From contig OX637391.1 in the NCBI GenBank assembly GCA_951799425.1, positions 25,415,701 to 25,479,700 on the forward strand: DNA of 64,000 bases. Direction: 5' to 3'. The stretch comes from Ilex aquifolium (taxonomy: Eukaryota > Streptophyta > Magnoliopsida > Aquifoliales > Aquifoliaceae). Position numbers and translations under genes: made by a program. Within the stretch, counting starts at the first letter, position 1. Each line of letters starts with the position of its first letter. The notes beneath the pieces were generated by a model. It ran no database searches. It was not told where the DNA came from and saw only the letters and a program-made list of their open reading frames with translations. Positions 1 to 64,000 of the stretch are shown here, one piece after another.

Positions 1-1517
1 CAATATCTCTCAAAACTCAAAACATGAAATTTGTAGATCTCTTTCTTAGAATTCCATATCATCTTTAATCATCTCAATCGGAGCTCGGATGAGAGAGTTA
101 TGCTCAGATAACGAAACGATGTCGAAAGAGTCCAATTAGCTTCGTTTTGCATTTAATGTCTCCATTTGCATCCTAAATCAAAATATAAGAATAATGAGTA
201 CTTTTAGGCTTCAAATAAGTATAAAAGGCTTTAAGAAGCACCCTTCATCACCTTTTATTTACAAACATTGCAAAACTTCATTAATAGCCTGTTCGGATGG
301 GTAAAAATAGAAACTTTAGTGTTTCGGGTGTACGTTGACTTTGGTTTTGAGATAAATCATAAAAATAAATTTTTTTAGGTTAAAATAACATTAAAAATGA
401 ATCCGGAACGTCGAAAAACCTTAGCATAGTCATATGGATCAAATTGGAGATTCTTAGTGGCAAAACCGTAAATTTGGAGAAACCCAAAACAGCCTGTGAA
501 CAGTGTTTTTCGGGGTTGCTATGTTTAAACTCATTTTCATCTCATTTGCCCTCATTTCTTTCACTCCCCTCACACCCCCACACCTCTTGGAACCCTAGAG
601 AGCATTAGAGAGGAAGAAAGGAAGGGAAAAAAACAAGAGATTCAAGGGTGATTCAAGATCAAATATTCTTGTTCTTCACACCAAAGCTAACGATTCAAGG
701 TAGGGGTTTTCTCTCATTCACTTACATTGAGGTTCCAGGTAAGGATGCTTGAGAATCAAAGCTGACCTAAAAGGGGGTGGAGGTTACCATAAAATATGCC
801 ACCTACTGAAAGAATGGTTGGGAATTGTTTATGGCCATTAATGGTTATTATTTGTATGTGGTGCTCGTTTATTCATTTAAGTAATGTTTTTACATAAACT
901 TGAGATCATTTTTAAATGTCACTACTTTAATTCAAATTATGTATATATGTTATGTTAAAAATGAGACCGACCGTTTTAAATTTTTTTTTTTTCTAAACCT
1001 TGTATGGGTTTGGGAGAATTTCTCTACAGAGCTTCGTGTTCACCCCCTACCGCTAACATTTTTCAGATTACCTGCTTGAGGAGGACGTAAGGGTCGAGGA
1101 TCCCGCTACTTGGGAGACTCCACTTGACGGGAGTGTGGATCCCGAGGTGGATGCATAGAGCGACCTCCCTTCCTTTTGTACTAGACTAGGACATTCTTTT
1201 GGAACATTGTGTAGTCTAGCTTCTTTTGTTTATTCCGCTGCTCTACTTTAATTAATTTTTGAGATGTAATAGCCATGACTTGGGCTTATTCTTTTGGATA
1301 ATGTTGTAAATATTTTATGGATAAATGGACTCGGTGTGGTCAATGTAGTATAATTGCACAGGTTGTGTTTTGGGTAGAGCTCCTCGAACAAAGGAGACTC
1401 TGCCCGAATTTTATTAAATTAAGGACCCCCGGTTATTTATGGATTTTATTAGTTGTTCCCATGGTATGAATGGTTTTAAAATGTAATGTCTTCCAGGGTG
1501 GTTTTTGGGGCGTTACA
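1..1517 (+). repeat. 5' LTR of element A (right part only)
   Basis: Bases 1-1517 align with 6832-8858, the 3' LTR of the same element, and end in GTTACA directly before the primer-binding site. Against the 3' LTR this copy lacks 512 bp at about position 734. The missing part covers a TA microsatellite and several GGTAAGGATG-type short repeats. The LTR start lies left of the window. Confidence 0.92.
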
Positions 1518-1521
1518 AAGT

Positions 1522-1533
1522 TGGTATCAGAGC
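1522..1533 (+). other. Primer-binding site of A (initiator tRNA-Met type)
   Basis: TGGTATCAGAGC lies four bases after the LTR end. It complements the 3' end of plant initiator tRNA-Met and is the usual primer site of chromoviruses. Confidence 0.92.
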
Positions 1534-1707
1534 TTAGGCTTCAGGTCTTACATGGGAGCTGTAGGTTATGGAATCACCTCTAGAGCTTTAGGATTAGGGT
1601 GAATCAAATCCTTGAGTGAAATTTTATACACGTTCTATGCCTTAGCTTAACCTAATATTTAGGATGTCTTGTACATCCATGAACTAAGTTGTGAATTGAT
1701 GTGCAGG

Positions 1708-2745
1708 ATGAACGGTGAACAAGGACGGGGAAGCGGACGTGGGCGTGGCCGTGGAGGTCAAACGAATCCACCACCACCACCACCACCTCCGGATGCCATG
1801 CAAGGCATTTACCAATGCTTGAGGGAGCTCACCACTTTGGTACAAAACCAAAATGGTAACAACAACCACAATGGTGGAGCTCATCCTCTCGCTCAAGTAC
1901 CTGGCAATGGGAACGGAGACCGAAGGATGATAGCTCTTCGGAAATTCTTAAGACAACGACCACCTAACTTCCAAGGGAGCTCCAATCCTTTAGAGGCGGA
2001 TAGATGGATCCGCCGAGTGAAGAAGATTTGTGACGGCATGGGAGTTGTCGAGGAGTTGAGAGTTGGTTTGGCGACCTACCTGTTTGAGGGGGAGGCCGAC
2101 TATTGGTGGGATGCCATAAAGAGGAGAAGGGACACCGACACACTCACTTGGGAAGAGTTCGATCAACTTTTCCAAGATAAGTACTTCCCTAAATCGGTCA
2201 GAGACCGAATGAAGGCGGATTTTCTTGCACTACGACAGGGTAGTATGATCGTGGCTGAGTATGAGAGGCGGTTCGACGAGCTTTCCCGTTATGCTACGGG
2301 ATTTATAGCTACTGAGGCCGACAGGGCCAAGCGCTTCGAGCAGGGTCTGAGGCCGATCATTAGGTAGAAGTTGGTGGCTCTTAGAATCCGTGAGTTTGGG
2401 GACTTAGCAGACAGAGCTGCATTGGTAGAGAGAGACATAGAGGATAGCCAGCGACGACAGGGCTTCTCGAGAGGAGGTCCGATCCGGACGGGTGCTAGCA
2501 CTAGTGGGGCACAGAGACCGACACCATACCGTCGCCCAGACCCGACAGGTGGACAGCGAATTTTGACAGCCCGAGGAGAGGGAGACACTCAGACTAGAGC
2601 CGGTATTACCCCACGATCCTACTTTGCATGCGGAGGTGTGGGACATATTCGGATGCATTGCCCAGTTTTTCCACCTCAAGGGCCTATCCAGACCGCCAGA
2701 CAGGTACCAGCAGCCCAACCACCACCACCGAGGCCTGCACCGTAG
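1708..2745 (+). pseudogene. gag: A gag (capsid/nucleocapsid), with in-frame stops
   Basis: The probable start is the ATG at 1708 (MNGEQGRGSGRGRG), followed by a Gly/Arg-rich and a poly-Pro stretch. The core has the retrotransposon gag signature, with the WWDAIKRRR and EEFDQLFQDKYFP motifs. The frame is cut by TAG at 2365-2367 and again by TAG at 2743-2745, but the same frame continues past both. The zinc knuckle near 2625-2665 keeps three of its four ligands: the first Cys of CX2CX4HX4C reads Tyr. The product would package element RNA in cytoplasmic particles, but this copy cannot make a full-length protein. Confidence 0.88.
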
Positions 2746-2799
2746 CGACCGATACAAGCTCAAGCCCCCGGCGGTGCCAACCAAGGGCGAGTATTTGCT

Positions 2800-4833
2800 T
2801 TGACTCAGCCGGAGGAGGACATTGCCAATGCCGTGGTGGAAGGTATCGTCCTTATTTATAATTCGTGGGCCCGTATATTATTTGACCCCGGTGCAACACA
2901 CTCATTTGTACGCACGACATATGCACTTGATTTGGGATTGAGTTTCGCGAAGCTAGAGCATGTTATGAACATTAGCTTGCCCACGGGAAAACGGTTAGAT
3001 ACTAGCCGAGTCTGCAAGGGTTGCGTGCTTCGCATTGGGGAGCACGAATTGATTGTGGATTTGATTGTTTTAGAGATGAAGGGGTATGATGTGATTTTTG
3101 GGATGAACTTGTTGTCCGCTTTCCAGGCGGTAGTGGATTGTTTCTGCAAGCGGATTACATTTCAGTTGCCGGGAGGAGTCATTTTTAGTTTTGTGAATAA
3201 CCGAGATTCTTTCCATCCATTTCCTACTACGGGTAGTAGATTCTTAAAAGCGAAAGCGGGAAGTCAATTGAGTTTCTTAGCTAGCTTGATGGGAGATGAC
3301 AGGGATAAACTCCATACGGATGTGGTGTTAATTGTATCAGAGTTTTCGGATGTTTTTCCCGAGGAATTACCCGGATTACCGCCACATAGGGAAATTGAGT
3401 TCAACATCGATCTCTATTCGGGAACCGAACCCATATCCATTGCTCCCTACCGGATGGCACCTTTGGAGTTGAAGGAGCTAAGGAAGCAGTTGGATCATTT
3501 GTTGGTGATTGGGTTTATCCATCTAAGCACTTCACCCTGGGGAGCCCCGGTCCTCTTTGTGAAGAAAACGGATGAGACTCTACGGTTGTGCACGGATTAT
3601 CGGAGGTTGAATCGGGTTACCGTGAAGAATAAGTATCCGTTGCCGAGAATTGATGACTTATTTGATCAGTTGAAGGGTTCGAAGTATTACTCCAAGATTG
3701 ATCTTCGCACGGGGTATCATCAGCTGCGGATTAAGGAGGAGGATATTCCTAAGACTGCTTTCCGTACCCGGTATGGTCATTTCGAGTATACGGTGATGCC
3801 GTTCGGATTGACTAATGCCCCCGCAGCCTTCATGGATTTGATGCACAGAGTCTTCCGGCCTTACCTCGATCAATTTGTCATTGTGTTTATTGATGACATA
3901 TTGGTTTACTCACAGACTCAGGAGGAACATGCTCGTCATCTCTCTATTGTGCTACAAACATTGAGAGAACATAAGTTATATGCGAAGATGAGCAAGTGTG
4001 AGTTTTGGATGAAGGAAGTGAAGTTCCTTGGCCATGTTGTGTCCGAGCAAGGAGTAGCGGTTAATCCTGCAAAGGTTGAGGCCGTGATGAAATGGGAACC
4101 ACCGAAGAACGTGACGGAAGTACGGAGTTTCTTGGGGTTAGCCGGCTATTATCGTAGGTTTGTGGAAGGGTTCTCCAAGCTTGCGATGCCGATGACTCGC
4201 CTTACAAAGAAGGGGGAGAAATTTTTGTGGACTCAAGCGTGTGAACTAGCTTTTCGCACCTTGAAGGAGAAGTTAACGATGGCACCTATCCTCATTATTC
4301 CGAGTAGTGGGGAAGGCTACGATGTCTACACCTATGCTTCACTACGAGGCTTGGGATGCGTTCTAATGCAAGGAGGGAAGGTAGTGGCTTATGGCTCGAG
4401 GCAACTCAAGGTGCATGAGCAGAATTATCACACACACGACTTGGAGCTGGCTGCGGTGGTGTTTGCTCTTAAGTTGTGGAGATGTTATTTATACGGGGAG
4501 AAATTTCAAGTGTTCTCGGACCATAAAAGCCTCAAGTATATCTTCACACAGAATGACTTGAATCTCCGGCAGAGAAGGTGGATTGAGTACTTGGAAGATT
4601 ATGAGTTCACGCTCAACTACCATCCGGGGAAGGCCAATGTAGTTGCCGACGCTCTTAGCAGGAAGTCTCAGGGTGAAATCAATTCTCTTGCGGTAAATAG
4701 GTGGAAAATGATTGATGCATTGGAGGAGTACAATCTATGGGTGGATGGACCGGAGTATCAACCATATCTATTCAACCTTGTAGCTCAACCGACGCTTCGG
4801 CAACGGGTTATGGAGTTGCAATGCCTGGATTAA
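2800..4833 (+). pseudogene. pol: A pol part 1: protease, reverse transcriptase, RNase H
   Basis: This continues the gag frame. The protease has FDPGATHSF near residue 28, with Pro where most retropepsins have Ser or Thr. Reverse transcriptase shows [18 protein letters not shown] and the catalytic FIDD, with the Asp pair at residues 365-366. RNase H follows with VYTYAS at residues 509-514; the usual catalytic Asp of this motif is Tyr512. TAA at 4831-4833 stops the frame, which resumes in phase as integrase. The enzyme set would convert element RNA to DNA, but the stops and the RNase H substitution make it defective. Confidence 0.92.
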
Positions 4834-4842
4834 GAACTCGAT

Positions 4843-6225
4843 TTGATTAGAGCCCGATTGGAGAATGGAGAAGCGATGGAAGGATGGTCTTGGAAGAATG
4901 GAGAGTTGAGATATGGGGAGAAGCTATGTGTTCCCGATGATTCATCCCTAAAGGAGGAGATATTTGGAGAGTGTCATCGCTCCAAGTTTGCTATCCACCC
5001 CGGTAGCACAAAGATGTATAGGGACATGAAGCGTCAATACTGGTGGAGGGGAATGAAGCGAGATGTGGCCAAGTATGTGGCAAAATGTGCGGTGTGCCAG
5101 CAGGTGAAGATTGAGCATCAAAGGCCAGGGGGAGTCCTACAGTCTTTGCCTATTCCAGAGTGGAAGTGGGATCACATCACCATGGACTTCGTGTCGGGTT
5201 TACCACGGACGTCGCGCAGGCATAATGCAGTGTGGGTCATTGTGGATAGACTCACCAAGTCCGCTCACTTTTTTGGTATGAAGACCACGGATACATTCGA
5301 GACTTTGAGACAGCTGTATATCCGTGAGATAGTGAGGTTACACGACGTTCCGCTCTCGATTGTGTCGGATCGTGACTCTAGGTTTGTGGCGAGATTCTGG
5401 CAGAGTCTACAACAAGCGATGGGGATGGAGTTACACTTCAGTACGGCTTTTCATCCCCAAACGGATGGCCAATCCGAGAGGGTGATACATATTGTGGAGG
5501 ATATGTTACGCGCTTGCGCGTTGGACTTCAAGGGGAGTTGGAGCGACCACTTACCGTTGGTGGAGTTTGCTTACAACAACAGCTATCAGGGAAGTATTGG
5601 GATGGCACCGTATGAAGCATTGTATGGAAGACCATGCCGATCACCGACGTGTTGGTTAGAAGCCGGCGAGAGCAGTGTGTTTGGACCAGACATTGTTCGA
5701 GAAACTACAGAGAAGATTCAACTCATCCGAGAGAGGCTACGGACGGCGCAAAGTAGACATAAGAGCTATGCGGACCACAGACGAAGACCCTTAGAATTCA
5801 AGGTGGGAGACTACGTATTTCTCAAGGTGTCACTCAAGAAGGGTGTGTTTCGATTCGGCAAGAAGGGGAAGTTAGCGCCAAGATATACCGGACCGTTTGA
5901 GGTAATCAAAGTGGTAGGCAAGGCGGCATATCAACTTCGACTACAAGCCCAGCTATTCGGAGTACATGACGTGTTCCACGTGTCCATGTTGAGAAGGTGT
6001 CACTCGGATGCGACTCCAGTCATGAACTTGGAGGAGATTGAAATTCAAGACGGAGCAACCTACGAAGAGCAACCGGTAGAAATTCTCAACGCCAAGGAAA
6101 AAGTGCTTCGCAACAAAGTTATCAGATTGGTGAAGGTTTTGTGGCAACACCATGGAGTGGAGAAAGCTACATGGGAACCGGAGCAAGAAATGCGGGAGAA
6201 GTATCCATATTTGTTCGCTACTTGA
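4843..6225 (+). pseudogene. pol: A pol part 2: integrase with C-terminal chromodomain
   Basis: It is in phase with the preceding part. The N-terminal HHCC zinc domain ends in CAVCQQ. The catalytic triad is Asp115, Asp176 and Glu212, giving the standard 35-residue gap between the last two. A GPFEVI core of the GPY/F module follows, and a chromodomain ends the protein (VIRLVKVLWQHHG, KATWEPEQEM). In chromoviruses this domain steers integration to marked heterochromatin. The part is intact but is separated from gag by upstream stops. It ends 41 bases before the 3' LTR. Confidence 0.92.
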
Positions 6226-6253
6226 GGTAAGTTTCGAGGACGAAACTTTCTTT

Positions 6254-6266
6254 AAGGGAGGTGGAT
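6254..6266 (+). other. Polypurine tract of A
   Basis: AAGGGAGGTGGAT directly precedes the TGTAACACCC start of the 3' LTR. It is the expected primer site for plus-strand DNA synthesis. Confidence 0.85.
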
Positions 6267-8858
6267 TGTAACACCCAGCATTTTATTTTATATATGTATA
6301 TAGATATATAGTAAATATTTGTTGTAAAAATGTGGATATATGTAGTGATGTGTGTTTGAATTTGGTAGATTGGAAAAGTAAAGATTTAAAATGTTAGTGG
6401 AAATAATAGTTGAAATTTAGTTTTAATAAATGAAAATATGAAATTTTAGGTCCTAGAACTTGAATTAAATAGGTTTGGTGTAGAAATATGTGTTGGAGAG
6501 ATTTGGGATGGATTTGGTTGGCTTAGGAATGGATTGGAAATGGAAAGAGGGATGAAACAGCTGTGAACAGTGCACGCGAACAGTGCACTGGCTGTAACTT
6601 CAAGCTCGATTTCGACCTTATTCATTCAATATCTCTCAAAAATCAAATCATGAAAGTTGTATAGCTCTTTCTTAGCATTCCATAGCATCTTGAATCATCT
6701 CAATCGGACCTCGGATGAGAGAGTTATGCCCAGATAACGAAGCGATATCAAAACAGTCCATTTAGCTTGAACAGTGCACGTGAACAGTGCACTGACTGCA
6801 ACTTCAAGCTCGATTTAGACCTTGATTCAGTCAATATATCTCAAAACTCAAAACATGAAATTTGTAGAGCTCTTTCTTATAATTCCATATCATCTTGAAT
6901 CATCTCAATCGGAGCTCGGATGAGAGAGTTATGCTCAGATAACGAAACGATGTCGAAAGAGTCCAATTAGCTTCATTTTGCATTTAATGTCTCCATTTTC
7001 ATCATAAATCAAAATATAAGAATAATGAGTACTTTTAGGCTTCAAATAAGTATAAAAGGATTTAAGAAGCACCCTTCATCACCTTTTATTTACAAACATT
7101 GCAAAACTTCATTAATAGCCGGTTCGGATGCATAAAAATAGAAACTTTAGTGTTTCGGGTGTACGTTGACTTTGGTTTTGAGATAAATCATAAAAATAAA
7201 TGTTTTTAGGTTAAAATAACATTAAAAATGAATCCGGAACGTCGAAAAACCTTAGCATAGTCATATGGATCAAATTGGAGATTCTTAGTGGCAAAACCGT
7301 AAATTTGGAGAAACCCAAAACAGCCTGTGAACAGTGTTTTTCGGGGCTGCTATGTTTAAACTCATTTTCATCTCATTTGCCCTCATTTATTTAACTCTCC
7401 TCACACCCCCACACCTCTTGGAACCCTAGAGAGCATTAGAGAGGAAGAAAGGAAGGGAAAAAACAAGAGATTCAAGGGTGATTCAAGATCAAATATTCTT
7501 GTTCTTCACACCAAAGCTAAGGATTCAAGGTAGGGGTTTTCTCTCATTCACTTACATTGAGGTTAGGGTATATATATATATATATATATATATGTTTTGG
7601 CTATCAATGGTATATATATGCTATGGAATCAACCTCCCTTAGGCTTTTTGCAAAGATTACATGTTTTGAATAAAGTTAGGGTTTAATACCCATATAATCT
7701 CTTTCTAGTTTTAAAACCCTAATTTTTGGGAGAGTGATGTAATTCCTTCTTAAATGCTTGCTTTATTATGAATTTCGAAACCTTAGTGCTTTGTGTTGGG
7801 TAGAAAAATGATGTTATTGTGATCTCATGTATTTTTCTTGGTTGGTTGTGGAATGGTTACATGATATATTTTGGGGATTTTGGATAGATGCTTGTAAATT
7901 GAGATAAATGTTGGAATGGTATGCTTGGTTGGGTTGTTTTTGATGCACATGAGTGAGAGGTTCCTTGTAAGGATGCTCACCCCTTCCCAAGAGGTTCCCG
8001 GTAAGGATGTTTGAGAAACAATGTAGTGATTGGTGAGAGATTCCATGTAAGGATGCTCATCCATTCTCAAGAGATTCCAGGTAAGGATGCTTGAGAATCA
8101 AAGGTGACCTAAAAGGGGGTGGAGGTTACCACAAAGTATGCCACCTACCGAAAGAATTGTTGGGAATTGTTTATGGCCATTAATGGTTATTATTTGTATG
8201 TGGTGCTCGTTTATTCATTTAAGTAATGTTTTTACAAAAACTTGAGATCCTTTTTAAATGTCACTACTTTAATTCAAATTATGTATCTATGCTATGTTAA
8301 AAATGAGACCGACCGTTTTAAATATTTTTTTTTCTAAACCTTGTATGGGTTTGGGAGAATTTCTCTACAGAGCTTTGTGCTCACCCCTTACCGCTAACAT
8401 TTTTCAGATTACCTGCTTGAGGAGGACGTAAAGGTCGAGGATCCCGCTACTTGGGAGACTCCACTTGACGGGAGTGTGGATCCCGAGGTGGACGCATAGA
8501 GCGACCTCCCTTCCTTTTGTACTAGACTAGGACATTCTTTTGGAACATTGTGTAGTCTAGCTTTTTTTGTTTATTCCGCTGCGCTACTTTAATTAATTTT
8601 TGAGATGTACTAGCCATGACTTGGGCTTATTCTTTTGGATAATGTTGTAAATATTTTATGGATAAATGGACCCAATGTGGTCAATGTAGTATAATTGCAC
8701 AGGTTGTGTTTTGGGTAGAGCTCCCCGAACAAAGGAGACTCTGCCCAAATTTTATTAAATTAAGGACCCCCGGTTATTTATGAATTTTATTAGTTGTTCC
8801 CATGATATGAATGGTTTTAAAAGGTAATGCCTTCCAGGGTGGTTTTTGGGGCATTACA
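6267..8858 (+). repeat. 3' LTR of element A
   Basis: About 2.59 kb, beginning TGTAACACCC and ending GCATTACA. It contains a 204 bp tandem duplication from 6565 to about 6972, a TA microsatellite near 7570-7592 and four degenerate GGTAAGGATG-type repeats at 7959-8096. The right part matches the 5' LTR at 1-1517. Confidence 0.93.
6565..6972 (+). repeat. 204 bp tandem duplication in the A LTR
   Basis: Two adjacent copies begin GAACAGTGCACG at 6565 and 6769 and run through CTCGGATGAGAGAGTTATG. They differ at scattered bases, so the duplication is not recent. Confidence 0.85.
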
Positions 8859-10377
8859 AAAAACAAGAGATCAAAGTGTTGATTCAAGTTGGGAAAGATG
8901 AAATCTTCAAGTTTTCACTCAAAACCAAGAAAGCAAGGTAGGGGTTTTCTTCCATTCTTGTTCATTGATGCTAGGGCTTATATATATACATGTTTTGAAT
9001 CTAAATCTTATATATATGTATTGGAATCCTTATTTCTTGATACTCTTGCAAATATTACCATGTTTTGAAGGAAGCTATGATTGGATAGCCATGAAATCTC
9101 TTTCTCTTGTCTTGAAAACCCTAGTTTTCAAGAAAAATGGGTTTTTCTCTCAATATCCCTTTGTTCTTGATTTCAAAACTCTAGTGCTTTGTATTGAACA
9201 ATAAAATGGTATTTTTGATGATCTCTTGCATATTTTCTTAAATTGTTTTATCAGAATAATACATGTGAAATTTGGTGATTTTTGATTTACTTGTGATTTG
9301 AGAAATTGGTTCGTATTGTATCTCTTGTGTGGATGTTTGGATGAACATGGGTGGCCGTTGACCGGGTATTGTAGAGTGGATAGATGCGTTTCTTACTCCG
9401 TGTGGGTTTGAATTTTTCCTACCACTCGTAGTGGGGTTGGTGCCTTGTGAGGACCAAACCACTATTCGTTCACGTGGTACCGAGGCAAAAGGTTAGTATA
9501 CTATTCCTGGGTTGGATTCGTCACTGCCAATGCGTTGGTATACGCCCTTCCTAAAGTTGGATATCCTTGCGAGGATTGTGTGTGTGTGTGTGGACCAGGA
9601 TATTCTCGATGTGTTTATTCATGCGATGTCATACATCATACCTGAGATACAAAGTGTGGGTAATTGTATATTGTGGTATATAGATACAAGTTGTGGTTTT
9701 AGATACATTGTGGGCTATTATTTATTGTGCAAATGGTTGGTTATGGTTTATTGTGGAAAGGAGTTTACTGTGGAAATGGTTATTGTGGAAATGGTAACTT
9801 GTTGGAATGGTTATTTTTGGGAATTGGTTTTACTTTTTTCATTTAATTATTGCTATTGTGTAAACTTGAGATCCAGTGAAATGTCTTTGTTTTCCTTCAA
9901 AAGCTATATATGATATTTGTCAAATGAGACCGACTGTTTTATATACTTTTGAAACCTTGTTCGAGTTTGAGAGGATTTTCCTACAGAGCTTAGTGCTCAC
10001 CCCTTACAAACAATATCTTTTTCAAATTATGGTCTAGAGGAGGAGCTCGGAGTTGATGAGCCGGTACATTGGGAAGCTCCAATAGATGGGAACGTGGATC
10101 CCGAGGTGGACGTTTAGAGCTATATTCTTTTATGTTCTAGACTAGAAAATTCATTTTGAGACAATGTGAAGTCTAATATTTTTGTTATTCTGCTGCAAGT
10201 TAATAGTTGATTTTTGGGATGTAATTGCCATTGTTGGGCATATTCTTTTGGATGATGTTGTATATATTGTGGATGATGAATGAAATTCTCTTTAGTTATG
10301 AAGTTCATTTAGTTGCTCTCATAATGTGAATGGTTTTAGATAGTAATGCCGTCCAAGGGGGATTTTGGGGTGTTACA
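8859..10377 (+). repeat. Element B: Tekay-type LTR, right part, interrupted by A
   Basis: The sequence follows the same plan as the A LTR but is diverged: CAAGAGAT, GGTAGGGGTTTTC, GAGACCGACTGTTTTA, GTGGATCCCGAGGTGGACG and a final GGGGTGTTACA. It begins where A ends, within an A-run also found in the A LTR, so A entered this LTR and its left part lies outside the window. No TGGTATCAGAGC primer site follows, so it is a 3' or solo LTR. No credible gene is present; the ORF at 9512-9913 has no recognisable product. Confidence 0.82.
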
Positions 10378-10387
10378 TATAAATAGG
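10378..10387 (+). promoter_or_regulatory. TATA box of the C LTR
   Basis: TATAAATAGG is matched by CCTATAAATAGG in the homologous E LTR (minus strand, 60512-60523). Element B ends at 10377, directly upstream of the box, so the promoter has lost its native upstream region. Confidence 0.65.
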
Positions 10388-10830
10388 CTTGCCCATCTTC
10401 TTGAACCGAGAGTTAGAGAGGGAGAGTTCAGGAGACCTTTGAGAGAAATATTCAAGAATAAAAAGAAGAATTGAAAGAGAGATTCAAGAATCCAAGGTGA
10501 GATCCTGTCCAACCTACTTTCCAGCTAGAATTCTGTTATTTCTACCTTTCTGTTATGTCTTTCTACTTGGAGAGTTGAACTTCCGCCACCTTTATTAACA
10601 TTCAGTTTACTTACGCCCTTTATTTACTCAGTCTAGTTATCAATCTAAGCTCACATCACAAGCTATCTTATGTTACACTACTTTAACAACAACTTTACTG
10701 TTCTTATTTTAAATTCCAATTATTAAAACTTTTAGTGGGATCGATCTTGGACTTAAACCGAGTAAACTATAATTCGACCACTTATACTTGGGTGTATGAT
10801 ATAAACCAGGTCATGAAACAGGTCGAATCA
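10378..10830 (+). repeat. Element C: 5' LTR remnant
   Basis: It starts at the TATAAATAGG box, where B was inserted, and ends GGTCGAATCA directly before an Athila-type primer site. The same sequence recurs at 52340-52733 (+) and on the minus strand at 53484-54377 and 60083-60873, which fixes its identity as an LTR. The U3 part lies left of B, outside the window. Confidence 0.88.
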
Positions 10831-10836
10831 AGTTTT

Positions 10837-10853
10837 TGGCGCCGTTGCTGTGG
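10837..10853 (+). other. Primer-binding site of C (tRNA-Asp type)
   Basis: TGGCGCCGTTGCTGTGG lies six bases after the LTR end. It differs slightly from the 17-base site of H (27314-27330), which is the usual Athila primer site. Confidence 0.85.
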
Positions 10854-11026
10854 AGTTAAAGTAATTTTAATTTGAATAGGGAAAGTTGTTTACTTGTATT
10901 ATATGTTTATAGATTGTTTGTTTTCGTTTAATAGTTATGTCTATTCATTCATCAGTAGGTTCTGTAAATTAGTCATCTCCTTCGTTTTCATCATCTTCAT
11001 CTACACAAGCATCATTTGAATTAAGT

Positions 11027-12600
11027 ATGGCTCAAAACGTTCATAGGGAGCAAGATCCTGGGGAGCAAGAAGTAGTTCAGAATGATCGACCTTTAAGAGA
11101 GTGTTTGCATCCTACACGTACCAATGTTCCGTCATGCTTTGCTTTTCCAACAAATGCTCCAAATCTTAATATTAAACCAGGGATAATACTGTTATTACCA
11201 CAGTTCCGTGGTTTGGAAACTGAAAACCCCTATGTACATATGAAAGAATTTGAGGAAGTCTGGGGAACTCTGCAAGATAACTCTGAAATGACTCGATTAA
11301 AACTTTTTTCTTTTTTCTTTAAGAGCTAATTCTATTACAAGTTGGCAAGATTTACAAACTGAGTTTTTCAAAAAAAAATTTCTTGTGCATCGTACTAATA
11401 CATTAAGACGTCAAATAATGAATTTTTCTATAAAAGAAGGGAAAACTTTTTATCAATGTTGGGAAAGATTTAAGGATCTTCTCCAAACTTGTCCACATCA
11501 TGCATTTGAAAACTGGACTTTAGTTGGTTTCTTTTATAATGCTCTTCCATCTGCAATGCGACAATTTGTTGAAATGATGGCACATGGGGGAATTTATGAG
11601 TAAAAACCCTTAAGAGGCATTTCAATTTTTTGGTACTATTTCTGAGAGTTCCCAGATGTGGGACTCGACTTCTTCAAATATCGTTGAACCTAAGCCATCT
11701 ACATCCGAAAGAGGAAAATATGTGTTAAAAGAAGATGATGATTTAAGAGCTAAAATGGCTAATTTATCTCGAAAGTTAGAAGCCTTAGAGATGAAAAAAA
11801 TTAAGCAAGTGTCTGTTGTTTCTTCTACTGACCAAATATGTGAAATTTGTGCGTTGTCAGGACATCCTGCCAGAGAATGTCCAACTATACCTGCATTTAA
11901 AGAAGTTTTAATTGAACAATCTAATGCTATTCCAACTTATACTAAGTCTTATCCAAATCCATATTCTGATACCTACAATCCATGATGGAGAAATCATCCA
12001 AATTTTAGTTGAAAAAATACACAACCTACAAATCAAACACAAGGTCCACCACAGCCACAAAATCAACAACAATATCAACCTTATCAGCCTCCACATAGAA
12101 GGACTCTAGAAGATACTATGAATCAATTTATTCAGAGTCAAATGAGTTTCAATACTCAAACAAATCAAGCATTTAATGATTTTAAAGCTCAAACTTCACA
12201 AAGTATTGAAGATATTAAGAGTCATTTAGCTAAGTTGACCAAATCCTTGAGTATGTTAGAGAAGGAAAAATTCTCATCTCAGCCTAAACCTCCGCAAAGT
12301 CAAAGTCAAGCTAATATTGTGTCCTCTAAACCTTCCCCAAGTCAAGTACAATTAATCACAACATTAAGAATTGGTAAGGTGATTGACAAAACCATTAAAC
12401 CCAAGATTCCTAAAAAAATACGTAAGTCAATTCCTGTAAATGAACCACTTGAACTTGAACCTTCAGCCGAAAAGCAACCAGAAATATAAAATGAAGAAAA
12501 TCATCCATGTCCTATTCCTTTACATTTTTCTCAAAGGGTTAAGAACTCCTCATCTGTAAAAGATCATTCTAAAATTCTTGAGCTGTTTAAACTAGTAAAG
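11027..12600 (+). pseudogene. gag: C gag, decayed
   Basis: The probable start is the ATG at 11027. Segments at 11027-11329, 11385-11603, 11656-11985 and 12118-12489 align in order with the gag of H. Shared features are RPLRECLHPTR matching MREFLQPT, FYQCWERFKDLLQTCPHHAF, a CX2CX4HX4C zinc knuckle (CEICALSGHPAREC) and the NQFIQSQ coil region. Several stops and shifts break it. Codons are strongly A/T-ending compared with H. The copy is dead. Confidence 0.85.
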
Positions 12601-14880
12601 ATTAACATCCCTTTGTTGGATGTAATTAAACGAGTTCCAACTTCTGCCAAGTTTTTGAAAGATCTTTGCACGGTAAAAAGAAAAATCACTGTACAAAAGA
12701 AAGCATTTATAACGGAACAAGTTGGTGCTATAATTCAACATAATACTCTTCTTAAGTACAAAGATCCGGGTAGTCCTACAGTCTCATGCATCATTGGAAA
12801 TTTTATAATTGAACGAGCTTTGCTAGATCTTGGAGCCAGTGTTAATTTAATGTCATATTCGGTGTATAAATAATTAGGGTTAGGTGAGTTGAAACCTATC
12901 GATATTACACTACAATTAGCAGACCGATCTATAAAAGCTCCACGAGGAATTGTGGAGGATGTTTCTGTCCAAGTTGATCAATTCTATTTTTCAGTAGATT
13001 TTATTGTTTAGATACACAACCAATTTTTCATGCATTTGTACACATACCTGTTATTTTGGGTCGACCATTCCTAGCTACATCAAATGAATTGATTAATTGT
13101 AGGAATGGAGTCATGAAACTTTCATTTGGAAACATGACTTTGGAATTAAAAAATTTTAACATTGCAAAACAAATCAGCGAAGTAGAAGAATTGCATGAAG
13201 TAAATTATGTTGAGTTGTTAACTCAGAGTTTATTTGAAAATGCTTGTATGAAAAAAGAGTTATATACATTAGAGTCTATACCTGATAATGAATCTGAAGA
13301 TATATCAGTATGAAATCCAAAATGTGAAAAATTGTTGCCTAAATTTGTAGAATCTAACATCAAAGTTTTCAAACCAGAATTAAAATCTCTTCCAACTAAT
13401 TTAAAATATGTCTTTTTAGGGGAAGATGAAATCTATCCAGTAATAATATCCTCAACATTATCTGAAATTCAAGAAAAAGAATTGACAAAAGTTTTGAAAG
13501 ATCACCAAAGTGTTATTTGATGGACAATAGTAGAAATAAAAGGTATAAGTCCACTTCTATGTACTCATTGTATATATTTAGAAGAAGATGCTAAATCATC
13601 TCATCAGATGCAAAGAAGATTGAATCTACACTTGAAAGAGGTAGTCCGTGCTGAAGTACTTAAACTATTAGATGCTAATATTATTTATCCTATATCTGAT
13701 AGTAAATGGGTTAGTCCTACTCAGGTAGTCCCTAAGAAGTCTGGTGTCATTGTAATAAAAAATCAAGAGAATGAATTAGTTCCTATGCATACAGTCACTG
13801 GTTGGCGTGTGTGTATTAATTATCGAAAGCTAAATTCCCTCACCAGAAAATATCATTTTCCATTGCCTTTCTAGATCAAGTTTTAGAAAGAATAGTTGGT
13901 CATGCATATTATTGTTTTTTAGGTGGATATTCTGGTTATAATCAAATTGTAATTGCAATAGATGATCAAGAAAAAACCACATTTACATGTCATTTTGGTA
14001 TTTTTGCTTATAAAAGTATGTCTTTTGGATTATGTAATGCTCTAGCTACTTTTCACCACTGCGTGTTAAGTATATTTAGTGATATAGTGGAACGGTATTT
14101 AGAAGTTTTTATGGACGATTTCTTGGTATATGATGATTCATTTCATTTATGTCTAGAAAATCTGGAAAAAGTTCTTATTCGATGTGAAGAAACAAACCTC
14201 GTTTTAAATTGGGAAAAATGTCATTTCATGGTTACACAAGGTATTGTTTTAGGTTATGTAGTTTCTGAAAAAGGAATTGAAGTTGATAAATCCAAAATTG
14301 ACTTGATAGCTAATCTTCCTTCACCGAAAACTGTAAAAAATTTTCGATCTTTTCTAGGTCATGTAGGATTTTATAAAAGATTTATTAAAAATTTTAGTTC
14401 AATATCTAGACCTATATGTAATCTTTTGTGTCAGGATATATTGTTTGAAACGAATGATGCATGTCATTTAACATTTGATAAATTGAAAAACATGTTTATT
14501 TCTGCACCTATTATGCAACCTCCTGACTGGTCTTTACATTTTGAATGAATGTGTGATACAAGTGATTATGCAATAGGAGCTGTATTAGTTCAAAGAAAAG
14601 ATAAAAAACCATATGTTATTTACTATGCAAACAAAACTTTAAATGATGCACAAATGAATTATTCAACTACAGAGAAAGAATTACTTGTTGTTGTGTTTGT
14701 ATTAGATAAATTTCGTTCATATCTGGTTCAATCATCAATTGTTGTATTTACAGATCATGCAGCTTTAAACTACTTACTAAGAAAGATGCTAAGCCACGTC
14801 TCCTACGTTGGATTTTGTTACTTCAAGAATTTGATCTTATCATTGAGGATAAGAAAGGAGTTGAAAATGTGGTAGCAATC
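12601..14880 (+). pseudogene. pol: C protease, reverse transcriptase and RNase H, decayed
   Basis: The protease motif is [17 protein letters not shown] near 12822-12872, followed at once by a stop. Reverse transcriptase pieces include [12 protein letters not shown] near 13710 and VFMDDFLVY near 14107. RNase H has MCDTSDYAIGAVL near 14549, just after an in-frame TGA, and [11 protein letters not shown] near 14750. At least six stops or shifts interrupt the frame. The DLGAS protease and FMDD reverse transcriptase motifs are shared with H, D, J, K and G, so this is the same Athila lineage. Confidence 0.88.
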
Positions 14881-15039
14881 ACTTCTCAAGGTTAAATTAT
14901 GATATAAAGGAAGAACCAATTCTGATTAGAGAAACCTTTCCAGATGAATAACTTTTTTCAATAACAGAAGTATCATTGTATGTAGATATAGCCAATTATT
15001 TAGCTACTGGTACTATTCCTTCTAATTATACCTAGACTA

Positions 15040-16140
15040 ATAGAAACAAGTTTCTGAGTGAGGTACGTAATTTTTTACTGGGAAGATCCTTATTTGTTTA
15101 AATATTGTAAAGATCAAATAATAAGACGATGTGTACCTATTCATGAAATTGGTCAGGTAATTCAGTTTTCTCACTCTGAAGCTTGCAGAGGCCATTTTGC
15201 TACAAAAAAAATCGCTGCTAAAATTTTGCAATGTGGATTTTATTGGCCAACTCTTTTTAAAGACGTACATATCTTTTGTTTAAATTGTGATAGATGTCAA
15301 AGAATGAGAAATATTTCAAAAAGAAATATGATGCCTTTAAACCCTATTTTAATTGTTGAAATTTTCGATTGTTGGGACATCGATTTTTTGGGACCATTTC
15401 CCCCATCATTTGGATATCTGTACATTTTGGTTGTAGTTGATTATGTTTCTAAATGTGTAGAGGCAATTCCATGTAGAAATAATGATCACAGAACAGTGGT
15501 CAGGTTTTTAAAAGAAAATATTTTGTCCAGATTTGGAATTCCTTGAACCATTATCAGTGATGGGGGATTACATTTTTGTAATAAAATTTTTAAAAATCTT
15601 ATGAAAAAATACTCGATTTCCCATACAATATCCACTACGTATCATCCACAAACTATCTTAGGAATTTCTCCTTATTGGTTAGTTTTTGGTAAACCATGTC
15701 ACTTGCCTGTAGAATTAGAACATCAGGCATATTGGGCAATCAAAATAATGAATTTTGATATGGATAAAGTTGGAGTATCTCATAAACTTCAAATTAATAA
15801 ATTGGAGGAATTAAGAAATGAAGCATAAGAAAATGAAAAGATTGCTAAGTCTAGAACAAATTTTTTTCATGATAAAAATATCATGCAGAAGTCTTTTGAA
15901 CCTTCTCAGAAAGTTCTGTTATATAATGCAAAATTTCGTTTATTTCCTCGAAAGTTAAGATCTAGATGGACAGGTCCATACATTGTCAAGCAAGTTTTTG
16001 ATTATGAGGCAATTGAAATTGAGAATCCATTAACTTGAAATATTTTCAAAGTAAATTATCAAAGGCTTAAAACCTATTATGATGGATTCACTCAAGATGT
16101 AACTTCTATACAACTGTTAGAGCCAGTCTATGTGTTCTAA
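15040..16140 (+). pseudogene. pol: C integrase, with an internal deletion
   Basis: The HHCC region (HSEACRGHFATKK, CDRCQRM), the first Asp (FDCWDIDFLGPFP) and the second Asp (ISDGG) are present. After HPQT near 15643 the reading jumps straight to LGISPYWLVFGKPCH. The intervening block of about 44 residues in H, which includes the catalytic Glu, is missing. The GPY/F region (RWTGPYIVK) survives near 15970. Decay and the missing Glu rule out activity. Confidence 0.85.
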
Positions 16141-17094
16141 AAAATTTATATTGTTGTTTGGTTTTAAGTAGTAGTACTAATTGTTTGTTGTTTATTTTAC
16201 AGATTAGGTTTTAAATTATCAGTTATATTACCTTCCACACTTCATTAGCATTTCTATATTTTCACTGTTTTAATCATTTCGGATAATGTTTAATTTAAGT
16301 TGGGGGAAGGAAATTATTAAATTTTTGTATTTTTATAAATTTGTTCGTCTTTGTGACTGACAAACGTTAAAGAACCGAATAATGAGTCCATTTTTTTAGT
16401 CGTTTATAAAATTTTTTGAAAAATAATTGTGAAATGGACGAGAAACTGTTTTGGTTAAGTTTAATTCTACTGCACTATTTTCCAAAAGACATACATTCGT
16501 TGATCATGACAAAAGCTAGATTTGTTAGAAATTTAGAAATCTTCGAAAGTCAAGCAAAACCCTTGTGCGGAAAAAGTTCATTTGCTAAACGCCAATAAAC
16601 AAATCGTCTCGGTGGTTGTGTGAGGTGTGATCGTTTTTAATGCATTTCAGACAATATAATCACTGTGCGGAACCAATTTCAGGACGAGCGTTAGATCGCC
16701 TTGAGTGGATTAGGCATGGGCAGAGTAAGCAATATCCTGAGACGCCATCCTATTCTACTCCTATATTGTCAAGATACATGAGAAGTGAAATTAACCGTGT
16801 CACTGGTGTTGTTGATTTGCATGATTCTGATTCTGATTAGGTGTGATCAAATGATAAATAATTTTGGGAATGGTACATAAATGTAAATAGCGATAGATTA
16901 ATTAGGAAAATGAGTAAATAATAAATAACAAATAAATAATTAATAAAACCAATTTTTTGAAAAAAAAAATAGTTGGTAGCAAGTTATGTAGAATGTTTAA
17001 AATTGTAATTAATTTCGTAACTACAGGATTTTAAACTGAAGAAGGCAGAATTTCAGCAGTCAGCAGCCTGCAGTGCAATGCAAAATCCAGTGTA
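16141..17094 (+). other. C region between pol and the ORF2 leader
   Basis: It is AT-rich. A polypurine motif AAGTTGGGGGAAGG lies at 16297-16310, the counterpart of the post-pol motif in H, D and K. Two small ORFs (16416-16598 and 16640-16840) resemble nothing I know; the second ends in Asp/Ser repeats and is followed by GGTGTGATCA. The long conserved non-coding block found here in H, D and K is absent. Confidence 0.6.
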
Positions 17095-17150
17095 CCAGCA
17101 CCACCCGGACGGTGGTGGTGGTGTCTGGATGGTAGTGCTTATATAAATAC
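17095..17150 (+). promoter_or_regulatory. C ORF2 leader: CCGG palindromes followed by a TATA box
   Basis: CACCCGGACGGTGG and GTCTGGATGG units lie at 17095-17135, and TATATAAAT at 17140-17148. The wording, from CCAGCACC to GGATGGT, is nearly the same as an array in the LTR of the related element E (minus strand, 60571-60620), which also lies just upstream of a TATA box. I infer an internal promoter for ORF2. Confidence 0.6.
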
Positions 17151-17361
17151 CCAGTAGCTTGCAAAACCGATCAGTTCCAATTCCCTCGCAGGCCAAATAC
17201 GAAAACAACCGCTGTTCCTCAAAGATTTCTTCTCAAATCTGCTACATGTAACCGTTTTTCTTCAAATCTTCTTCGATCATTCACTTACCAATATCATTTT
17301 CAAGGTTTCTACCGATTGAAATCAGTTGAAAGCATGCAAAGAGAGAGAAATTAGTGAAAGA

Positions 17362-17555
17362 ATGGATCCAAGGCAAATAACGAGAGGTTCTTCGAGTTGA
17401 GCAAGAAGGAATCAACCTCCGCAACTTGAAGCACCTCCGCAACAACCACAGCCCGGAAATGTCTACAATGTTGAGGTATTTGAGAATGTTGAACAACAAG
17501 CCTGGTACAATGCTTATTTCATGTCTAAAACTATCATTCTTGAAAGGCCAGTAAT
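17362..17555 (+). pseudogene. C ORF2, N-terminal fragment
   Basis: The ATG at 17362 gives MDPRQITRGSSS, a TGA, then a Pro/Gln-rich stretch and VEVFENVEQQAWYNAYF. The reading ends where the minus-strand LTR of D begins at 17556. By position (after pol, after the palindrome leader) it is the start of the second gene, but the surviving part carries no domain I can name. The rest of the gene is not in the window. Confidence 0.55.
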
Positions 17556-19227
17556 TGTTTGCTCAAAAACGTTGTTGTTTCCTAACCTCTAAAAACTATC
17601 CCTTAGAATGTGTAGTGTATGGATAAAGGGGAGTGTCACTCTCCATTGGGATAGTGTCAAAAGAAAGGGCAACGAGAAAGGAAAATGAGATGGTGGAAAT
17701 GTGAAATGTGAATGCCCAAAAATTGTGTGTGTGTGTACAAAAGTGATCCCCAAGCGCAAGGAGACTTTCGCGGGTCGTGTTTTACTTGGTGGTATTCCAA
17801 GGTCGTTTCCACGGGGAAGGAAGTAAACCAAGGGGAAGGTGATTTTGAGTAAAAGAAAGTGTAAAATCTTTTGTTTGTTGAAAGTTGTTTGGTGATGTGT
17901 GCTTTGGTGAAAATGAAATGAGAAACAAATGTTGGCAAACCCAAGAGGTTACTCCAATAGGAATGCCATCTCAACTCGAATCCCTCTTTCAATCGAGCAT
18001 GAATGAACGATTGATTCGTGGGAAGCTAGGGATAAGAAGGGTGAGTATCTAAGCATAAACCGTGACTAGGCTATGGAATATCAAAGACTCACCAATTTAT
18101 CCATCCTCAACCCAGTCAAACCGAACCATTGAACTCTGAGAAAGGGAGGAGAATGAGTTGAAATAGCATACCCGAGTGGAGGTTCCCCTTGGTTTTGCCA
18201 ACTAGAAGATTTAGCTACTCATGCTTGAAATGAAATCAACAAGGTAATGAGAATGCATTTCAAAGAGATGAAGTTCTTGAGTACATAAATGCAAGAAAAC
18301 ATAAGCTATAAGAGAATGCATTTAAAAACCATTTTACAGCTAAGAAAATAAAGAACTTTGTTGCATTAATGGTAGAAGCTTAAAAGAGCATTAAACTAGC
18401 AATGAACTTGAAGGAGAACAACATTAATGATATTAAATGAAGCTTGAATAGTTCTTACAGCAGATTACAAGACAATGTAATGAAAAAAATGTAAAAATCT
18501 CAAGTTTAACTCTCTAGAACACTATTCATCATCTTCTCCAGACTCTCTCTCTCTATATCTATCTGTCTCTCCAATCCGCTGAATGCCAATGCTGGAGATC
18601 CCTTTTCCTCCAAAAACGTGCTCGGCGAGGTGCCCTAGACTCAGAAGTGACCTCCATCTGTAGGGGTGCAGGAGGAATGGGCTGGACAGAAGGGTTGCAG
18701 AGCTTGTCTGCACACCCAACTCCTATTCTCTTCTCTCTCCTCATTGATCACCTAGACTCCAAACTTGCAATCAAAGGTGTGAAAGGGGTGAATAGTATTG
18801 TGGGCGTGTCAGGGGAGCATGGGAGGTCTGTTGGTGGGACCCTCAAAGCAGCAGACATGAGTTGCAGAGCATTTGGGCAGATTAGGCAAAGCGTACCGGT
18901 ACGTCGAACTCCAGTGGCTTCAGCGTACTGGTACGCGTACCGGTACGATTAACTCCAGTAACCTTAGCGTACCAGTACGGTTTGGCTGACTTCTTGATTT
19001 TCTAATTTCCTCCTCTCCTGAGCTATCCCCAATTTACCTTTTCATCCTCATTTGTCTCAAATGGTTTGGGAAGGCCTTAAGAAGCCTCATTTAGCACCTT
19101 TTAACTGCAAACACCAAATATCATCGTTAAGAACTCAATTAACCTAACTCCCATCATTTAATCTCCAAAAACAATTAAAATAAAATGATTAGCACATAAA
19201 AATATACAAAGTTTTGTGCTAATCACA
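17556..19227 (-). repeat. 3' LTR of element D
   Basis: In element orientation it starts TGTGATTAGCAC after a polypurine tract and ends GAGCAAACA. It is 1672 bp, the same length as the H 3' LTR, and shares U3 and U5 wording with it while being clearly diverged. The 5 bp outside it (GTAAT, 17551-17555) should be one half of the target duplication; the other half is not seen. Confidence 0.88.
18891..18985 (-). repeat. CCGG palindrome array in the D LTR
   Basis: Four GCGTACCGGTACG-type units, some with one base changed, are separated by CTCCAGT-containing spacers. The same phrase of about 105 bp, ending in GGTTTGGCTGAC, recurs at 21144-21260 upstream of D ORF2. Confidence 0.85.
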
Positions 19228-19240
19228 CCCCTCAACTTAG
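19228..19240 (-). other. Polypurine tract of D
   Basis: In element orientation CTAAGTTGAGGGG directly precedes the LTR start. It matches TTAAGTTGGGGGG of H. Confidence 0.8.
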
Positions 19241-19529
19241 GTTTTGCTAGTCCCTTAGCAAAAATTTATTTCCAACACAAGACAGTGAGTATAACTCACA
19301 CTCAATCCATTTAATTAACCATTCATCCAATCAATTAAAAAGCACAAATCATAATGCAATTCCAAAATAACATAGACAAGATTGAATCCGAAATTGTGGT
19401 TTCTTCATTAATGTGTTCTGAATTTGGAGTACATAGAGTAGGACATCAAAAGAGACAAAATAGCCTACGACTCCATTCTATCTATATCCAATCCAACCCC
19501 AAAAGAAAAGATAAAAACTACAAAGCCTA

Positions 19530-20880
19530 CTACACATCATCCTCATCATCACCAGAACCATCACCCTCCTCAGACTCATCACCTTCATCATACTCCTCAC
19601 CTTCCCCAGACTCCTTCAGTGTCGTCATCATCATCCTCCTCCTCCTCCTCAACTGCTATGGGGGCAGAGGGGGCAGAAACATAGGGAGCAGTGGCTGGTG
19701 AAGTGGGGGACTTTTGGGATGGGCCTCCTAGGGAAAGTATGCACAAACAGCTCCTGCATCATTGCCCCCATACTCAGCACAATAGCCTTAATCCCATGCA
19801 CCGTAACCTCTAATGCATCGAGGCGCTGAGGGACTGAACGTTTAGGTGTAACAACGGATGGCCCAGCGGATGAAGATGCCCTGGGGGCCTCAGAACCAGC
19901 AGCCATGGTCTTTGCTCGCTTCCCTCGACTCATTGCTTTTCTTTTCTTCTTACTGGTTCTGCCGATTGCTCCAAACTCTGGGGGGTAATCTTGTCGAACG
20001 CATAGCCCTTAACTTTGAATTGCATGCACATCCGGGTTACCAAGTCCCCGAATGGCAGTTTGATCATAGGCTTCTGCGTCTCAGCAAAATTTTTCATTTC
20101 TTGCCAAATGAGAATAGCGAAGTCAATTGCCTTCCCGGACACGACTGCATCCAAAAGGGTCAGCTTCTCTAAATTTGGTTTCTTTTTCGCACCCCTTGGC
20201 GAAAGATTGCAATGGAGGAGCTTATTCAACAGTCCATAAGTGGGCTTCAACCTCCCACTTTGCACTGTTCCCTTGAATTCTCCAGGCTCCTAATACATCA
20301 ATTCTGTCGATTCAGAAATCTTCTTGGATTTGGTGACGTTATGAGGATAGATAGGTGTAGACCCAGATGGCCTCTCGTACCCACCCAGGAGTGTGGCAAT
20401 GACATCAGGGATCACCACAAACATTTTGCTCCGAACGTTGGTTTTCAAGATTTCCACTCCGTCCACCTCTACCACCCGAAGCATTTGGTAAAATTCCCTA
20501 CACATTGACAAGTTATACCCCTCAACAGGCTCAAACCAAAACTTCATACCATGTGCTTCGATAATTTTCACAGCCTCATTCCTTGGGGTAAGGGAAATGG
20601 AGTCCAGGTACCGTTCACAAGTGACCCCCTTCTCCCAGATCAGTCGATCCCTAGCCTCATCCTTGGCTTTCTTTCTCTGCTCACTCCTATCGCCACTCGA
20701 CCCCTCTCCACTTCTCTTGCGACCACTAGAGCCTTCGAGTGGAGGAGATTTATGTCCCACTGTTTTGGTGCGGGCCATGCACAACAACAGTGCCCCCATC
20801 GTCAGAAAAGTGAAGAGGGTCAAGAAGAGACCCTCAATCGGGTCCATGGTCTCTTGGAGAATCCCTATAGAACGAGCCAT
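19530..20880 (-). pseudogene. D ORF2 (putative plant transposon protein), frameshifted
   Basis: I place the start at 20880 (MARSIG) because K ORF2 begins the same way; an upstream ATG at 20943 is also in frame. A hydrophobic segment (GLFLTLFTFLTMGALLLCM) precedes MARTK, followed by a basic Ser/Gly/Lys-rich stretch. The conserved core has CERYLDSISLTP, GYNLSMCREFYQML and MFVVIPDVIATLLGGY. The frame breaks near 20280 and again near 19930 and 19650; an acidic tail ends at TAG 19530-19532. The core matches H ORF2 and the type annotated as putative plant transposon protein. Its function is not established. Confidence 0.75.
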
Positions 20881-21143
20881 CTGAGAGATTTTAGGAGAAT
20901 TTGAGAAATGAAGAGAGAAGAGGGTTTGGGGAATTTTCGGCACTTAGGGTTTCAAAAGGTTGATTTCCACTGAATCACATCACAAGGGAGAGGATTTGAG
21001 AGATTTAAGGAAGATTGGTGTGATTTGGAAGCCTAACAGTTGATTCGGGTGAGAGAGGAGTGAAAGGGGGGTTGTATTTTAGGAGGGAAATGAAAGGTGT
21101 TCCGAAAGAAGTCGATTAAAAGACCTAACCTTTGGCATCCCAG

Positions 21144-21260
21144 GCAAAGCGTACCGGTATGACGAACTCCAGTGGCTTCAGCGTACCGGTACGCATAGCG
21201 GTACGATGAACTCCAATAGCCTTAGCGTACCGGTACGTGTACCGGTACGGTTTGGCTGAC
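21144..21260 (-). promoter_or_regulatory. CCGG palindrome array upstream of D ORF2
   Basis: Five GCGTACCGGTACG-type units with CTCCAGTGGCTTC and CTCCAATAGCC spacers end in GGTTTGGCTGAC. The block is nearly identical to the D LTR array at 18891-18985. It lies about 265 bp upstream of the chosen ORF2 start. Confidence 0.8.
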
Positions 21261-21369
21261 TTTCTGAAAATTCCTGCTGAGTAACCCTTCACTACTCCTT
21301 TTCATTTTAGGACCTCCCCTATACATTCTAACACTCTCTTTATGACCTCTACTCTACCCTAAACATATA

Positions 21370-23130
21370 CTGCATACTCCACTTGTAAATCACCATTTGA
21401 ACCATCATGCCCAATTCATTACTGAAATTGCAATGTGATTTTAAAATTTTTATGTACTAAATACACAAAACATAGCCTCATACTTTTAGATATCAAAATG
21501 CACACCAAAATGTAAAACATGAATTCAGTTCAAAGCAGCATTCCTAACCCTTTTCAAATATCCAAAACTTGAGAAATATTCCCTCATTCTTGCAAGCATG
21601 GAGCTATTTAACAAATTTTTCAAATGATTGAACTAAGTATACATGAGCAACACCATAATCTTAGACACTAGTCTAAAGTATGCACCTACAAATTTATTTT
21701 CAACTCGAGTGTGTGTGAAGTTTAACAAGTAATTTGAGCACTTACGCAACGGAATTCACATTCGAATAGCTAGACAAATTCAGTTTCAATGCAAAACTCA
21801 CCAAGGGTCACTCTTAAGCAATGAAATACACTCAAGTTATCCTGGTATGCACTCCATGTGTACATGTGATATAGAATCTTGTGTTCAAAACAAAGTGTGC
21901 TCACATGTAATCCAAAAATGAAGTTCATATATGAAAATGAAGCGACCTTGGCATAGTCTCATGAACAGAATGCTAGGGCATTAGGTAGTAAGACTTAACT
22001 CATCATTTCCTTTGAAATTATGCACCTCCCACGCTTCTCTAGATCACTTGGGACTTAAAGGGTTATAATGGGGCCTTGGGGTGATATCTAGGTAAATGAA
22101 ATGAAGGATATAGGATAACAAAGAGGGTTGTTCCGAGTGTATGACCTTTATTTCAAAAAGATCTCCCTTTTATGGGATTTCTAGGCTAACACCATCACCA
22201 CACTATTTGTTTCTTTTCTTTCTTTTCCTTTTCTTTTGATCATTCTTTTCTTCTTTTCACTCCCTTTTTTCTCATTTTATTGGATTTTCATTCTTTTTCA
22301 TTCAACTCTTTGAGTTTCAAATCATTCATCCCTTTTGCTTGAATTTCCAAATCCTACTTCCTTTTTCTTTTACGATCAAATCATATCCAGCTCTAGGAAC
22401 AACCAAGGTAAGGTAGATATTCATCATTTTCATTGGCTTGGTCAAATGCGTGGCATAGAAGCGAGTTTCAATTAAGGCTCAATCACGGCACTAGGGATAA
22501 TATTTACACAAGAAAAAGGGGCAAAGGCTCAAAATATTCAATGATGGCCTAAGGTAACTTCCAGGTCCGCATGGGATGGCATTATACGTTCAAGACAAAT
22601 CAGTCTACTACCCAAATGCAACTAACCAAAACAAGCATAATGAGACTATTGAACAAATTTGACATTGAAAAATTGTTCTTTGAGTAATTGTAAGTTCCCT
22701 CCAAAAGGATTTGGCACTAAAGCTCTCATGGGTCCTTACTCATCTCCACTACTTATGTCAAGCTTAAAACATGAATCCAATCCGTAAATTGCCGAAATTA
22801 CACATTCAAGAATCACATACAGTTGAGTTCAAAAATCAATACATATGTGATACTTATGCATAGGATTAACTTCCATAGAATGCTCATGTGCACAAAGTTC
22901 ACAACAAAGATCAACATGTCATCCAACTCACACACTCTTCATGAAGGAATACAGGTCAACAATCAAATATTTTTCATCGAAAATTTTCAAAAATTTCACA
23001 TATTTTTTACTAATGCAAGCAAAACTCAAAGATTTATATGAAATGTGAAAGGTGAATTTTTCACCCTAAAAATTGGTATTTGGTATTATCCACAAAAAAT
23101 TCCATAAACATTGGTGTAGCATGCACCTCA
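21370..23130 (-). other. D conserved non-coding block
   Basis: It aligns with 33530-35230 in H and 46652-48420 in K. Shared phrases include GATCTTAGGCCAT-like and CCCTAGTGCCGTGATTGAGC, and a long purine-rich tract (element sense) at 22190-22400. No conserved reading frame is visible across the copies. A run of 13 C (23131-23143) bounds it, the expanded version of the post-pol polypurine motif. Confidence 0.75.
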
Positions 23131-23372
23131 CCCCCCCCCCCCCAACTAGATTCATGCATTGTCCCCAATGCAACAAAAAGATATGTAATGCACTGAAGGA
23201 CAGTAAAAAGATAGGTAGGGTTAGAGAACACCTCGCAATTGAGCTTCAACAAAAGCACCAATATCTGAAACTAAGAAGACCAATACTATACAACCAAAGA
23301 AGGTAAGTGACATGGAATAAAAATATCATATGTAAAAGAAAGCAACTGTACACTAAAAGGCATAGATATAAT

Positions 23373-25708
23373 CTACTCCTCCACCAAATCTGGATACATG
23401 GGATCCGTCAACTCCTCCTCAACTTCTTGCTCTTCCGAAACCTTGAAGAATGGCTTGAGTCTTTGGCCATTTACTTTGAATGTTTGGCCATTCTCATGGT
23501 TTGTCACCTCAACAGCTCCGTTGGGGTAGGCCACCTTGACAAGATAGGGGCCATCCCAATGGGATCGGAGTTTTCCGTGAAAAATTGAGAGGCGAGAATT
23601 GTATAAGAGCACTTTTTGCCCGGGCTCAAATGATTTCCGTATGATGGAATTATCATGAAAGATTTTAGCCCGTTCCTTTGAGATTTTGGAGATCTCGTAC
23701 GCATCTCGTCGAATCTCTTCCAATTCATTCAGCTCTAACTTCCTATGATCACCGGCCATTCTCAAATTAAAATTTAAAGTCTTAATGGTCCAATAGGCCT
23801 TGTGTTCCATTTTGACTAGCAGGTGGCAAGCCTTTCCATAGATAAGCCGGTAGGGAGACATGCCCAAAACAGTTTTAAAGGCAGTGCGGTATGCCCATAG
23901 GGCATCGGTCAATCTATCGGACCAATCCTTCCTATTTGGGTTAACCGTTTTTTCTAGAATGTTCTTGATCTCCCTATTGGCTAGCTCGGCTTGGCCATTT
24001 GTTTGTGGGTGATAGGAAGTGGATACTTTGTGAGTGACGCCATATTTGAACATTAGAGATGCAAATGGCCTATTACAGAAATGTGATCCACCATCACTTA
24101 TTATTGCACGAGGCATCCTAAACCTCGAAAATATGTTCTCCTTAAGAAACTTGACTACGACCCAGTGGTCATTAGTCTTGGTCGGGATAGTCTCCACCCA
24201 CTTGGACACATAGTCCACTGCTAGGAGGATGTACAAATAACCAAATGTCATAGGGAAAGGACCCATGAAGTCGATGCCCCAACAGTCGAATAATTCTATG
24301 ACAAGCACAGGGGAAAGGGGCATCATGTTTCTTCGGGTCACACTACCCAAACGTTGGCATCTGTCGCATCCCTTACAAAACGAAACACAATTTTTGATAA
24401 GAGAGGGCCAGTAAAAACCTGATTGGAGAATTTTAGCCGAAGTCTTTTTCGCTGAAAAATGTCCACCGCATGCTTTGTGAATGGCAAAATGCAAGGACGT
24501 CCCGTTGTTCATTCTCAGGTACACATCTTCTCATGACTTGGTCGGGGCAGTACTTGAACAGGTACGAGTTGTCGAAGTAGAAGTACTTCACATCTGCCAT
24601 AAATCGTCTTCGATCTTCTAGGCTCCATTGCGGTGGTATATGTCCTGTTGCAAGATAGTTACATATATCAGCATACCAAGGACATACAAAATGAATTGAA
24701 AGCAAATGCTCGTCAGGGAAAAAGTCAGGGATAGGAATGTGCTCATCGGCCTCTTGCACCACAAGCCGGGATAAATGATCAGCCACTACGTTCTCAACTC
24801 CTTTCTTGTCCTTGATCGTCAAGTCGAATTCTTATAGGATGAGTATCCACCTAATGAGTCTCGGTTTTGCATCCTGCTTAGACAACAAATACTTCAAAGC
24901 AGAGTGATCAGTAAAGACAACAATAGGAGAACCAATGATGTAAGAACGAAATTTATCTAAGGCAAACACTACGGCTAGCAACTCTTTCTCGGTGGTAGTG
25001 TAATTCATCTGAGCCTCATTCATTGTTTTGCTAGCATAGTGTATTACATAGTGTGTATTTTATTCCCTTTGACCGAGCATTGCACCGACCGCATAATCAC
25101 TCGCGTCGCACATGAGCTCAAAAGGTAGATCCCAATTGGGTGGTCGCATGATCGGACGTGTAACTAGCATACTTTTAAGTTTTTTAAAGGATGCCTCACA
25201 ATCATCCGACCACTCGAATGGGACCTCCTTAGACAGCAGGTTGGTCAAGGGTCGGGCCAATGCACTGAAATTCTTTATGAATCGACGATAAAACCTTGAA
25301 TGGCCCAAAAACGACCGGATGCCTTTGATGGCTCTCGGCGTGGGGAGGTTGGAGATGGCCTCCACCTTGGATTTGTCAACTTCAATACCCCTTGCCGAAA
25401 CTATATGGCCAAGCACAATTCCTTTTGTCACCATAAAGTGACACTTTTCCCAATTCAAGACTAGATTCTTCTCCTCACATCTTGTTAGAACTTTCTCCAA
25501 GTTTGCCAAACATCCCTCAAATGAATCCCCAAACACCGAAAAGTCATCCATAAAGACCTCTACTATCTTTTCCACCATGTCACTGAAAATCCCCATCATA
25601 CAGCGTCGAAAAGTCCCCGGAGCATTGCATAGTCCAAATGACATGCGGCAGTAGGCAAAGGTACCATAGGGGCACGTGAAGGTGGTCTTCTCTTGATCCT
25701 CCAAAGCA
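23373..25708 (-). pseudogene. pol: D pol 3' part: reverse transcriptase C-half, RNase H, integrase
   Basis: It begins abruptly inside reverse transcriptase at [13 protein letters not shown], at the junction with [14 protein letters not shown], RNase [14 protein letters not shown] and the integrase [21 protein letters not shown] and [15 protein letters not shown] motifs follow. Stops lie near 25057 and 24830 and a frameshift near 24490; the last 383 codons are open to 23373. The gag, protease and N-terminal reverse transcriptase parts are absent, lost in the deletion inferred at 25708/25709. Confidence 0.9.
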
Positions 25709-27309
25709 AACTCATTTCACTTACTTTTGAGCTTTAAATTGTCTAAGTTATGACGATTGAAGTCTTAACATCAATTTGTTGTTTTGTAGTGGAATGAAGC
25801 TAAATGTGGCCTTTAAAGACCCTCCCATACCACTTGGGATGAAAGGAGTTGAAATGATAGTTTGAGGATAGATCGGGAGCAAAGAAATCAAGAAATTCAG
25901 AAAAGGATGCATAACAGTACCGGTACTCGGTACCGGTACCAAATGGTACCGGTACCCAGTACCGGTACTGAAAACCTACTGGAATCACAGTACCGGTACT
26001 GATTTCCTGAAGTGCTCAAATTCTGCAGATCTGCTCAGCTGTTTTGTGGACCCCTCCATGCTTTTCTCTGACACGCCCACCTTACTGTTCATCATGATTC
26101 ACACTCCCCTCTAGACTTGTGGAGTGAAGGCATTGAATGAAGAGAGGAGGATGGGATGTGCTGGGTGTGCAGACATGCTCTGCCACCCCCTGTCTTTCCC
26201 TGGCTGCTGCATCCCTATGAAGAAAATCACATCTGTAGACCCACTTCTCTCTGCAGGCACGTTTGTGGAAAAGGAAGAGTCTCCTGCAAGAGAGATATTC
26301 ATGTATTACATTAGATAGTTTTAGAGAGAGAAGCTTTGGCGAGGAAGACAGTGAATAGTAGATTCTAGAGAGAGAAAGTTGTAATTTTCACTTATTTTTC
26401 CAGTACATTGCCTTGCATTCTTCTCTAAGACTCTTGAGAACTTCTTTTAATGCCATTAATGTAAGTCATTTCATGCTTTACACTAGTTTAATGTTCTTTC
26501 CCACTTTCTACCATTAATGAATGAAAGTTCTTCATTTTCACAACTATGTAATGGTTTTAAATGCATTTTCTTGTAGCTTATGAATTATTGTACTTTGTAG
26601 CTTTAGAATTTCATAGATTTGCAATGCACTTTTATTACATAGTTATTTCCATTCCAAGTATGAGTAGCTAAACACTTTTTGTTGGCAAGACCAAGGGAAA
26701 TCCTCATTTGGGTATACCATTTCAACTCTCTCTACACCCTCCCTTTAGAGTCCCATGGTTCGGTTTGACCGGATTGAAGGTGGATGAATTGGTGAATCTT
26801 TGATAAACCCTAGGCCTAGTCACGGTTTATGCTTAGGCATTCACCAACATCATCCTCGGCTTTCCATGAATCAACCGTTCATTCTTGCTCAATCGGAGGA
26901 GTGATTTGAGTTGAGATAGTATACCTATTGGAGGGACCTCTTGGAATTGCCAACGCTCGTTCTCTCATTCTAAGTTCACCAAAACACACTTCACCAAACA
27001 ATCTCCAACAACAAGAATTTTACACTTTCTTTTGCACTAAATCACTTTCACATTTGCTCACTTCCTTCCCTGTGGAATCGACCTTGGAATACTTTCCAAG
27101 TAAAACACAACTCACGAAAGTCTCCTTGCGATTGGGGAGCATTTTTGTGCATACACATTCCATATCTACATCATCCCATTTCCCTTTCCTATTGCCCTTT
27201 CTTTTCACACTATCCCAAAGGGGGAGAAATCCTTCCTTCCGCTCATACATTGCATCATTTGAAGGATAGTAGTTAAAGGGTTAGGAATAGGATTGTTTTT
27301 GCTCAATCA
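25709..27309 (+). repeat. 5' LTR of H, lacking its first 42 bp
   Basis: It matches 37366-38995 almost base for base and ends GCTCAATCA. The first 42 bp of the 3' LTR (37324-37365) have no counterpart: the sequence changes directly into minus-strand D pol. It also has one fewer 29 bp palindrome unit than the 3' LTR. Confidence 0.92.
25916..26001 (+). repeat. CCGG palindrome array in the H 5' LTR
   Basis: Five GTACCGGTAC cores, two of them in the longer GGTACCGGTACC form, are separated by AAAT, CCA and AAAACCTACTGGAATCAC-type spacers. The same wording occurs at 37573-37687 and 35344-35470. Confidence 0.9.
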
Positions 27310-27313
27310 TTTT

Positions 27314-27330
27314 TGGCGCCGTTGCCGGGG
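27314..27330 (+). other. Primer-binding site of H (tRNA-Asp type)
   Basis: TGGCGCCGTTGCCGGGG lies four bases after the LTR end. It is the classic Athila primer site. Confidence 0.92.
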
Positions 27331-27373
27331 AGGGCTAGTGTCAAATCAAGGAAGTGATTTCCGAACAACGGAG

Positions 27374-27456
27374 GTAAGTCCCGTGATCTTCATCACGGGC
27401 TGAGGTACGTTGTTTCGTGTATATATTCTTGTTTGTTTACAATTTCATTTTTATAG
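27374..27456 (+). promoter_or_regulatory. Candidate leader intron with hairpin, H 5' leader
   Basis: GGAG/GTAAGT at 27371-27379 is a strong donor and TTTTTATAG at 27448-27456 a good acceptor, giving an 83-base interval 12 bases before the gag ATG. Inside, 27380-27399 forms a perfect 8 bp stem with loop CTTC. J has the equivalent donor, an acceptor and a hairpin at 41283-41363 (-), where the stem holds with G-U pairs. The interval may be a spliced leader or a packaging or dimer signal. Confidence 0.5.
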
Positions 27457-27468
27457 ATATCTTGTTGC

Positions 27469-28713
27469 ATGTGGGGAAGGGACGACTATCACCGATTAGT
27501 TAGACAACCCTTAGGCCCCAACATGAACATCGATCAAGACCCACCCGAGGATGCGGGTGACAATTTCGAAAATGTGGATGTCAACCCAAACATCCAAGGG
27601 GGTGGAAATTTTGACAATGTCGGGGTGAATCCAAATGCTCAAAGGGGTGGGGGGTTACCCGAAAATAGGATGCCTAACCCAAGAATGCAATATCCCCCTC
27701 CCGATGCTTTTGATAATGAGGATGCTAACCCGAATAGGCAAATGGGTGGGGGATTCCAACAACCTAGGATGCCCAACCCACGAGTGCAATTTCCCCCACC
27801 TAGGAATGAAGGGAACATCCAACTTGACCCTCCACCAAGGACAATGCGGGAGTTCCTTCAACCGACCTGTAGCTCCACACCATCATGCCTTGTCCTTCCT
27901 GTCCAAGCACATCTCTTTGTAATCAAACCATGGATGTTGCAACTACTCCCTAAATTCCATGGGGTTGAGAAGGAAAACCCTTATAGTCATCTAAAGTCTT
28001 ATGAGGAAATAGTTGCAACCTTTATCCCAAATTACAACATGGAAGAGATTGCAAGGATGAAACTTTTCTCTTTTTCCTTGGAGGGTAAGGCAAAGATTTG
28101 GTTTGATTCCATGGGACCTCGGACCATGCTATCTTGGGATCATATAGTTTCATTCTTTTTGAAAAAGTTTTTTCCGGTTCATAGAACCACTTCATTGAAA
28201 AAAGACATTCAAAACTTTTCTGAAAAACCCAATGAACAATTCTATCAGTGTTGGGAGCGATATAGAGATTTGATTCAATCCATACCACATCATGGTTTTA
28301 AATCGTGGCAATTGGTGAGTTTCTTCTATGAAGGAATCTCACCAAACCATAGGCAATTTATTGACATGATGTGCAATGGTGAATTTTTGAACAAAGACCC
28401 TGACGAGGCCCTTGATTCCTTTGGTACGTTGGCCGAAAATGCACAATCGTGGGATGTTAGGGATCCAAGTGATGTACCTAGGACAATGCCAGTGAGTAGT
28501 CAACCACCACGGGGAGGGATGTATGACTTAAAAGACCGTGAGGATCTACTTTCCCAAATTTCCAAATTGTCTAGGAAAGTGGATAGCCTTGAGGTGGAAA
28601 GGAGACGAGAGGTGTCTCATATGTCAAGAGCCGAGGAGGCTTGTTCTATTTGTGGGGGTGTCGATCATTCCACGTCGGAGTGTCCGAGCATTCCGGCACT
28701 TAAAGAGACATAA
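27469..28713 (+). CDS. gag: H gag polyprotein (capsid/nucleocapsid)
   Basis: 414 codons from an ATG that J shares (MWG start). After an Asn/Pro-rich N-terminus come MREFLQPT, FHGVEKENPYSHL, the gag core (WFDSMGPRTMLSW, FYQCWERYRDLIQ) and a zinc knuckle with Cys392 (CSICGGVDHSTSEC, CX2CX4HX4C). TAA at 28711-28713 ends it ten codons after the knuckle. The frame continues open into pol, and J has a Tyr codon at the matching place, so this is either a single nonsense change or a read-through stop. The protein would assemble virus-like particles in the cytoplasm. Confidence 0.9.
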   Translation: MWGRDDYHRLVRQPLGPNMNIDQDPPEDAGDNFENVDVNPNIQGGGNFDNVGVNPNAQRGGGLPENRMPNPRMQYPPPDAFDNEDANPNRQMGGGFQQPRMPNPRVQFPPPRNEGNIQLDPPPRTMREFLQPTCSSTPSCLVLPVQAHLFVIKPWMLQLLPKFHGVEKENPYSHLKSYEEIVATFIPNYNMEEIARMKLFSFSLEGKAKIWFDSMGPRTMLSWDHIVSFFLKKFFPVHRTTSLKKDIQNFSEKPNEQFYQCWERYRDLIQSIPHHGFKSWQLVSFFYEGISPNHRQFIDMMCNGEFLNKDPDEALDSFGTLAENAQSWDVRDPSDVPRTMPVSSQPPRGGMYDLKDREDLLSQISKLSRKVDSLEVERRREVSHMSRAEEACSICGGVDHSTSECPSIPALKET

Positions 28714-29028
28714 CATGAACAGGCCAATGCCTTCAACCAACCGAGGCAATCATTTCCTCAAAATTCCAACACTTACAATTCAGGGTATCGTGATCACCCT
28801 AATTTCAGTTGGAGGAATGAGAACCCCATTCCTTATGGCTCAAACACATATACACCTCCCGCACCTCCTAGGCAAGGCCAATTTCAATCCCAGGGTCAAG
28901 GGCAAGCCTCTAACTCCCAATACCCACGGTCTAATCCGCAAGGGTATCAATCCAATCCTCCCCCACAAAATTTCTCCCAACATGGTCCATCTAGTTCTTC
29001 CATCTACCAACCCCCTCATAAGAAGAAT

Positions 29029-32000
29029 TTGGAAGATATGCTCCACAATTTCATTCAAACCCAGACCACCCTCAATCAAACCTTCACTAATTTCATGCAA
29101 AGCCAAACCACCTTCAATAAGGACATTTCGGCCCAACTCACCAAGATCACCAATGCCATTGGGTTGTCTCAACAAGAGAAGGGAAAATTTCCCTCTCAAC
29201 CCCAACAAAATCCCAAAGGTCAAAATGTGGTTGAGTTGGCCGAGACTTCCCAGGAGGGTTTTGAGAAACTCAAAGCTGTCACCACACTTAGGAATGGTAA
29301 ACAAATTGAAAAGATGGTGGTGCCAAAGTTGACACCAAAGACCGCATTGCCAAAAGAAAAAGAAATTGAGAGTGAGGCCAAAGAAAGTGTGGTCGACAAG
29401 GGCGAGTCGAGTGAAAAGAGTGAGAGAGATGGGGTTGATAAAGAACATGTGCTTGATGATGGTTTATGCTTTCCTTCTATGTCCGCCCCTTTTCCCCATC
29501 GTTTGAAGCCACCTCTCAAGGTGGCTAATTATTCTGACATTTTGGATTTGTTTAAGCAGGTAAAGATCAACATCCCGCTCCTTGATGCCATCAAGCAAAT
29601 TCCGTCATGTGCCAAAATATTGAAGGACCTATGCACGGTGAAAAGAAAATTGAATGTCCGGAAGAGGGCATTTCTCACCGAGCAAGTGAGCTCAATTTTG
29701 AGGACTAACACTCCTCCCAAGTTCAAGGACCCAGGCTGCCCCACCATTGGAGATTGCCGGGTTGAACAAGCTTTGCTTGATTTGGGTGCCAGTGTCAATC
29801 TCCTCCCCTACTCAGTATATCAACAACTCAAGCTTGAGGAGTTGAAACCTACTCCCATCACGCTTCAGCTGGCGGATCGCAGTGTTCGCACACCAAGGGG
29901 AGTGGTTGAGGATGTTTTAGTCCAAGTGGACAATTTCTATTTTCCTGTTGATTTCATTGTACTCGATACTCAACCTGTTGCGAATCTTTGCTCCCAAATT
30001 CCTGTCATTCTTGGTAGACCCTTCCTTGCGACATCTAATGCTGTGATAAATTGCAGGAACGGTCTCATGAAGCTAGCCTTTGGAAACATGACAATGGAGC
30101 TTAATGTGTTCACCTTATCCAAGCAACCGGGGGACGATGAAGATGCACATGAGGTTAACCGGATTGATACTTTGATGGAAGAGCACATGGAGATGATGAG
30201 CACCTTGAGTTTAAGAGAGGACGGGTTTGTTGATGAGGAAGAAGTGAATGTAGGATTGGATGGGCATGGAGAAGTGGAGAGTTTGAAAGGGGTGGATAAG
30301 TGGATCCCAACATTTGAAAGACTCCCACACCAAGAGAAGAAGATATTTCCATCCGATGTACAAAAGCCTACTTTGGAATTGAGGCCACTACCTTCCCACT
30401 TAAAGTATGCATATCTTGGGGAAGATGAATCATTCCCGGTGGTGATTAGTTCGACATTGGATGCAAAGCAAGAAGGAGATCTCTTGGAGGTGCTGTGGAG
30501 ACATAAGGGAGCAATTGGGTGGACAATTGCGGATATCAAGGGGATAAATCCTACCATTTGCACACACCGGATCTACCTTGAAGAAGATGCAAAACCATCT
30601 CGCCAGCCACAAAGGAGATTAAATCCGATCATGAAGGATGTGGTACGGGATGAGGTTTTGAAACTACTTGACGTGGGCATTATCTTTCCAATTGCCGACA
30701 GTAAGTGGGTTAGTCCCACGCAAGTAGTACCCAAGAAGTCGGCTGTGACTGTGGTAGAAAATGAGGAGAATGAACTCATTCCAACAAGGGTAATCACTGG
30801 ATGGAGAGTGTGTATTGATTACCGGAAGCTCAACTTGTGCACAAGGAAAGACCACTTTCCATTCCCATTCCTCGATCAAGTGCTAGAACGGGTAGCGGGG
30901 CATCTTTTCTATTGCTTCTTAGATGGATACTCTGGCTACAATCAGATAGAGATTGCCCTTGAAGACCAAGAGAAAACCACCTTCACTTGCCCCTACGGTA
31001 CCTTTGCGTATCGTCGCATGCCTTTCGGGCTATGTAATGCGCCTGGAACATTCCAACGTTGCATGATGGGGATTTTTAGTGATATGGTGGAGAAGATTGT
31101 CGAGGTGTTTATGGATGACTTCTCAGTCTTCGGGGATTCTTTTGAGGGGTGTTTGGAAAATTTGGAGAAGGTGTTGGAGAGATGTGAGGAGAAGAATCTT
31201 GTGCTGAATTGGGAGAAGTGTCACTTTATGGTGACGGAAGGGATCGTGTTGGGTCACATAGTGTCGGCAAGGGGCATCGAAGTTGACAAATCCAAGGTGG
31301 AGGCCATCTCCAACCTTCCCACGCCGACAACTATCAAGGGTATCCGGTCATTTCTGGGCCATGCAGGTTTCTATCGCCGATTCATTCAAAATTTTAGCGC
31401 ATTGGCCCGACCCCTGACCAATTTACTGTCTAAGGAGATTCCTTTTGAGTGGTCGAATGAGTGTGAGGCATCATTTAAAAAATTAAAAAGCATGCTTGTC
31501 ACGCCTCCGATCATGCGACCACCCAATTGGGATCTACCCTTCGAGCTTATGTGCGACGCGAGTGACTACGCGGTTGGCGCAGTGCTTGGTCAGAGGAAGG
31601 ACAATCGACCGCATGTTATACACTACGCTAGCAAGACACTTAATGAGGCACAAATGAATTACACTACCACTGAAAAAGAATTGCTAGCTGTAGTGTTTGC
31701 TCTTGATAAATTCCGTTCATATATCATTGGTTCACCTATTGTTATCTTCACTGACCATTCTGCTTTAAAGTACTTGTTATCTAAGCAGGATGCGAAGCCA
31801 AGACTCATTAGGTGGATCCTCCTCCTACAAGAATTTGACTTGATCATTAAAGACAAGAAGGGAGTTGAGAATGTCGTGGCGGATCACTTGTCCCGACTGG
31901 TGGCACAAGAGACAAATGAGCATATCCCTATCACAGACTCCTTCCCTGATGAGCAATTACTGTCCATTCATTCTCATTGTCCTTGGTATGCTGATATTTG

Positions 32001-33288
32001 CAATTATCTTGCAACAGGACAAATCCCACCACACTGGAGCCCTGAGGATAAAAGGAGGTTTATGGCGGACGTTAAGTACTTTTACTTCGATAATCCGTAT
32101 CTGTTCAAGTACTGCCCAGACCAAATCATGAGGCGATGTGTGCCTGAAAATGAGCAGCGGAATGTCCTTGCCTTCTGTCACTCCCAAGCCTGTGCTGGCC
32201 ACTTCTCCGCCAAGAAAACTTCTTCAAAAATTCTCCAATCAGGTTTCTACTGGCCTTCTTTAATTAAGGATTGTATTTCATTTTGCAAAGAATGTGATAG
32301 ATGCCAACGTTTGGGGAATGTGACCCGGAGGAATATGATGCCCCTCTCCCCTGTACTTGTCATAGAGATATTCGATTGTTGGGGCATTGACTTCATGGGT
32401 CCCTTCCCTATGTCGTTTGGCTATCTATACATCCTGCTGGCAGTGGACTACGTGTCCAAATGGGTGGAGGCTATCCCAACCAAGACTAACAACCACCGGG
32501 TTGTAGTCAAGTTCTTAAAAGAGAACATTTTTTCGAGGTTCGGGACGCCTCGTGCGATGATTAGTGATGGTGGATCACACTTTTGTAACAGGCCATTTGC
32601 ATCTTTAATGTTTAAATATGGCGTTACTCACAAAGTATCCACCGCTTATCACCCACAAACAAATGGCCAAGCCGAGCTAGCCAATAGGGAGATCAAGACC
32701 ATCCTTGAAAAAACAGTTAACCCCAATAGGAAGGATTGGTTTGAGAGATTGATTGATGCCCTGTGGGCATATCGTACTGCCTACAAGACAGTTTTGGGCA
32801 TGTCTCCCTATCGGCTTGTCTATGGAAAGGCATGCCATCTGCCGGTAGAAATGGAACACAAGGCCTTTTGGGCCATCAAGACTTTAAATTTCAATATGAG
32901 AATGGCCGGGAAACATAGGATGTTAGAAATGAATGAATTGGAAGAGATTCGGCGGGATGCATACGAGAGTTCAAAAATTTCAAAGGAACGGGCGAAAATC
33001 TTTCATGATAACTCCATAGTGAGGAAATCATTCGAGCCCGGGCAAAAGGTACTCTTGTATAATTCCCGCCTCTCCATTTTTCCCGGAAAGCTAAGATCCC
33101 GTTGGGATGGCCCCTATCTTGTCAAGGTGGCCTACCCCAATGGAGCTGTTGAGATCACCAACCTCAAAGATGGCCAAACATTCAAAGTCAATGGCCAAAG
33201 ACTTAAGCCATTCTTTGAGGGCTTTGAAAACCAAGTGGTGGAGGAGGAGTTAACCGACCCGGTGTATCCAGAAGTGATTGAGGAATAA
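29029..33288 (+). CDS. pol: H pol: protease, reverse transcriptase, RNase H, integrase
   Basis: The open frame really begins at 28714, directly after the gag stop and in the same phase; 29029 is its first ATG. Protease is [11 protein letters not shown] with Asp251. Reverse transcriptase has [12 protein letters not shown] and VFMDDF (Asp696, Asp697). RNase H has MCDASD with Asp843 and [10 protein letters not shown]. Integrase has an HHCC domain (CDRCQRL) and a complete triad, Asp1121, Asp1180 and Glu1216, with the standard 35-residue gap. A GPY/F module (RWDGPYLVK) follows and there is no chromodomain, as in Athila. All catalytic residues I checked are present, so the enzymes could be active if gag-pol were made. 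Confidence 0.94.
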
Positions 33289-33515
33289 CAATTGGTCCTT
33301 TGTTCGCATGTACAGTTTCCTTTATTTTAATTATGTCATGTTTTTATTTCATGTCACTTACTTGTTGTTGCTATATAACTTTGTTTTCTTTTGAATCAAG
33401 ATCTTGGTGTGTTCGTCAAAAGCTCGAATGCGAGGTGTTTTCTTACCCTTCTCATCTTTTATTGTCTTTCATTGCATATGCTATCTTTTTGTTGCATTGA
33501 GGACACTGCATGATT

Positions 33516-33529
33516 CAAGTTGGGGGGTG
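33516..33529 (+). other. Post-pol polypurine motif of H
   Basis: CAAGTTGGGGGGTG lies about 230 bp after the pol stop, preceded by CATTGAGGACA. It almost equals the terminal tract TTAAGTTGGGGGG at 37311-37323. Equivalents lie in K (46637-46650), D (the C-run at 23131) and C (16297-16310). It may prime internal plus-strand synthesis. Confidence 0.6.
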
Positions 33530-35230
33530 AGGTGCACCACTTTTTAGATGCACCAGATTTTTTTTTGTGTACTCCAATTTTGTGTTGCATTGGTACAAAA
33601 TATGTGAGAAATTTTGAAAATTTTTGATGAAAAATACCTTTAAGTTGATCTGTATTCCCTTATGAAGTGAGTATGAACTGGATGACATGTTGATTGTTGC
33701 TGTGAACCTTGTGCACATGAGCTTACTATAGAAATGGATCCTATGCATAAGTATCACATATGTATTGATTTTTTCGAACTCATCTGTATGTGATTTATGA
33801 ATTTGTAATTTCAGTGATTTACGGGTTGGATTCATGTTTTAAGCTTGACATAAGTAGTGGAGATGAGTAAGGACCCATGAGAGTTTTAGTGCCAAACCTT
33901 TTTGGAGGGAACTTACGTTTACTCAAAGAAAATTTTTTTGATATCAAGTTTGTTCAATAGTCTCATTATGCTTGCTTTGGTTAGTTGCATTTGGTTAGTA
34001 GACTGATTTGTCTTGATCATGTAATGCTCTCCCCATGTGGACCTGGAAGTGATCTTAGGCCATTGTTGAATACTTTGAGCCTTAGCCCTTTTTCTTGAGA
34101 AAATTTTATCCCTAGTGCCGTGATTGAGCCCATTTTAAAATTTGTTTCTATGCCACACATTTGACCAAGCCAATGCAAAATGATAAAAATCTATCTCACA
34201 TTGGTTGTTCCTAGAGCTGAATATGAGTGAGTGCAAAAGAGAAGGAAGTGTGGTGTGGAAACTCCAACAAAAGGGATGAATGATTTGAAACTCAAAGAGT
34301 TGAATGAAAATCCAAGAAAAGGAGAAAAAGGGCTGAAAAGAATAAAGAGTGATCAAAAGAAAAGGAAGATGTTAAGAAGAGTTAAGAAAATAAACAAGGG
34401 GTGTGGTGATGGTGAGAAAATCAAAATCCCATGAAAAGGAAGTGTTTTTCCAACATTAAAGTCTCTCACTCGGAACAACCCTCTTTGTTGTCCTTTTTCC
34501 TTCATTTCTTTTACGTAGATATCACCCCAAGGCCCCGTTACAACCCTTAAAGCCCTAAGTGATCTAGAGAAGCATGGGAGAGGCATATTTGTTAAAGAAA
34601 TGATAAGTTTAGTCTTACTACCTAATGCACTAATATTCCATTCATGAGACTATGCCAAGGTTGCCTCATTTTCATATATGAACTTCATTTTTGGATTACA
34701 TGTGAGCACTTTGTTTTGAACACAAGATTCCATATCACATGTACACATGGAGTGCATACCAGTATAACGTGAGTGCAGTTATTGCTTAAGAGTGTCCCTT
34801 GGTGAGTTTTGCATTGAAACTGAGTTTGTCTAGCCTGTCGAATGTGAATTCTGTTTCGTAAATGCCCAAATTACTTGTTTAAATTCACATGCACACGAGT
34901 TGAAAATTAATTGGTAGGTGCATACTTCTGACTAGCATTGGGGACTATGGTTTTGCTCATGTGCATCTAGTTCGTTCAATTAAGAAATTTGTTAAAAAGC
35001 TCCATGCTTACAAGAATGAGGGAATATTTCTCAAGTTATTGATATTGACATATTTTAGGAATGAATTGATTCTGAACCTTATGATGTTTATTTTGGGTGC
35101 TCATTTTGATAGTTGAGAACAGAATTTGAATTTTTGTATGATGAATGTTCATAGGTTTAATTCACCTTGCAATTTCAATCATAAAGTGAGCATGATGGTT
35201 CGAGTTGTGGGTTATAATTGGAATATATCT
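33530..35230 (+). other. H conserved non-coding block
   Basis: About 1.7 kb without a credible gene. It aligns with D (21370-23130, -), K (46652-48420) and in parts E (60890-62340, -). Shared phrases are TAGTGGAGATGAGTAAG, GATCTTAGGCCAT and CCCTAGTGCCGTGATTGAGC, then a purine-rich stretch at 34220-34440. Conservation between diverged families without coding suggests a role in the RNA or DNA. Confidence 0.7.
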
Positions 35231-35343
35231 TTTCGAATGGAGTTGGAGTTAGAAGTAATGTGATGAAGTGTCTAGGAAGGGCCTAAGTTGATTTTGATTG
35301 AAGGAATGTTTCAGCAGGAGTAGTTTGGCGGACAAAGCAGAAC

Positions 35344-35470
35344 AGTACCGGTACTCGGTACCGGTACCAAATGGTACCGGTACCCAGTACAGGTACCAAA
35401 AACCTACTGGAATCACAGTACCGGTACCAAGTACCGGTACCAAATGGTACCGGTACCGAGTACCGGTACC
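35344..35470 (+). promoter_or_regulatory. CCGG palindrome array upstream of H ORF2
   Basis: Eight GTACCGGTAC-type units (one reading GTACAGGTAC) run from 35344 to 35470. The first 80 bp are almost identical to the LTR array at 25916-26001, including the CTACTGGAATCACAG spacer. It lies about 340 bp before the ORF2 ATG. Confidence 0.88.
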
Positions 35471-35702
35471 GTCTGCCTGACGAGAAAAAAAAATTAGGGC
35501 TTTTAATTTCAAAACATAAATTCAACCTTTCATTTCCCTCATTTGCTCCTTCCCTACCTACTCCCCCCTTACCCGATGGCACTCCAAGGGTCAAGAACCC
35601 TTTCTCTCTCCCTCTTCACTCTCCCCATTTACTCCTCCCCTTCCTTCTTCCCCCCTACCGACGGCACTCCAAGGGTCAAGAACCCTTTTTCTTCCCCCTC
35701 AG

Positions 35703-35716
35703 TCTATAAAATTCCC
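35703..35716 (+). promoter_or_regulatory. Candidate TATA box of H ORF2
   Basis: TCTATAAAATTCCC lies 108 bp before the ORF2 ATG, after a long pyrimidine-rich stretch (35530-35700). Position and sequence suit an internal promoter; no start site is proven. Confidence 0.5.
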
Positions 35717-35810
35717 TTGAGCTAGATTATTTTCCACAAGTTCTCCTCCATTTTACCCTACCCTTATAGCCGAATCTCAAGTTCCTCCTATTCTCTCCAT
35801 TCATTACACA

Positions 35811-37007
35811 ATGCCTCGCACCAAGATGGTCGGATCAGGACCAGAGCCCAGTTCTCCTCCTGCCATGGGTTCTGCCAGCCGCAAAAGAAGTGGAGAAGGC
35901 TCGAGTGGGGACCTTGAGAAGCAGAGAAAGAAGGCCAAGAGGGATGCTCGACGCCAGTTGATTGACGGTAAGAATGTGACCTGTGAACGTTTTTTGGATA
36001 GGCCTTCCCTTTCCCCCATTCATCCTGCTGTGAAAATCATTGAGGGGCATGGGATGCATTTCTGGTTTAAGGAGGTTGTGGGATATAATTTGGCTTTGGT
36101 GAGGGAGTTTTACCGTTCACTAAATTTCATTGAGGATGATGATGAGGGAGTGTTGAGAGCAAATGTCAGGGGTAAGATTATTGTGGTGACCCCTGATGTC
36201 ATAGCCACATGCCTTGGGGATTACCAGAGACCCCCATCCAGACCACCCGTTTATCCTCGCAAAATGGGTAAGCCGAAGACCAAGGAGGAGCTTGTCGAGT
36301 TGATGTATGAGGATCCTGCTACGTTCAGGGGAACCTTTCAGAGTGGGGGGTTGAAGCATGTTTATGGGATTCTTAACAAACTCCTTCACTATAATCCTTA
36401 CCCAAAATTCGCAGAGAAGAAGCCCAATGTGGAAAAGTTGAACCTTCTGGATACCGTTGTGTCGGGCAAAACAATGGATTTTGCCCTTATCATTTGGGAT
36501 GTGATGAAGGACTTTGCCACCACTGAGAAGCCGATGGCCAATCTACCATACGGAAGCTTGGTCACCCGACTTTGTGACCATGCTAAGGTTAAGGGCTATG
36601 GACTGGAAAAACTGACCCCCCCTGAGTTTGGAGCTATTGGCAGGGCCAGCAGTCAGAAAAGGAAGGCCATGAGCCGTGGGGATCGGGCTCAATCTGATTC
36701 TGAAGAGGATGTTACACCTGCTGTGCCCACCATGCCATTCAAGCCTGTTGTGAAACGCTCAATCCATCAGAGACTTGGTGCCCTGGAAAAGACAGCGCAT
36801 GAAATTAAGACCTCAGTCCAGGAAATGGCAACAATGTTGAAGGAGATGTATGTACACACATTTCCTGAGAAAGCTGTCCCAGAAGATCCGGCTGCTCCTT
36901 CAACCTCCAGAATGGATGTGGAGGAGGAAGATTCTGAGGCTGATGATGATGAAGAAGATGAGGAGGGGGATGAATTTGAGGGTGATGATGAGAGCGATGG
37001 AGAGTAG
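35811..37007 (+). CDS. H ORF2: putative plant transposon protein
   Basis: 398 codons, intact. The N-terminus is basic and Ser/Gly-rich (MPRTKMVG, SRKRSGEGSSGD, KKAKRDARR) and looks like a nuclear-localisation region. The core (about residues 60-290) has CERFLDRPSLSP, GYNLALVREFYRSL, IIVVTPDVIATCLG, LMYEDPATFRG, LNKLLHYN and LPYGSLVTRLC, matching D and K. This type is annotated in plants as putative plant transposon protein. A heptad-like stretch (LGALEKTAHEIK) and an acidic tail close it. It sits where Athila elements carry an env-like gene but has no membrane segment; D and K versions have one at the N-terminus. Its function is unknown. Confidence 0.85.
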   Translation: MPRTKMVGSGPEPSSPPAMGSASRKRSGEGSSGDLEKQRKKAKRDARRQLIDGKNVTCERFLDRPSLSPIHPAVKIIEGHGMHFWFKEVVGYNLALVREFYRSLNFIEDDDEGVLRANVRGKIIVVTPDVIATCLGDYQRPPSRPPVYPRKMGKPKTKEELVELMYEDPATFRGTFQSGGLKHVYGILNKLLHYNPYPKFAEKKPNVEKLNLLDTVVSGKTMDFALIIWDVMKDFATTEKPMANLPYGSLVTRLCDHAKVKGYGLEKLTPPEFGAIGRASSQKRKAMSRGDRAQSDSEEDVTPAVPTMPFKPVVKRSIHQRLGALEKTAHEIKTSVQEMATMLKEMYVHTFPEKAVPEDPAAPSTSRMDVEEEDSEADDDEEDEEGDEFEGDDESDGE

Positions 37008-37310
37008 TTTGTGTTTGGGATTTCTGTGCTTTGTTTCTTTTTGTTTTGGGTTTAGGTGAAGTTGTGGAGGGGAGATTAGGTTTTTCTTTTGATTGTTCTT
37101 TTCAATGTCCTACTCCGTTTTGTACTCCAACTTTGTTCACAATTAATGAATCCACAGTTGTTCCTTTTTGCTCATTGTTTATGTTGTCAATTGCATTTGG
37201 ATTTTTACTTTTCATTTGACTGAATGGTTGTTTAAATTGATTGATTGTGTGATTTATGGTTGCTTTGGTTGTGCTGGGAAATGAACATTTTGCTAAGGGA
37301 CTAGCAAAAC
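37008..37310 (+). other. H 3' untranslated region
   Basis: T-rich sequence between the ORF2 stop and the polypurine tract. The end, CTAAGGGACTAGCAAAAC, is shared with D (19242-19260, -), K (near 50510) and, more loosely, E (60888-60905, -). I see no gene in it. Confidence 0.6.
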
Positions 37311-37323
37311 TTAAGTTGGGGGG
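37311..37323 (+). other. Polypurine tract of H
   Basis: TTAAGTTGGGGGG directly precedes the 3' LTR start TGTGATTAGC. Confidence 0.88.
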
Positions 37324-38995
37324 TGTGATTAGCACACAACTTTGTATATTTTTAAGATGCTAATCAACTCATTTCACTTACTTTTGAGCTTTAAATTGTC
37401 TAAGTTATGACGATTGAAGTCTTAACATCAATTTGTTGTTTTGTAGTGGAATGAAGCTAAATGTGGCCTTTAAAGACCCTCCCATACCACTTGGGATGAA
37501 AGGAGTTGAAATGATAGTTTGAGGATAGATCGGGAGCAAAGAAATCAAGAAATTCAGAAAAGGATGCATAACAGTACCGGTACTCGGTACCGGTACCAAA
37601 TGGTACCGGTACCCAGTACCGGTACTGAAAACCTACTGGAATCGCAGTACCGGTACTCGGTACCGGTACCAAATGGTACCGGTACTGATTTCCTGAAGTG
37701 CCCAAATTCTGCAGATCTGCTCAGCTGTTTTGTGGACCCCTCCATGCTTTTCTCTGACACGCCCACCTTACTGTTCATCATGATTCACACTCCCCTCTAG
37801 ACTTGTGGAGTGAAGGCATTGAATGAAGAGAGGAGGATGGGATGTGCTGGGTGTGCAGACATGCTCTGCCACCCCCTGTCTTTCCCTGGCTGCTGCATCC
37901 CTATGAAGAAAATCACATATGTAGACCCACTTCTCTCTGCAGGCACGTTTGTGGAAAAGGAAGAGTCTCCTGCAAGAGAGATATTCATGTATTACATTAG
38001 ATAGTTTTAGAGAGAGAAGCTCTGGCGAGGAAGACAGTGAATAGTAGATTCTAGAGAGAGAAAGTTGTAATTTTCACTTATTTTTCCAGTACATTGCCTT
38101 GCATTCTTCTCTAAGACTCTTGAGAACTTCTTTTAATGCCATTAATGTAAGTCATTTCATGCTTTACACTAGTTTAATGTTCTCTCCCACTTTCTACCAT
38201 TAATGAATGAAAGTTCTTCATTTTCACAACTATGTAATGGTTTTAAATACATTTTCTTGTAGCTTATGAATTATTGTACTTTGTAGCTTTAGAATTTCAT
38301 AGATTTGCAATGCACTTTTATTACATAGTTATTTCCATTCCAAGTATGAGTAGCTAAACACTTTTTGTTGGCAAGACCAAGGGAAATCCTCATTTGGGTA
38401 TACCATTTCAACTCTCTCTACACCCTCCCTTTAGAGTCCCATGGTTCGGTTTGACCGGATTGAAGGTGGATGAATTGGTGAATCTTTGATAAACCCTAGG
38501 CCTAGTCACGGTTTATGCTTAGGCATTCACCAACATCATCCTCGGCTTTCCGTGAATCAACCGTTCATTCTTGCTCAATCGGAGGAGTGATTTGAGTTGA
38601 GATAGTATACCTATTGGAGGGACCTCTTGGAATTGCCAACGCTCGTTCTCTCATTCTAAGTTCACCAAAACACACTTCACCAAACAATTTCCAACAACAA
38701 GAATTTTACACTTTCTTTTGCACTAAATCACTTTCACATTTGCTCACTTCCTTCCCTGTGGAATCGACCTTGGAATACTTTCCAAGTAAAACACAACTCA
38801 CGAAAGTCTCCTTGCGATTGGGGAGCATTTTTGTGCATACACATTCCATATCTACATCATCCCATTTCCCTTTCCTATTGCCCTTTCTTTTCACACTATC
38901 CCAAAGGGGGAGAAATCCTTCCTTCCGCTCATACATTGCATCATTTGAAGGATAGTAGTTAAAGGGTTAGGAATAGGATTGTTTTTGCTCAATCA
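37324..38995 (+). repeat. 3' LTR of H, complete
   Basis: 1672 bp from TGTGATTAGCAC to GCTCAATCA. The palindrome array at 37573-37687 has one 29 bp unit more than in the 5' LTR. ORFs called inside it are non-coding by position. Confidence 0.93.
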
Positions 38996-41269
38996 GTGTG
39001 CGGATGCTACAATCCGCTAATTGAAGCGTAATTGAGGTGGGCTTCAACTCCTCAAGCTTAAGTTGTTGATACACTGAGTAGGGAAGGAGATTGACACTCG
39101 CCCCCAAGTCAAGCAATGCTTGTTCCACCTGGTAATTCCCTATGGTGATGGTAATTGTTCGACAGCCGAGGTCTTTGAATTTTGGAGGAGTATTGGTCCT
39201 CAATATTGAGCTGACTTGTTCGGTTAAGAATGCTTTCTTCCGGACATTCAGTTTCCTTTGCACCGTGCATAGATCCTTCAAAATTTTGGCATACGATGGT
39301 ATTTACTTGATGGCGTTGAGGAGTGGAATGTTAATCTTCACATGCTTAAATATTTCCAAAATATCAGCATAATTAGCCACCTTGACAGGTGGCTTCAAAC
39401 GACTCGGGAAAGGGGCAGGCATGGGAGGAATAAGCACACAATCATCACTTAATTTTTTTTTCTCAACAACCTTTCTTTCTTTCTCTTTACTCACCTCACC
39501 CTTATCGGCGTCACCCAATATATCTTTTCCTTTTGGCAATGTGGTCTTGGGTGAGACTGTTGGCAAAATGGTTTTGTCAATTTCTTTGCCATCACAGAGG
39601 GTGGTGACAGCTTTGAGTTGCTCACAACTCTCTTTGGTGGGGTCGGATGACTCAATGGCATGTTGCCCCTTAGGGTTTTCTTGGGGTTGAGGGGGGAATT
39701 TCCCCTTCTCTTGTTGTGACACCCCTATGGCATTGGTAATTTTTGTGAGTTGAGCCAAGATGTTGTTGTTAAAGGTGGTTTGGCTTTGGATGAAGTTGTA
39801 AAGCACATCCTCCAAGTTCCTCTTATGGGGAGGTTGGTAGGTGGAAGGATTGGATAGACCTTGTTGGGAGAAGTTTTGGGGAGGTGGACTTTGGGAGAAA
39901 TTTTGTGGGGGTGTATTGGATGAATACCCTTACGGATTGGACAGGGGGTATTGGGAGCTAGACGCTTGCCCTTGGCCTCGGTATTGATTTTGGTATTGAC
40001 CTTGCTTAGGAGGCACGGGAGGTGTATGTGCAATTGAATCATATGGCGTGGGATTCTCATTCCTCCAACTAAAATTTGGGTGACTACTCCAACCTGGATT
40101 ATACGTGTTTGAGTGAGGAGAGAATGATTGTCTTGGTTGGTTAAATGCATGGACTTGCTCATGATATGCTTCCTTAAGCGCCGGAATGTTGGGGCACTCC
40201 GATGTGGAATGCTCCACATTCTCACATATTGAGCAAAATTCTTCGGCCTTTGACACTTGTGACATCTCTTGCCTCCTATTGATCTCAAGGCTCTCAACCT
40301 TCCTAGATAATTTGGCAATTTTTGAAAGTAGGTCCTCCCGATCACTTAAGTCATAAATCCCTCCCCTATGAGTTTGACTACTCCCTTGAGGGGAAGACTT
40401 TGGTACATCGGTGGGATTAGTGATGTCCTATGACTGTGCATTTTTCGCCAATGCGTCAAAATAATCTAAGGCCTCATCAGGGTCTTTGCTCAAAAACTCC
40501 CCATTGCACATCATATCGATGAATTGTCGATGGCCTGGTGTGATTCCTTCATAAAAGAAAATCACCATTTGCCATGGTTCAAACCCACGGTGTGGAATGG
40601 ATTGTAGCAAATGCTTGTATCGTTCCCAGCAGTGATAGAATTGTTCATTTGGCAGCTTAGAAAAATTTTGAATTTGCTTCTTTAGGGTGGTGGTTTTATG
40701 CACCGGAAAAAACTTGTTCAAAAACACGGAAATCATTTGTCCGCAAGATGTCACGGTCCGGGATCTCAAGGAATGAAGCCAAGTTTTTGCCTTATCAGTC
40801 AGGGAAAAAGGAAACAATTTCATTCTTGCTATCTCTTCCATATTGTGATTGGGGAGAAAGGTTGCAACTATTTCCTCAAAGTCTCTTATATGAGAATAGG
40901 GGTTCTCTTTCTCAATTCCATGAAAAGTAGGAAGTAATTGCAACATCCCTGGTTTAACTATGAAGAGATGAGCCTGGACCGGAAGGTGGATGCATGAAGG
41001 TGTGGTGGTGCGGGTTGGTTGAAGGAATTCCCGCATTGACCTCACTGGAGGATCAATTTGAATATTGTTCCCTTCATTTCTAGGAAGGGGAATTGCATTC
41101 GTGGATGAGGCATTCCAGGTTCTTGCACTCCCTCACCCCTTTGTACATTGGGGTTGGCATCCATATTCTCAAAATTATCAATCGCATTCTCGAGTGGGTC
41201 TTGGTCAATGTTCATGTCGGGGGCCAAAGGTTATCTAACTAGTCGGTTTAGTTCGTCCCATCCCCACAT
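38996..41269 (-). pseudogene. gag: J gag and start of protease, decayed
   Basis: In element orientation it begins at the ATG at 41269 (MWGWDELNRLVR), meets a stop at codon 13, and continues with MNIDQDPLENAIDNFENMD, MREFLQPTRTTTPSC, the gag core (FYHCWERYKHLLQSIPHRGF), a zinc knuckle (CSICENVEHSTSEC) and the coil region. Protease [16 protein letters not shown] follows near 39050-39100, and the reading ends at LADCSIRT, where the H 3' LTR begins. Frame breaks lie near 41040, 40400 and 39290. Reverse transcriptase through the 3' LTR are missing. Confidence 0.88.
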
Positions 41270-41282
41270 GTAACAAAACTAT

Positions 41283-41363
41283 CTACAATTGAAAATGCAA
41301 ACAAACAAAAGTATATACAAGGATCAACATACCTCAGCCCATAATGAATATCACGGAACTTAC
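41283..41363 (-). promoter_or_regulatory. Candidate leader intron of J
   Basis: Donor AGAG/GTAAGT and acceptor CAATTGTAG bracket 81 bases at the same place as in H. The enclosed hairpin is preserved through G-U pairs. Confidence 0.45.
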
Positions 41364-41406
41364 CTCTGTTGTCCGAAAATCACCTTCTTGATTCAACGCT
41401 TGCCTT

Positions 41407-41423
41407 CCCCGGCAACGACGCCA
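41407..41423 (-). other. Primer-binding site of J (tRNA-Asp type)
   Basis: In element orientation TGGCGTCGTTGCCGGGG, one base different from the H site. It lies four bases from the LTR end. Confidence 0.88.
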
Positions 41424-41427
41424 AAAA

Positions 41428-42884
41428 TGCTTGGCCAAAACCGTTGTTGTTCCTAACCTCCTAATATCATCCCTCAATGTATATATGATGTAGGTGCGAA
41501 GGGAGTGTCACTCTCCCTTGGGATGGTGTCAAAAGAAAGGGCAACGGAATGGTGGATGGAATGAAATGTATGAAATGGAATGTGCGAAATGAACAAAAGT
41601 GTGTGTGAACAAAAGTGCTCCCCAAGCGCAAGGAGTCTTTTGAATGTCGTGTTTTACTTGGAAAAGTATTCCAAGGTCGTCTCCTCAGGGAAGGAAGGGA
41701 ATTGTGTGAAGGTGATTTTGGTGAAAGAGAAAAGTGTGAAATCTTTTGTTTGAGTTTTGGTGTTTGAAGTTTGTGAATGAAAATACAATGGAAAACAAGT
41801 GTTGGCTAATCAAAAGGTTTCACTCCAATGGGAATTCCAAGTCGACTCGAACCCTTCCTCCAATGGTGCATAGATGAACGATTGATTCGTGGGAAACGAG
41901 GGACGAGATGGAAGTGAGGATCCAAGCATATCCCGTGACAAGTCTACGAGATATCAAAGACTCACACCATGTCCTCTCTCAACCCAGTTAAACCGAACCA
42001 TTGTACACCGAGGGGAGGAAAGCAGATGAGTTGAAGTGGCATACCCAAGAGGAGGTCTCCCTTGGATTAGCAAACTTAAAGATTTAGCTACTCATGCTTA
42101 AGGTAAAGACAACAATGTAATGAAAAGACATTATAAAGAAACGAAGTTTAGAGCTAAACATAAACAAAATGCACAAATATAACTTCCGGATAATTTATAC
42201 ATGTCAATCGCCTTTTGCTAAAGAGTGAATGAGAAACTACTCACTCTTCATTGCTTTGGTAAAGCTAGAAAATTAAGTGATGCTCATCCCTCCAAGTAGA
42301 GGCATTACAAGGTAAAAACAAATTACACAAGGAGCCGATCTTCGACAAAGAATGAGTGAATCATGTTCCACCCTTCACGGCTTTGGTAAAGCTCTATAAA
42401 AGTGGAAGAGTTTCACTCCTCTAAGGGAAGAAGGAAGCTCAACAATGGAAGTAAAAGAAAGCCATAATACAATAAAAGAAAGCAATAATACAAGAAAGTA
42501 AAGAAAGCAATAACTACTTGGAGGGTTTTCCACTACCAAAAAGTGTTCTTTACAGGAAAGATGATACAATAGAAAAAAGATGCCCTTTACAAGCCCCAAG
42601 AATATGCTCTTTACAAGTCCCAAGAAGATGCCCTTTAATTATACTTTGATCACCCTTTGTTTTGCTTTAATAATTGGCACCATATAGTTTGTAGCTTGAT
42701 AATTGGATCCCCAAGTATTTTGTAGCTTTGACACAATTGGCTCTTGAAAAGAACAATAATTAATGCATTATCCCTAATTCACATACTAACCCTAATTTGA
42801 CTTATTTTGACTAGTTTAACTTTGTTTAACTAACACAATTGTCTTATTAACTTAATTAAATTATGCATTAATTAGGTTTAATCA
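41428..42884 (-). repeat. 5' LTR of element J
   Basis: 1457 bp, starting TGATTAAACC and ending GGCCAAGCA in element orientation. The R-U5 half resembles the K LTR (for example GGGAGACCTCCTCTTGGGTA), but the U3 half is unrelated to H, D or K and has no CCGG palindrome array. It enters K protease coding sequence; CCTAC (42885-42889) should be one copy of the target duplication. Confidence 0.85.
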
Positions 42885-45800
42885 CCTACCATTGCCATTA
42901 CAATCGGGAATTGCCAGGTGGAGCAAGCACTCCTTGATTTGGGGGCTAGTGTGAACCTCCTTCCGTACACGGTGTACCAACAACTCCATCTCGAAGAATT
43001 GAAGCTAACTCCAATCACGCTTCAATTGGTAGACCGTAGTGTTCGAACACCGAAGGGAGTTGTTGAGGATGTTTTAGTGCAAGTCGATAAATTTTACTTT
43101 CCTGTTGATTTTATTGTGCTCGACACTCACCCAGTTGTAAATCTTAGCTCCCAAATCCCTGTAATACTTGGTAGACCTTTTCTTGCCACATCTAATGCGG
43201 TTATTAATTACAGGAACGGTCTTATGAAGCTAGCATTTGGGAACATGACTATGGACCTCAACGTGTTCAACTTGTCCAAGCAACCGAGGGATGATGAGGA
43301 GGTGCATGAAGTCAATAGGATTGACACCTTGGTAGATGAGCACTTAGAGCTGTTGGGCATGTTGAAAGTAAAGGAGGAGATTGATGATCTTGAGGATGTT
43401 GAGGAGCAAGAGGAATTGGAGAGTTTGAAAGGAGTAGAGAAGTGGACCCCTACATTCGAGAAGCTCCCACACCAGGACAAGAAGATTTTCCCATCAAATG
43501 AGCAAAAGCGCAATTTGAAATTGAAACCACTACCATCCCATCTGAAGTATGCATATCTTGGGGAGGACAAGACCTTTCAGGTGGTGATTAGCTCAACCTT
43601 GGATGCAAAGCAAGAAGAAGAGCTCTTGGAGGTGTTGAGGAGGCATAAGGGGGCGATTGGTTGGACAATTGCACACATCAAGGGGATAAGCCCCATCATT
43701 TTTCACACACCATATCTGTCTCGAAGAGGACTCCAAACCGTCTCGACAATCGCAAAGAAGGTTGAATCCAATTATAAAGGATGTGGTGAGGGATGAGGTG
43801 CTAAAACTACTTGACGTGGGCATCATTTTTTCGATTGCTGATAGTAAGTGGGTTAGCCCCACGCAAGTAGTACCAAAGAAGTCGGGAGTTACCATGGTGG
43901 AAAATGAGGACAATGAGCTTATTCCCACGAGAGTGATTACCGGGTGGAGAGTGTGCATTGATTACCGCAAGCTCAACTTATGCACAAGGAAGGACCACTT
44001 CACATTGCCATTCCTCGACCAAGTGTTGGAACAAGTAGCGGGGCATCTATTCTATTGCTTCTTAGATGGATACTCTGGCTACAATCAAATCGAGATTGCA
44101 TTGGAAGATCAGGAGAAAACCACCTTCACTTGCCCTTACGGTACTTTTGCTTACCGTTGCATGCCTTTTGGGCTATTTAATGCCCCTGAAACCTTTCAAC
44201 GTTGCATGATGGGGATCTTTAGTGATATGGTGGAGAAAATTGTAGAGGTGTTTATGGATGACTTCTCGGTCATTGGGGATTCTTTCAGTGGATGCTTGGA
44301 GAATTTGGAGAAAGTTCTTGCTAGATGTGAAGAGAAGAGCTTAGTCTTGAATTGGGAGAAGTGTCACTTCATGATGACGCAAGGAATTATGCTTGGGTAT
44401 ATCGTCTCAGAGAAGGGGATTGAGGTTGAAAAATCAAAGGTGGAGGCCATCTCCAACCTCCCTACACCGAGAGTCGTTAAGGATATCAAGTCGTTTCTGG
44501 GCCATGCGGGTTTTTACCGTCAATTCATTAAAAATTTTAGTGCATTGGCCCGAACTTTGACCAATTTATTGTCTAAGGATGTCCCATTCGAGTGGTCGGA
44601 TAGTTGTGAGGCATCTTTTACAAAACTCAAAAGTATGCTTACCACACCTCCAATTATGCGACAACCTAAGTGGGATTCACCTTTTGAGCTGATGTGCGAT
44701 GTGAGTGATTACGTGGTCGGCGCAGTGCTCGGTCAAAAAGACGAGAATAGACCTTATGTAATATACTATGCTAGCAAAACGCTCAATGAAGCCCAAATGA
44801 ATTGCACTACCACAGAAAAGGAGCTGTTAGCGGTAGTATTTGCATTGGACAAATTCTGATCCTATATCATTGGTTCACCGATAATATTCTATACTGATCA
44901 CTCCGCTTTAAAGTATTTTTTGTCTACGGTGCCAAACAGAGACTCATCAGGTGGATCTTCCTACTCCAAGAGTTCAATCTGACAATCAAAAACAAGAAGG
45001 GAGTGGAGAACGTGGTTGCGGATCATTTGTCCCGATTGGTGGTGCAAGAGGTTGATGAGCACATTCCTATCCCAGATTTCTTCCCTGATGAACATTTACT
45101 TTCAATTCATTCTGTGTGTCCTTGTTATGCTCACATATGTAATTATCTTGCAACAGGACAAATACCACCGCAGTGGAGCCCAGAGGATCGAAGAAGATTT
45201 ATGGCGGATGTGAAGTACTTCTACTTCGACAACCCGTATATGTTCAAGTACTGTCCTGACCAAGTCATGCGGAGATGCGTATCAGAGAATGAACAGCGGG
45301 AAGTCCTTACATTCTGCCATTCAGAGGCATGCGGTGGTCATTTCTCTACGAAGAAAACTTCGGCAAAAATTCTACAGTCAGGTTTTTACTGGCCCTCTCT
45401 GAAAAAGGGTTGTATTTCATTTTGTAAAGAATGTGATAGATGCCAACGTTTGGGTAGTGTGACCCAAAGGAACATGATGTTTTTTTCCCCTGTACTTGTG
45501 ATAGAAATATTTGATTGTTGGGGCATCGACTTCATGGGTCCTTTCCCTATGTCGTTTGACTATCTATACATTCTACTAGCAGTGGACTACGTGTCCAAAT
45601 GGGTGGAGGCTATCCCAACCAAGACCAATGACCACCGGGTCGTGGTCAAATTCTTGAAAGATAACATATTCTCGAGGTTTGGGATGCCTCGTGCAATGAT
45701 AACCAATGGTGGATCACATTTCTGCAACAGACCATTTGCATTTTTGATGCATAAATATGGTGTCACACATAAGGTATCCACTGCATACCACCCACAAACT

Positions 45801-46416
45801 AATGGCCAAGCTGAGTTGGCCAATAGGGAGATTAAGAATATCTTAGAGAAGACGGTGAACCCAAATAGGAAAGATTGGTCATGTAGACTGATTGATGCCC
45901 TATGAGCTTACCACACCGCCTACAAGACTGTCTTAGGCATGTCTCCCTACCGGCTCATTTATGGAAAGGCTTTCCATTTTCCAGTTGAGATAGAACACCG
46001 GCCTATTGGGCTATAAAGACTTTGAATTTCAATTTGAGGATGGTCGGAGAGCATAGAAAGCTAGAACTGAAAGAATTGGAAGAGATGCGTATGAGAGCTC
46101 CAAAATTTCAAAAGAGCGGGCTAAGATCTTTCATGACAAATCCATTGTACGAAAGTCATTCGAGCCCAGCCAAAAAGTGCTCTTATACAACTCTCGTCTC
46201 TCGATTTTGCAAGGAAAACTCCGATCTCGTTGGGATGACCCCTATCTTGTCAAGGCAGCCTACCCCAATGGAGCTGTGGAAGTCACAAACCTCGAGAATG
46301 GCCAGACATTCAAGGTCAATGGCCAAAGACTCAAGCCATTCTTTGAGAGTTTTGAAGGACAAGGAGTGGAGGAGGATTTGACGGACCCGGTGTATCCAGA
46401 CTTGGTGGAGGAGTAA
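42885..46416 (+). pseudogene. pol: K pol, decayed
   Basis: It starts inside protease ([19 protein letters not shown]) at the J junction. It runs through reverse transcriptase ([13 protein letters not shown]), RNase H (MCDVSDYVVGAVL, where MCDAS is usual) and integrase ([18 protein letters not shown] where SDGG is usual, [15 protein letters not shown]). A frameshift lies near 43710-43740, TGA at 44857-44859, a deletion near 44925, TGA at 45903-45905 and more frameshifts near 46005 and 46085. The second integrase Asp reads Asn. It ends at TAA 46416. The 5' half of the element is missing. Confidence 0.9.
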
Positions 46417-46636
46417 CCATTTTTATGTTTTTTAGTGTACAGTCCCTTCTATTTACGTATGATATTTTATTTCATTGTACTTACTTTCTTTTATCGTATA
46501 GTTTTGTTTTTCTTAGTTTCAGATATTAGTGCTTTTGTCAAAGCTTCAGTGCGAGGTGTTCTCTAACCCTACTCATCTTTTTACAGTCCTTCATTGCATA
46601 TATATCTTTTTGTTGCATTGAGGACAATGCATGAAT

Positions 46637-46650
46637 CAAGTTGGGGGGTG
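46637..46650 (+). other. Post-pol polypurine motif of K
   Basis: CAAGTTGGGGGGTG after CATTGAGGACAATGC, identical in core to H 33516-33529. Confidence 0.6.
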
Positions 46651-46651
46651 A

Positions 46652-48420
46652 GGTGCACCATTTGCATGTTACACCACTGTTTGTGGGAATTTTTGTGGAT
46701 AATACCAATTTTTGTGGTGAAAATTCACCTTTCACATTTCATACAGATTTTTGTGTACATTAGTGCAAATTATGTGAAAATTTTGAAATTTTTTGTGAAA
46801 AATATCTGAATGTTGATCTGTATTCCCTTATTAAGAGTGCTTGGGTTAAATGATTGGTTGTTTGTTGTTGTGAACCCTGAGCACATGAGCATATTATAGA
46901 AGTTAATCCTATGCGTGAGTATCACATATGTATCTACTTTTGAACTCAACCGTATGTGCTCCTTGAATGTATAATTTTAGCAATTTACGGATTGGATTTA
47001 TATTTGAGGCTTGACATAAATAGTGGAGATGAGTAAGAACCCATGAGAGCTTTAGTGCCAATCATTTTTGGAGGGGACTTACATTTACTTAAGGAACAAT
47101 TCTTAAATTTCAAATTTGTTCAATAGTCTCGTTATGCTTGTTTCGGTTAGGTGCATTTATGTAGTTGATTGACTGGTCTTGAAATGTACATTGCTCTCCT
47201 ATGCTTACCTAGAAGTGATCTTAGGCCATCTTTGAATATTTCGAGCATTTTCCTTTTTCTTGTGAAATATTATCCCTAGTGCCGTGATTGAGCCTTAATT
47301 GAAATTCGTTTCTATGAAACACATTTGACCAAGCCAATGAAAATGATAAATATATGTCTTACCTTGGTTGTTCCTAGTACTGAATATGAGTGATTGTAAA
47401 AAAGAAGGAAGTATGGTGTGGAAACTCAAACAAAGGGATGAATGATGTTGAAACTCAAAGAGTTGAACGGAAAAAGAATGAAAATCCAAGAAAAGGAGAA
47501 AAGGGGGTGAGAAGAAGAAAAAAATGATCAAAAGAAAAGGAAAATGTTAAGGAAAAGAAAGAAAAGAAACAAAGAGTATGGTGATGGTGTAAGAATGAAA
47601 ATCCCATGAAAAGGGAGGTGTTTCTGAAATAAAAGTCTTTCACTCGGAACAACCCTATTTGTTATCCCATGTCCTTCGTTTCTTTTGCCTCAATATCGCC
47701 CCAAGGCCCCATTATAACCTTTGAAGTCCTAAATGATCTAGAAAAGCATGGGAGATGCATAATTTTAAAGAAAATGATGAGTTAGTCTTGCTACCCAATG
47801 CCCTAGCATTCTTTTCATTAGATTATGCCAAAGTCGCTTCATTTTCATACATGAACTTCATTTTTGGATTACATGTGAGCACACTTTGTTTTGTACACAA
47901 GATTCTATCTCACATGTACACATGGAGTGCATGCCAGGATAACTAGAGTGTATTTCATTGTTAAGAGTGACCTTTGGTGAGTTTTGCATTGAAGCTGAAT
48001 TTGGCTAGCCATTCTAATGTGAATTATGTTGCATAAATGCTCAAATTACTTTTCCAATCCACACACACACGAGTTTGAAAATGAATGTGTAGGTGCATAA
48101 TTTAGACTAGTATTTAAGGCTATAATGATGTTCATGTGTGCTTGGTTCGGGCAGTTGAACGACGTGTTAGGTAGCCCTATGCTTTAAGGATGGCAGAATA
48201 TTGCTCAACTTTCGATATTTGATAAGTTTTAGGAATACCATTGCTATTTGAATTCATGTTTCATATTTTGGGTATTCATTTTGTTAGTTTAAATTAGAAT
48301 TCCATGTCTCATACTTTGAAAACATCAAAATCTTAAATCATGTTGCAATTTCGGAAATGACTTTGGGCATGATAAACCAATTGTGGTTCATAAGATTGGT
48401 TCAAGTCTCTGGTAGGCTAT
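46652..48420 (+). other. K conserved non-coding block
   Basis: It aligns along its length with H 33530-35230. It has the GATCTTAGGCCAT and CCCTAGTGCCGTGATTGAGCC phrases and a purine-rich tract at 47395-47610. No gene is seen. Confidence 0.7.
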
Positions 48421-48509
48421 AGGTTTTAGAAAAGGTGTTTAAATGTGTTGGAGTTGAGAAAGGATTGATTGGATGTGAATTTTTGAAAAAAGGATTGGTT
48501 TTGCAGCAA

Positions 48510-48616
48510 AGGCAAAACCTTCCGGAAGGTTTTGCCTACTGGAACTTTTTGACCCAGACAGTAAGCAAAACCTTCTGGAAGGTTTCTGTCGACCTTCCGA
48601 AAGGTTTTGCCCAGAA
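48510..48616 (+). promoter_or_regulatory. CCGG palindrome array upstream of K ORF2
   Basis: Three AACCTTCCGGAAGGTT-type units, two with one base changed. The last two, joined by TCTGTCGAC and ending TTTTGCCCAG, repeat the end of the K LTR array (51030-51080) almost exactly. It lies about 280 bp before the ORF2 ATG. Confidence 0.85.
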
Positions 48617-48896
48617 AATAAAAAACAAGGGTCTTAAAGTAAAAAATTTTGAAAAAAACCCTTCACATTTTCAATCCATCTCTTGCACTCCAACACTCTC
48701 CTCTCCTCATACTCTCTTCTAAATTTCAAATCACTTCTCCCAACTCTCAATTCTCTTACTTTCTCTTGTTTAGGGTTGAATCTTAGAGCATTTTAGCCGA
48801 AAATTTCAAGTGTGCTCCACAAAAACCCTAGGTTGCCATTTTCCCCAATTTGTGCGGTTTCTCTGATCTTTTCCAACCTTACTCGACTCCATTGCA

Positions 48897-50222
48897 ATGG
48901 CTAGGATTAATGGGCTGTCTATGGAGGTACTTGAGCCCTTTGAGAGTATATGGCGGATGTTTTTGATGGTTTTAGGTATTGGGACACTGTTGATGCTCAT
49001 GGCCCGTACCAAAAGAACGGGCCCGGACTCTCCTCCACCCATAGGCTCGAGCTCCCGAAAGAGAGCCAGGGAGGGCCCAAGTGGCCAAGAGAGGCGGACC
49101 AAGACAAGACACGGCACCCAGAGGCAAAGGATTGAGGAGAAGGGCATAACTTGTGAACGTCATGTCGACAAGGTTTCTTTGGGACCTACAAATGAGGTCA
49201 TGAAAATTATCGAACAACGGGGTTTGAAATTGTGGTTTGAGGAAGTAAAAGGGTATAACTTGAGCTTGTGTCGCAAATTCTTTAAAAAATTGTCAATGTT
49301 TGGAGATAACGGCAGGGGTTGAGAACCAATGTGAGGGGTAAGACATTCGAGGTGGCCCCTGACACAATAGCCACGACGATGGGCTACGAGAGACCTCCCC
49401 ATACCACCCTAGTCCACCCACATAATATGGATGGGGGTAGGACTCTTAGAGACTACGTGGCCCTCACCTATGAGGACCCAACCACGTTCACGGGAACAAC
49501 GTTGGTCAGGGGCCTCAAGCTTGCATACGGGGTTATGAATAAATTGTTGCATTATAACTTGATGCCCCGGGGTTCAGAGAAGAACCCAAACCTAGAGAAG
49601 TTGGCTTTACTTCATGCTTTTATGATGGGGGTTGCCATTGATGTGGCTTATGTGATTTGGTTGAAGATGCGGGAGTTTGCCTAGGCTGCAAAGCCGAAGG
49701 CAAACCTCCCATTTGGCAACCTCGTCACCAAATTGTGTGACCTGCCTAAGGTCAAACACTATGCTCATGATGCCCTGCTCCCCCCAGAGACTGGAGCGAT
49801 TAGCAAGTCCATCAACTTGAAGAAAGCTGCCAGGACTAGGGGGGGGGGAGAGCTAGGGCTAGGGAGCCAGAGCATTCTGAGGCCGGGCCTTCTTCTGTAG
49901 CACCCCCATCACCAGCACCTACACCAACCCCTACACCAGCCCCAACCCATACCATTCCTCAACACTTGGATGCTTTAGAGTCCACTATGCACAGCCTGAC
50001 GGTCATGGTTACGAGACTTTTTGAGCATATTTTCTCGGGTGAGCCTGTCCCCGGTGGACCACCACCACCTCCACAGCCTTCAGCTGGACCCTCTACTGCT
50101 GCTTCTATGCCCTCCGGACTTTGGAGGTGGGAGAGGATGATGACGAGGATGAGGACGAGGAGGAGTCAAAGTCCGAGTCCGAGACTGAGGGCAAGGACGC
50201 TTTTGGCGAGGAGGAGGACTGA
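48897..50222 (+). pseudogene. K ORF2 (putative plant transposon protein), broken
   Basis: The start MARINGLSMEVLEP is followed by a hydrophobic segment (WRMFLMVLGIGTLLMLM) and MARTKRTG, the same order as in D. The core has CERHVDKVSLGPTN, GYNLSLCRKFF, FEVAPDTIATTMGYE and LTYEDPTTFTG. A one-base shift near 49318, TAG at 49682-49684 and a G-run shift near 49845 break it. A coil (LDALESTMHSL), a Pro-rich stretch and an acidic tail ending at TGA 50220-50222 remain. The hydrophobic N-terminus could be a membrane anchor. Confidence 0.78.
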
Positions 50223-50526
50223 GGATTTTTCTTTGTTTTGTTTTGAATTTTGGTTGTACACAGTTAGGGTTCCTGGTGTCGGCCAGTATAAGTGTCATTA
50301 GGTTTTGGCCGTTTTGTTTTAGGACTTGAACACATTGTAAAGAACTTTTTGAAGTGCTCAATTAAATACCGCAATTGTGTTGTTTATCATAGTTCAAAGC
50401 TATTCCCTTAATTGCAATGTGATTTTTGGATCTTGAATTGTTATGATATTTACTTGTATAAATGGATGTTTAATGTTGTTATAGCTTGTGGTTGGAAATA
50501 ATTTTTGCTAGGGACTAGCAAAGCTC

Positions 50527-50537
50527 AAGTTGGGCGG
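50527..50537 (+). other. Polypurine tract of K
   Basis: AAGTTGGGCGG directly before the LTR start TGTGATTAGC. Confidence 0.8.
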
Positions 50538-52339
50538 TGTGATTAGCAAAAAAACATGACATATATTGTATGCTAATATGCCCCTCTACACTTTTTTTTT
50601 CATGAAATTGGGGAGAAATGCGTTTAATCTTCGTGTTGATGGATTTTTGTGTGAATGCAGGTGAAATGATGTAAATGACATGAGTTAAACCCCCATTGAA
50701 GTGGTTGAAGTCAATGAAGAAGAAGGGGGTAGCTTAAAGGATGGTCTAGAGGGTAAAGAAGCCAAGAAAATGCAAATTGGTTGAAAACCTTCCGGAAGGT
50801 TTGGGTAAAAACCTTCCGGAAGGTTTTGCCTTGGATTTCTTTTTCACAGCCAAAACCTTCCGGAATGTTTTGTCTACTGGAGTAAAACATTCCGGAAGGT
50901 TTTGCCTATTGGAGTGAAACCTTCCCGAAGGTTTTGCCTACTGGAATAAACCTTCCAGAAGGTTTTGCCTACTGGAATAAACCTTCCAGAAGGTTTTGCC
51001 TGCTAGCTGCTTCATTTAACTATTCATGCACAAACCTTCCGGAAGGTTTCTGTCGACTTTCTGGAAGGTTTTGCCCAGACAGCTTTTAACTCAAGCTCTG
51101 CCATTTGGGGGTCCCACTTACACTTCTCCAACAGATCCCCTGACATCCCCTGCACGTCTAGAAGCCTCCCCTCACCTCTACTTGGACTTGGAAGGCCATT
51201 GCAATAATGAGGAGGAGAAAGAAGAGGCATCCCTTTCAGCCCCCTATGATGGGAATCACACCACACAGGCTTGGGGGACACTCCATGGACGTTTTTGGCA
51301 AGCTTCTCCACTATTATTCAGCATTAGATAGTATTACATTGTAATATAGAGAGAGAGTCCGAGGAAGAAGATGAATAGTGCTAGAGAGAGAAATTAATAT
51401 TTCTGCATTTTCTTTCCATACATTGTCTTGCAATCTCTTGTAAGAATCTTCTAAGCTTTCTTTTTAGTCTTTAATGTCATTTACTGCAAGTTTCTTTCAA
51501 GTTTGGCCTGTCATTCTAGCTTTCACCATTAATGTTATTCAAGCTTTCTTCATTTCCTAGTTTAAAAGTGGGTATTGCATTTCTCTCTTTGTAGTTAAGT
51601 TTTCTTGCATTAACTTAACTTAAATATTCATTACTTGATAATATCTTTCCATTACATTATTGTCTTTGAATTAAGTATGAGTAGTTAAGCTTTTACGTTG
51701 GCTAATCCAAGGGAGACCTCCTCTTGGGTATGCCATTTCAACTCATCTTCATTCCTCCTCTCGGTGTACGATGGTTCGGTTTGACTGGGTTGGGTGTGGA
51801 CATGGTTGTGAGTATTTGATATCCCGTAGACTTGTTACGGGTTATGCTTGGATCCTCACCTCCATCGCGTCCCCAGCTTCCCACGAATCAATCGAGCATT
51901 TAGGCACAATTGGAGGAAGGTTTCGAGTTGACTTGGCATTCCCATTGGAGTGAACCTTTTGGATTAGCCAACACTTGTTTCCCATTTCATTTTCGATAAA
52001 AAAACACAAATCACAAACCTCAAACAACAAAAGATTTTTACATTTCCCCTTTTTACCAAAATCACCTTCAACACGATTCACCTCCTTCCCTGAGGAGACG
52101 ACCTTGGAATACAATTCCAAGTAAAACACGACACTCAAAAGTCTTCTTGCGCTTGGGAAGCATTTTTGTTCATCACACGCATTTTACACATTTCATTCAT
52201 TTCATCCACCACCATTCTGTTGCCCTTTCTTTTGACATCATTCCAAGGGAGAGTGACACTCCCCTTCACACATACACCATATAAAAATTGAGGGATGGTG
52301 TTTGGAGACTAGGAAAACTACAACAAAAAATATCAAGCA
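50538..52339 (+). repeat. 3' LTR of element K
   Basis: 1802 bp, from TGTGATTAGCAA to AATATCAAGCA. Its U5 half resembles the J LTR and its U3 carries the palindrome array at 50784-51080. It is followed by CTAAC (52340-52344), the expected half of a target duplication, inside a C-type LTR. Confidence 0.87.
50784..51080 (+). repeat. CCGG palindrome array in the K LTR
   Basis: Nine AACCTTCCGGAAGGTT-type units, several with one base off. Five are spaced about 30 bp apart by TTGCCTACTGGAATA-type spacers. The ORFs called across it are artefacts. Confidence 0.9.
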
Positions 52340-52733
52340 CTAACCTAAACAGTTGATGTGTTATGGTTTAATATACATCAGACTTACCGGTTAATTTTTT
52401 TGTGACCTAGAAGTTAATTGTTGTAAGGTGGCCTTTCCAGCACTTAACCAATATAAAGCATATTGGATCCTTAAACTGAAGGGTACCTTTTTATATTATT
52501 AACATTTAGTTTACTTACGCATTTTATTTACTCAGTCTAGTTATCAATCTAAGCTCACATCACAAGCTATCTTGTGTTACACTGCTTTAACAACAACTTT
52601 ACTATTCTTATTTTAAATTCCAATTATTAAAACTCTTCTTGGAATCGATCTTGGACTTAAACTGAGTAAACTACAATTCGACCACTTATACTTGGGTGTA
52701 TGATATAAAGCAGGTCACAAAATAGGTCGAATC
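52340..52733 (+). repeat. C-type LTR remnant, probably the 3' LTR end of C
   Basis: It matches 10595-10830 from TTTACTTACGC to the terminal CGAATCA and extends further left. Its left part was displaced by the K insertion. It is an inverted copy of about 390 bp at 53484-53885. Confidence 0.8.
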
Positions 52734-53483
52734 AGTCCCTCACCATATCCTTCATGATCGGATTTAGCCATCTTTGTGGTTGTCGGTACGGCTTGGAGTC
52801 TTCTTCTAGATAGATGCTGTGTGTGCAAATGAGGGAGCTTGTCCCCTTGATGTTGGCAATTGTCCAACCAATTGCTCCCTTATGCCTCCTCAACACTTTC
52901 AATAGATCCTCTTTTTTCTTTGCCTCCAAAGCTGAACTTATTACCACTGGGAAGGTCTCATGCTCCCCCAAGAATGCATATTTGAGGTTGGATGGTAATG
53001 GCTTCAACTCCAAGATGAGCTTTTGCACAGTTGATGGAAAGATCTTGTTCTCTTGGAAAGGAAGCCTCTCAAATGTTGGGGTCCATTTTTCTACCCCTTG
53101 TAAACTTTCCAGCTCCTCTTGATCAACAATCTCCTCCTCCCCTAACTTCAAAGTGCTCAATAGCTCCAACTGATTCTCCACCAAAGTATCAATCCTATTG
53201 ACTTCATGCACTTCCTTGTCATCACCCGGTTGCTTGTAAAAGTTGAACACGTTGAGGTCCATTGTCATATTTCCGAAAGCTAGCTTCATTTGACCGTTCC
53301 AGCAATTAGTCACATCATTAGATGTAGCAAGAAAAGGTCCACCGAGTATGATGCGAATTTGTGAACTAGGATTAACAACCAGATAAGTATCAAGTACAAT
53401 AAAATCAACAGGGAAATAGAATTTATGAACTTGGACTAAGACATCCAAAACTACTCTCCTTGGTGTTATAACACTACGATCCG
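52734..53483 (-). pseudogene. pol: Element G: Athila protease-reverse transcriptase linker fragment
   Basis: About 238 codons are open (from 53448). They run from the protease C-side ([31 protein letters not shown]) through the acidic linker (ELESLQGVEKWTPTFERLP) to the start of reverse transcriptase ([24 protein letters not shown]). Both ends are sharp joins to C/E-type LTR ends facing inward. It is the remains of an Athila element that was target for C and E. Confidence 0.85.
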
Positions 53484-54377
53484 TGATTCGACATGTTTCG
53501 TGACCTGCTTTATATCATACACCTAAGTATAAGTGGTTGAATTGTAGTTTAATCAGTTTAAGTCCAAGATCGATCCCACAAAGAGTTTTAATAATTGGAA
53601 TTTAAAATAAGAACAGTAAAGTTGTTGTTAAAACAGCGCAACATAAGATGGCTTGTGATGTGAGCTTAGATTGATAACTAGACTAAGTAAATAAAATGCG
53701 TAAGTAAACTGTAAAAAGACAATAATATGAAAGGTACCCTTCATTTTAAGGATTCCATATGCCTTATTGGTTAAGTACTAGAAATACCACCTTATAACAA
53801 ATAACTTCTAGGTCACTGAAAAATCAACCGGTAGGTCTGATGTATATTAAACCATAACACAACAACTGTTTAGGTTAGCTGGTGGTGTATGCATCAATTG
53901 ATTAATTCAAGTAAATCAGAAGGTCAAGTCATACAGGAGAAATACTGGAATTACTCAATTAGCAGTTTTATGTATCAGTTAAACAACCCTAGTGAACCAG
54001 AAGGTCAAGCCATTCAGGAGGATCACTTAGGTTATTCATCTGACAACTTTATACCATGCAACAGTTAAACATCCTTAGTGCACCAGAAGGTCAAGCCATT
54101 CAAATGGAACACTTTAGATATTCCATCGATAGGTTGATGATTCACTGATGACATAATTCCGGGCTACGTATTGAACTGAAAGCATTGGCTATGCCGAGAC
54201 TTAACCTGTCTATAACCAATCAATCAACTTTTACGTAACACCCAATTACATATATCACTGTATCATGCATGAAGTATATAATAGAAGATAGTATGGTATA
54301 GAATATTAATTACTGCTCGGTGTTCATAACCATGAGCATGTTATAAATATAACCATCCATTAGTTAAGGGAAGTATA
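53484..54377 (-). repeat. E 3' LTR, part beyond the Helitron
   Basis: In element orientation it ends GTCGAATCA like C. It continues without gap at 60083 once the Helitron is removed. No gene is seen. Confidence 0.82.
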
Positions 54378-54589
54378 TCTATAATATAAAACAGAGCGGC
54401 TTCAACATCCAACGGTCTCAAATCAATTCATTCATCCAACGGCCACTAATTCTTCTTTCATTTCCCTCCAAACTCATCTCTTTCCACTCATAATTTTTTT
54501 TCAAATTCAAACCAACCCCAGTCACTTCTGTCAGAGACTCCCCAGCGACACCAAGGCCTTCTCTCAGACAAGCCATACCCTCTCTCTCT

Positions 54590-54775
54590 TTCTCTCTCTT
54601 TATGTCTCTCTCTGTTACGCTCTAGCGACGGCACGAGGAACACCAGCAACACCACCACCACTGCCACTTCGTCTGCAACACCACCACATCCCCAGCTACA
54701 CAGCCAGTGCCACCATATCGCCAGCGACACAGCCACCGCCACCACCACTGCTACAGCCACACACCCCTCCCAGGT
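54590..54775 (+). repeat. Leader-like segment with a second copy near the Helitron end
   Basis: CTCTCTCTGTTACGCTC followed by GCCAGCGACACAGCCA-type sequence recurs at about 59087-59180 as CTCTCTCTGTTAGGCC followed by ATCGCCAGCGACACAGC. It looks like the pyrimidine-rich 5' leader of a captured gene present twice. Confidence 0.55.
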
Positions 54776-55482
54776 ATCCCTATTCTCTGCTTCTCTCTGC
54801 CCCGACCCTCTGCTTTCTCTCTCTCCTCTCCCTCTTCTCTGCATACACACACTAACACACCCATCAACCACACACTCACACATAAACTCATCGTCCATAC
54901 ACTCACACACACAAATAATTTCAAAATTAAGCTTGTTAATTGGACTAAATTGATGTTGTTAATTTGTAGTTAATAGGGTTGTGTCTTTTCCTCTCTGTCT
55001 TCATCTCTGCACACACACACAAACCTCCCTTTACTCCACCAAACATACTCACCAAATGTTCGATGAAATATCTGAGAGAGCTTTGTTCCTCTTCGTTCTT
55101 CAATGATTATACAAGCAGTCAATTAGTTCTGAAGGTCCCCATTTTTTCCCCTGCAAATTTTCACTTCCTTGGTAATACATATGGACATGGGTTGATTCTT
55201 TTAGTTCTTGCATTGTGCTTGCTTCAATGTTTGATCTATCATTGTGGTTTTGTTCATGGGAAGGTTGACATGTTGAATAATTGCCAAGTTTTCTGGTTCG
55301 GTTATTAAGGCATGGTTGTATAAGGGAAGAATTTTTTATTTCTAGCATGTTGTGCACGCCTGAATTTATCGAACCTACTTTTGTGTGATATTCCTTTAGC
55401 GTAAAAGATTCGCATGAAGTTTTTATGTGGCAGATTCTGTTCCTGTGCCGCTTTAAACTACCATGAAGTTTTTATGTGGCAG

Positions 55483-55562
55483 ATTCTACTCCAAACCACT
55501 TGTGTGTTATGCGGATGGAGTGTTTGATTCGCGCAATAACCGTTATGTTACTGTTAGGGAAG
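55483..55562 (+). pseudogene. Captured exon 1 of an S9 (prolyl oligopeptidase-like) gene
   Basis: An acceptor (TGTGGCAG) precedes an open exon reading FYSKPLVCYADGVFD, SRNNRYVTVRE, and a donor AG/GTACAC follows. It joins in phase to the exon at 55671, making the codon for Asp across the junction. The wording YADGVFD, NRYVTVRED is typical of plant prolyl-oligopeptidase/acylaminoacyl-peptidase-like proteins (the At5g36210 type, from memory). Only a few percent of such a gene is present, so it cannot encode the enzyme. Confidence 0.65.
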
Positions 55563-55670
55563 GTACACTATCAATGTACTGTTCATCCTTCAAAGACTCT
55601 GTGCTAATTCTTTCCTTTCATTAAGTACTTATTTATTTCTTGATTCAGTTATTACATTTCATCTTAATAG

Positions 55671-55742
55671 ATCGCCGTAAGAGTAGTTTGAACCCAACCA
55701 CAACTATTGTATCAGTAGACCTCAGCAATAACAACATCCAAG
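55671..55742 (+). pseudogene. Captured exon 2 of the same S9-like gene
   Basis: An acceptor (CATCTTAATAG) precedes the exon and a perfect donor (AAG/GTAAGT) follows. It reads RRKSSLNPTTTIVSVDLS, then NNNIQ, with the first Asp completed from the previous exon. LNPTTTIV after VREDRR is the matching continuation in the S9 family. The intron between the exons is 108 bp. Both splice sites and the frame are intact, so capture was from genomic DNA and fairly recent, or the exons are still spliced. Confidence 0.68.
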
Positions 55743-57962
55743 GTAAGTATTTCTTGATGAAATTAATTTCCTTCTTTTTTTTTTAACTATTGAGGTGTGG
55801 GGAAGTGAATGTTGCATTGCACCTTTATGCCAGGCTAAATTTGTACCAAAAATTGGATCACATGTTTTTGGATCTCATTCTCTCTAATCACCCCCAGCAC
55901 ATAACACACAAATAAACCCATCACACACAAATCACACACACACACACACAAACAAACCAAGCACACACACACCCAACACAGACCCAGCACCCACTCACCC
56001 ACACACCCACTCACAAACAAACCCACACACCATTGCGGACACACACACCAAGTGTTTGTTGGAATTACCGACAAAAATTTTGTGTTCTCTACCAATGTTT
56101 TTTATTATTACCGAGTTTCTGCATCCATTTTCTAGCAATGTGGGAGTTAGAGATCATGACTTGATCTTGCTGTGAGATATTCTTTTTCTATTTCTTGCCT
56201 TGGTTTGTTGTCCATGGTAAAAATACCTCCTTAGCTTCCCATATGTTTTACCCTAGAAGGAATTGGTTGAAGCTTTGGCTTTGATTTGTTTCTATAATTA
56301 TCTCTCTCTTGTCTTCTTCTTTTTGCTTTGATACTTGAGAGGCTTCAGATGGGCCTAGCACCTGCAAATGTTCTATTGCTTTTAATGGCCAGCAAACATC
56401 AGGCCATCCTGTTGATGCAAGTTGGTCCTTTTAAGCAACTCGCACAGTTTGACCTTTCCTTAAAAGTAATGTATCATATTTGTGATGGTTTCAATTTGGC
56501 AAACAACCTTGGTCTCTTCGGCCTCTAGAAACTAAATGGCCCCTTGGCTACAGGTTCAAAATGATTAGTTTGAATATATATTTTTTTTAATCATGCAGTC
56601 CTTAAATATTGAAAAAAAAAACAAATGAGAAATGTTCTTAGGGGACCAAGTAACTCTGTACACTGTCCACCCATCCCCATATCCCTTATTAGCAGTAGTA
56701 ACACTGAGGGAGCATTGAAGTAGCATGTTTTAGATGGAATAAATGGTCAAGAACTGGGCTATATGTTTAGTTTTTAGGATTAGATGAACCTAGGAACCTT
56801 TGCATAGTACTTTGTTGTTGTTCGGTGTGTCGGTGTGATGATTGGTCAATATCCTTTAGTCAGGACATTTTTTGGGGTATAATGTGTTGAAATTATGTTT
56901 CTCTTGGATTTTAATTGATTCTTTCACTAAATTTTACTTGATCTACACTTTTTTGATTTTTTCAATTTTTCACTGTGTTATATCACATCCAAGCAAACAG
57001 TAAGATGGTATTTAAGGAAGAGAAAGCAATGTTGATGGTCTAAGGTGTGTTGATTCTTGATTTTTTGAAGATCTGTTAATGGAGTTTGAAAGCAGCTCCA
57101 AATTTTAAATTTTTTGAATTTTTTATTTTATTTTTAGGATGTAAATATTCTTTATTATTGGGGTTCCCTAAGCGGGTTTGTCAATTTTTTTTTAAATAAC
57201 TGCTGCATATTTGATTAATCTGACATTGGATATGGATTGGATATTGTTATCTACTTAAGGAGATTATTAAAGATCTGTTTTTTTACGCAGCATGTTAATA
57301 AATCAATTGTTAAGGACATAGTTAGTGCATGAGGTTTTTATCATTGTTATTAGATCGATATAATATAACACATGCTTCTCATTTTGAAGATTCATTGCAG
57401 CTTTCATAAGAATTCAATATTTTTGGGTAAATTCATTATAATCTTTTCAGTTATTAAGCATACTAATTGGTACTTGAACACAAAAGGATCGAACACAAAA
57501 GGATTATACTATGTTTGACAAAAGGATTATATGGTACTTGAACCACCCACTATTTATTTGATAAAGTGCATATAATGTGTTTGACAAAAGGATTGTAAGG
57601 TACTCGAGTAACATACCAATCAAAATTATACCAATGTTAACAGCAAGCCAGTCCCACCCTTAGACCAGCACAACCCACCACCATTTACTATTTGTCTTAT
57701 TTAATGTTATTGAATTGGTTTTGTTGTTATGATTTGAATTCGTGTAATCAATATCCATGGTATTTGACAAACAAACTTTTTGGTGATGGAAATTTTAGGT
57801 TTACTTTTTGATATCCCTGGTGTGAATATCATATTTACTTTTTCCTAATTGAATCTAACAGTGCGTTATTTTATTGACATCCATTGTCTCATGTTCCTTA
57901 TCATGACTTGCATCAGTCATAATGCATTTGCTTCATTATTGATTGCATTTTTTATTGTTTAG
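55743..57962 (+). other. Helitron interior without a recognised gene
   Basis: AT-rich DNA with a CA microsatellite (about 55925-56045). The ORF at 56328-56528 (66 codons) has no recognisable motif. I see nothing that supports a gene. Confidence 0.5.
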
Positions 57963-58043
57963 GGAGCCAGTTACTTTAAATGATGCTGGATTTAGAGGAA
58001 CTAAGTTCATTCTCATTTGCTATCTTTCAACATGGTCTTCAAG
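57963..58043 (+). pseudogene. Possible further captured exon, unrecognised
   Basis: A good acceptor (TTTATTGTTTAG) and donor (AAG/GTAAGT) enclose 81 bp with one open frame, EPVTLNDAGFRGTKF onward. I do not recognise the family. It could be chance. Confidence 0.3.
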
Positions 58044-60055
58044 GTAAGTCTCACAATGGGATTATATATTTCTTTAAAGGTTGTCCATAAGAGATTTCTA
58101 AGGTTTTGTTCCTTTCTTCTTTTTTCCCCTTTGTTGAGCCTGTGAACTTTCTTGCTAGCATATCGTTGTTTTGAAACAGTTAGTGCAATTATTTCTCTTG
58201 ATATCTCTCTCTCAGTTTTAATAATTTCCTGTGGTCACTGTCATTCAACTTGAACAATTTCAAATACATTCGTTAACAAGTAATTATGTTTTCCCTACTC
58301 TATGGGTATTTGTAATTGGTATGTTGGATTGTTGTGATAGATAGAACATGTCAATTGAATCTCACTTTTTTTTATAATTAAATTTTGTTGGGTCTTTGAT
58401 GGGTTAATAAGGAGTTGTTGGTATATGCCAAGTTGTCTCTATTGAATTCATGTTATGGGATTTAAAGACATTGACATAGTGATTTTCATAATTATCTTTT
58501 CAATTATTAAGCATACTAATTTTTTTGTTTAAAAAAAGTTAGAGTATACATTTGTTTCTATAAAATATACAACAAATGATCTTTGCATGGTAAATACAGC
58601 TGCCCCAAGCTTTCTATATTAAACTCACTTATTAAGCTCACAGAGTCATATATCAAGCTCACACAGCTGCCCCAAAGTCATATATCAAGCTCACAATTCT
58701 TTTGCAACAAAAGAAAAATATTTTTATTATTTTACTATACATATATGTTGATACGTTGGATAGCTGAAAAACCTATGTTCCCTCCTAATGAGTTTCATTT
58801 TTTTTGTAAATTTCCACGTACAATTTATCAATTAGGTTGATTTTTTTTTTTTTGGCATAAATTGAATGTTAATGACATTTGGCAATTGTGATTAATCCAT
58901 GCTAAACATTGCACTGATCAAATTAGTTTGCCTTTCATATATTGGTAATATGAGTTGTTTTGGTTTAAATTCAACTGTTGATTGTTTTGGTGATTTGATT
59001 CGAAATGGTGCATATAGGCAATTAATATTCAGTTGGGACAAAGTGCATCAGTTATCCTTCATCTTTTTTTTTTTTTAATTCCTCCCTCTTTCACTCCTCT
59101 CTCTCTATCCCTTTCTCTCTCTGTTAGGCCATCTCCAGCAACACCAACATCGCCAGCGACACAGCTATCGCCATTGGTATATAAAAATTATTAAATGTGT
59201 ATTTTTTTGGCATAAAGTTATATTTTGTTTTTTGTGCTAGATGTTAAAGGTGTAGAAGTGGACAAAAAGATTAAACTTTTATGTTGGTTTGTGTGGAAAT
59301 CGTAAACTTAAATATCCTACATCACTCCCAATTCGATATGAGCTCGATTATTTGATCGTAAGTCTTTCTCTATACTCCATATTTTTTCCTAGATAAATTG
59401 ATAATCTCTTACAGTCTCTCTAAATTCTTACCTATATCAATCTAAATCCTCCCCCCCCCCCCCCCCCCAAAAAAAAAAAAAACTACATACAAATGTGTGT
59501 GCTCATTAGTTTTTTAGATAATTCAGGGTAATGAAATTGATGACAATAATTATGTTGTATCCAACTAACGATAAAAGTAAGGGGTCTTATGTTTCGGATT
59601 TACAATTGTTTTATTTTGCCTCACATATTTCGATAATTTTTATATGTCAAATATTTTCAGGTATTCATGGAAGGATATGAAGATGAAGTTGAAGGTGTTT
59701 CTCTATTTGTGCATGTGTGTATTTTTTGTGTTACGTCTTTTGTACAATTAACTAATTATACATGGTTATGATGATTTTGGGTATGGAATGATGGTTGTTT
59801 TGGTGGTTGGGTATGTATTGAAGATTGTGGTGATATGGTGTATTATTGTGGTTATTATGTATAATTGTAAGTTTTATAGACAGGTTTAGATTTTTTTGGG
59901 CTTCTATTTTTAAAGGAAACTCTGCCCAAATTTCTTGAAATTAGTAGGGACTAGCTTGATGTTTTGGTGGTTGGATATGTATTGATTATTGTGATGGTAT
60001 GGTGAATTATGATGATTATTATGGTGTATAAACGAATTTAATTTTTCGTTACACT
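58044..60055 (+). other. Helitron right part without a recognised gene
   Basis: AT-rich. It holds the second leader-like copy (59087-59180), a run of about 18 C followed by about 13 A (near 59450-59482), and near 59930 the phrase GGAAACTCTGCCCAAATTT, which resembles the Tekay LTRs A, B and F. No gene is seen. Confidence 0.5.
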
Positions 60056-60082
60056 GTGCCTTCAGGCACGTGCAATTACTAG
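60056..60082 (+). other. Helitron 3' terminus: stem-loop and CTAG
   Basis: GTGCC/GGCAC with a TTCA loop at 60056-60069; outer CAC and GTG extend the stem past one bulged T. CTAG occupies 60079-60082 and T follows. Confidence 0.85.
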
Positions 60083-60511
60083 TATATCAATAAAACATAA
60101 TTAAACATCGGCATTTTCATAATTTAACCAATATTATACATATGTTAACCCTTCACTAAAGGGTATAAATAAACTACTCACACCCCATTGCTATAAACAA
60201 GCAAGAAGTGTGGGTGAGTTTCATTTCAATACTAAATAAAATACAGACACTAACACTTCTTTCCCAAGGAATAGTTGAAATACAACCACCCTTAATATCA
60301 GTTAAGACAAAAAGGTGGCAGAAGTTCAACTCTCCAAGTAGAAAGACATAACAGAAAGGTAGAAATAACATAATTATGGCTGGAAAGTAGGTTGGACAGG
60401 ATTTCCCCTTGGATTCTTGAATCTCTGTATGAATTTCTGTACTTTTTCTCTCCTTTGAATTCTCCCTGGAACTCCCCCTCTTCCACCACCCAAAAATGAA
60501 GGCTGCAAAGG

Positions 60512-60523
60512 CCTATTTATAGG
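60512..60523 (-). promoter_or_regulatory. TATA box of the E LTR
   Basis: CCTATAAATAGG, the same box as in C at 10378. The element leader follows. Confidence 0.65.
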
Positions 60524-60570
60524 CAAAGTAGGAAGCTGTTAGGGGAAGGATAACCTTGAACCGCCTAAGA

Positions 60571-60620
60571 GGACCATCCGGATGCCACCACCACCGTCTG
60601 GACGGTGCTGGTTTGCTGGA
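60571..60620 (-). promoter_or_regulatory. CCGG palindromes upstream of the E TATA box
   Basis: CCATCCGGATG and CACCGTCTGGACGGTG units lie 50 to 100 bp upstream of TATAAATA in element orientation. The whole phrase matches the C ORF2 leader at 17095-17135. Confidence 0.7.
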
Positions 60621-60873
60621 ATGTGGCGGTGGTTCCACAGTGTTCTTGCATGTTCCTTGTTTAATTTACACTTGCTTCCTTTGTTGTTTCAAGCTTTAAC
60701 AGATTGCTCCTCATGATTTTCAGCAATTCCACACAAAAACCCTGAAATTTCAGACATTATACACATAAAACTCTTATTTACGCAGTAACCCTAATTTACA
60801 GTTTTTAACTATTTTATCTTACAAAATTTATTATTTTAATTATTTTAATTTAAATACTAATTAGGGTTAATCA

Positions 60874-60886
60874 TACTCCCCAACCT
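60874..60886 (-). other. Polypurine tract of E
   Basis: In element orientation AGGTTGGGGAGTA directly precedes the LTR, after CTAGGGACTAGTAAAG, the phrase that precedes the tract in H, D and K. Confidence 0.72.
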
Positions 60887-62574
60887 AAACTTTACTAGTC
60901 CCTAGTAAATAAAAACAAAACAAAACAAAATAAAATAAAATCACTTTCGTAGATTTTCACGATTGCATTTAGCATGTGCAACAAGCCGTTAAACCTCTAC
61001 GTGATCCCTAGTGGACGAGTTTTGTCTCGTGAAGGTTTTCAATGAAGCAACCTACAAACTTCAATAGTTAGGAGTTCATAATTCATACTTTTCACAAACA
61101 AAATTAAATCATTTTTTCTCTGCATTGCTATAATACTTCCTTTTTCTTATGACTATAAGAGTAACTCACGTTAATTGTAATATTACCCATATATTTTTAG
61201 AAAAACTTGTGTGTGTGTGTAATGATTTCTTTATCTCAAAAATCACTTAGGAAATATTACCATCTTTCATGGTAGTCTTGATGTCAATCCTCCCCTGGAA
61301 TACAATCGGCAAAGAGTACACATATGTTATAGTGACTATTCACTCAATAATTACATGTGATTGGAATATTGTTAACAAAGCAAATAATATCACATGTAAT
61401 ATATCAAAAGAACAGTTATTTGAAAAGAACTGAAATTTGACATAATCTCATGAAAGGATATTAACACTACATTAAACATATTATCAACATTCTCCCTTTT
61501 TGGATTAATAGGATTAATACACATATGATCTCTGGAATCAAAAAAGAATTTCTTAGGGTTGTAATGTGGCCATCGGTTTAGGGTTTAAGAAACGACGTCA
61601 ATGGGATTCAAAAGCTACCATTTATATTGTGGCACATCTCTTCCTAGCTTTCTAAGACTTTGCATATTCATCCTTTTTATTATTATTATTTTTCACTTTC
61701 TTGGCTCTATTCTTTCTTTCTTTCTCTTTTTATTTCTTTTACAGATTTTTCTTTTATTTTCTCTTTTCTATCTTTCTTTCATCTCATGCTTTTCTATATC
61801 ATACTGATTTAGAAGAGGGTGCAAGAAAATTAGATAGCAAATGTAGGTTTAATATATATTTTCTTGTGGTTCAGGTATTTTTTTGGGTTTCCTGAAAATA
61901 ATTTATACTCTTTTAGGCTCAATCATGGCTAACTAGGGATATAATTTTGTAAAAGAAATGGTCAAGGCTCAAAATTAATCAAAAATGGCCTAAGATCATT
62001 TTCCAGAAATCATACACCTGCATAATTCCTAAGTAATTTTTTTTAAGGATAATGCTAACAATACAATCTAATGAGTGTTAATCAAAACAAAACTACTGAG
62101 ATTATTCAAAGAAAATTTACTGTTGAATCGAAGATTCTTATTTGAGTAGATGTAGAATATCTCTCCAAGAAAGATTGGCACAAATTCTGCAATTGGTTTT
62201 ACATCTCCACTATATATGCAAACAATATAATATTTCACAAGGTTTCTAAAATAAAGAAATCGATTTGTGCTCAATAGAATAAGTTTAAACAAAAATATTA
62301 AGATAATATACAATTAAAATATGAAAATCCCGCATGATCAGATTAAGACTATCCTTGCAAAGCATGGGAATAATAACCTAATTCAACTATGAATTATATG
62401 AAATAATCCTCCTAACTTAAAAACATAAGTTCGACATTAACTAACAAAAACAAACTTACTAACACAAACAAGTTCAAAACCAAAAACAAGTTCAAAATAT
62501 AAAGTAAATTCGAGTGCATAAATAAAAGATGAGTAAGAGATAGCAAAGGTCTATAGAATCTCCAGTGTCTTTGA
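60887..62574 (-). other. E conserved non-coding block, downstream of its ORF
   Basis: It contains TAGTGGAGATG, GATCTTAGGCCAT, TGAGCCTTGACC and ATCCCTAGTTAGCCATGATTGAGCC, the phrases that in H, D and K lie between pol and ORF2. Here the block lies between the end of an ORF and the polypurine tract. No gene is seen. Confidence 0.6.
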
Positions 62575-62686
62575 TCAAGATGTAGACGGGTCTCCACCAA
62601 AACGCTCTCTGAGTAGCCTCAATATTTCTGCCTGGTTTTGCTCATAATCAGTCATGCGTTGATTGATTTGAGTGATGCTGGTTCTA
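62575..62686 (-). pseudogene. E ORF, C-terminal fragment (probably ORF2)
   Basis: It reads RMTDYEQNQAEILRLLRER, then FGGDPSTS and TGA at 62575-62577. The heptad-like pattern and STS ending recall the C-terminal coil of H ORF2 (MLKEMYVHTF to PSTS). It is cut at 62686 by LTR F. With about 36 residues the assignment is tentative. Confidence 0.4.
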
Positions 62687-64000
62687 TGACACCCCAAAAT
62701 TCAGGGGTCCGTTGATTACCCATCAACCCGTGGAATACCTGTAGATACCGAGTAACTCGATATCACACTGTTATGGGGATTTACCGGGGTCCACAACTTA
62801 ACGAAATTCGGGCAGAGTCTCCTTCGTACAGGGAGCTCTACCCCAAAACCCAACCTGTGCAATATAACTTCACATGACCCATCCGAGGCCCAATATAAAA
62901 CAATGACCGCACTGGGTCCATTTATAAGTAAACATTGGCCACACCGGGTCCAACTATCCATACCATTATCAAAACATGCAATGTTGTATCAAAAATAGTC
63001 CATAACAGTTCGATTACAATTCTTTTACATATACATGCCCAAAAACATAGTTTGCTCCAAAAGTTTTACAAAAGGGGGTTATAAAGCCACAAATCGGCTT
63101 TCTTCACTCTTGCGGCCCCCTATGGGAGCCATCCACCGGAGTGAATCCCGCACCTGAAATATTTTCCCGTATAGGGTGAGCCACGCCCAGTAGAGTATTT
63201 CCTACAGAAGCTACTCCCCACCTATGTGCATATGTAATGTTTACATGCAAACGATAACACTTTATATCCATTTCAACAAGAACGTGCAATTCCATGTTGA
63301 AAAATCATAATGTCATGTCATGAAATGAGATGAGACTCACTCATGCAACTTCAACCCGAGTCCTCACCGACTCCCACAACACAATGCAATGCACTTGTGA
63401 AATGAACCGTCATTTGACGAAAAATCCATCCAATGATCGTTTGGAATAAAAGTTGTTTCATTATAAAACCAATCATTGATGGGTGTTACTCATTGAATGA
63501 GTACTTTATAAATTAAAATCTTATATCTTGTTGGGCAACGGATTTTGGATTTTATACCGCCGGTTCCGTATACCATACTACACTTTTTCGGAATTTCACC
63601 ACAGGGGAGTGTATAACCAAGTCGTCGGGTCTTGCACCCGAGGGGGGGATCTACCCCTTCTTGCTATACCCGACACAAGTTTTCCATGCAACATGCGGCT
63701 CAATGAGATCTTCGATCCGACTTTACCGATTCCATATATCAATCACCAAGAATGGTGTTTGATTAACCATGTATTCACACACCCACACTCATGACTCATG
63801 CCCATGAATGTGATGTCAATTTCATGTTCATATTGTAATGCATGCCAAATGAACAATTTCTACATATCCAAGTATACCATGGCAATTTATATCATATGCA
63901 TATGATTTCATTTAACCACATCATTCAAGCATGTTATAGTATAACCACATGCAATTAACACACTTGATCACAAAGGCACAATATAACACAAAACAACTCA
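62687..64000 (-). repeat. Element F: Tekay-type LTR, right end only
   Basis: In element orientation it ends GGGGTGTCA and holds GGAGACTCTGCCCGAATTTCG, GTAGAGCTCC and TGGACCCAGTG, as in the A and B LTRs (for example 8640-8780). No TGGTATCAGAGC primer site follows its end at 62686, so it is a 3' or solo LTR. It continues past the window edge. The ORFs in it are not genes. Confidence 0.82.

Follow-up and report, generated by a model that had tools for sequence, protein, structure and literature searches.

Athila-type retroelements of Ilex aquifolium carry arrays of short palindromes in two places, the LTR and the leader upstream of ORF2, with shared wording in the two places, rules of spacing and, in one copy, recombination at the array. 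These arrays were followed in a 64-kb window (the whole stretch of DNA analysed) and in extra families taken from the rest of the same 800-Mb genome. We consider it probable, at roughly 0.6, that the arrays represent a cis-regulatory module common to the LTR promoter and a putative ORF2 promoter, and it is from their sequence that we infer protein binding, promoter function and the likely identity of a factor.

Element architecture and ORF2

The pol region of element H (29029..33288, + strand) encodes protease, RT, RNase H and integrase in Ty3 order, and is followed by ORF2 (35811..37007, + strand), which encodes 398 aa with a match to PF20167 (Transposase_32). A primer-binding-site-like stretch lies at 27314..27331 (+ strand), past the 5' LTR end at 27309, and its type (tRNA label) we take to be Athila-like. 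Because of this layout, the ORF2 domain and the presumed primer-site type, elements with a Ty3-order pol and then an ORF with PF20167 are classed here, from sequence, as Athila-type. A search for an ORF between pol and the leader found none. In element D, an ORF2 fragment of 217 aa (20290..20943, - strand) gave a weak PF20167 match, at 20.8 bits against a cut-off of 45.

The N-terminal part of H ORF2 is basic and its C-terminal tail acidic, K/R numbering 15 and D/E 7 among the first 60 residues, compared with 1 and 23 among the last 40; hydrophobic-heptad-like stretches were noted by eye near the C-terminus of H and M ORF2. Pfam matches of H ORF2 up to an E of 10 comprised PF20167 and a chance-level ApoL match only, and the VANC domains DUF1985 and DUF287 were not found by hmmscan at the same limit in H ORF2 and two relatives. 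AlphaFold2 applied to three sequences gave a mean pLDDT of 36.6 and no usable fold. Searches for ORF2 homologues returned P0002 and P0003 only, and no relatives were found in viral contigs scanned with ORF2 and pol. The 18-mer of the H primer site was present in four viral contigs of 64-68% GC, whose sole match to H gag, pol or ORF2 was one 39% stretch (L002).

Palindrome arrays in the LTR and the ORF2 leader

The first-pass annotation had reported CCGG palindromes paired between the LTR and the ORF2 leader, and inspection of all eight stretches found the arrays to be real and in those places. The window holds 23 CCGG-centred four-letter perfect palindromes with arms of at least 6 (12 bp or more), against a mean of 0.47 and a maximum of 2 in 30 first-order Markov simulations; with arms of at least 5 there are 30, against a mean of 1.6 and a maximum of 5. 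The H 5' LTR array (25916..26001, + strand) contains five perfect GTACCGGTAC-type palindromes and one ACTGGA, and GTACCGGTAC units recur in the leader upstream of ORF2 (35344..35472, + strand). The H 3' LTR array (37573..37691, + strand), absent from the earlier list, is longer than that of the 5' LTR, with seven units spaced 13, 16, 13, 31, 13 and 16, and begins about 250 bp past the LTR start at 37324. The same offset of about 250 bp was found for the D LTR array (18891..18980, - strand; CGTACCGGTACG units spaced 32, 12 and 32; LTR start at 19227) and for the K LTR array (50785..51076, + strand; CCTTCCGGAAGG units; LTR start at 50538), and the corresponding leader arrays lie at 21148..21252 (- strand, CGTACCGGTACG units) and 48514..48615 (+ strand, CCTTCCGGAAGG units).

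The C leader array (17087..17139, + strand) is of a degenerate CCGTCCGG/CCATCCGG type, with no perfect CCGG palindrome with an arm of at least 4, and is matched by the E LTR array (60570..60621, - strand), about 50 bp being alignable on opposite strands with a score of 50. By eye, a TATA-like word, TATATAAATA, stands directly 3' of the C leader array (17140..17149, + strand) and another, TATAAATAGG, about 50 bp past the E LTR array (60512..60521, - strand), while no clear TATA box was seen past the H, D or K leader arrays; the former were counted for the module and the latter against it. CpG observed/expected was 1.0-1.6 in the H and D arrays and 0.43-0.61 in those of K, E and C, with 0.52 for the window.

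Agreement between the two places

In sequence, the H leader array is 95.6% identical to the H 5' LTR array over 91 bp, the D leader to the D LTR array 90.6% over 96 bp, and the K leader to part of the K LTR array 78.6% over 103 columns. When leaders and LTR arrays of six families were compared, one pair being drawn from two copies and one from pieces inferred to be one element, the own LTR array was the best partner of each leader in 6/6 families, and only one in 720 orders of the labels did as well. The arrays group by element and their flanks by place, the flanks resembling the same place in other families. The half-sites are [AG]GTA in H, CGTA in D, CCTA in N, CCTT in K, mainly CCGT in C/E and GCGC in M. 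The earlier claim that the palindrome arms vary by family in both places together held in the window and, outside it, in a second K copy and in N and M; predictions set before inspection, that this K copy would be K-type in both places and that the M LTR would carry GCGC-type sites, were borne out.

CCGG is the palindrome centre in H, D, K and N. A central CCGG as a general rule was rejected on account of family M, which carries GCGC-N4-GCGC, so that any four bases may stand between the GCGC arms. Such sites were found in both places in 24/30 M copies and on the leader side in 25/30, exact sites missing from at least one place in 6/30. There were 84 sites in 36.0 kb of leader side and 56 in 33.0 kb of LTR side, against none in 70.2 kb elsewhere in the same loci, and no site at all was obtained when the half-site gap was set to either 3 or 5 bp. 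Half-sites and gap are common to both places in M, while centre words (CTAG in 31/84 leader sites; CCCT in 21/56 and AGCT in 12/56 LTR sites) and spacers differ. The leaders of different M copies resemble one another more closely (85-334) than a leader resembles the LTR of its own copy (24-43). For M, the proposal that each copy has one exact word in its two places was rejected, GCGCCTAGGCGC being present in 16/30 leaders and 5/30 LTR pieces, with 4 in common. The first exact site lies 226-446 bp past the LTR start word in the 21 copies in which both were found; of two upstream pieces checked for the M LTR border, L088 contained it and L087 gave nothing.

Register and spacing of the sites

The ACTGGA word, noted earlier as kept in H, D and K, is real and in register with the palindromes. 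It starts exactly 14 bp past the left palindrome centre in 11/13 cases (H, D, K and one chromovirus-type LTR), the left unit not being scored in the other two. Among the 15 stretches inspected, two further ACTGGA matches, one in the C leader and the other in M copy L046, break this rule. Spacings between sites follow a period of close to 10.4 bp in three families (10.3 for M and for D, 10.6 for K) and of 9.9 bp in a further GGTACCGGTACC group; spacings of 13 and 16 bp dominate H and the first chromovirus-type group, which 10.4 bp does not fit. Since the spacings share descent, the p-values of the phasing are not independent tests. Both the fixed 4-bp half-site gap of M and the phasing with the helix seen in several families speak for a dimeric DNA-binding protein as the putative reader of the arrays.

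Arrays without ORF2 and exchange between arrays

The first-pass annotation had interpreted the arrays as a site co-evolving with a dimeric protein, for which it proposed ORF2. While the family-specific arms changing in both places stand, ORF2 as the binder is unsupported as stated, since H-type arrays in the same ACTGGA register also occur in the LTRs of a chromovirus-type element that yielded no match to ORF2, and one derivative has mismatched arrays. Array words scattered elsewhere had been named as evidence that would speak against the interpretation, and this was found in part: of 15 sampled H-type word matches, a single chromovirus-type LTR family accounted for 7 and Athila-type derivatives for 3, another 3 were close to the start of a chromovirus-like LTR, and 2 were unclassified. 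The three Athila-type derivatives had no ORF2 match within the examined piece, and one of them, L053, carries unlike arrays, H-type internally and D-type in the LTR. In the chromovirus-type L013, the ACTGGA array is oriented opposite to pol.

Gene conversion between the arrays, which had been offered as an alternative, does contribute, as the H and D blocks agree including their spacers and L051 has a junction of LTR array with internal array. In L051, a stretch from the start of an LTR, at 2180-2692 (99.6% to 4754-5266), gives way at the array to internal sequence, the outcome that array-to-array exchange would be expected to leave.

Discussion

The cis-regulatory module envisaged here would act on double-stranded DNA by offering a dimeric DNA-binding protein a series of sites, each made up of two inverted 4-bp half-sites on either side of a 4-bp centre, which is CCGG in most families. 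The LTR array, situated in the upstream part, would act on the promoter from which the full-length RNA is transcribed and that upstream of ORF2 on an internal ORF2 promoter, so that both would respond to a single factor. The divergence of half-sites between families, simultaneous in the two places, would come about by selection for likeness together with recombination copying array blocks. In weighing this module, the own-partner match, the flank/array grouping, the distribution of M sites, the phasing, the register, the LTR offset and the predictions borne out in M and the second K copy were counted for it, and the H spacing misfit, the shared descent of the spacings, the L053 arrays, the low likeness of leader and LTR within an M copy and the M copies lacking exact sites against it. 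The factor, if any, might be a host transcription factor at somewhat less than even odds, with the element's own ORF2 a weaker candidate and something else a little weaker again.

As a special case of this module, it is possible, though rather unlikely, that the dimeric protein on the array is the element's own ORF2 product (Transposase_32), which would regulate or de-silence the element in the way that VANC proteins act on VANDAL transposons, arrays and protein co-evolving and ORF2-less elements with the same array using the factor in trans. ORF2 would then be a sequence-specific dimeric regulator whose half-site moved stepwise through [AG]GTA, CGTA, CCTA and CCTT with both arrays following, and which chromovirus-type elements, having acquired the same arrays, exploit; we hold this only tentatively. 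The position of the second array right before ORF2 itself, the charge pattern of H ORF2 and the heptad-like stretches in H and M agree with such a role, as do the nuclear localisation signal predicted for a sunflower Athila PF20167 ORF in the available part of that account (PMC11728184) and the binding of VANC21, as described in the accessible text, to tandem motifs diverging between related VANDALs (PMC5735166). Set against it are the same arrays in chromovirus-type LTRs and derivatives lacking an ORF2 match, the mosaic with unlike arrays, and the lack of a VANC domain in H ORF2 and of a usable fold.

Improbable, in our estimate, is recombination alone, in which blocks without function would be copied between LTR and leader by gene conversion, template switching or unequal exchange between palindromes. 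The likeness of the H and D blocks down to their spacers, the L051 junction and the differing array lengths of the H 5' and 3' LTRs are what it would produce, but it leaves unexplained why each family examined has its arrays in these two positions, as well as the fixed ACTGGA register and the phasing, and in M the half-sites and gap agree across places while centres and spacers differ. We regard as more doubtful still an RNA signal, whereby transcript hairpins or pairing of the leader with the 3' LTR array would serve translation, packaging or small RNAs. Folding was stronger than in shuffled sequence in 5/6 arrays, namely the H leader (-96.9; shuffled -34.9, sd 3.3), H LTR (-86.4; -34.9, 3.7), D leader (-51.9; -38.3, 4.3), K leader (-50.7; -23.1, 3.0) and M L018 (-79.0; -58.4, 4.4), the E LTR being unexceptional (-22.9; -19.4, 3.2), and maize Sirevirus palindromes are described, in the available parts of two reports, as small-RNA hotspots (PMC10760457, PMC5311732). 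However, any repeated palindrome folds strongly, RNA needs neither phasing nor a strict 4-bp gap, the G-U tolerant core form is not in excess (CTGG 3, CCAG 7, few cases), and the L013 array runs opposite to pol.

The closest known layout is that of the repeated-motif (RM) boxes of Sireviruses, where the accessible part of the account (Bousios et al. 2010, PMC2829016) gives a two-place arrangement, wording that varies per element and a suggested internal promoter for the env-like gene. There the LTR motif lies 200-400 bp past the start, compared with about 250 bp in H, D and K and 226-446 bp in M, and further copies precede the env-like gene, as in the H, D and K leaders and the M leader side (25/30). 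Sireviruses, however, are Ty1/copia elements, while those studied here have a Ty3-order pol (RT and RNase H before integrase) and a Transposase_32 ORF2. The same partial account gives an RM core of CGG-CCG with or without bases between, in place of CCGG or the free centre of M, and RM clusters forming CpG islands, compared with a CpG observed/expected of 0.43-1.6 across the H, D, K, E and C arrays; tests of own-partner matching across copies are not described in it, nor are an ACTGGA register or helical phasing.

VANC/VANDAL (Mutator-like) elements similarly have tandem short motifs in non-coding parts that diverge between relatives, in the available text of two reports (PMC5735166, PMC10398659), and VANC may be taken as a candidate for how ORF2 works. 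VANC proteins differ in having DUF1985/DUF287, not found in H ORF2, and VANDALs in being DNA transposons, the VANC21 motif being non-palindromic in the accessible account (PMC5735166). PF20167 is linked to Athila by a sunflower Athila ORF, which, like Retand TRP28, is an extra gene between pol and the 3' LTR predicted to be nuclear or DNA-binding, in the parts of the reports at hand (PMC11728184, PMC11963269). Retand also has tandem repeats near its TRP28 ORFs, but these are antisense and carry Transposase_28 (PMC11963269, same part). Paired LTR/leader palindrome arrays are not described for either ORF in these parts of the two accounts (PMC11728184, PMC11963269).

The arrays thus look like a family-specific control switch, akin to one known from another kind of plant retrotransposon. 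The Ty3 Athila-type elements would provide a counterpart of the Sirevirus two-place palindrome layout, with a shared regulator site that may link the LTR promoter to the additional gene that plant retroelements carry. The half-site series of H, D, N, K and M would offer natural material for the long-open matter of ORF2 function, and may equally bear on host versus element control.

Palindromic arrays in the window

Several Ty3-type LTR elements lie within the window (source genome 800,232,872 bases, 103 contigs). In the Athila-type set H, on the plus strand, a 5' LTR (cut at 25709, ending at 27309) is followed by a primer-site-like stretch at 27314, gag, pol (protease, RT, RNase H and integrase), the extra gene ORF2 (35811-37007; PF20167) and a 3' LTR starting at 37324; the sets D (minus strand) and K (plus strand) are relatives of H. 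Every array of short palindromic units listed in the first-pass annotation, whether in an LTR or in the leader just upstream of ORF2, was recovered, and an additional one was found in the H 3' LTR (37573-37691). The window contained 23 perfect palindromes centred on CCGG whose arms were at least 6 long, compared with a Markov mean of 0.47 over 30 simulations. The H 5' LTR array (25916-26001) is unequal in length to that of the 3' LTR, which has two more units, despite the two LTRs being 97.7% identical, and from this difference the arrays are unstable. The sequence separating H pol from the leader array (33458-34963) is conserved about as well as pol in D, K and a family from elsewhere in the genome, N (roughly 76-85%, BLAST). 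H, K, D and the derivative L053 all lack a long ORF there (longest 107 codons, antisense), and the sequence is also retained in the ORF2-less derivatives L050, L051 and L053.

Arrays follow the element, flanks follow the place

Local alignment of LTR against leader arrays gave scores of 153 (5' LTR) and 191 (3' LTR) for H, 135 for D, 83 for K and 50 for the E LTR against the C leader, while scores across families reached 43 at most. For the 200-bp flanks, H and D gave 70 and 61 between LTRs and 62 and 32 between leaders, and D and K gave 50 and 18 between leaders and 22 and 34 between LTRs, with 23 at most for LTR against leader within one element; K flanks showed only weak similarity to those of other families. 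Thus, in the comparable cases, arrays follow the element and flanks follow the place. Block copying between LTR and leader, visible in H, D and the recombinant locus L051, partly explains the agreement.

Further loci from the same genome were used to assess the earlier proposal that the palindromes of both places change together between families: for M, the leaders of L017-L046, which have PF20167 matches; for N, an LTR (L016) and a leader (L059), treated as one element because their spacing of 7.3 kb is near the 7.5 kb of H; and K2, another copy of K with its leader in L015 and its LTR in L058, in which CCTTCCGGAAGG-type units occur in LTR and leader alike. Own partners were chosen by all six leaders and all six LTRs (H, D, K, N, M, C/E), and the diagonal sum was reached by 1 of 720 label orders, where the C/E pair joins two different copies, the N and M windows were chosen after the sequence had been seen, and, out of three M copies, the one whose LTR matched best stood for the family. 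The N leader is decayed, with no perfect palindrome found there; its top LTR was its own (107 versus at most 39 for others), and a wider N window scored 62 against its own LTR, compared with 47 against the K leader.

Half-sites and gap are common to both places in family M

The M sample consisted of 30 PF20167 loci with DNA, out of 150 scored of 6661 candidates, to which the piece downstream of ORF2 was added. This piece was taken as the LTR because the LTR start word is present in 22 of the 30 and because the similarity of L088, a piece located some 10 kb upstream of one M ORF2, to four other M pieces starts exactly at that word; L088 itself carries two M-type sites. GCGC-N4-GCGC occurred 84 times in 36,000 bases on the leader side and 56 times in 33,030 bases on the LTR side, and was absent from the remaining 70,212 bases of the M loci. 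Both places carried sites in 24 of the 30 copies, the leader only in one, the LTR only in two and neither in three. Gaps of 3 or 5 gave no sites in either place and a gap of 6 gave 28 and 7, many M sites having one more GC behind them; three control words of similar composition gave 0 and 0, 0 and 0, and 0 and 1. The two places had different centre words, with CTAG in 31/84 leader sites, and CCCT (21/56) and AGCT (12/56) in LTR sites. Leaders of separate copies scored 85-334, versus 24-43 for leader and LTR within one copy, and thus the two places have half-sites and gap in common rather than whole blocks. Besides the polypurine-tract-like word at the LTR border, most M copies have two more (AAGTTTGGGGG) between ORF2 and LTR, lying about 1.1 and 1.45 kb beyond the start of PF20167 along the ORF2 strand.

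H-type arrays at loci with no ORF2 match

A genome-wide search for ACTGGA-N0-10-GGTACCGGTACC, ACTGGA being a spacer word within arrays, returned 100 forward and 81 reverse matches, and none in either direction for the reversed control. Among the 100 matches listed, the spacer starts with AAAG or AAAA in 72, and seven such loci (L005-L008, L010-L012; L009 overlaps L008) have one LTR family in common. In L013 this LTR (3716-6149) lies behind a pol that carries RVP_2, RT and integrase domains, the arrays being in reversed orientation; the primer-site type differs from that of H, no ORF2 match was found within 9.9 kb, and the element is chromovirus-type, presumably Tekay/Del-like.

Eight of the other 28 listed matches were sampled (L050-L057), comprising three Athila-type derivatives (L050, L051, L053), three loci resembling the chromovirus LTR start (L052, L056, L057) and two unclassified. 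No ORF2 match was found in 5.5 kb in the three derivatives. In L050 a single H-type unit remains in the LTR and the internal array is H-type, L051 has H-type arrays in both places yet is recombinant, and L053 is mismatched, its internal array being H-type and its LTR array D-type. The chromovirus-type LTRs and these derivatives count against a simple account based on ORF2.

L053, a short derivative with a zinc-knuckle-like ORF and arrays at 2657-2730 and 4993-5049, is a mosaic of families. In L051 (2180-2774, 4754-5266) the LTR start and array are joined to sequence that lies after the internal array in relatives, a junction that resembles the outcome of a deletion through exchange between the LTR array and the internal one. 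L052 and L054-L057 contain more GGTACCGGTACC arrays, with spacings of 21-22, 29-30 and 52 bp, and three of these five resemble the chromovirus-type LTR start. Another array, at 2548-2580 in L048, has ACCGTCCGGACGGT and ACGTCCGGACGT 21 bp apart beside an AT-rich TATATATTA stretch.

Spacing and possible function of the arrays

In 11 of 13 cases (H, D, K and chromovirus-type LTRs), ACTGGA starts 14 bp past the centre of the palindrome on its left, and in nine of these 11 the next centre lies 31-32 bp on, the others being the K leader (53) and one L014 unit (44). N has a 32-bp spacing spanning a variant of the word. Spacings in the 21 M copies used were mostly 19-21, 30-31, 41, 50-53 and 60-62 bp, with a best period of 10.3 bp (R 0.87, n=75; R 0.66 for the 17 distinct values). 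Best periods were 10.3 for D (n=9), 10.6 for K (n=11) and 9.9 for the second GGTACCGGTACC group (n=22). Spacings of 13 and 16 bp were dominant in H (n=16) and in the first chromovirus-type group (n=26), neither of which fitted a period near 10.4 bp. Pooled distinct spacings of at least 20 bp, with those of 12-19 bp left out, gave 10.0 (R 0.58, n=43). Spacing values share descent, and the period probabilities are thus not independent tests.

The fixed-gap half-sites, the phasing in several families and the reversed orientation in L013 mark the arrays as putative DNA sites of a dimeric protein. Promoters are suggested by TATA-like words that follow the arrays of the C leader and the E LTR, although none was seen behind the leader arrays of H, D and K. 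A single factor could then act on both the LTR promoter and ORF2. The ORF2 protein, which has a basic and an acidic end, is a candidate binder. Hydropathy over 19 residues peaks at 1.16 in H ORF2 and reaches 1.93 in relatives, some of which may thus have a membrane segment.

In Sireviruses (Ty1/copia), palindromic boxes are described in the LTR and also upstream of the env-like gene, only where that gene is present, from a comparison that took in Ty1/copia elements (Bousios et al. 2010; PMC2829016). The two-place layout so described is the same as in the present Ty3-type elements. Titles and abstract openings of the papers surveyed contained no report of such arrays in Athila.
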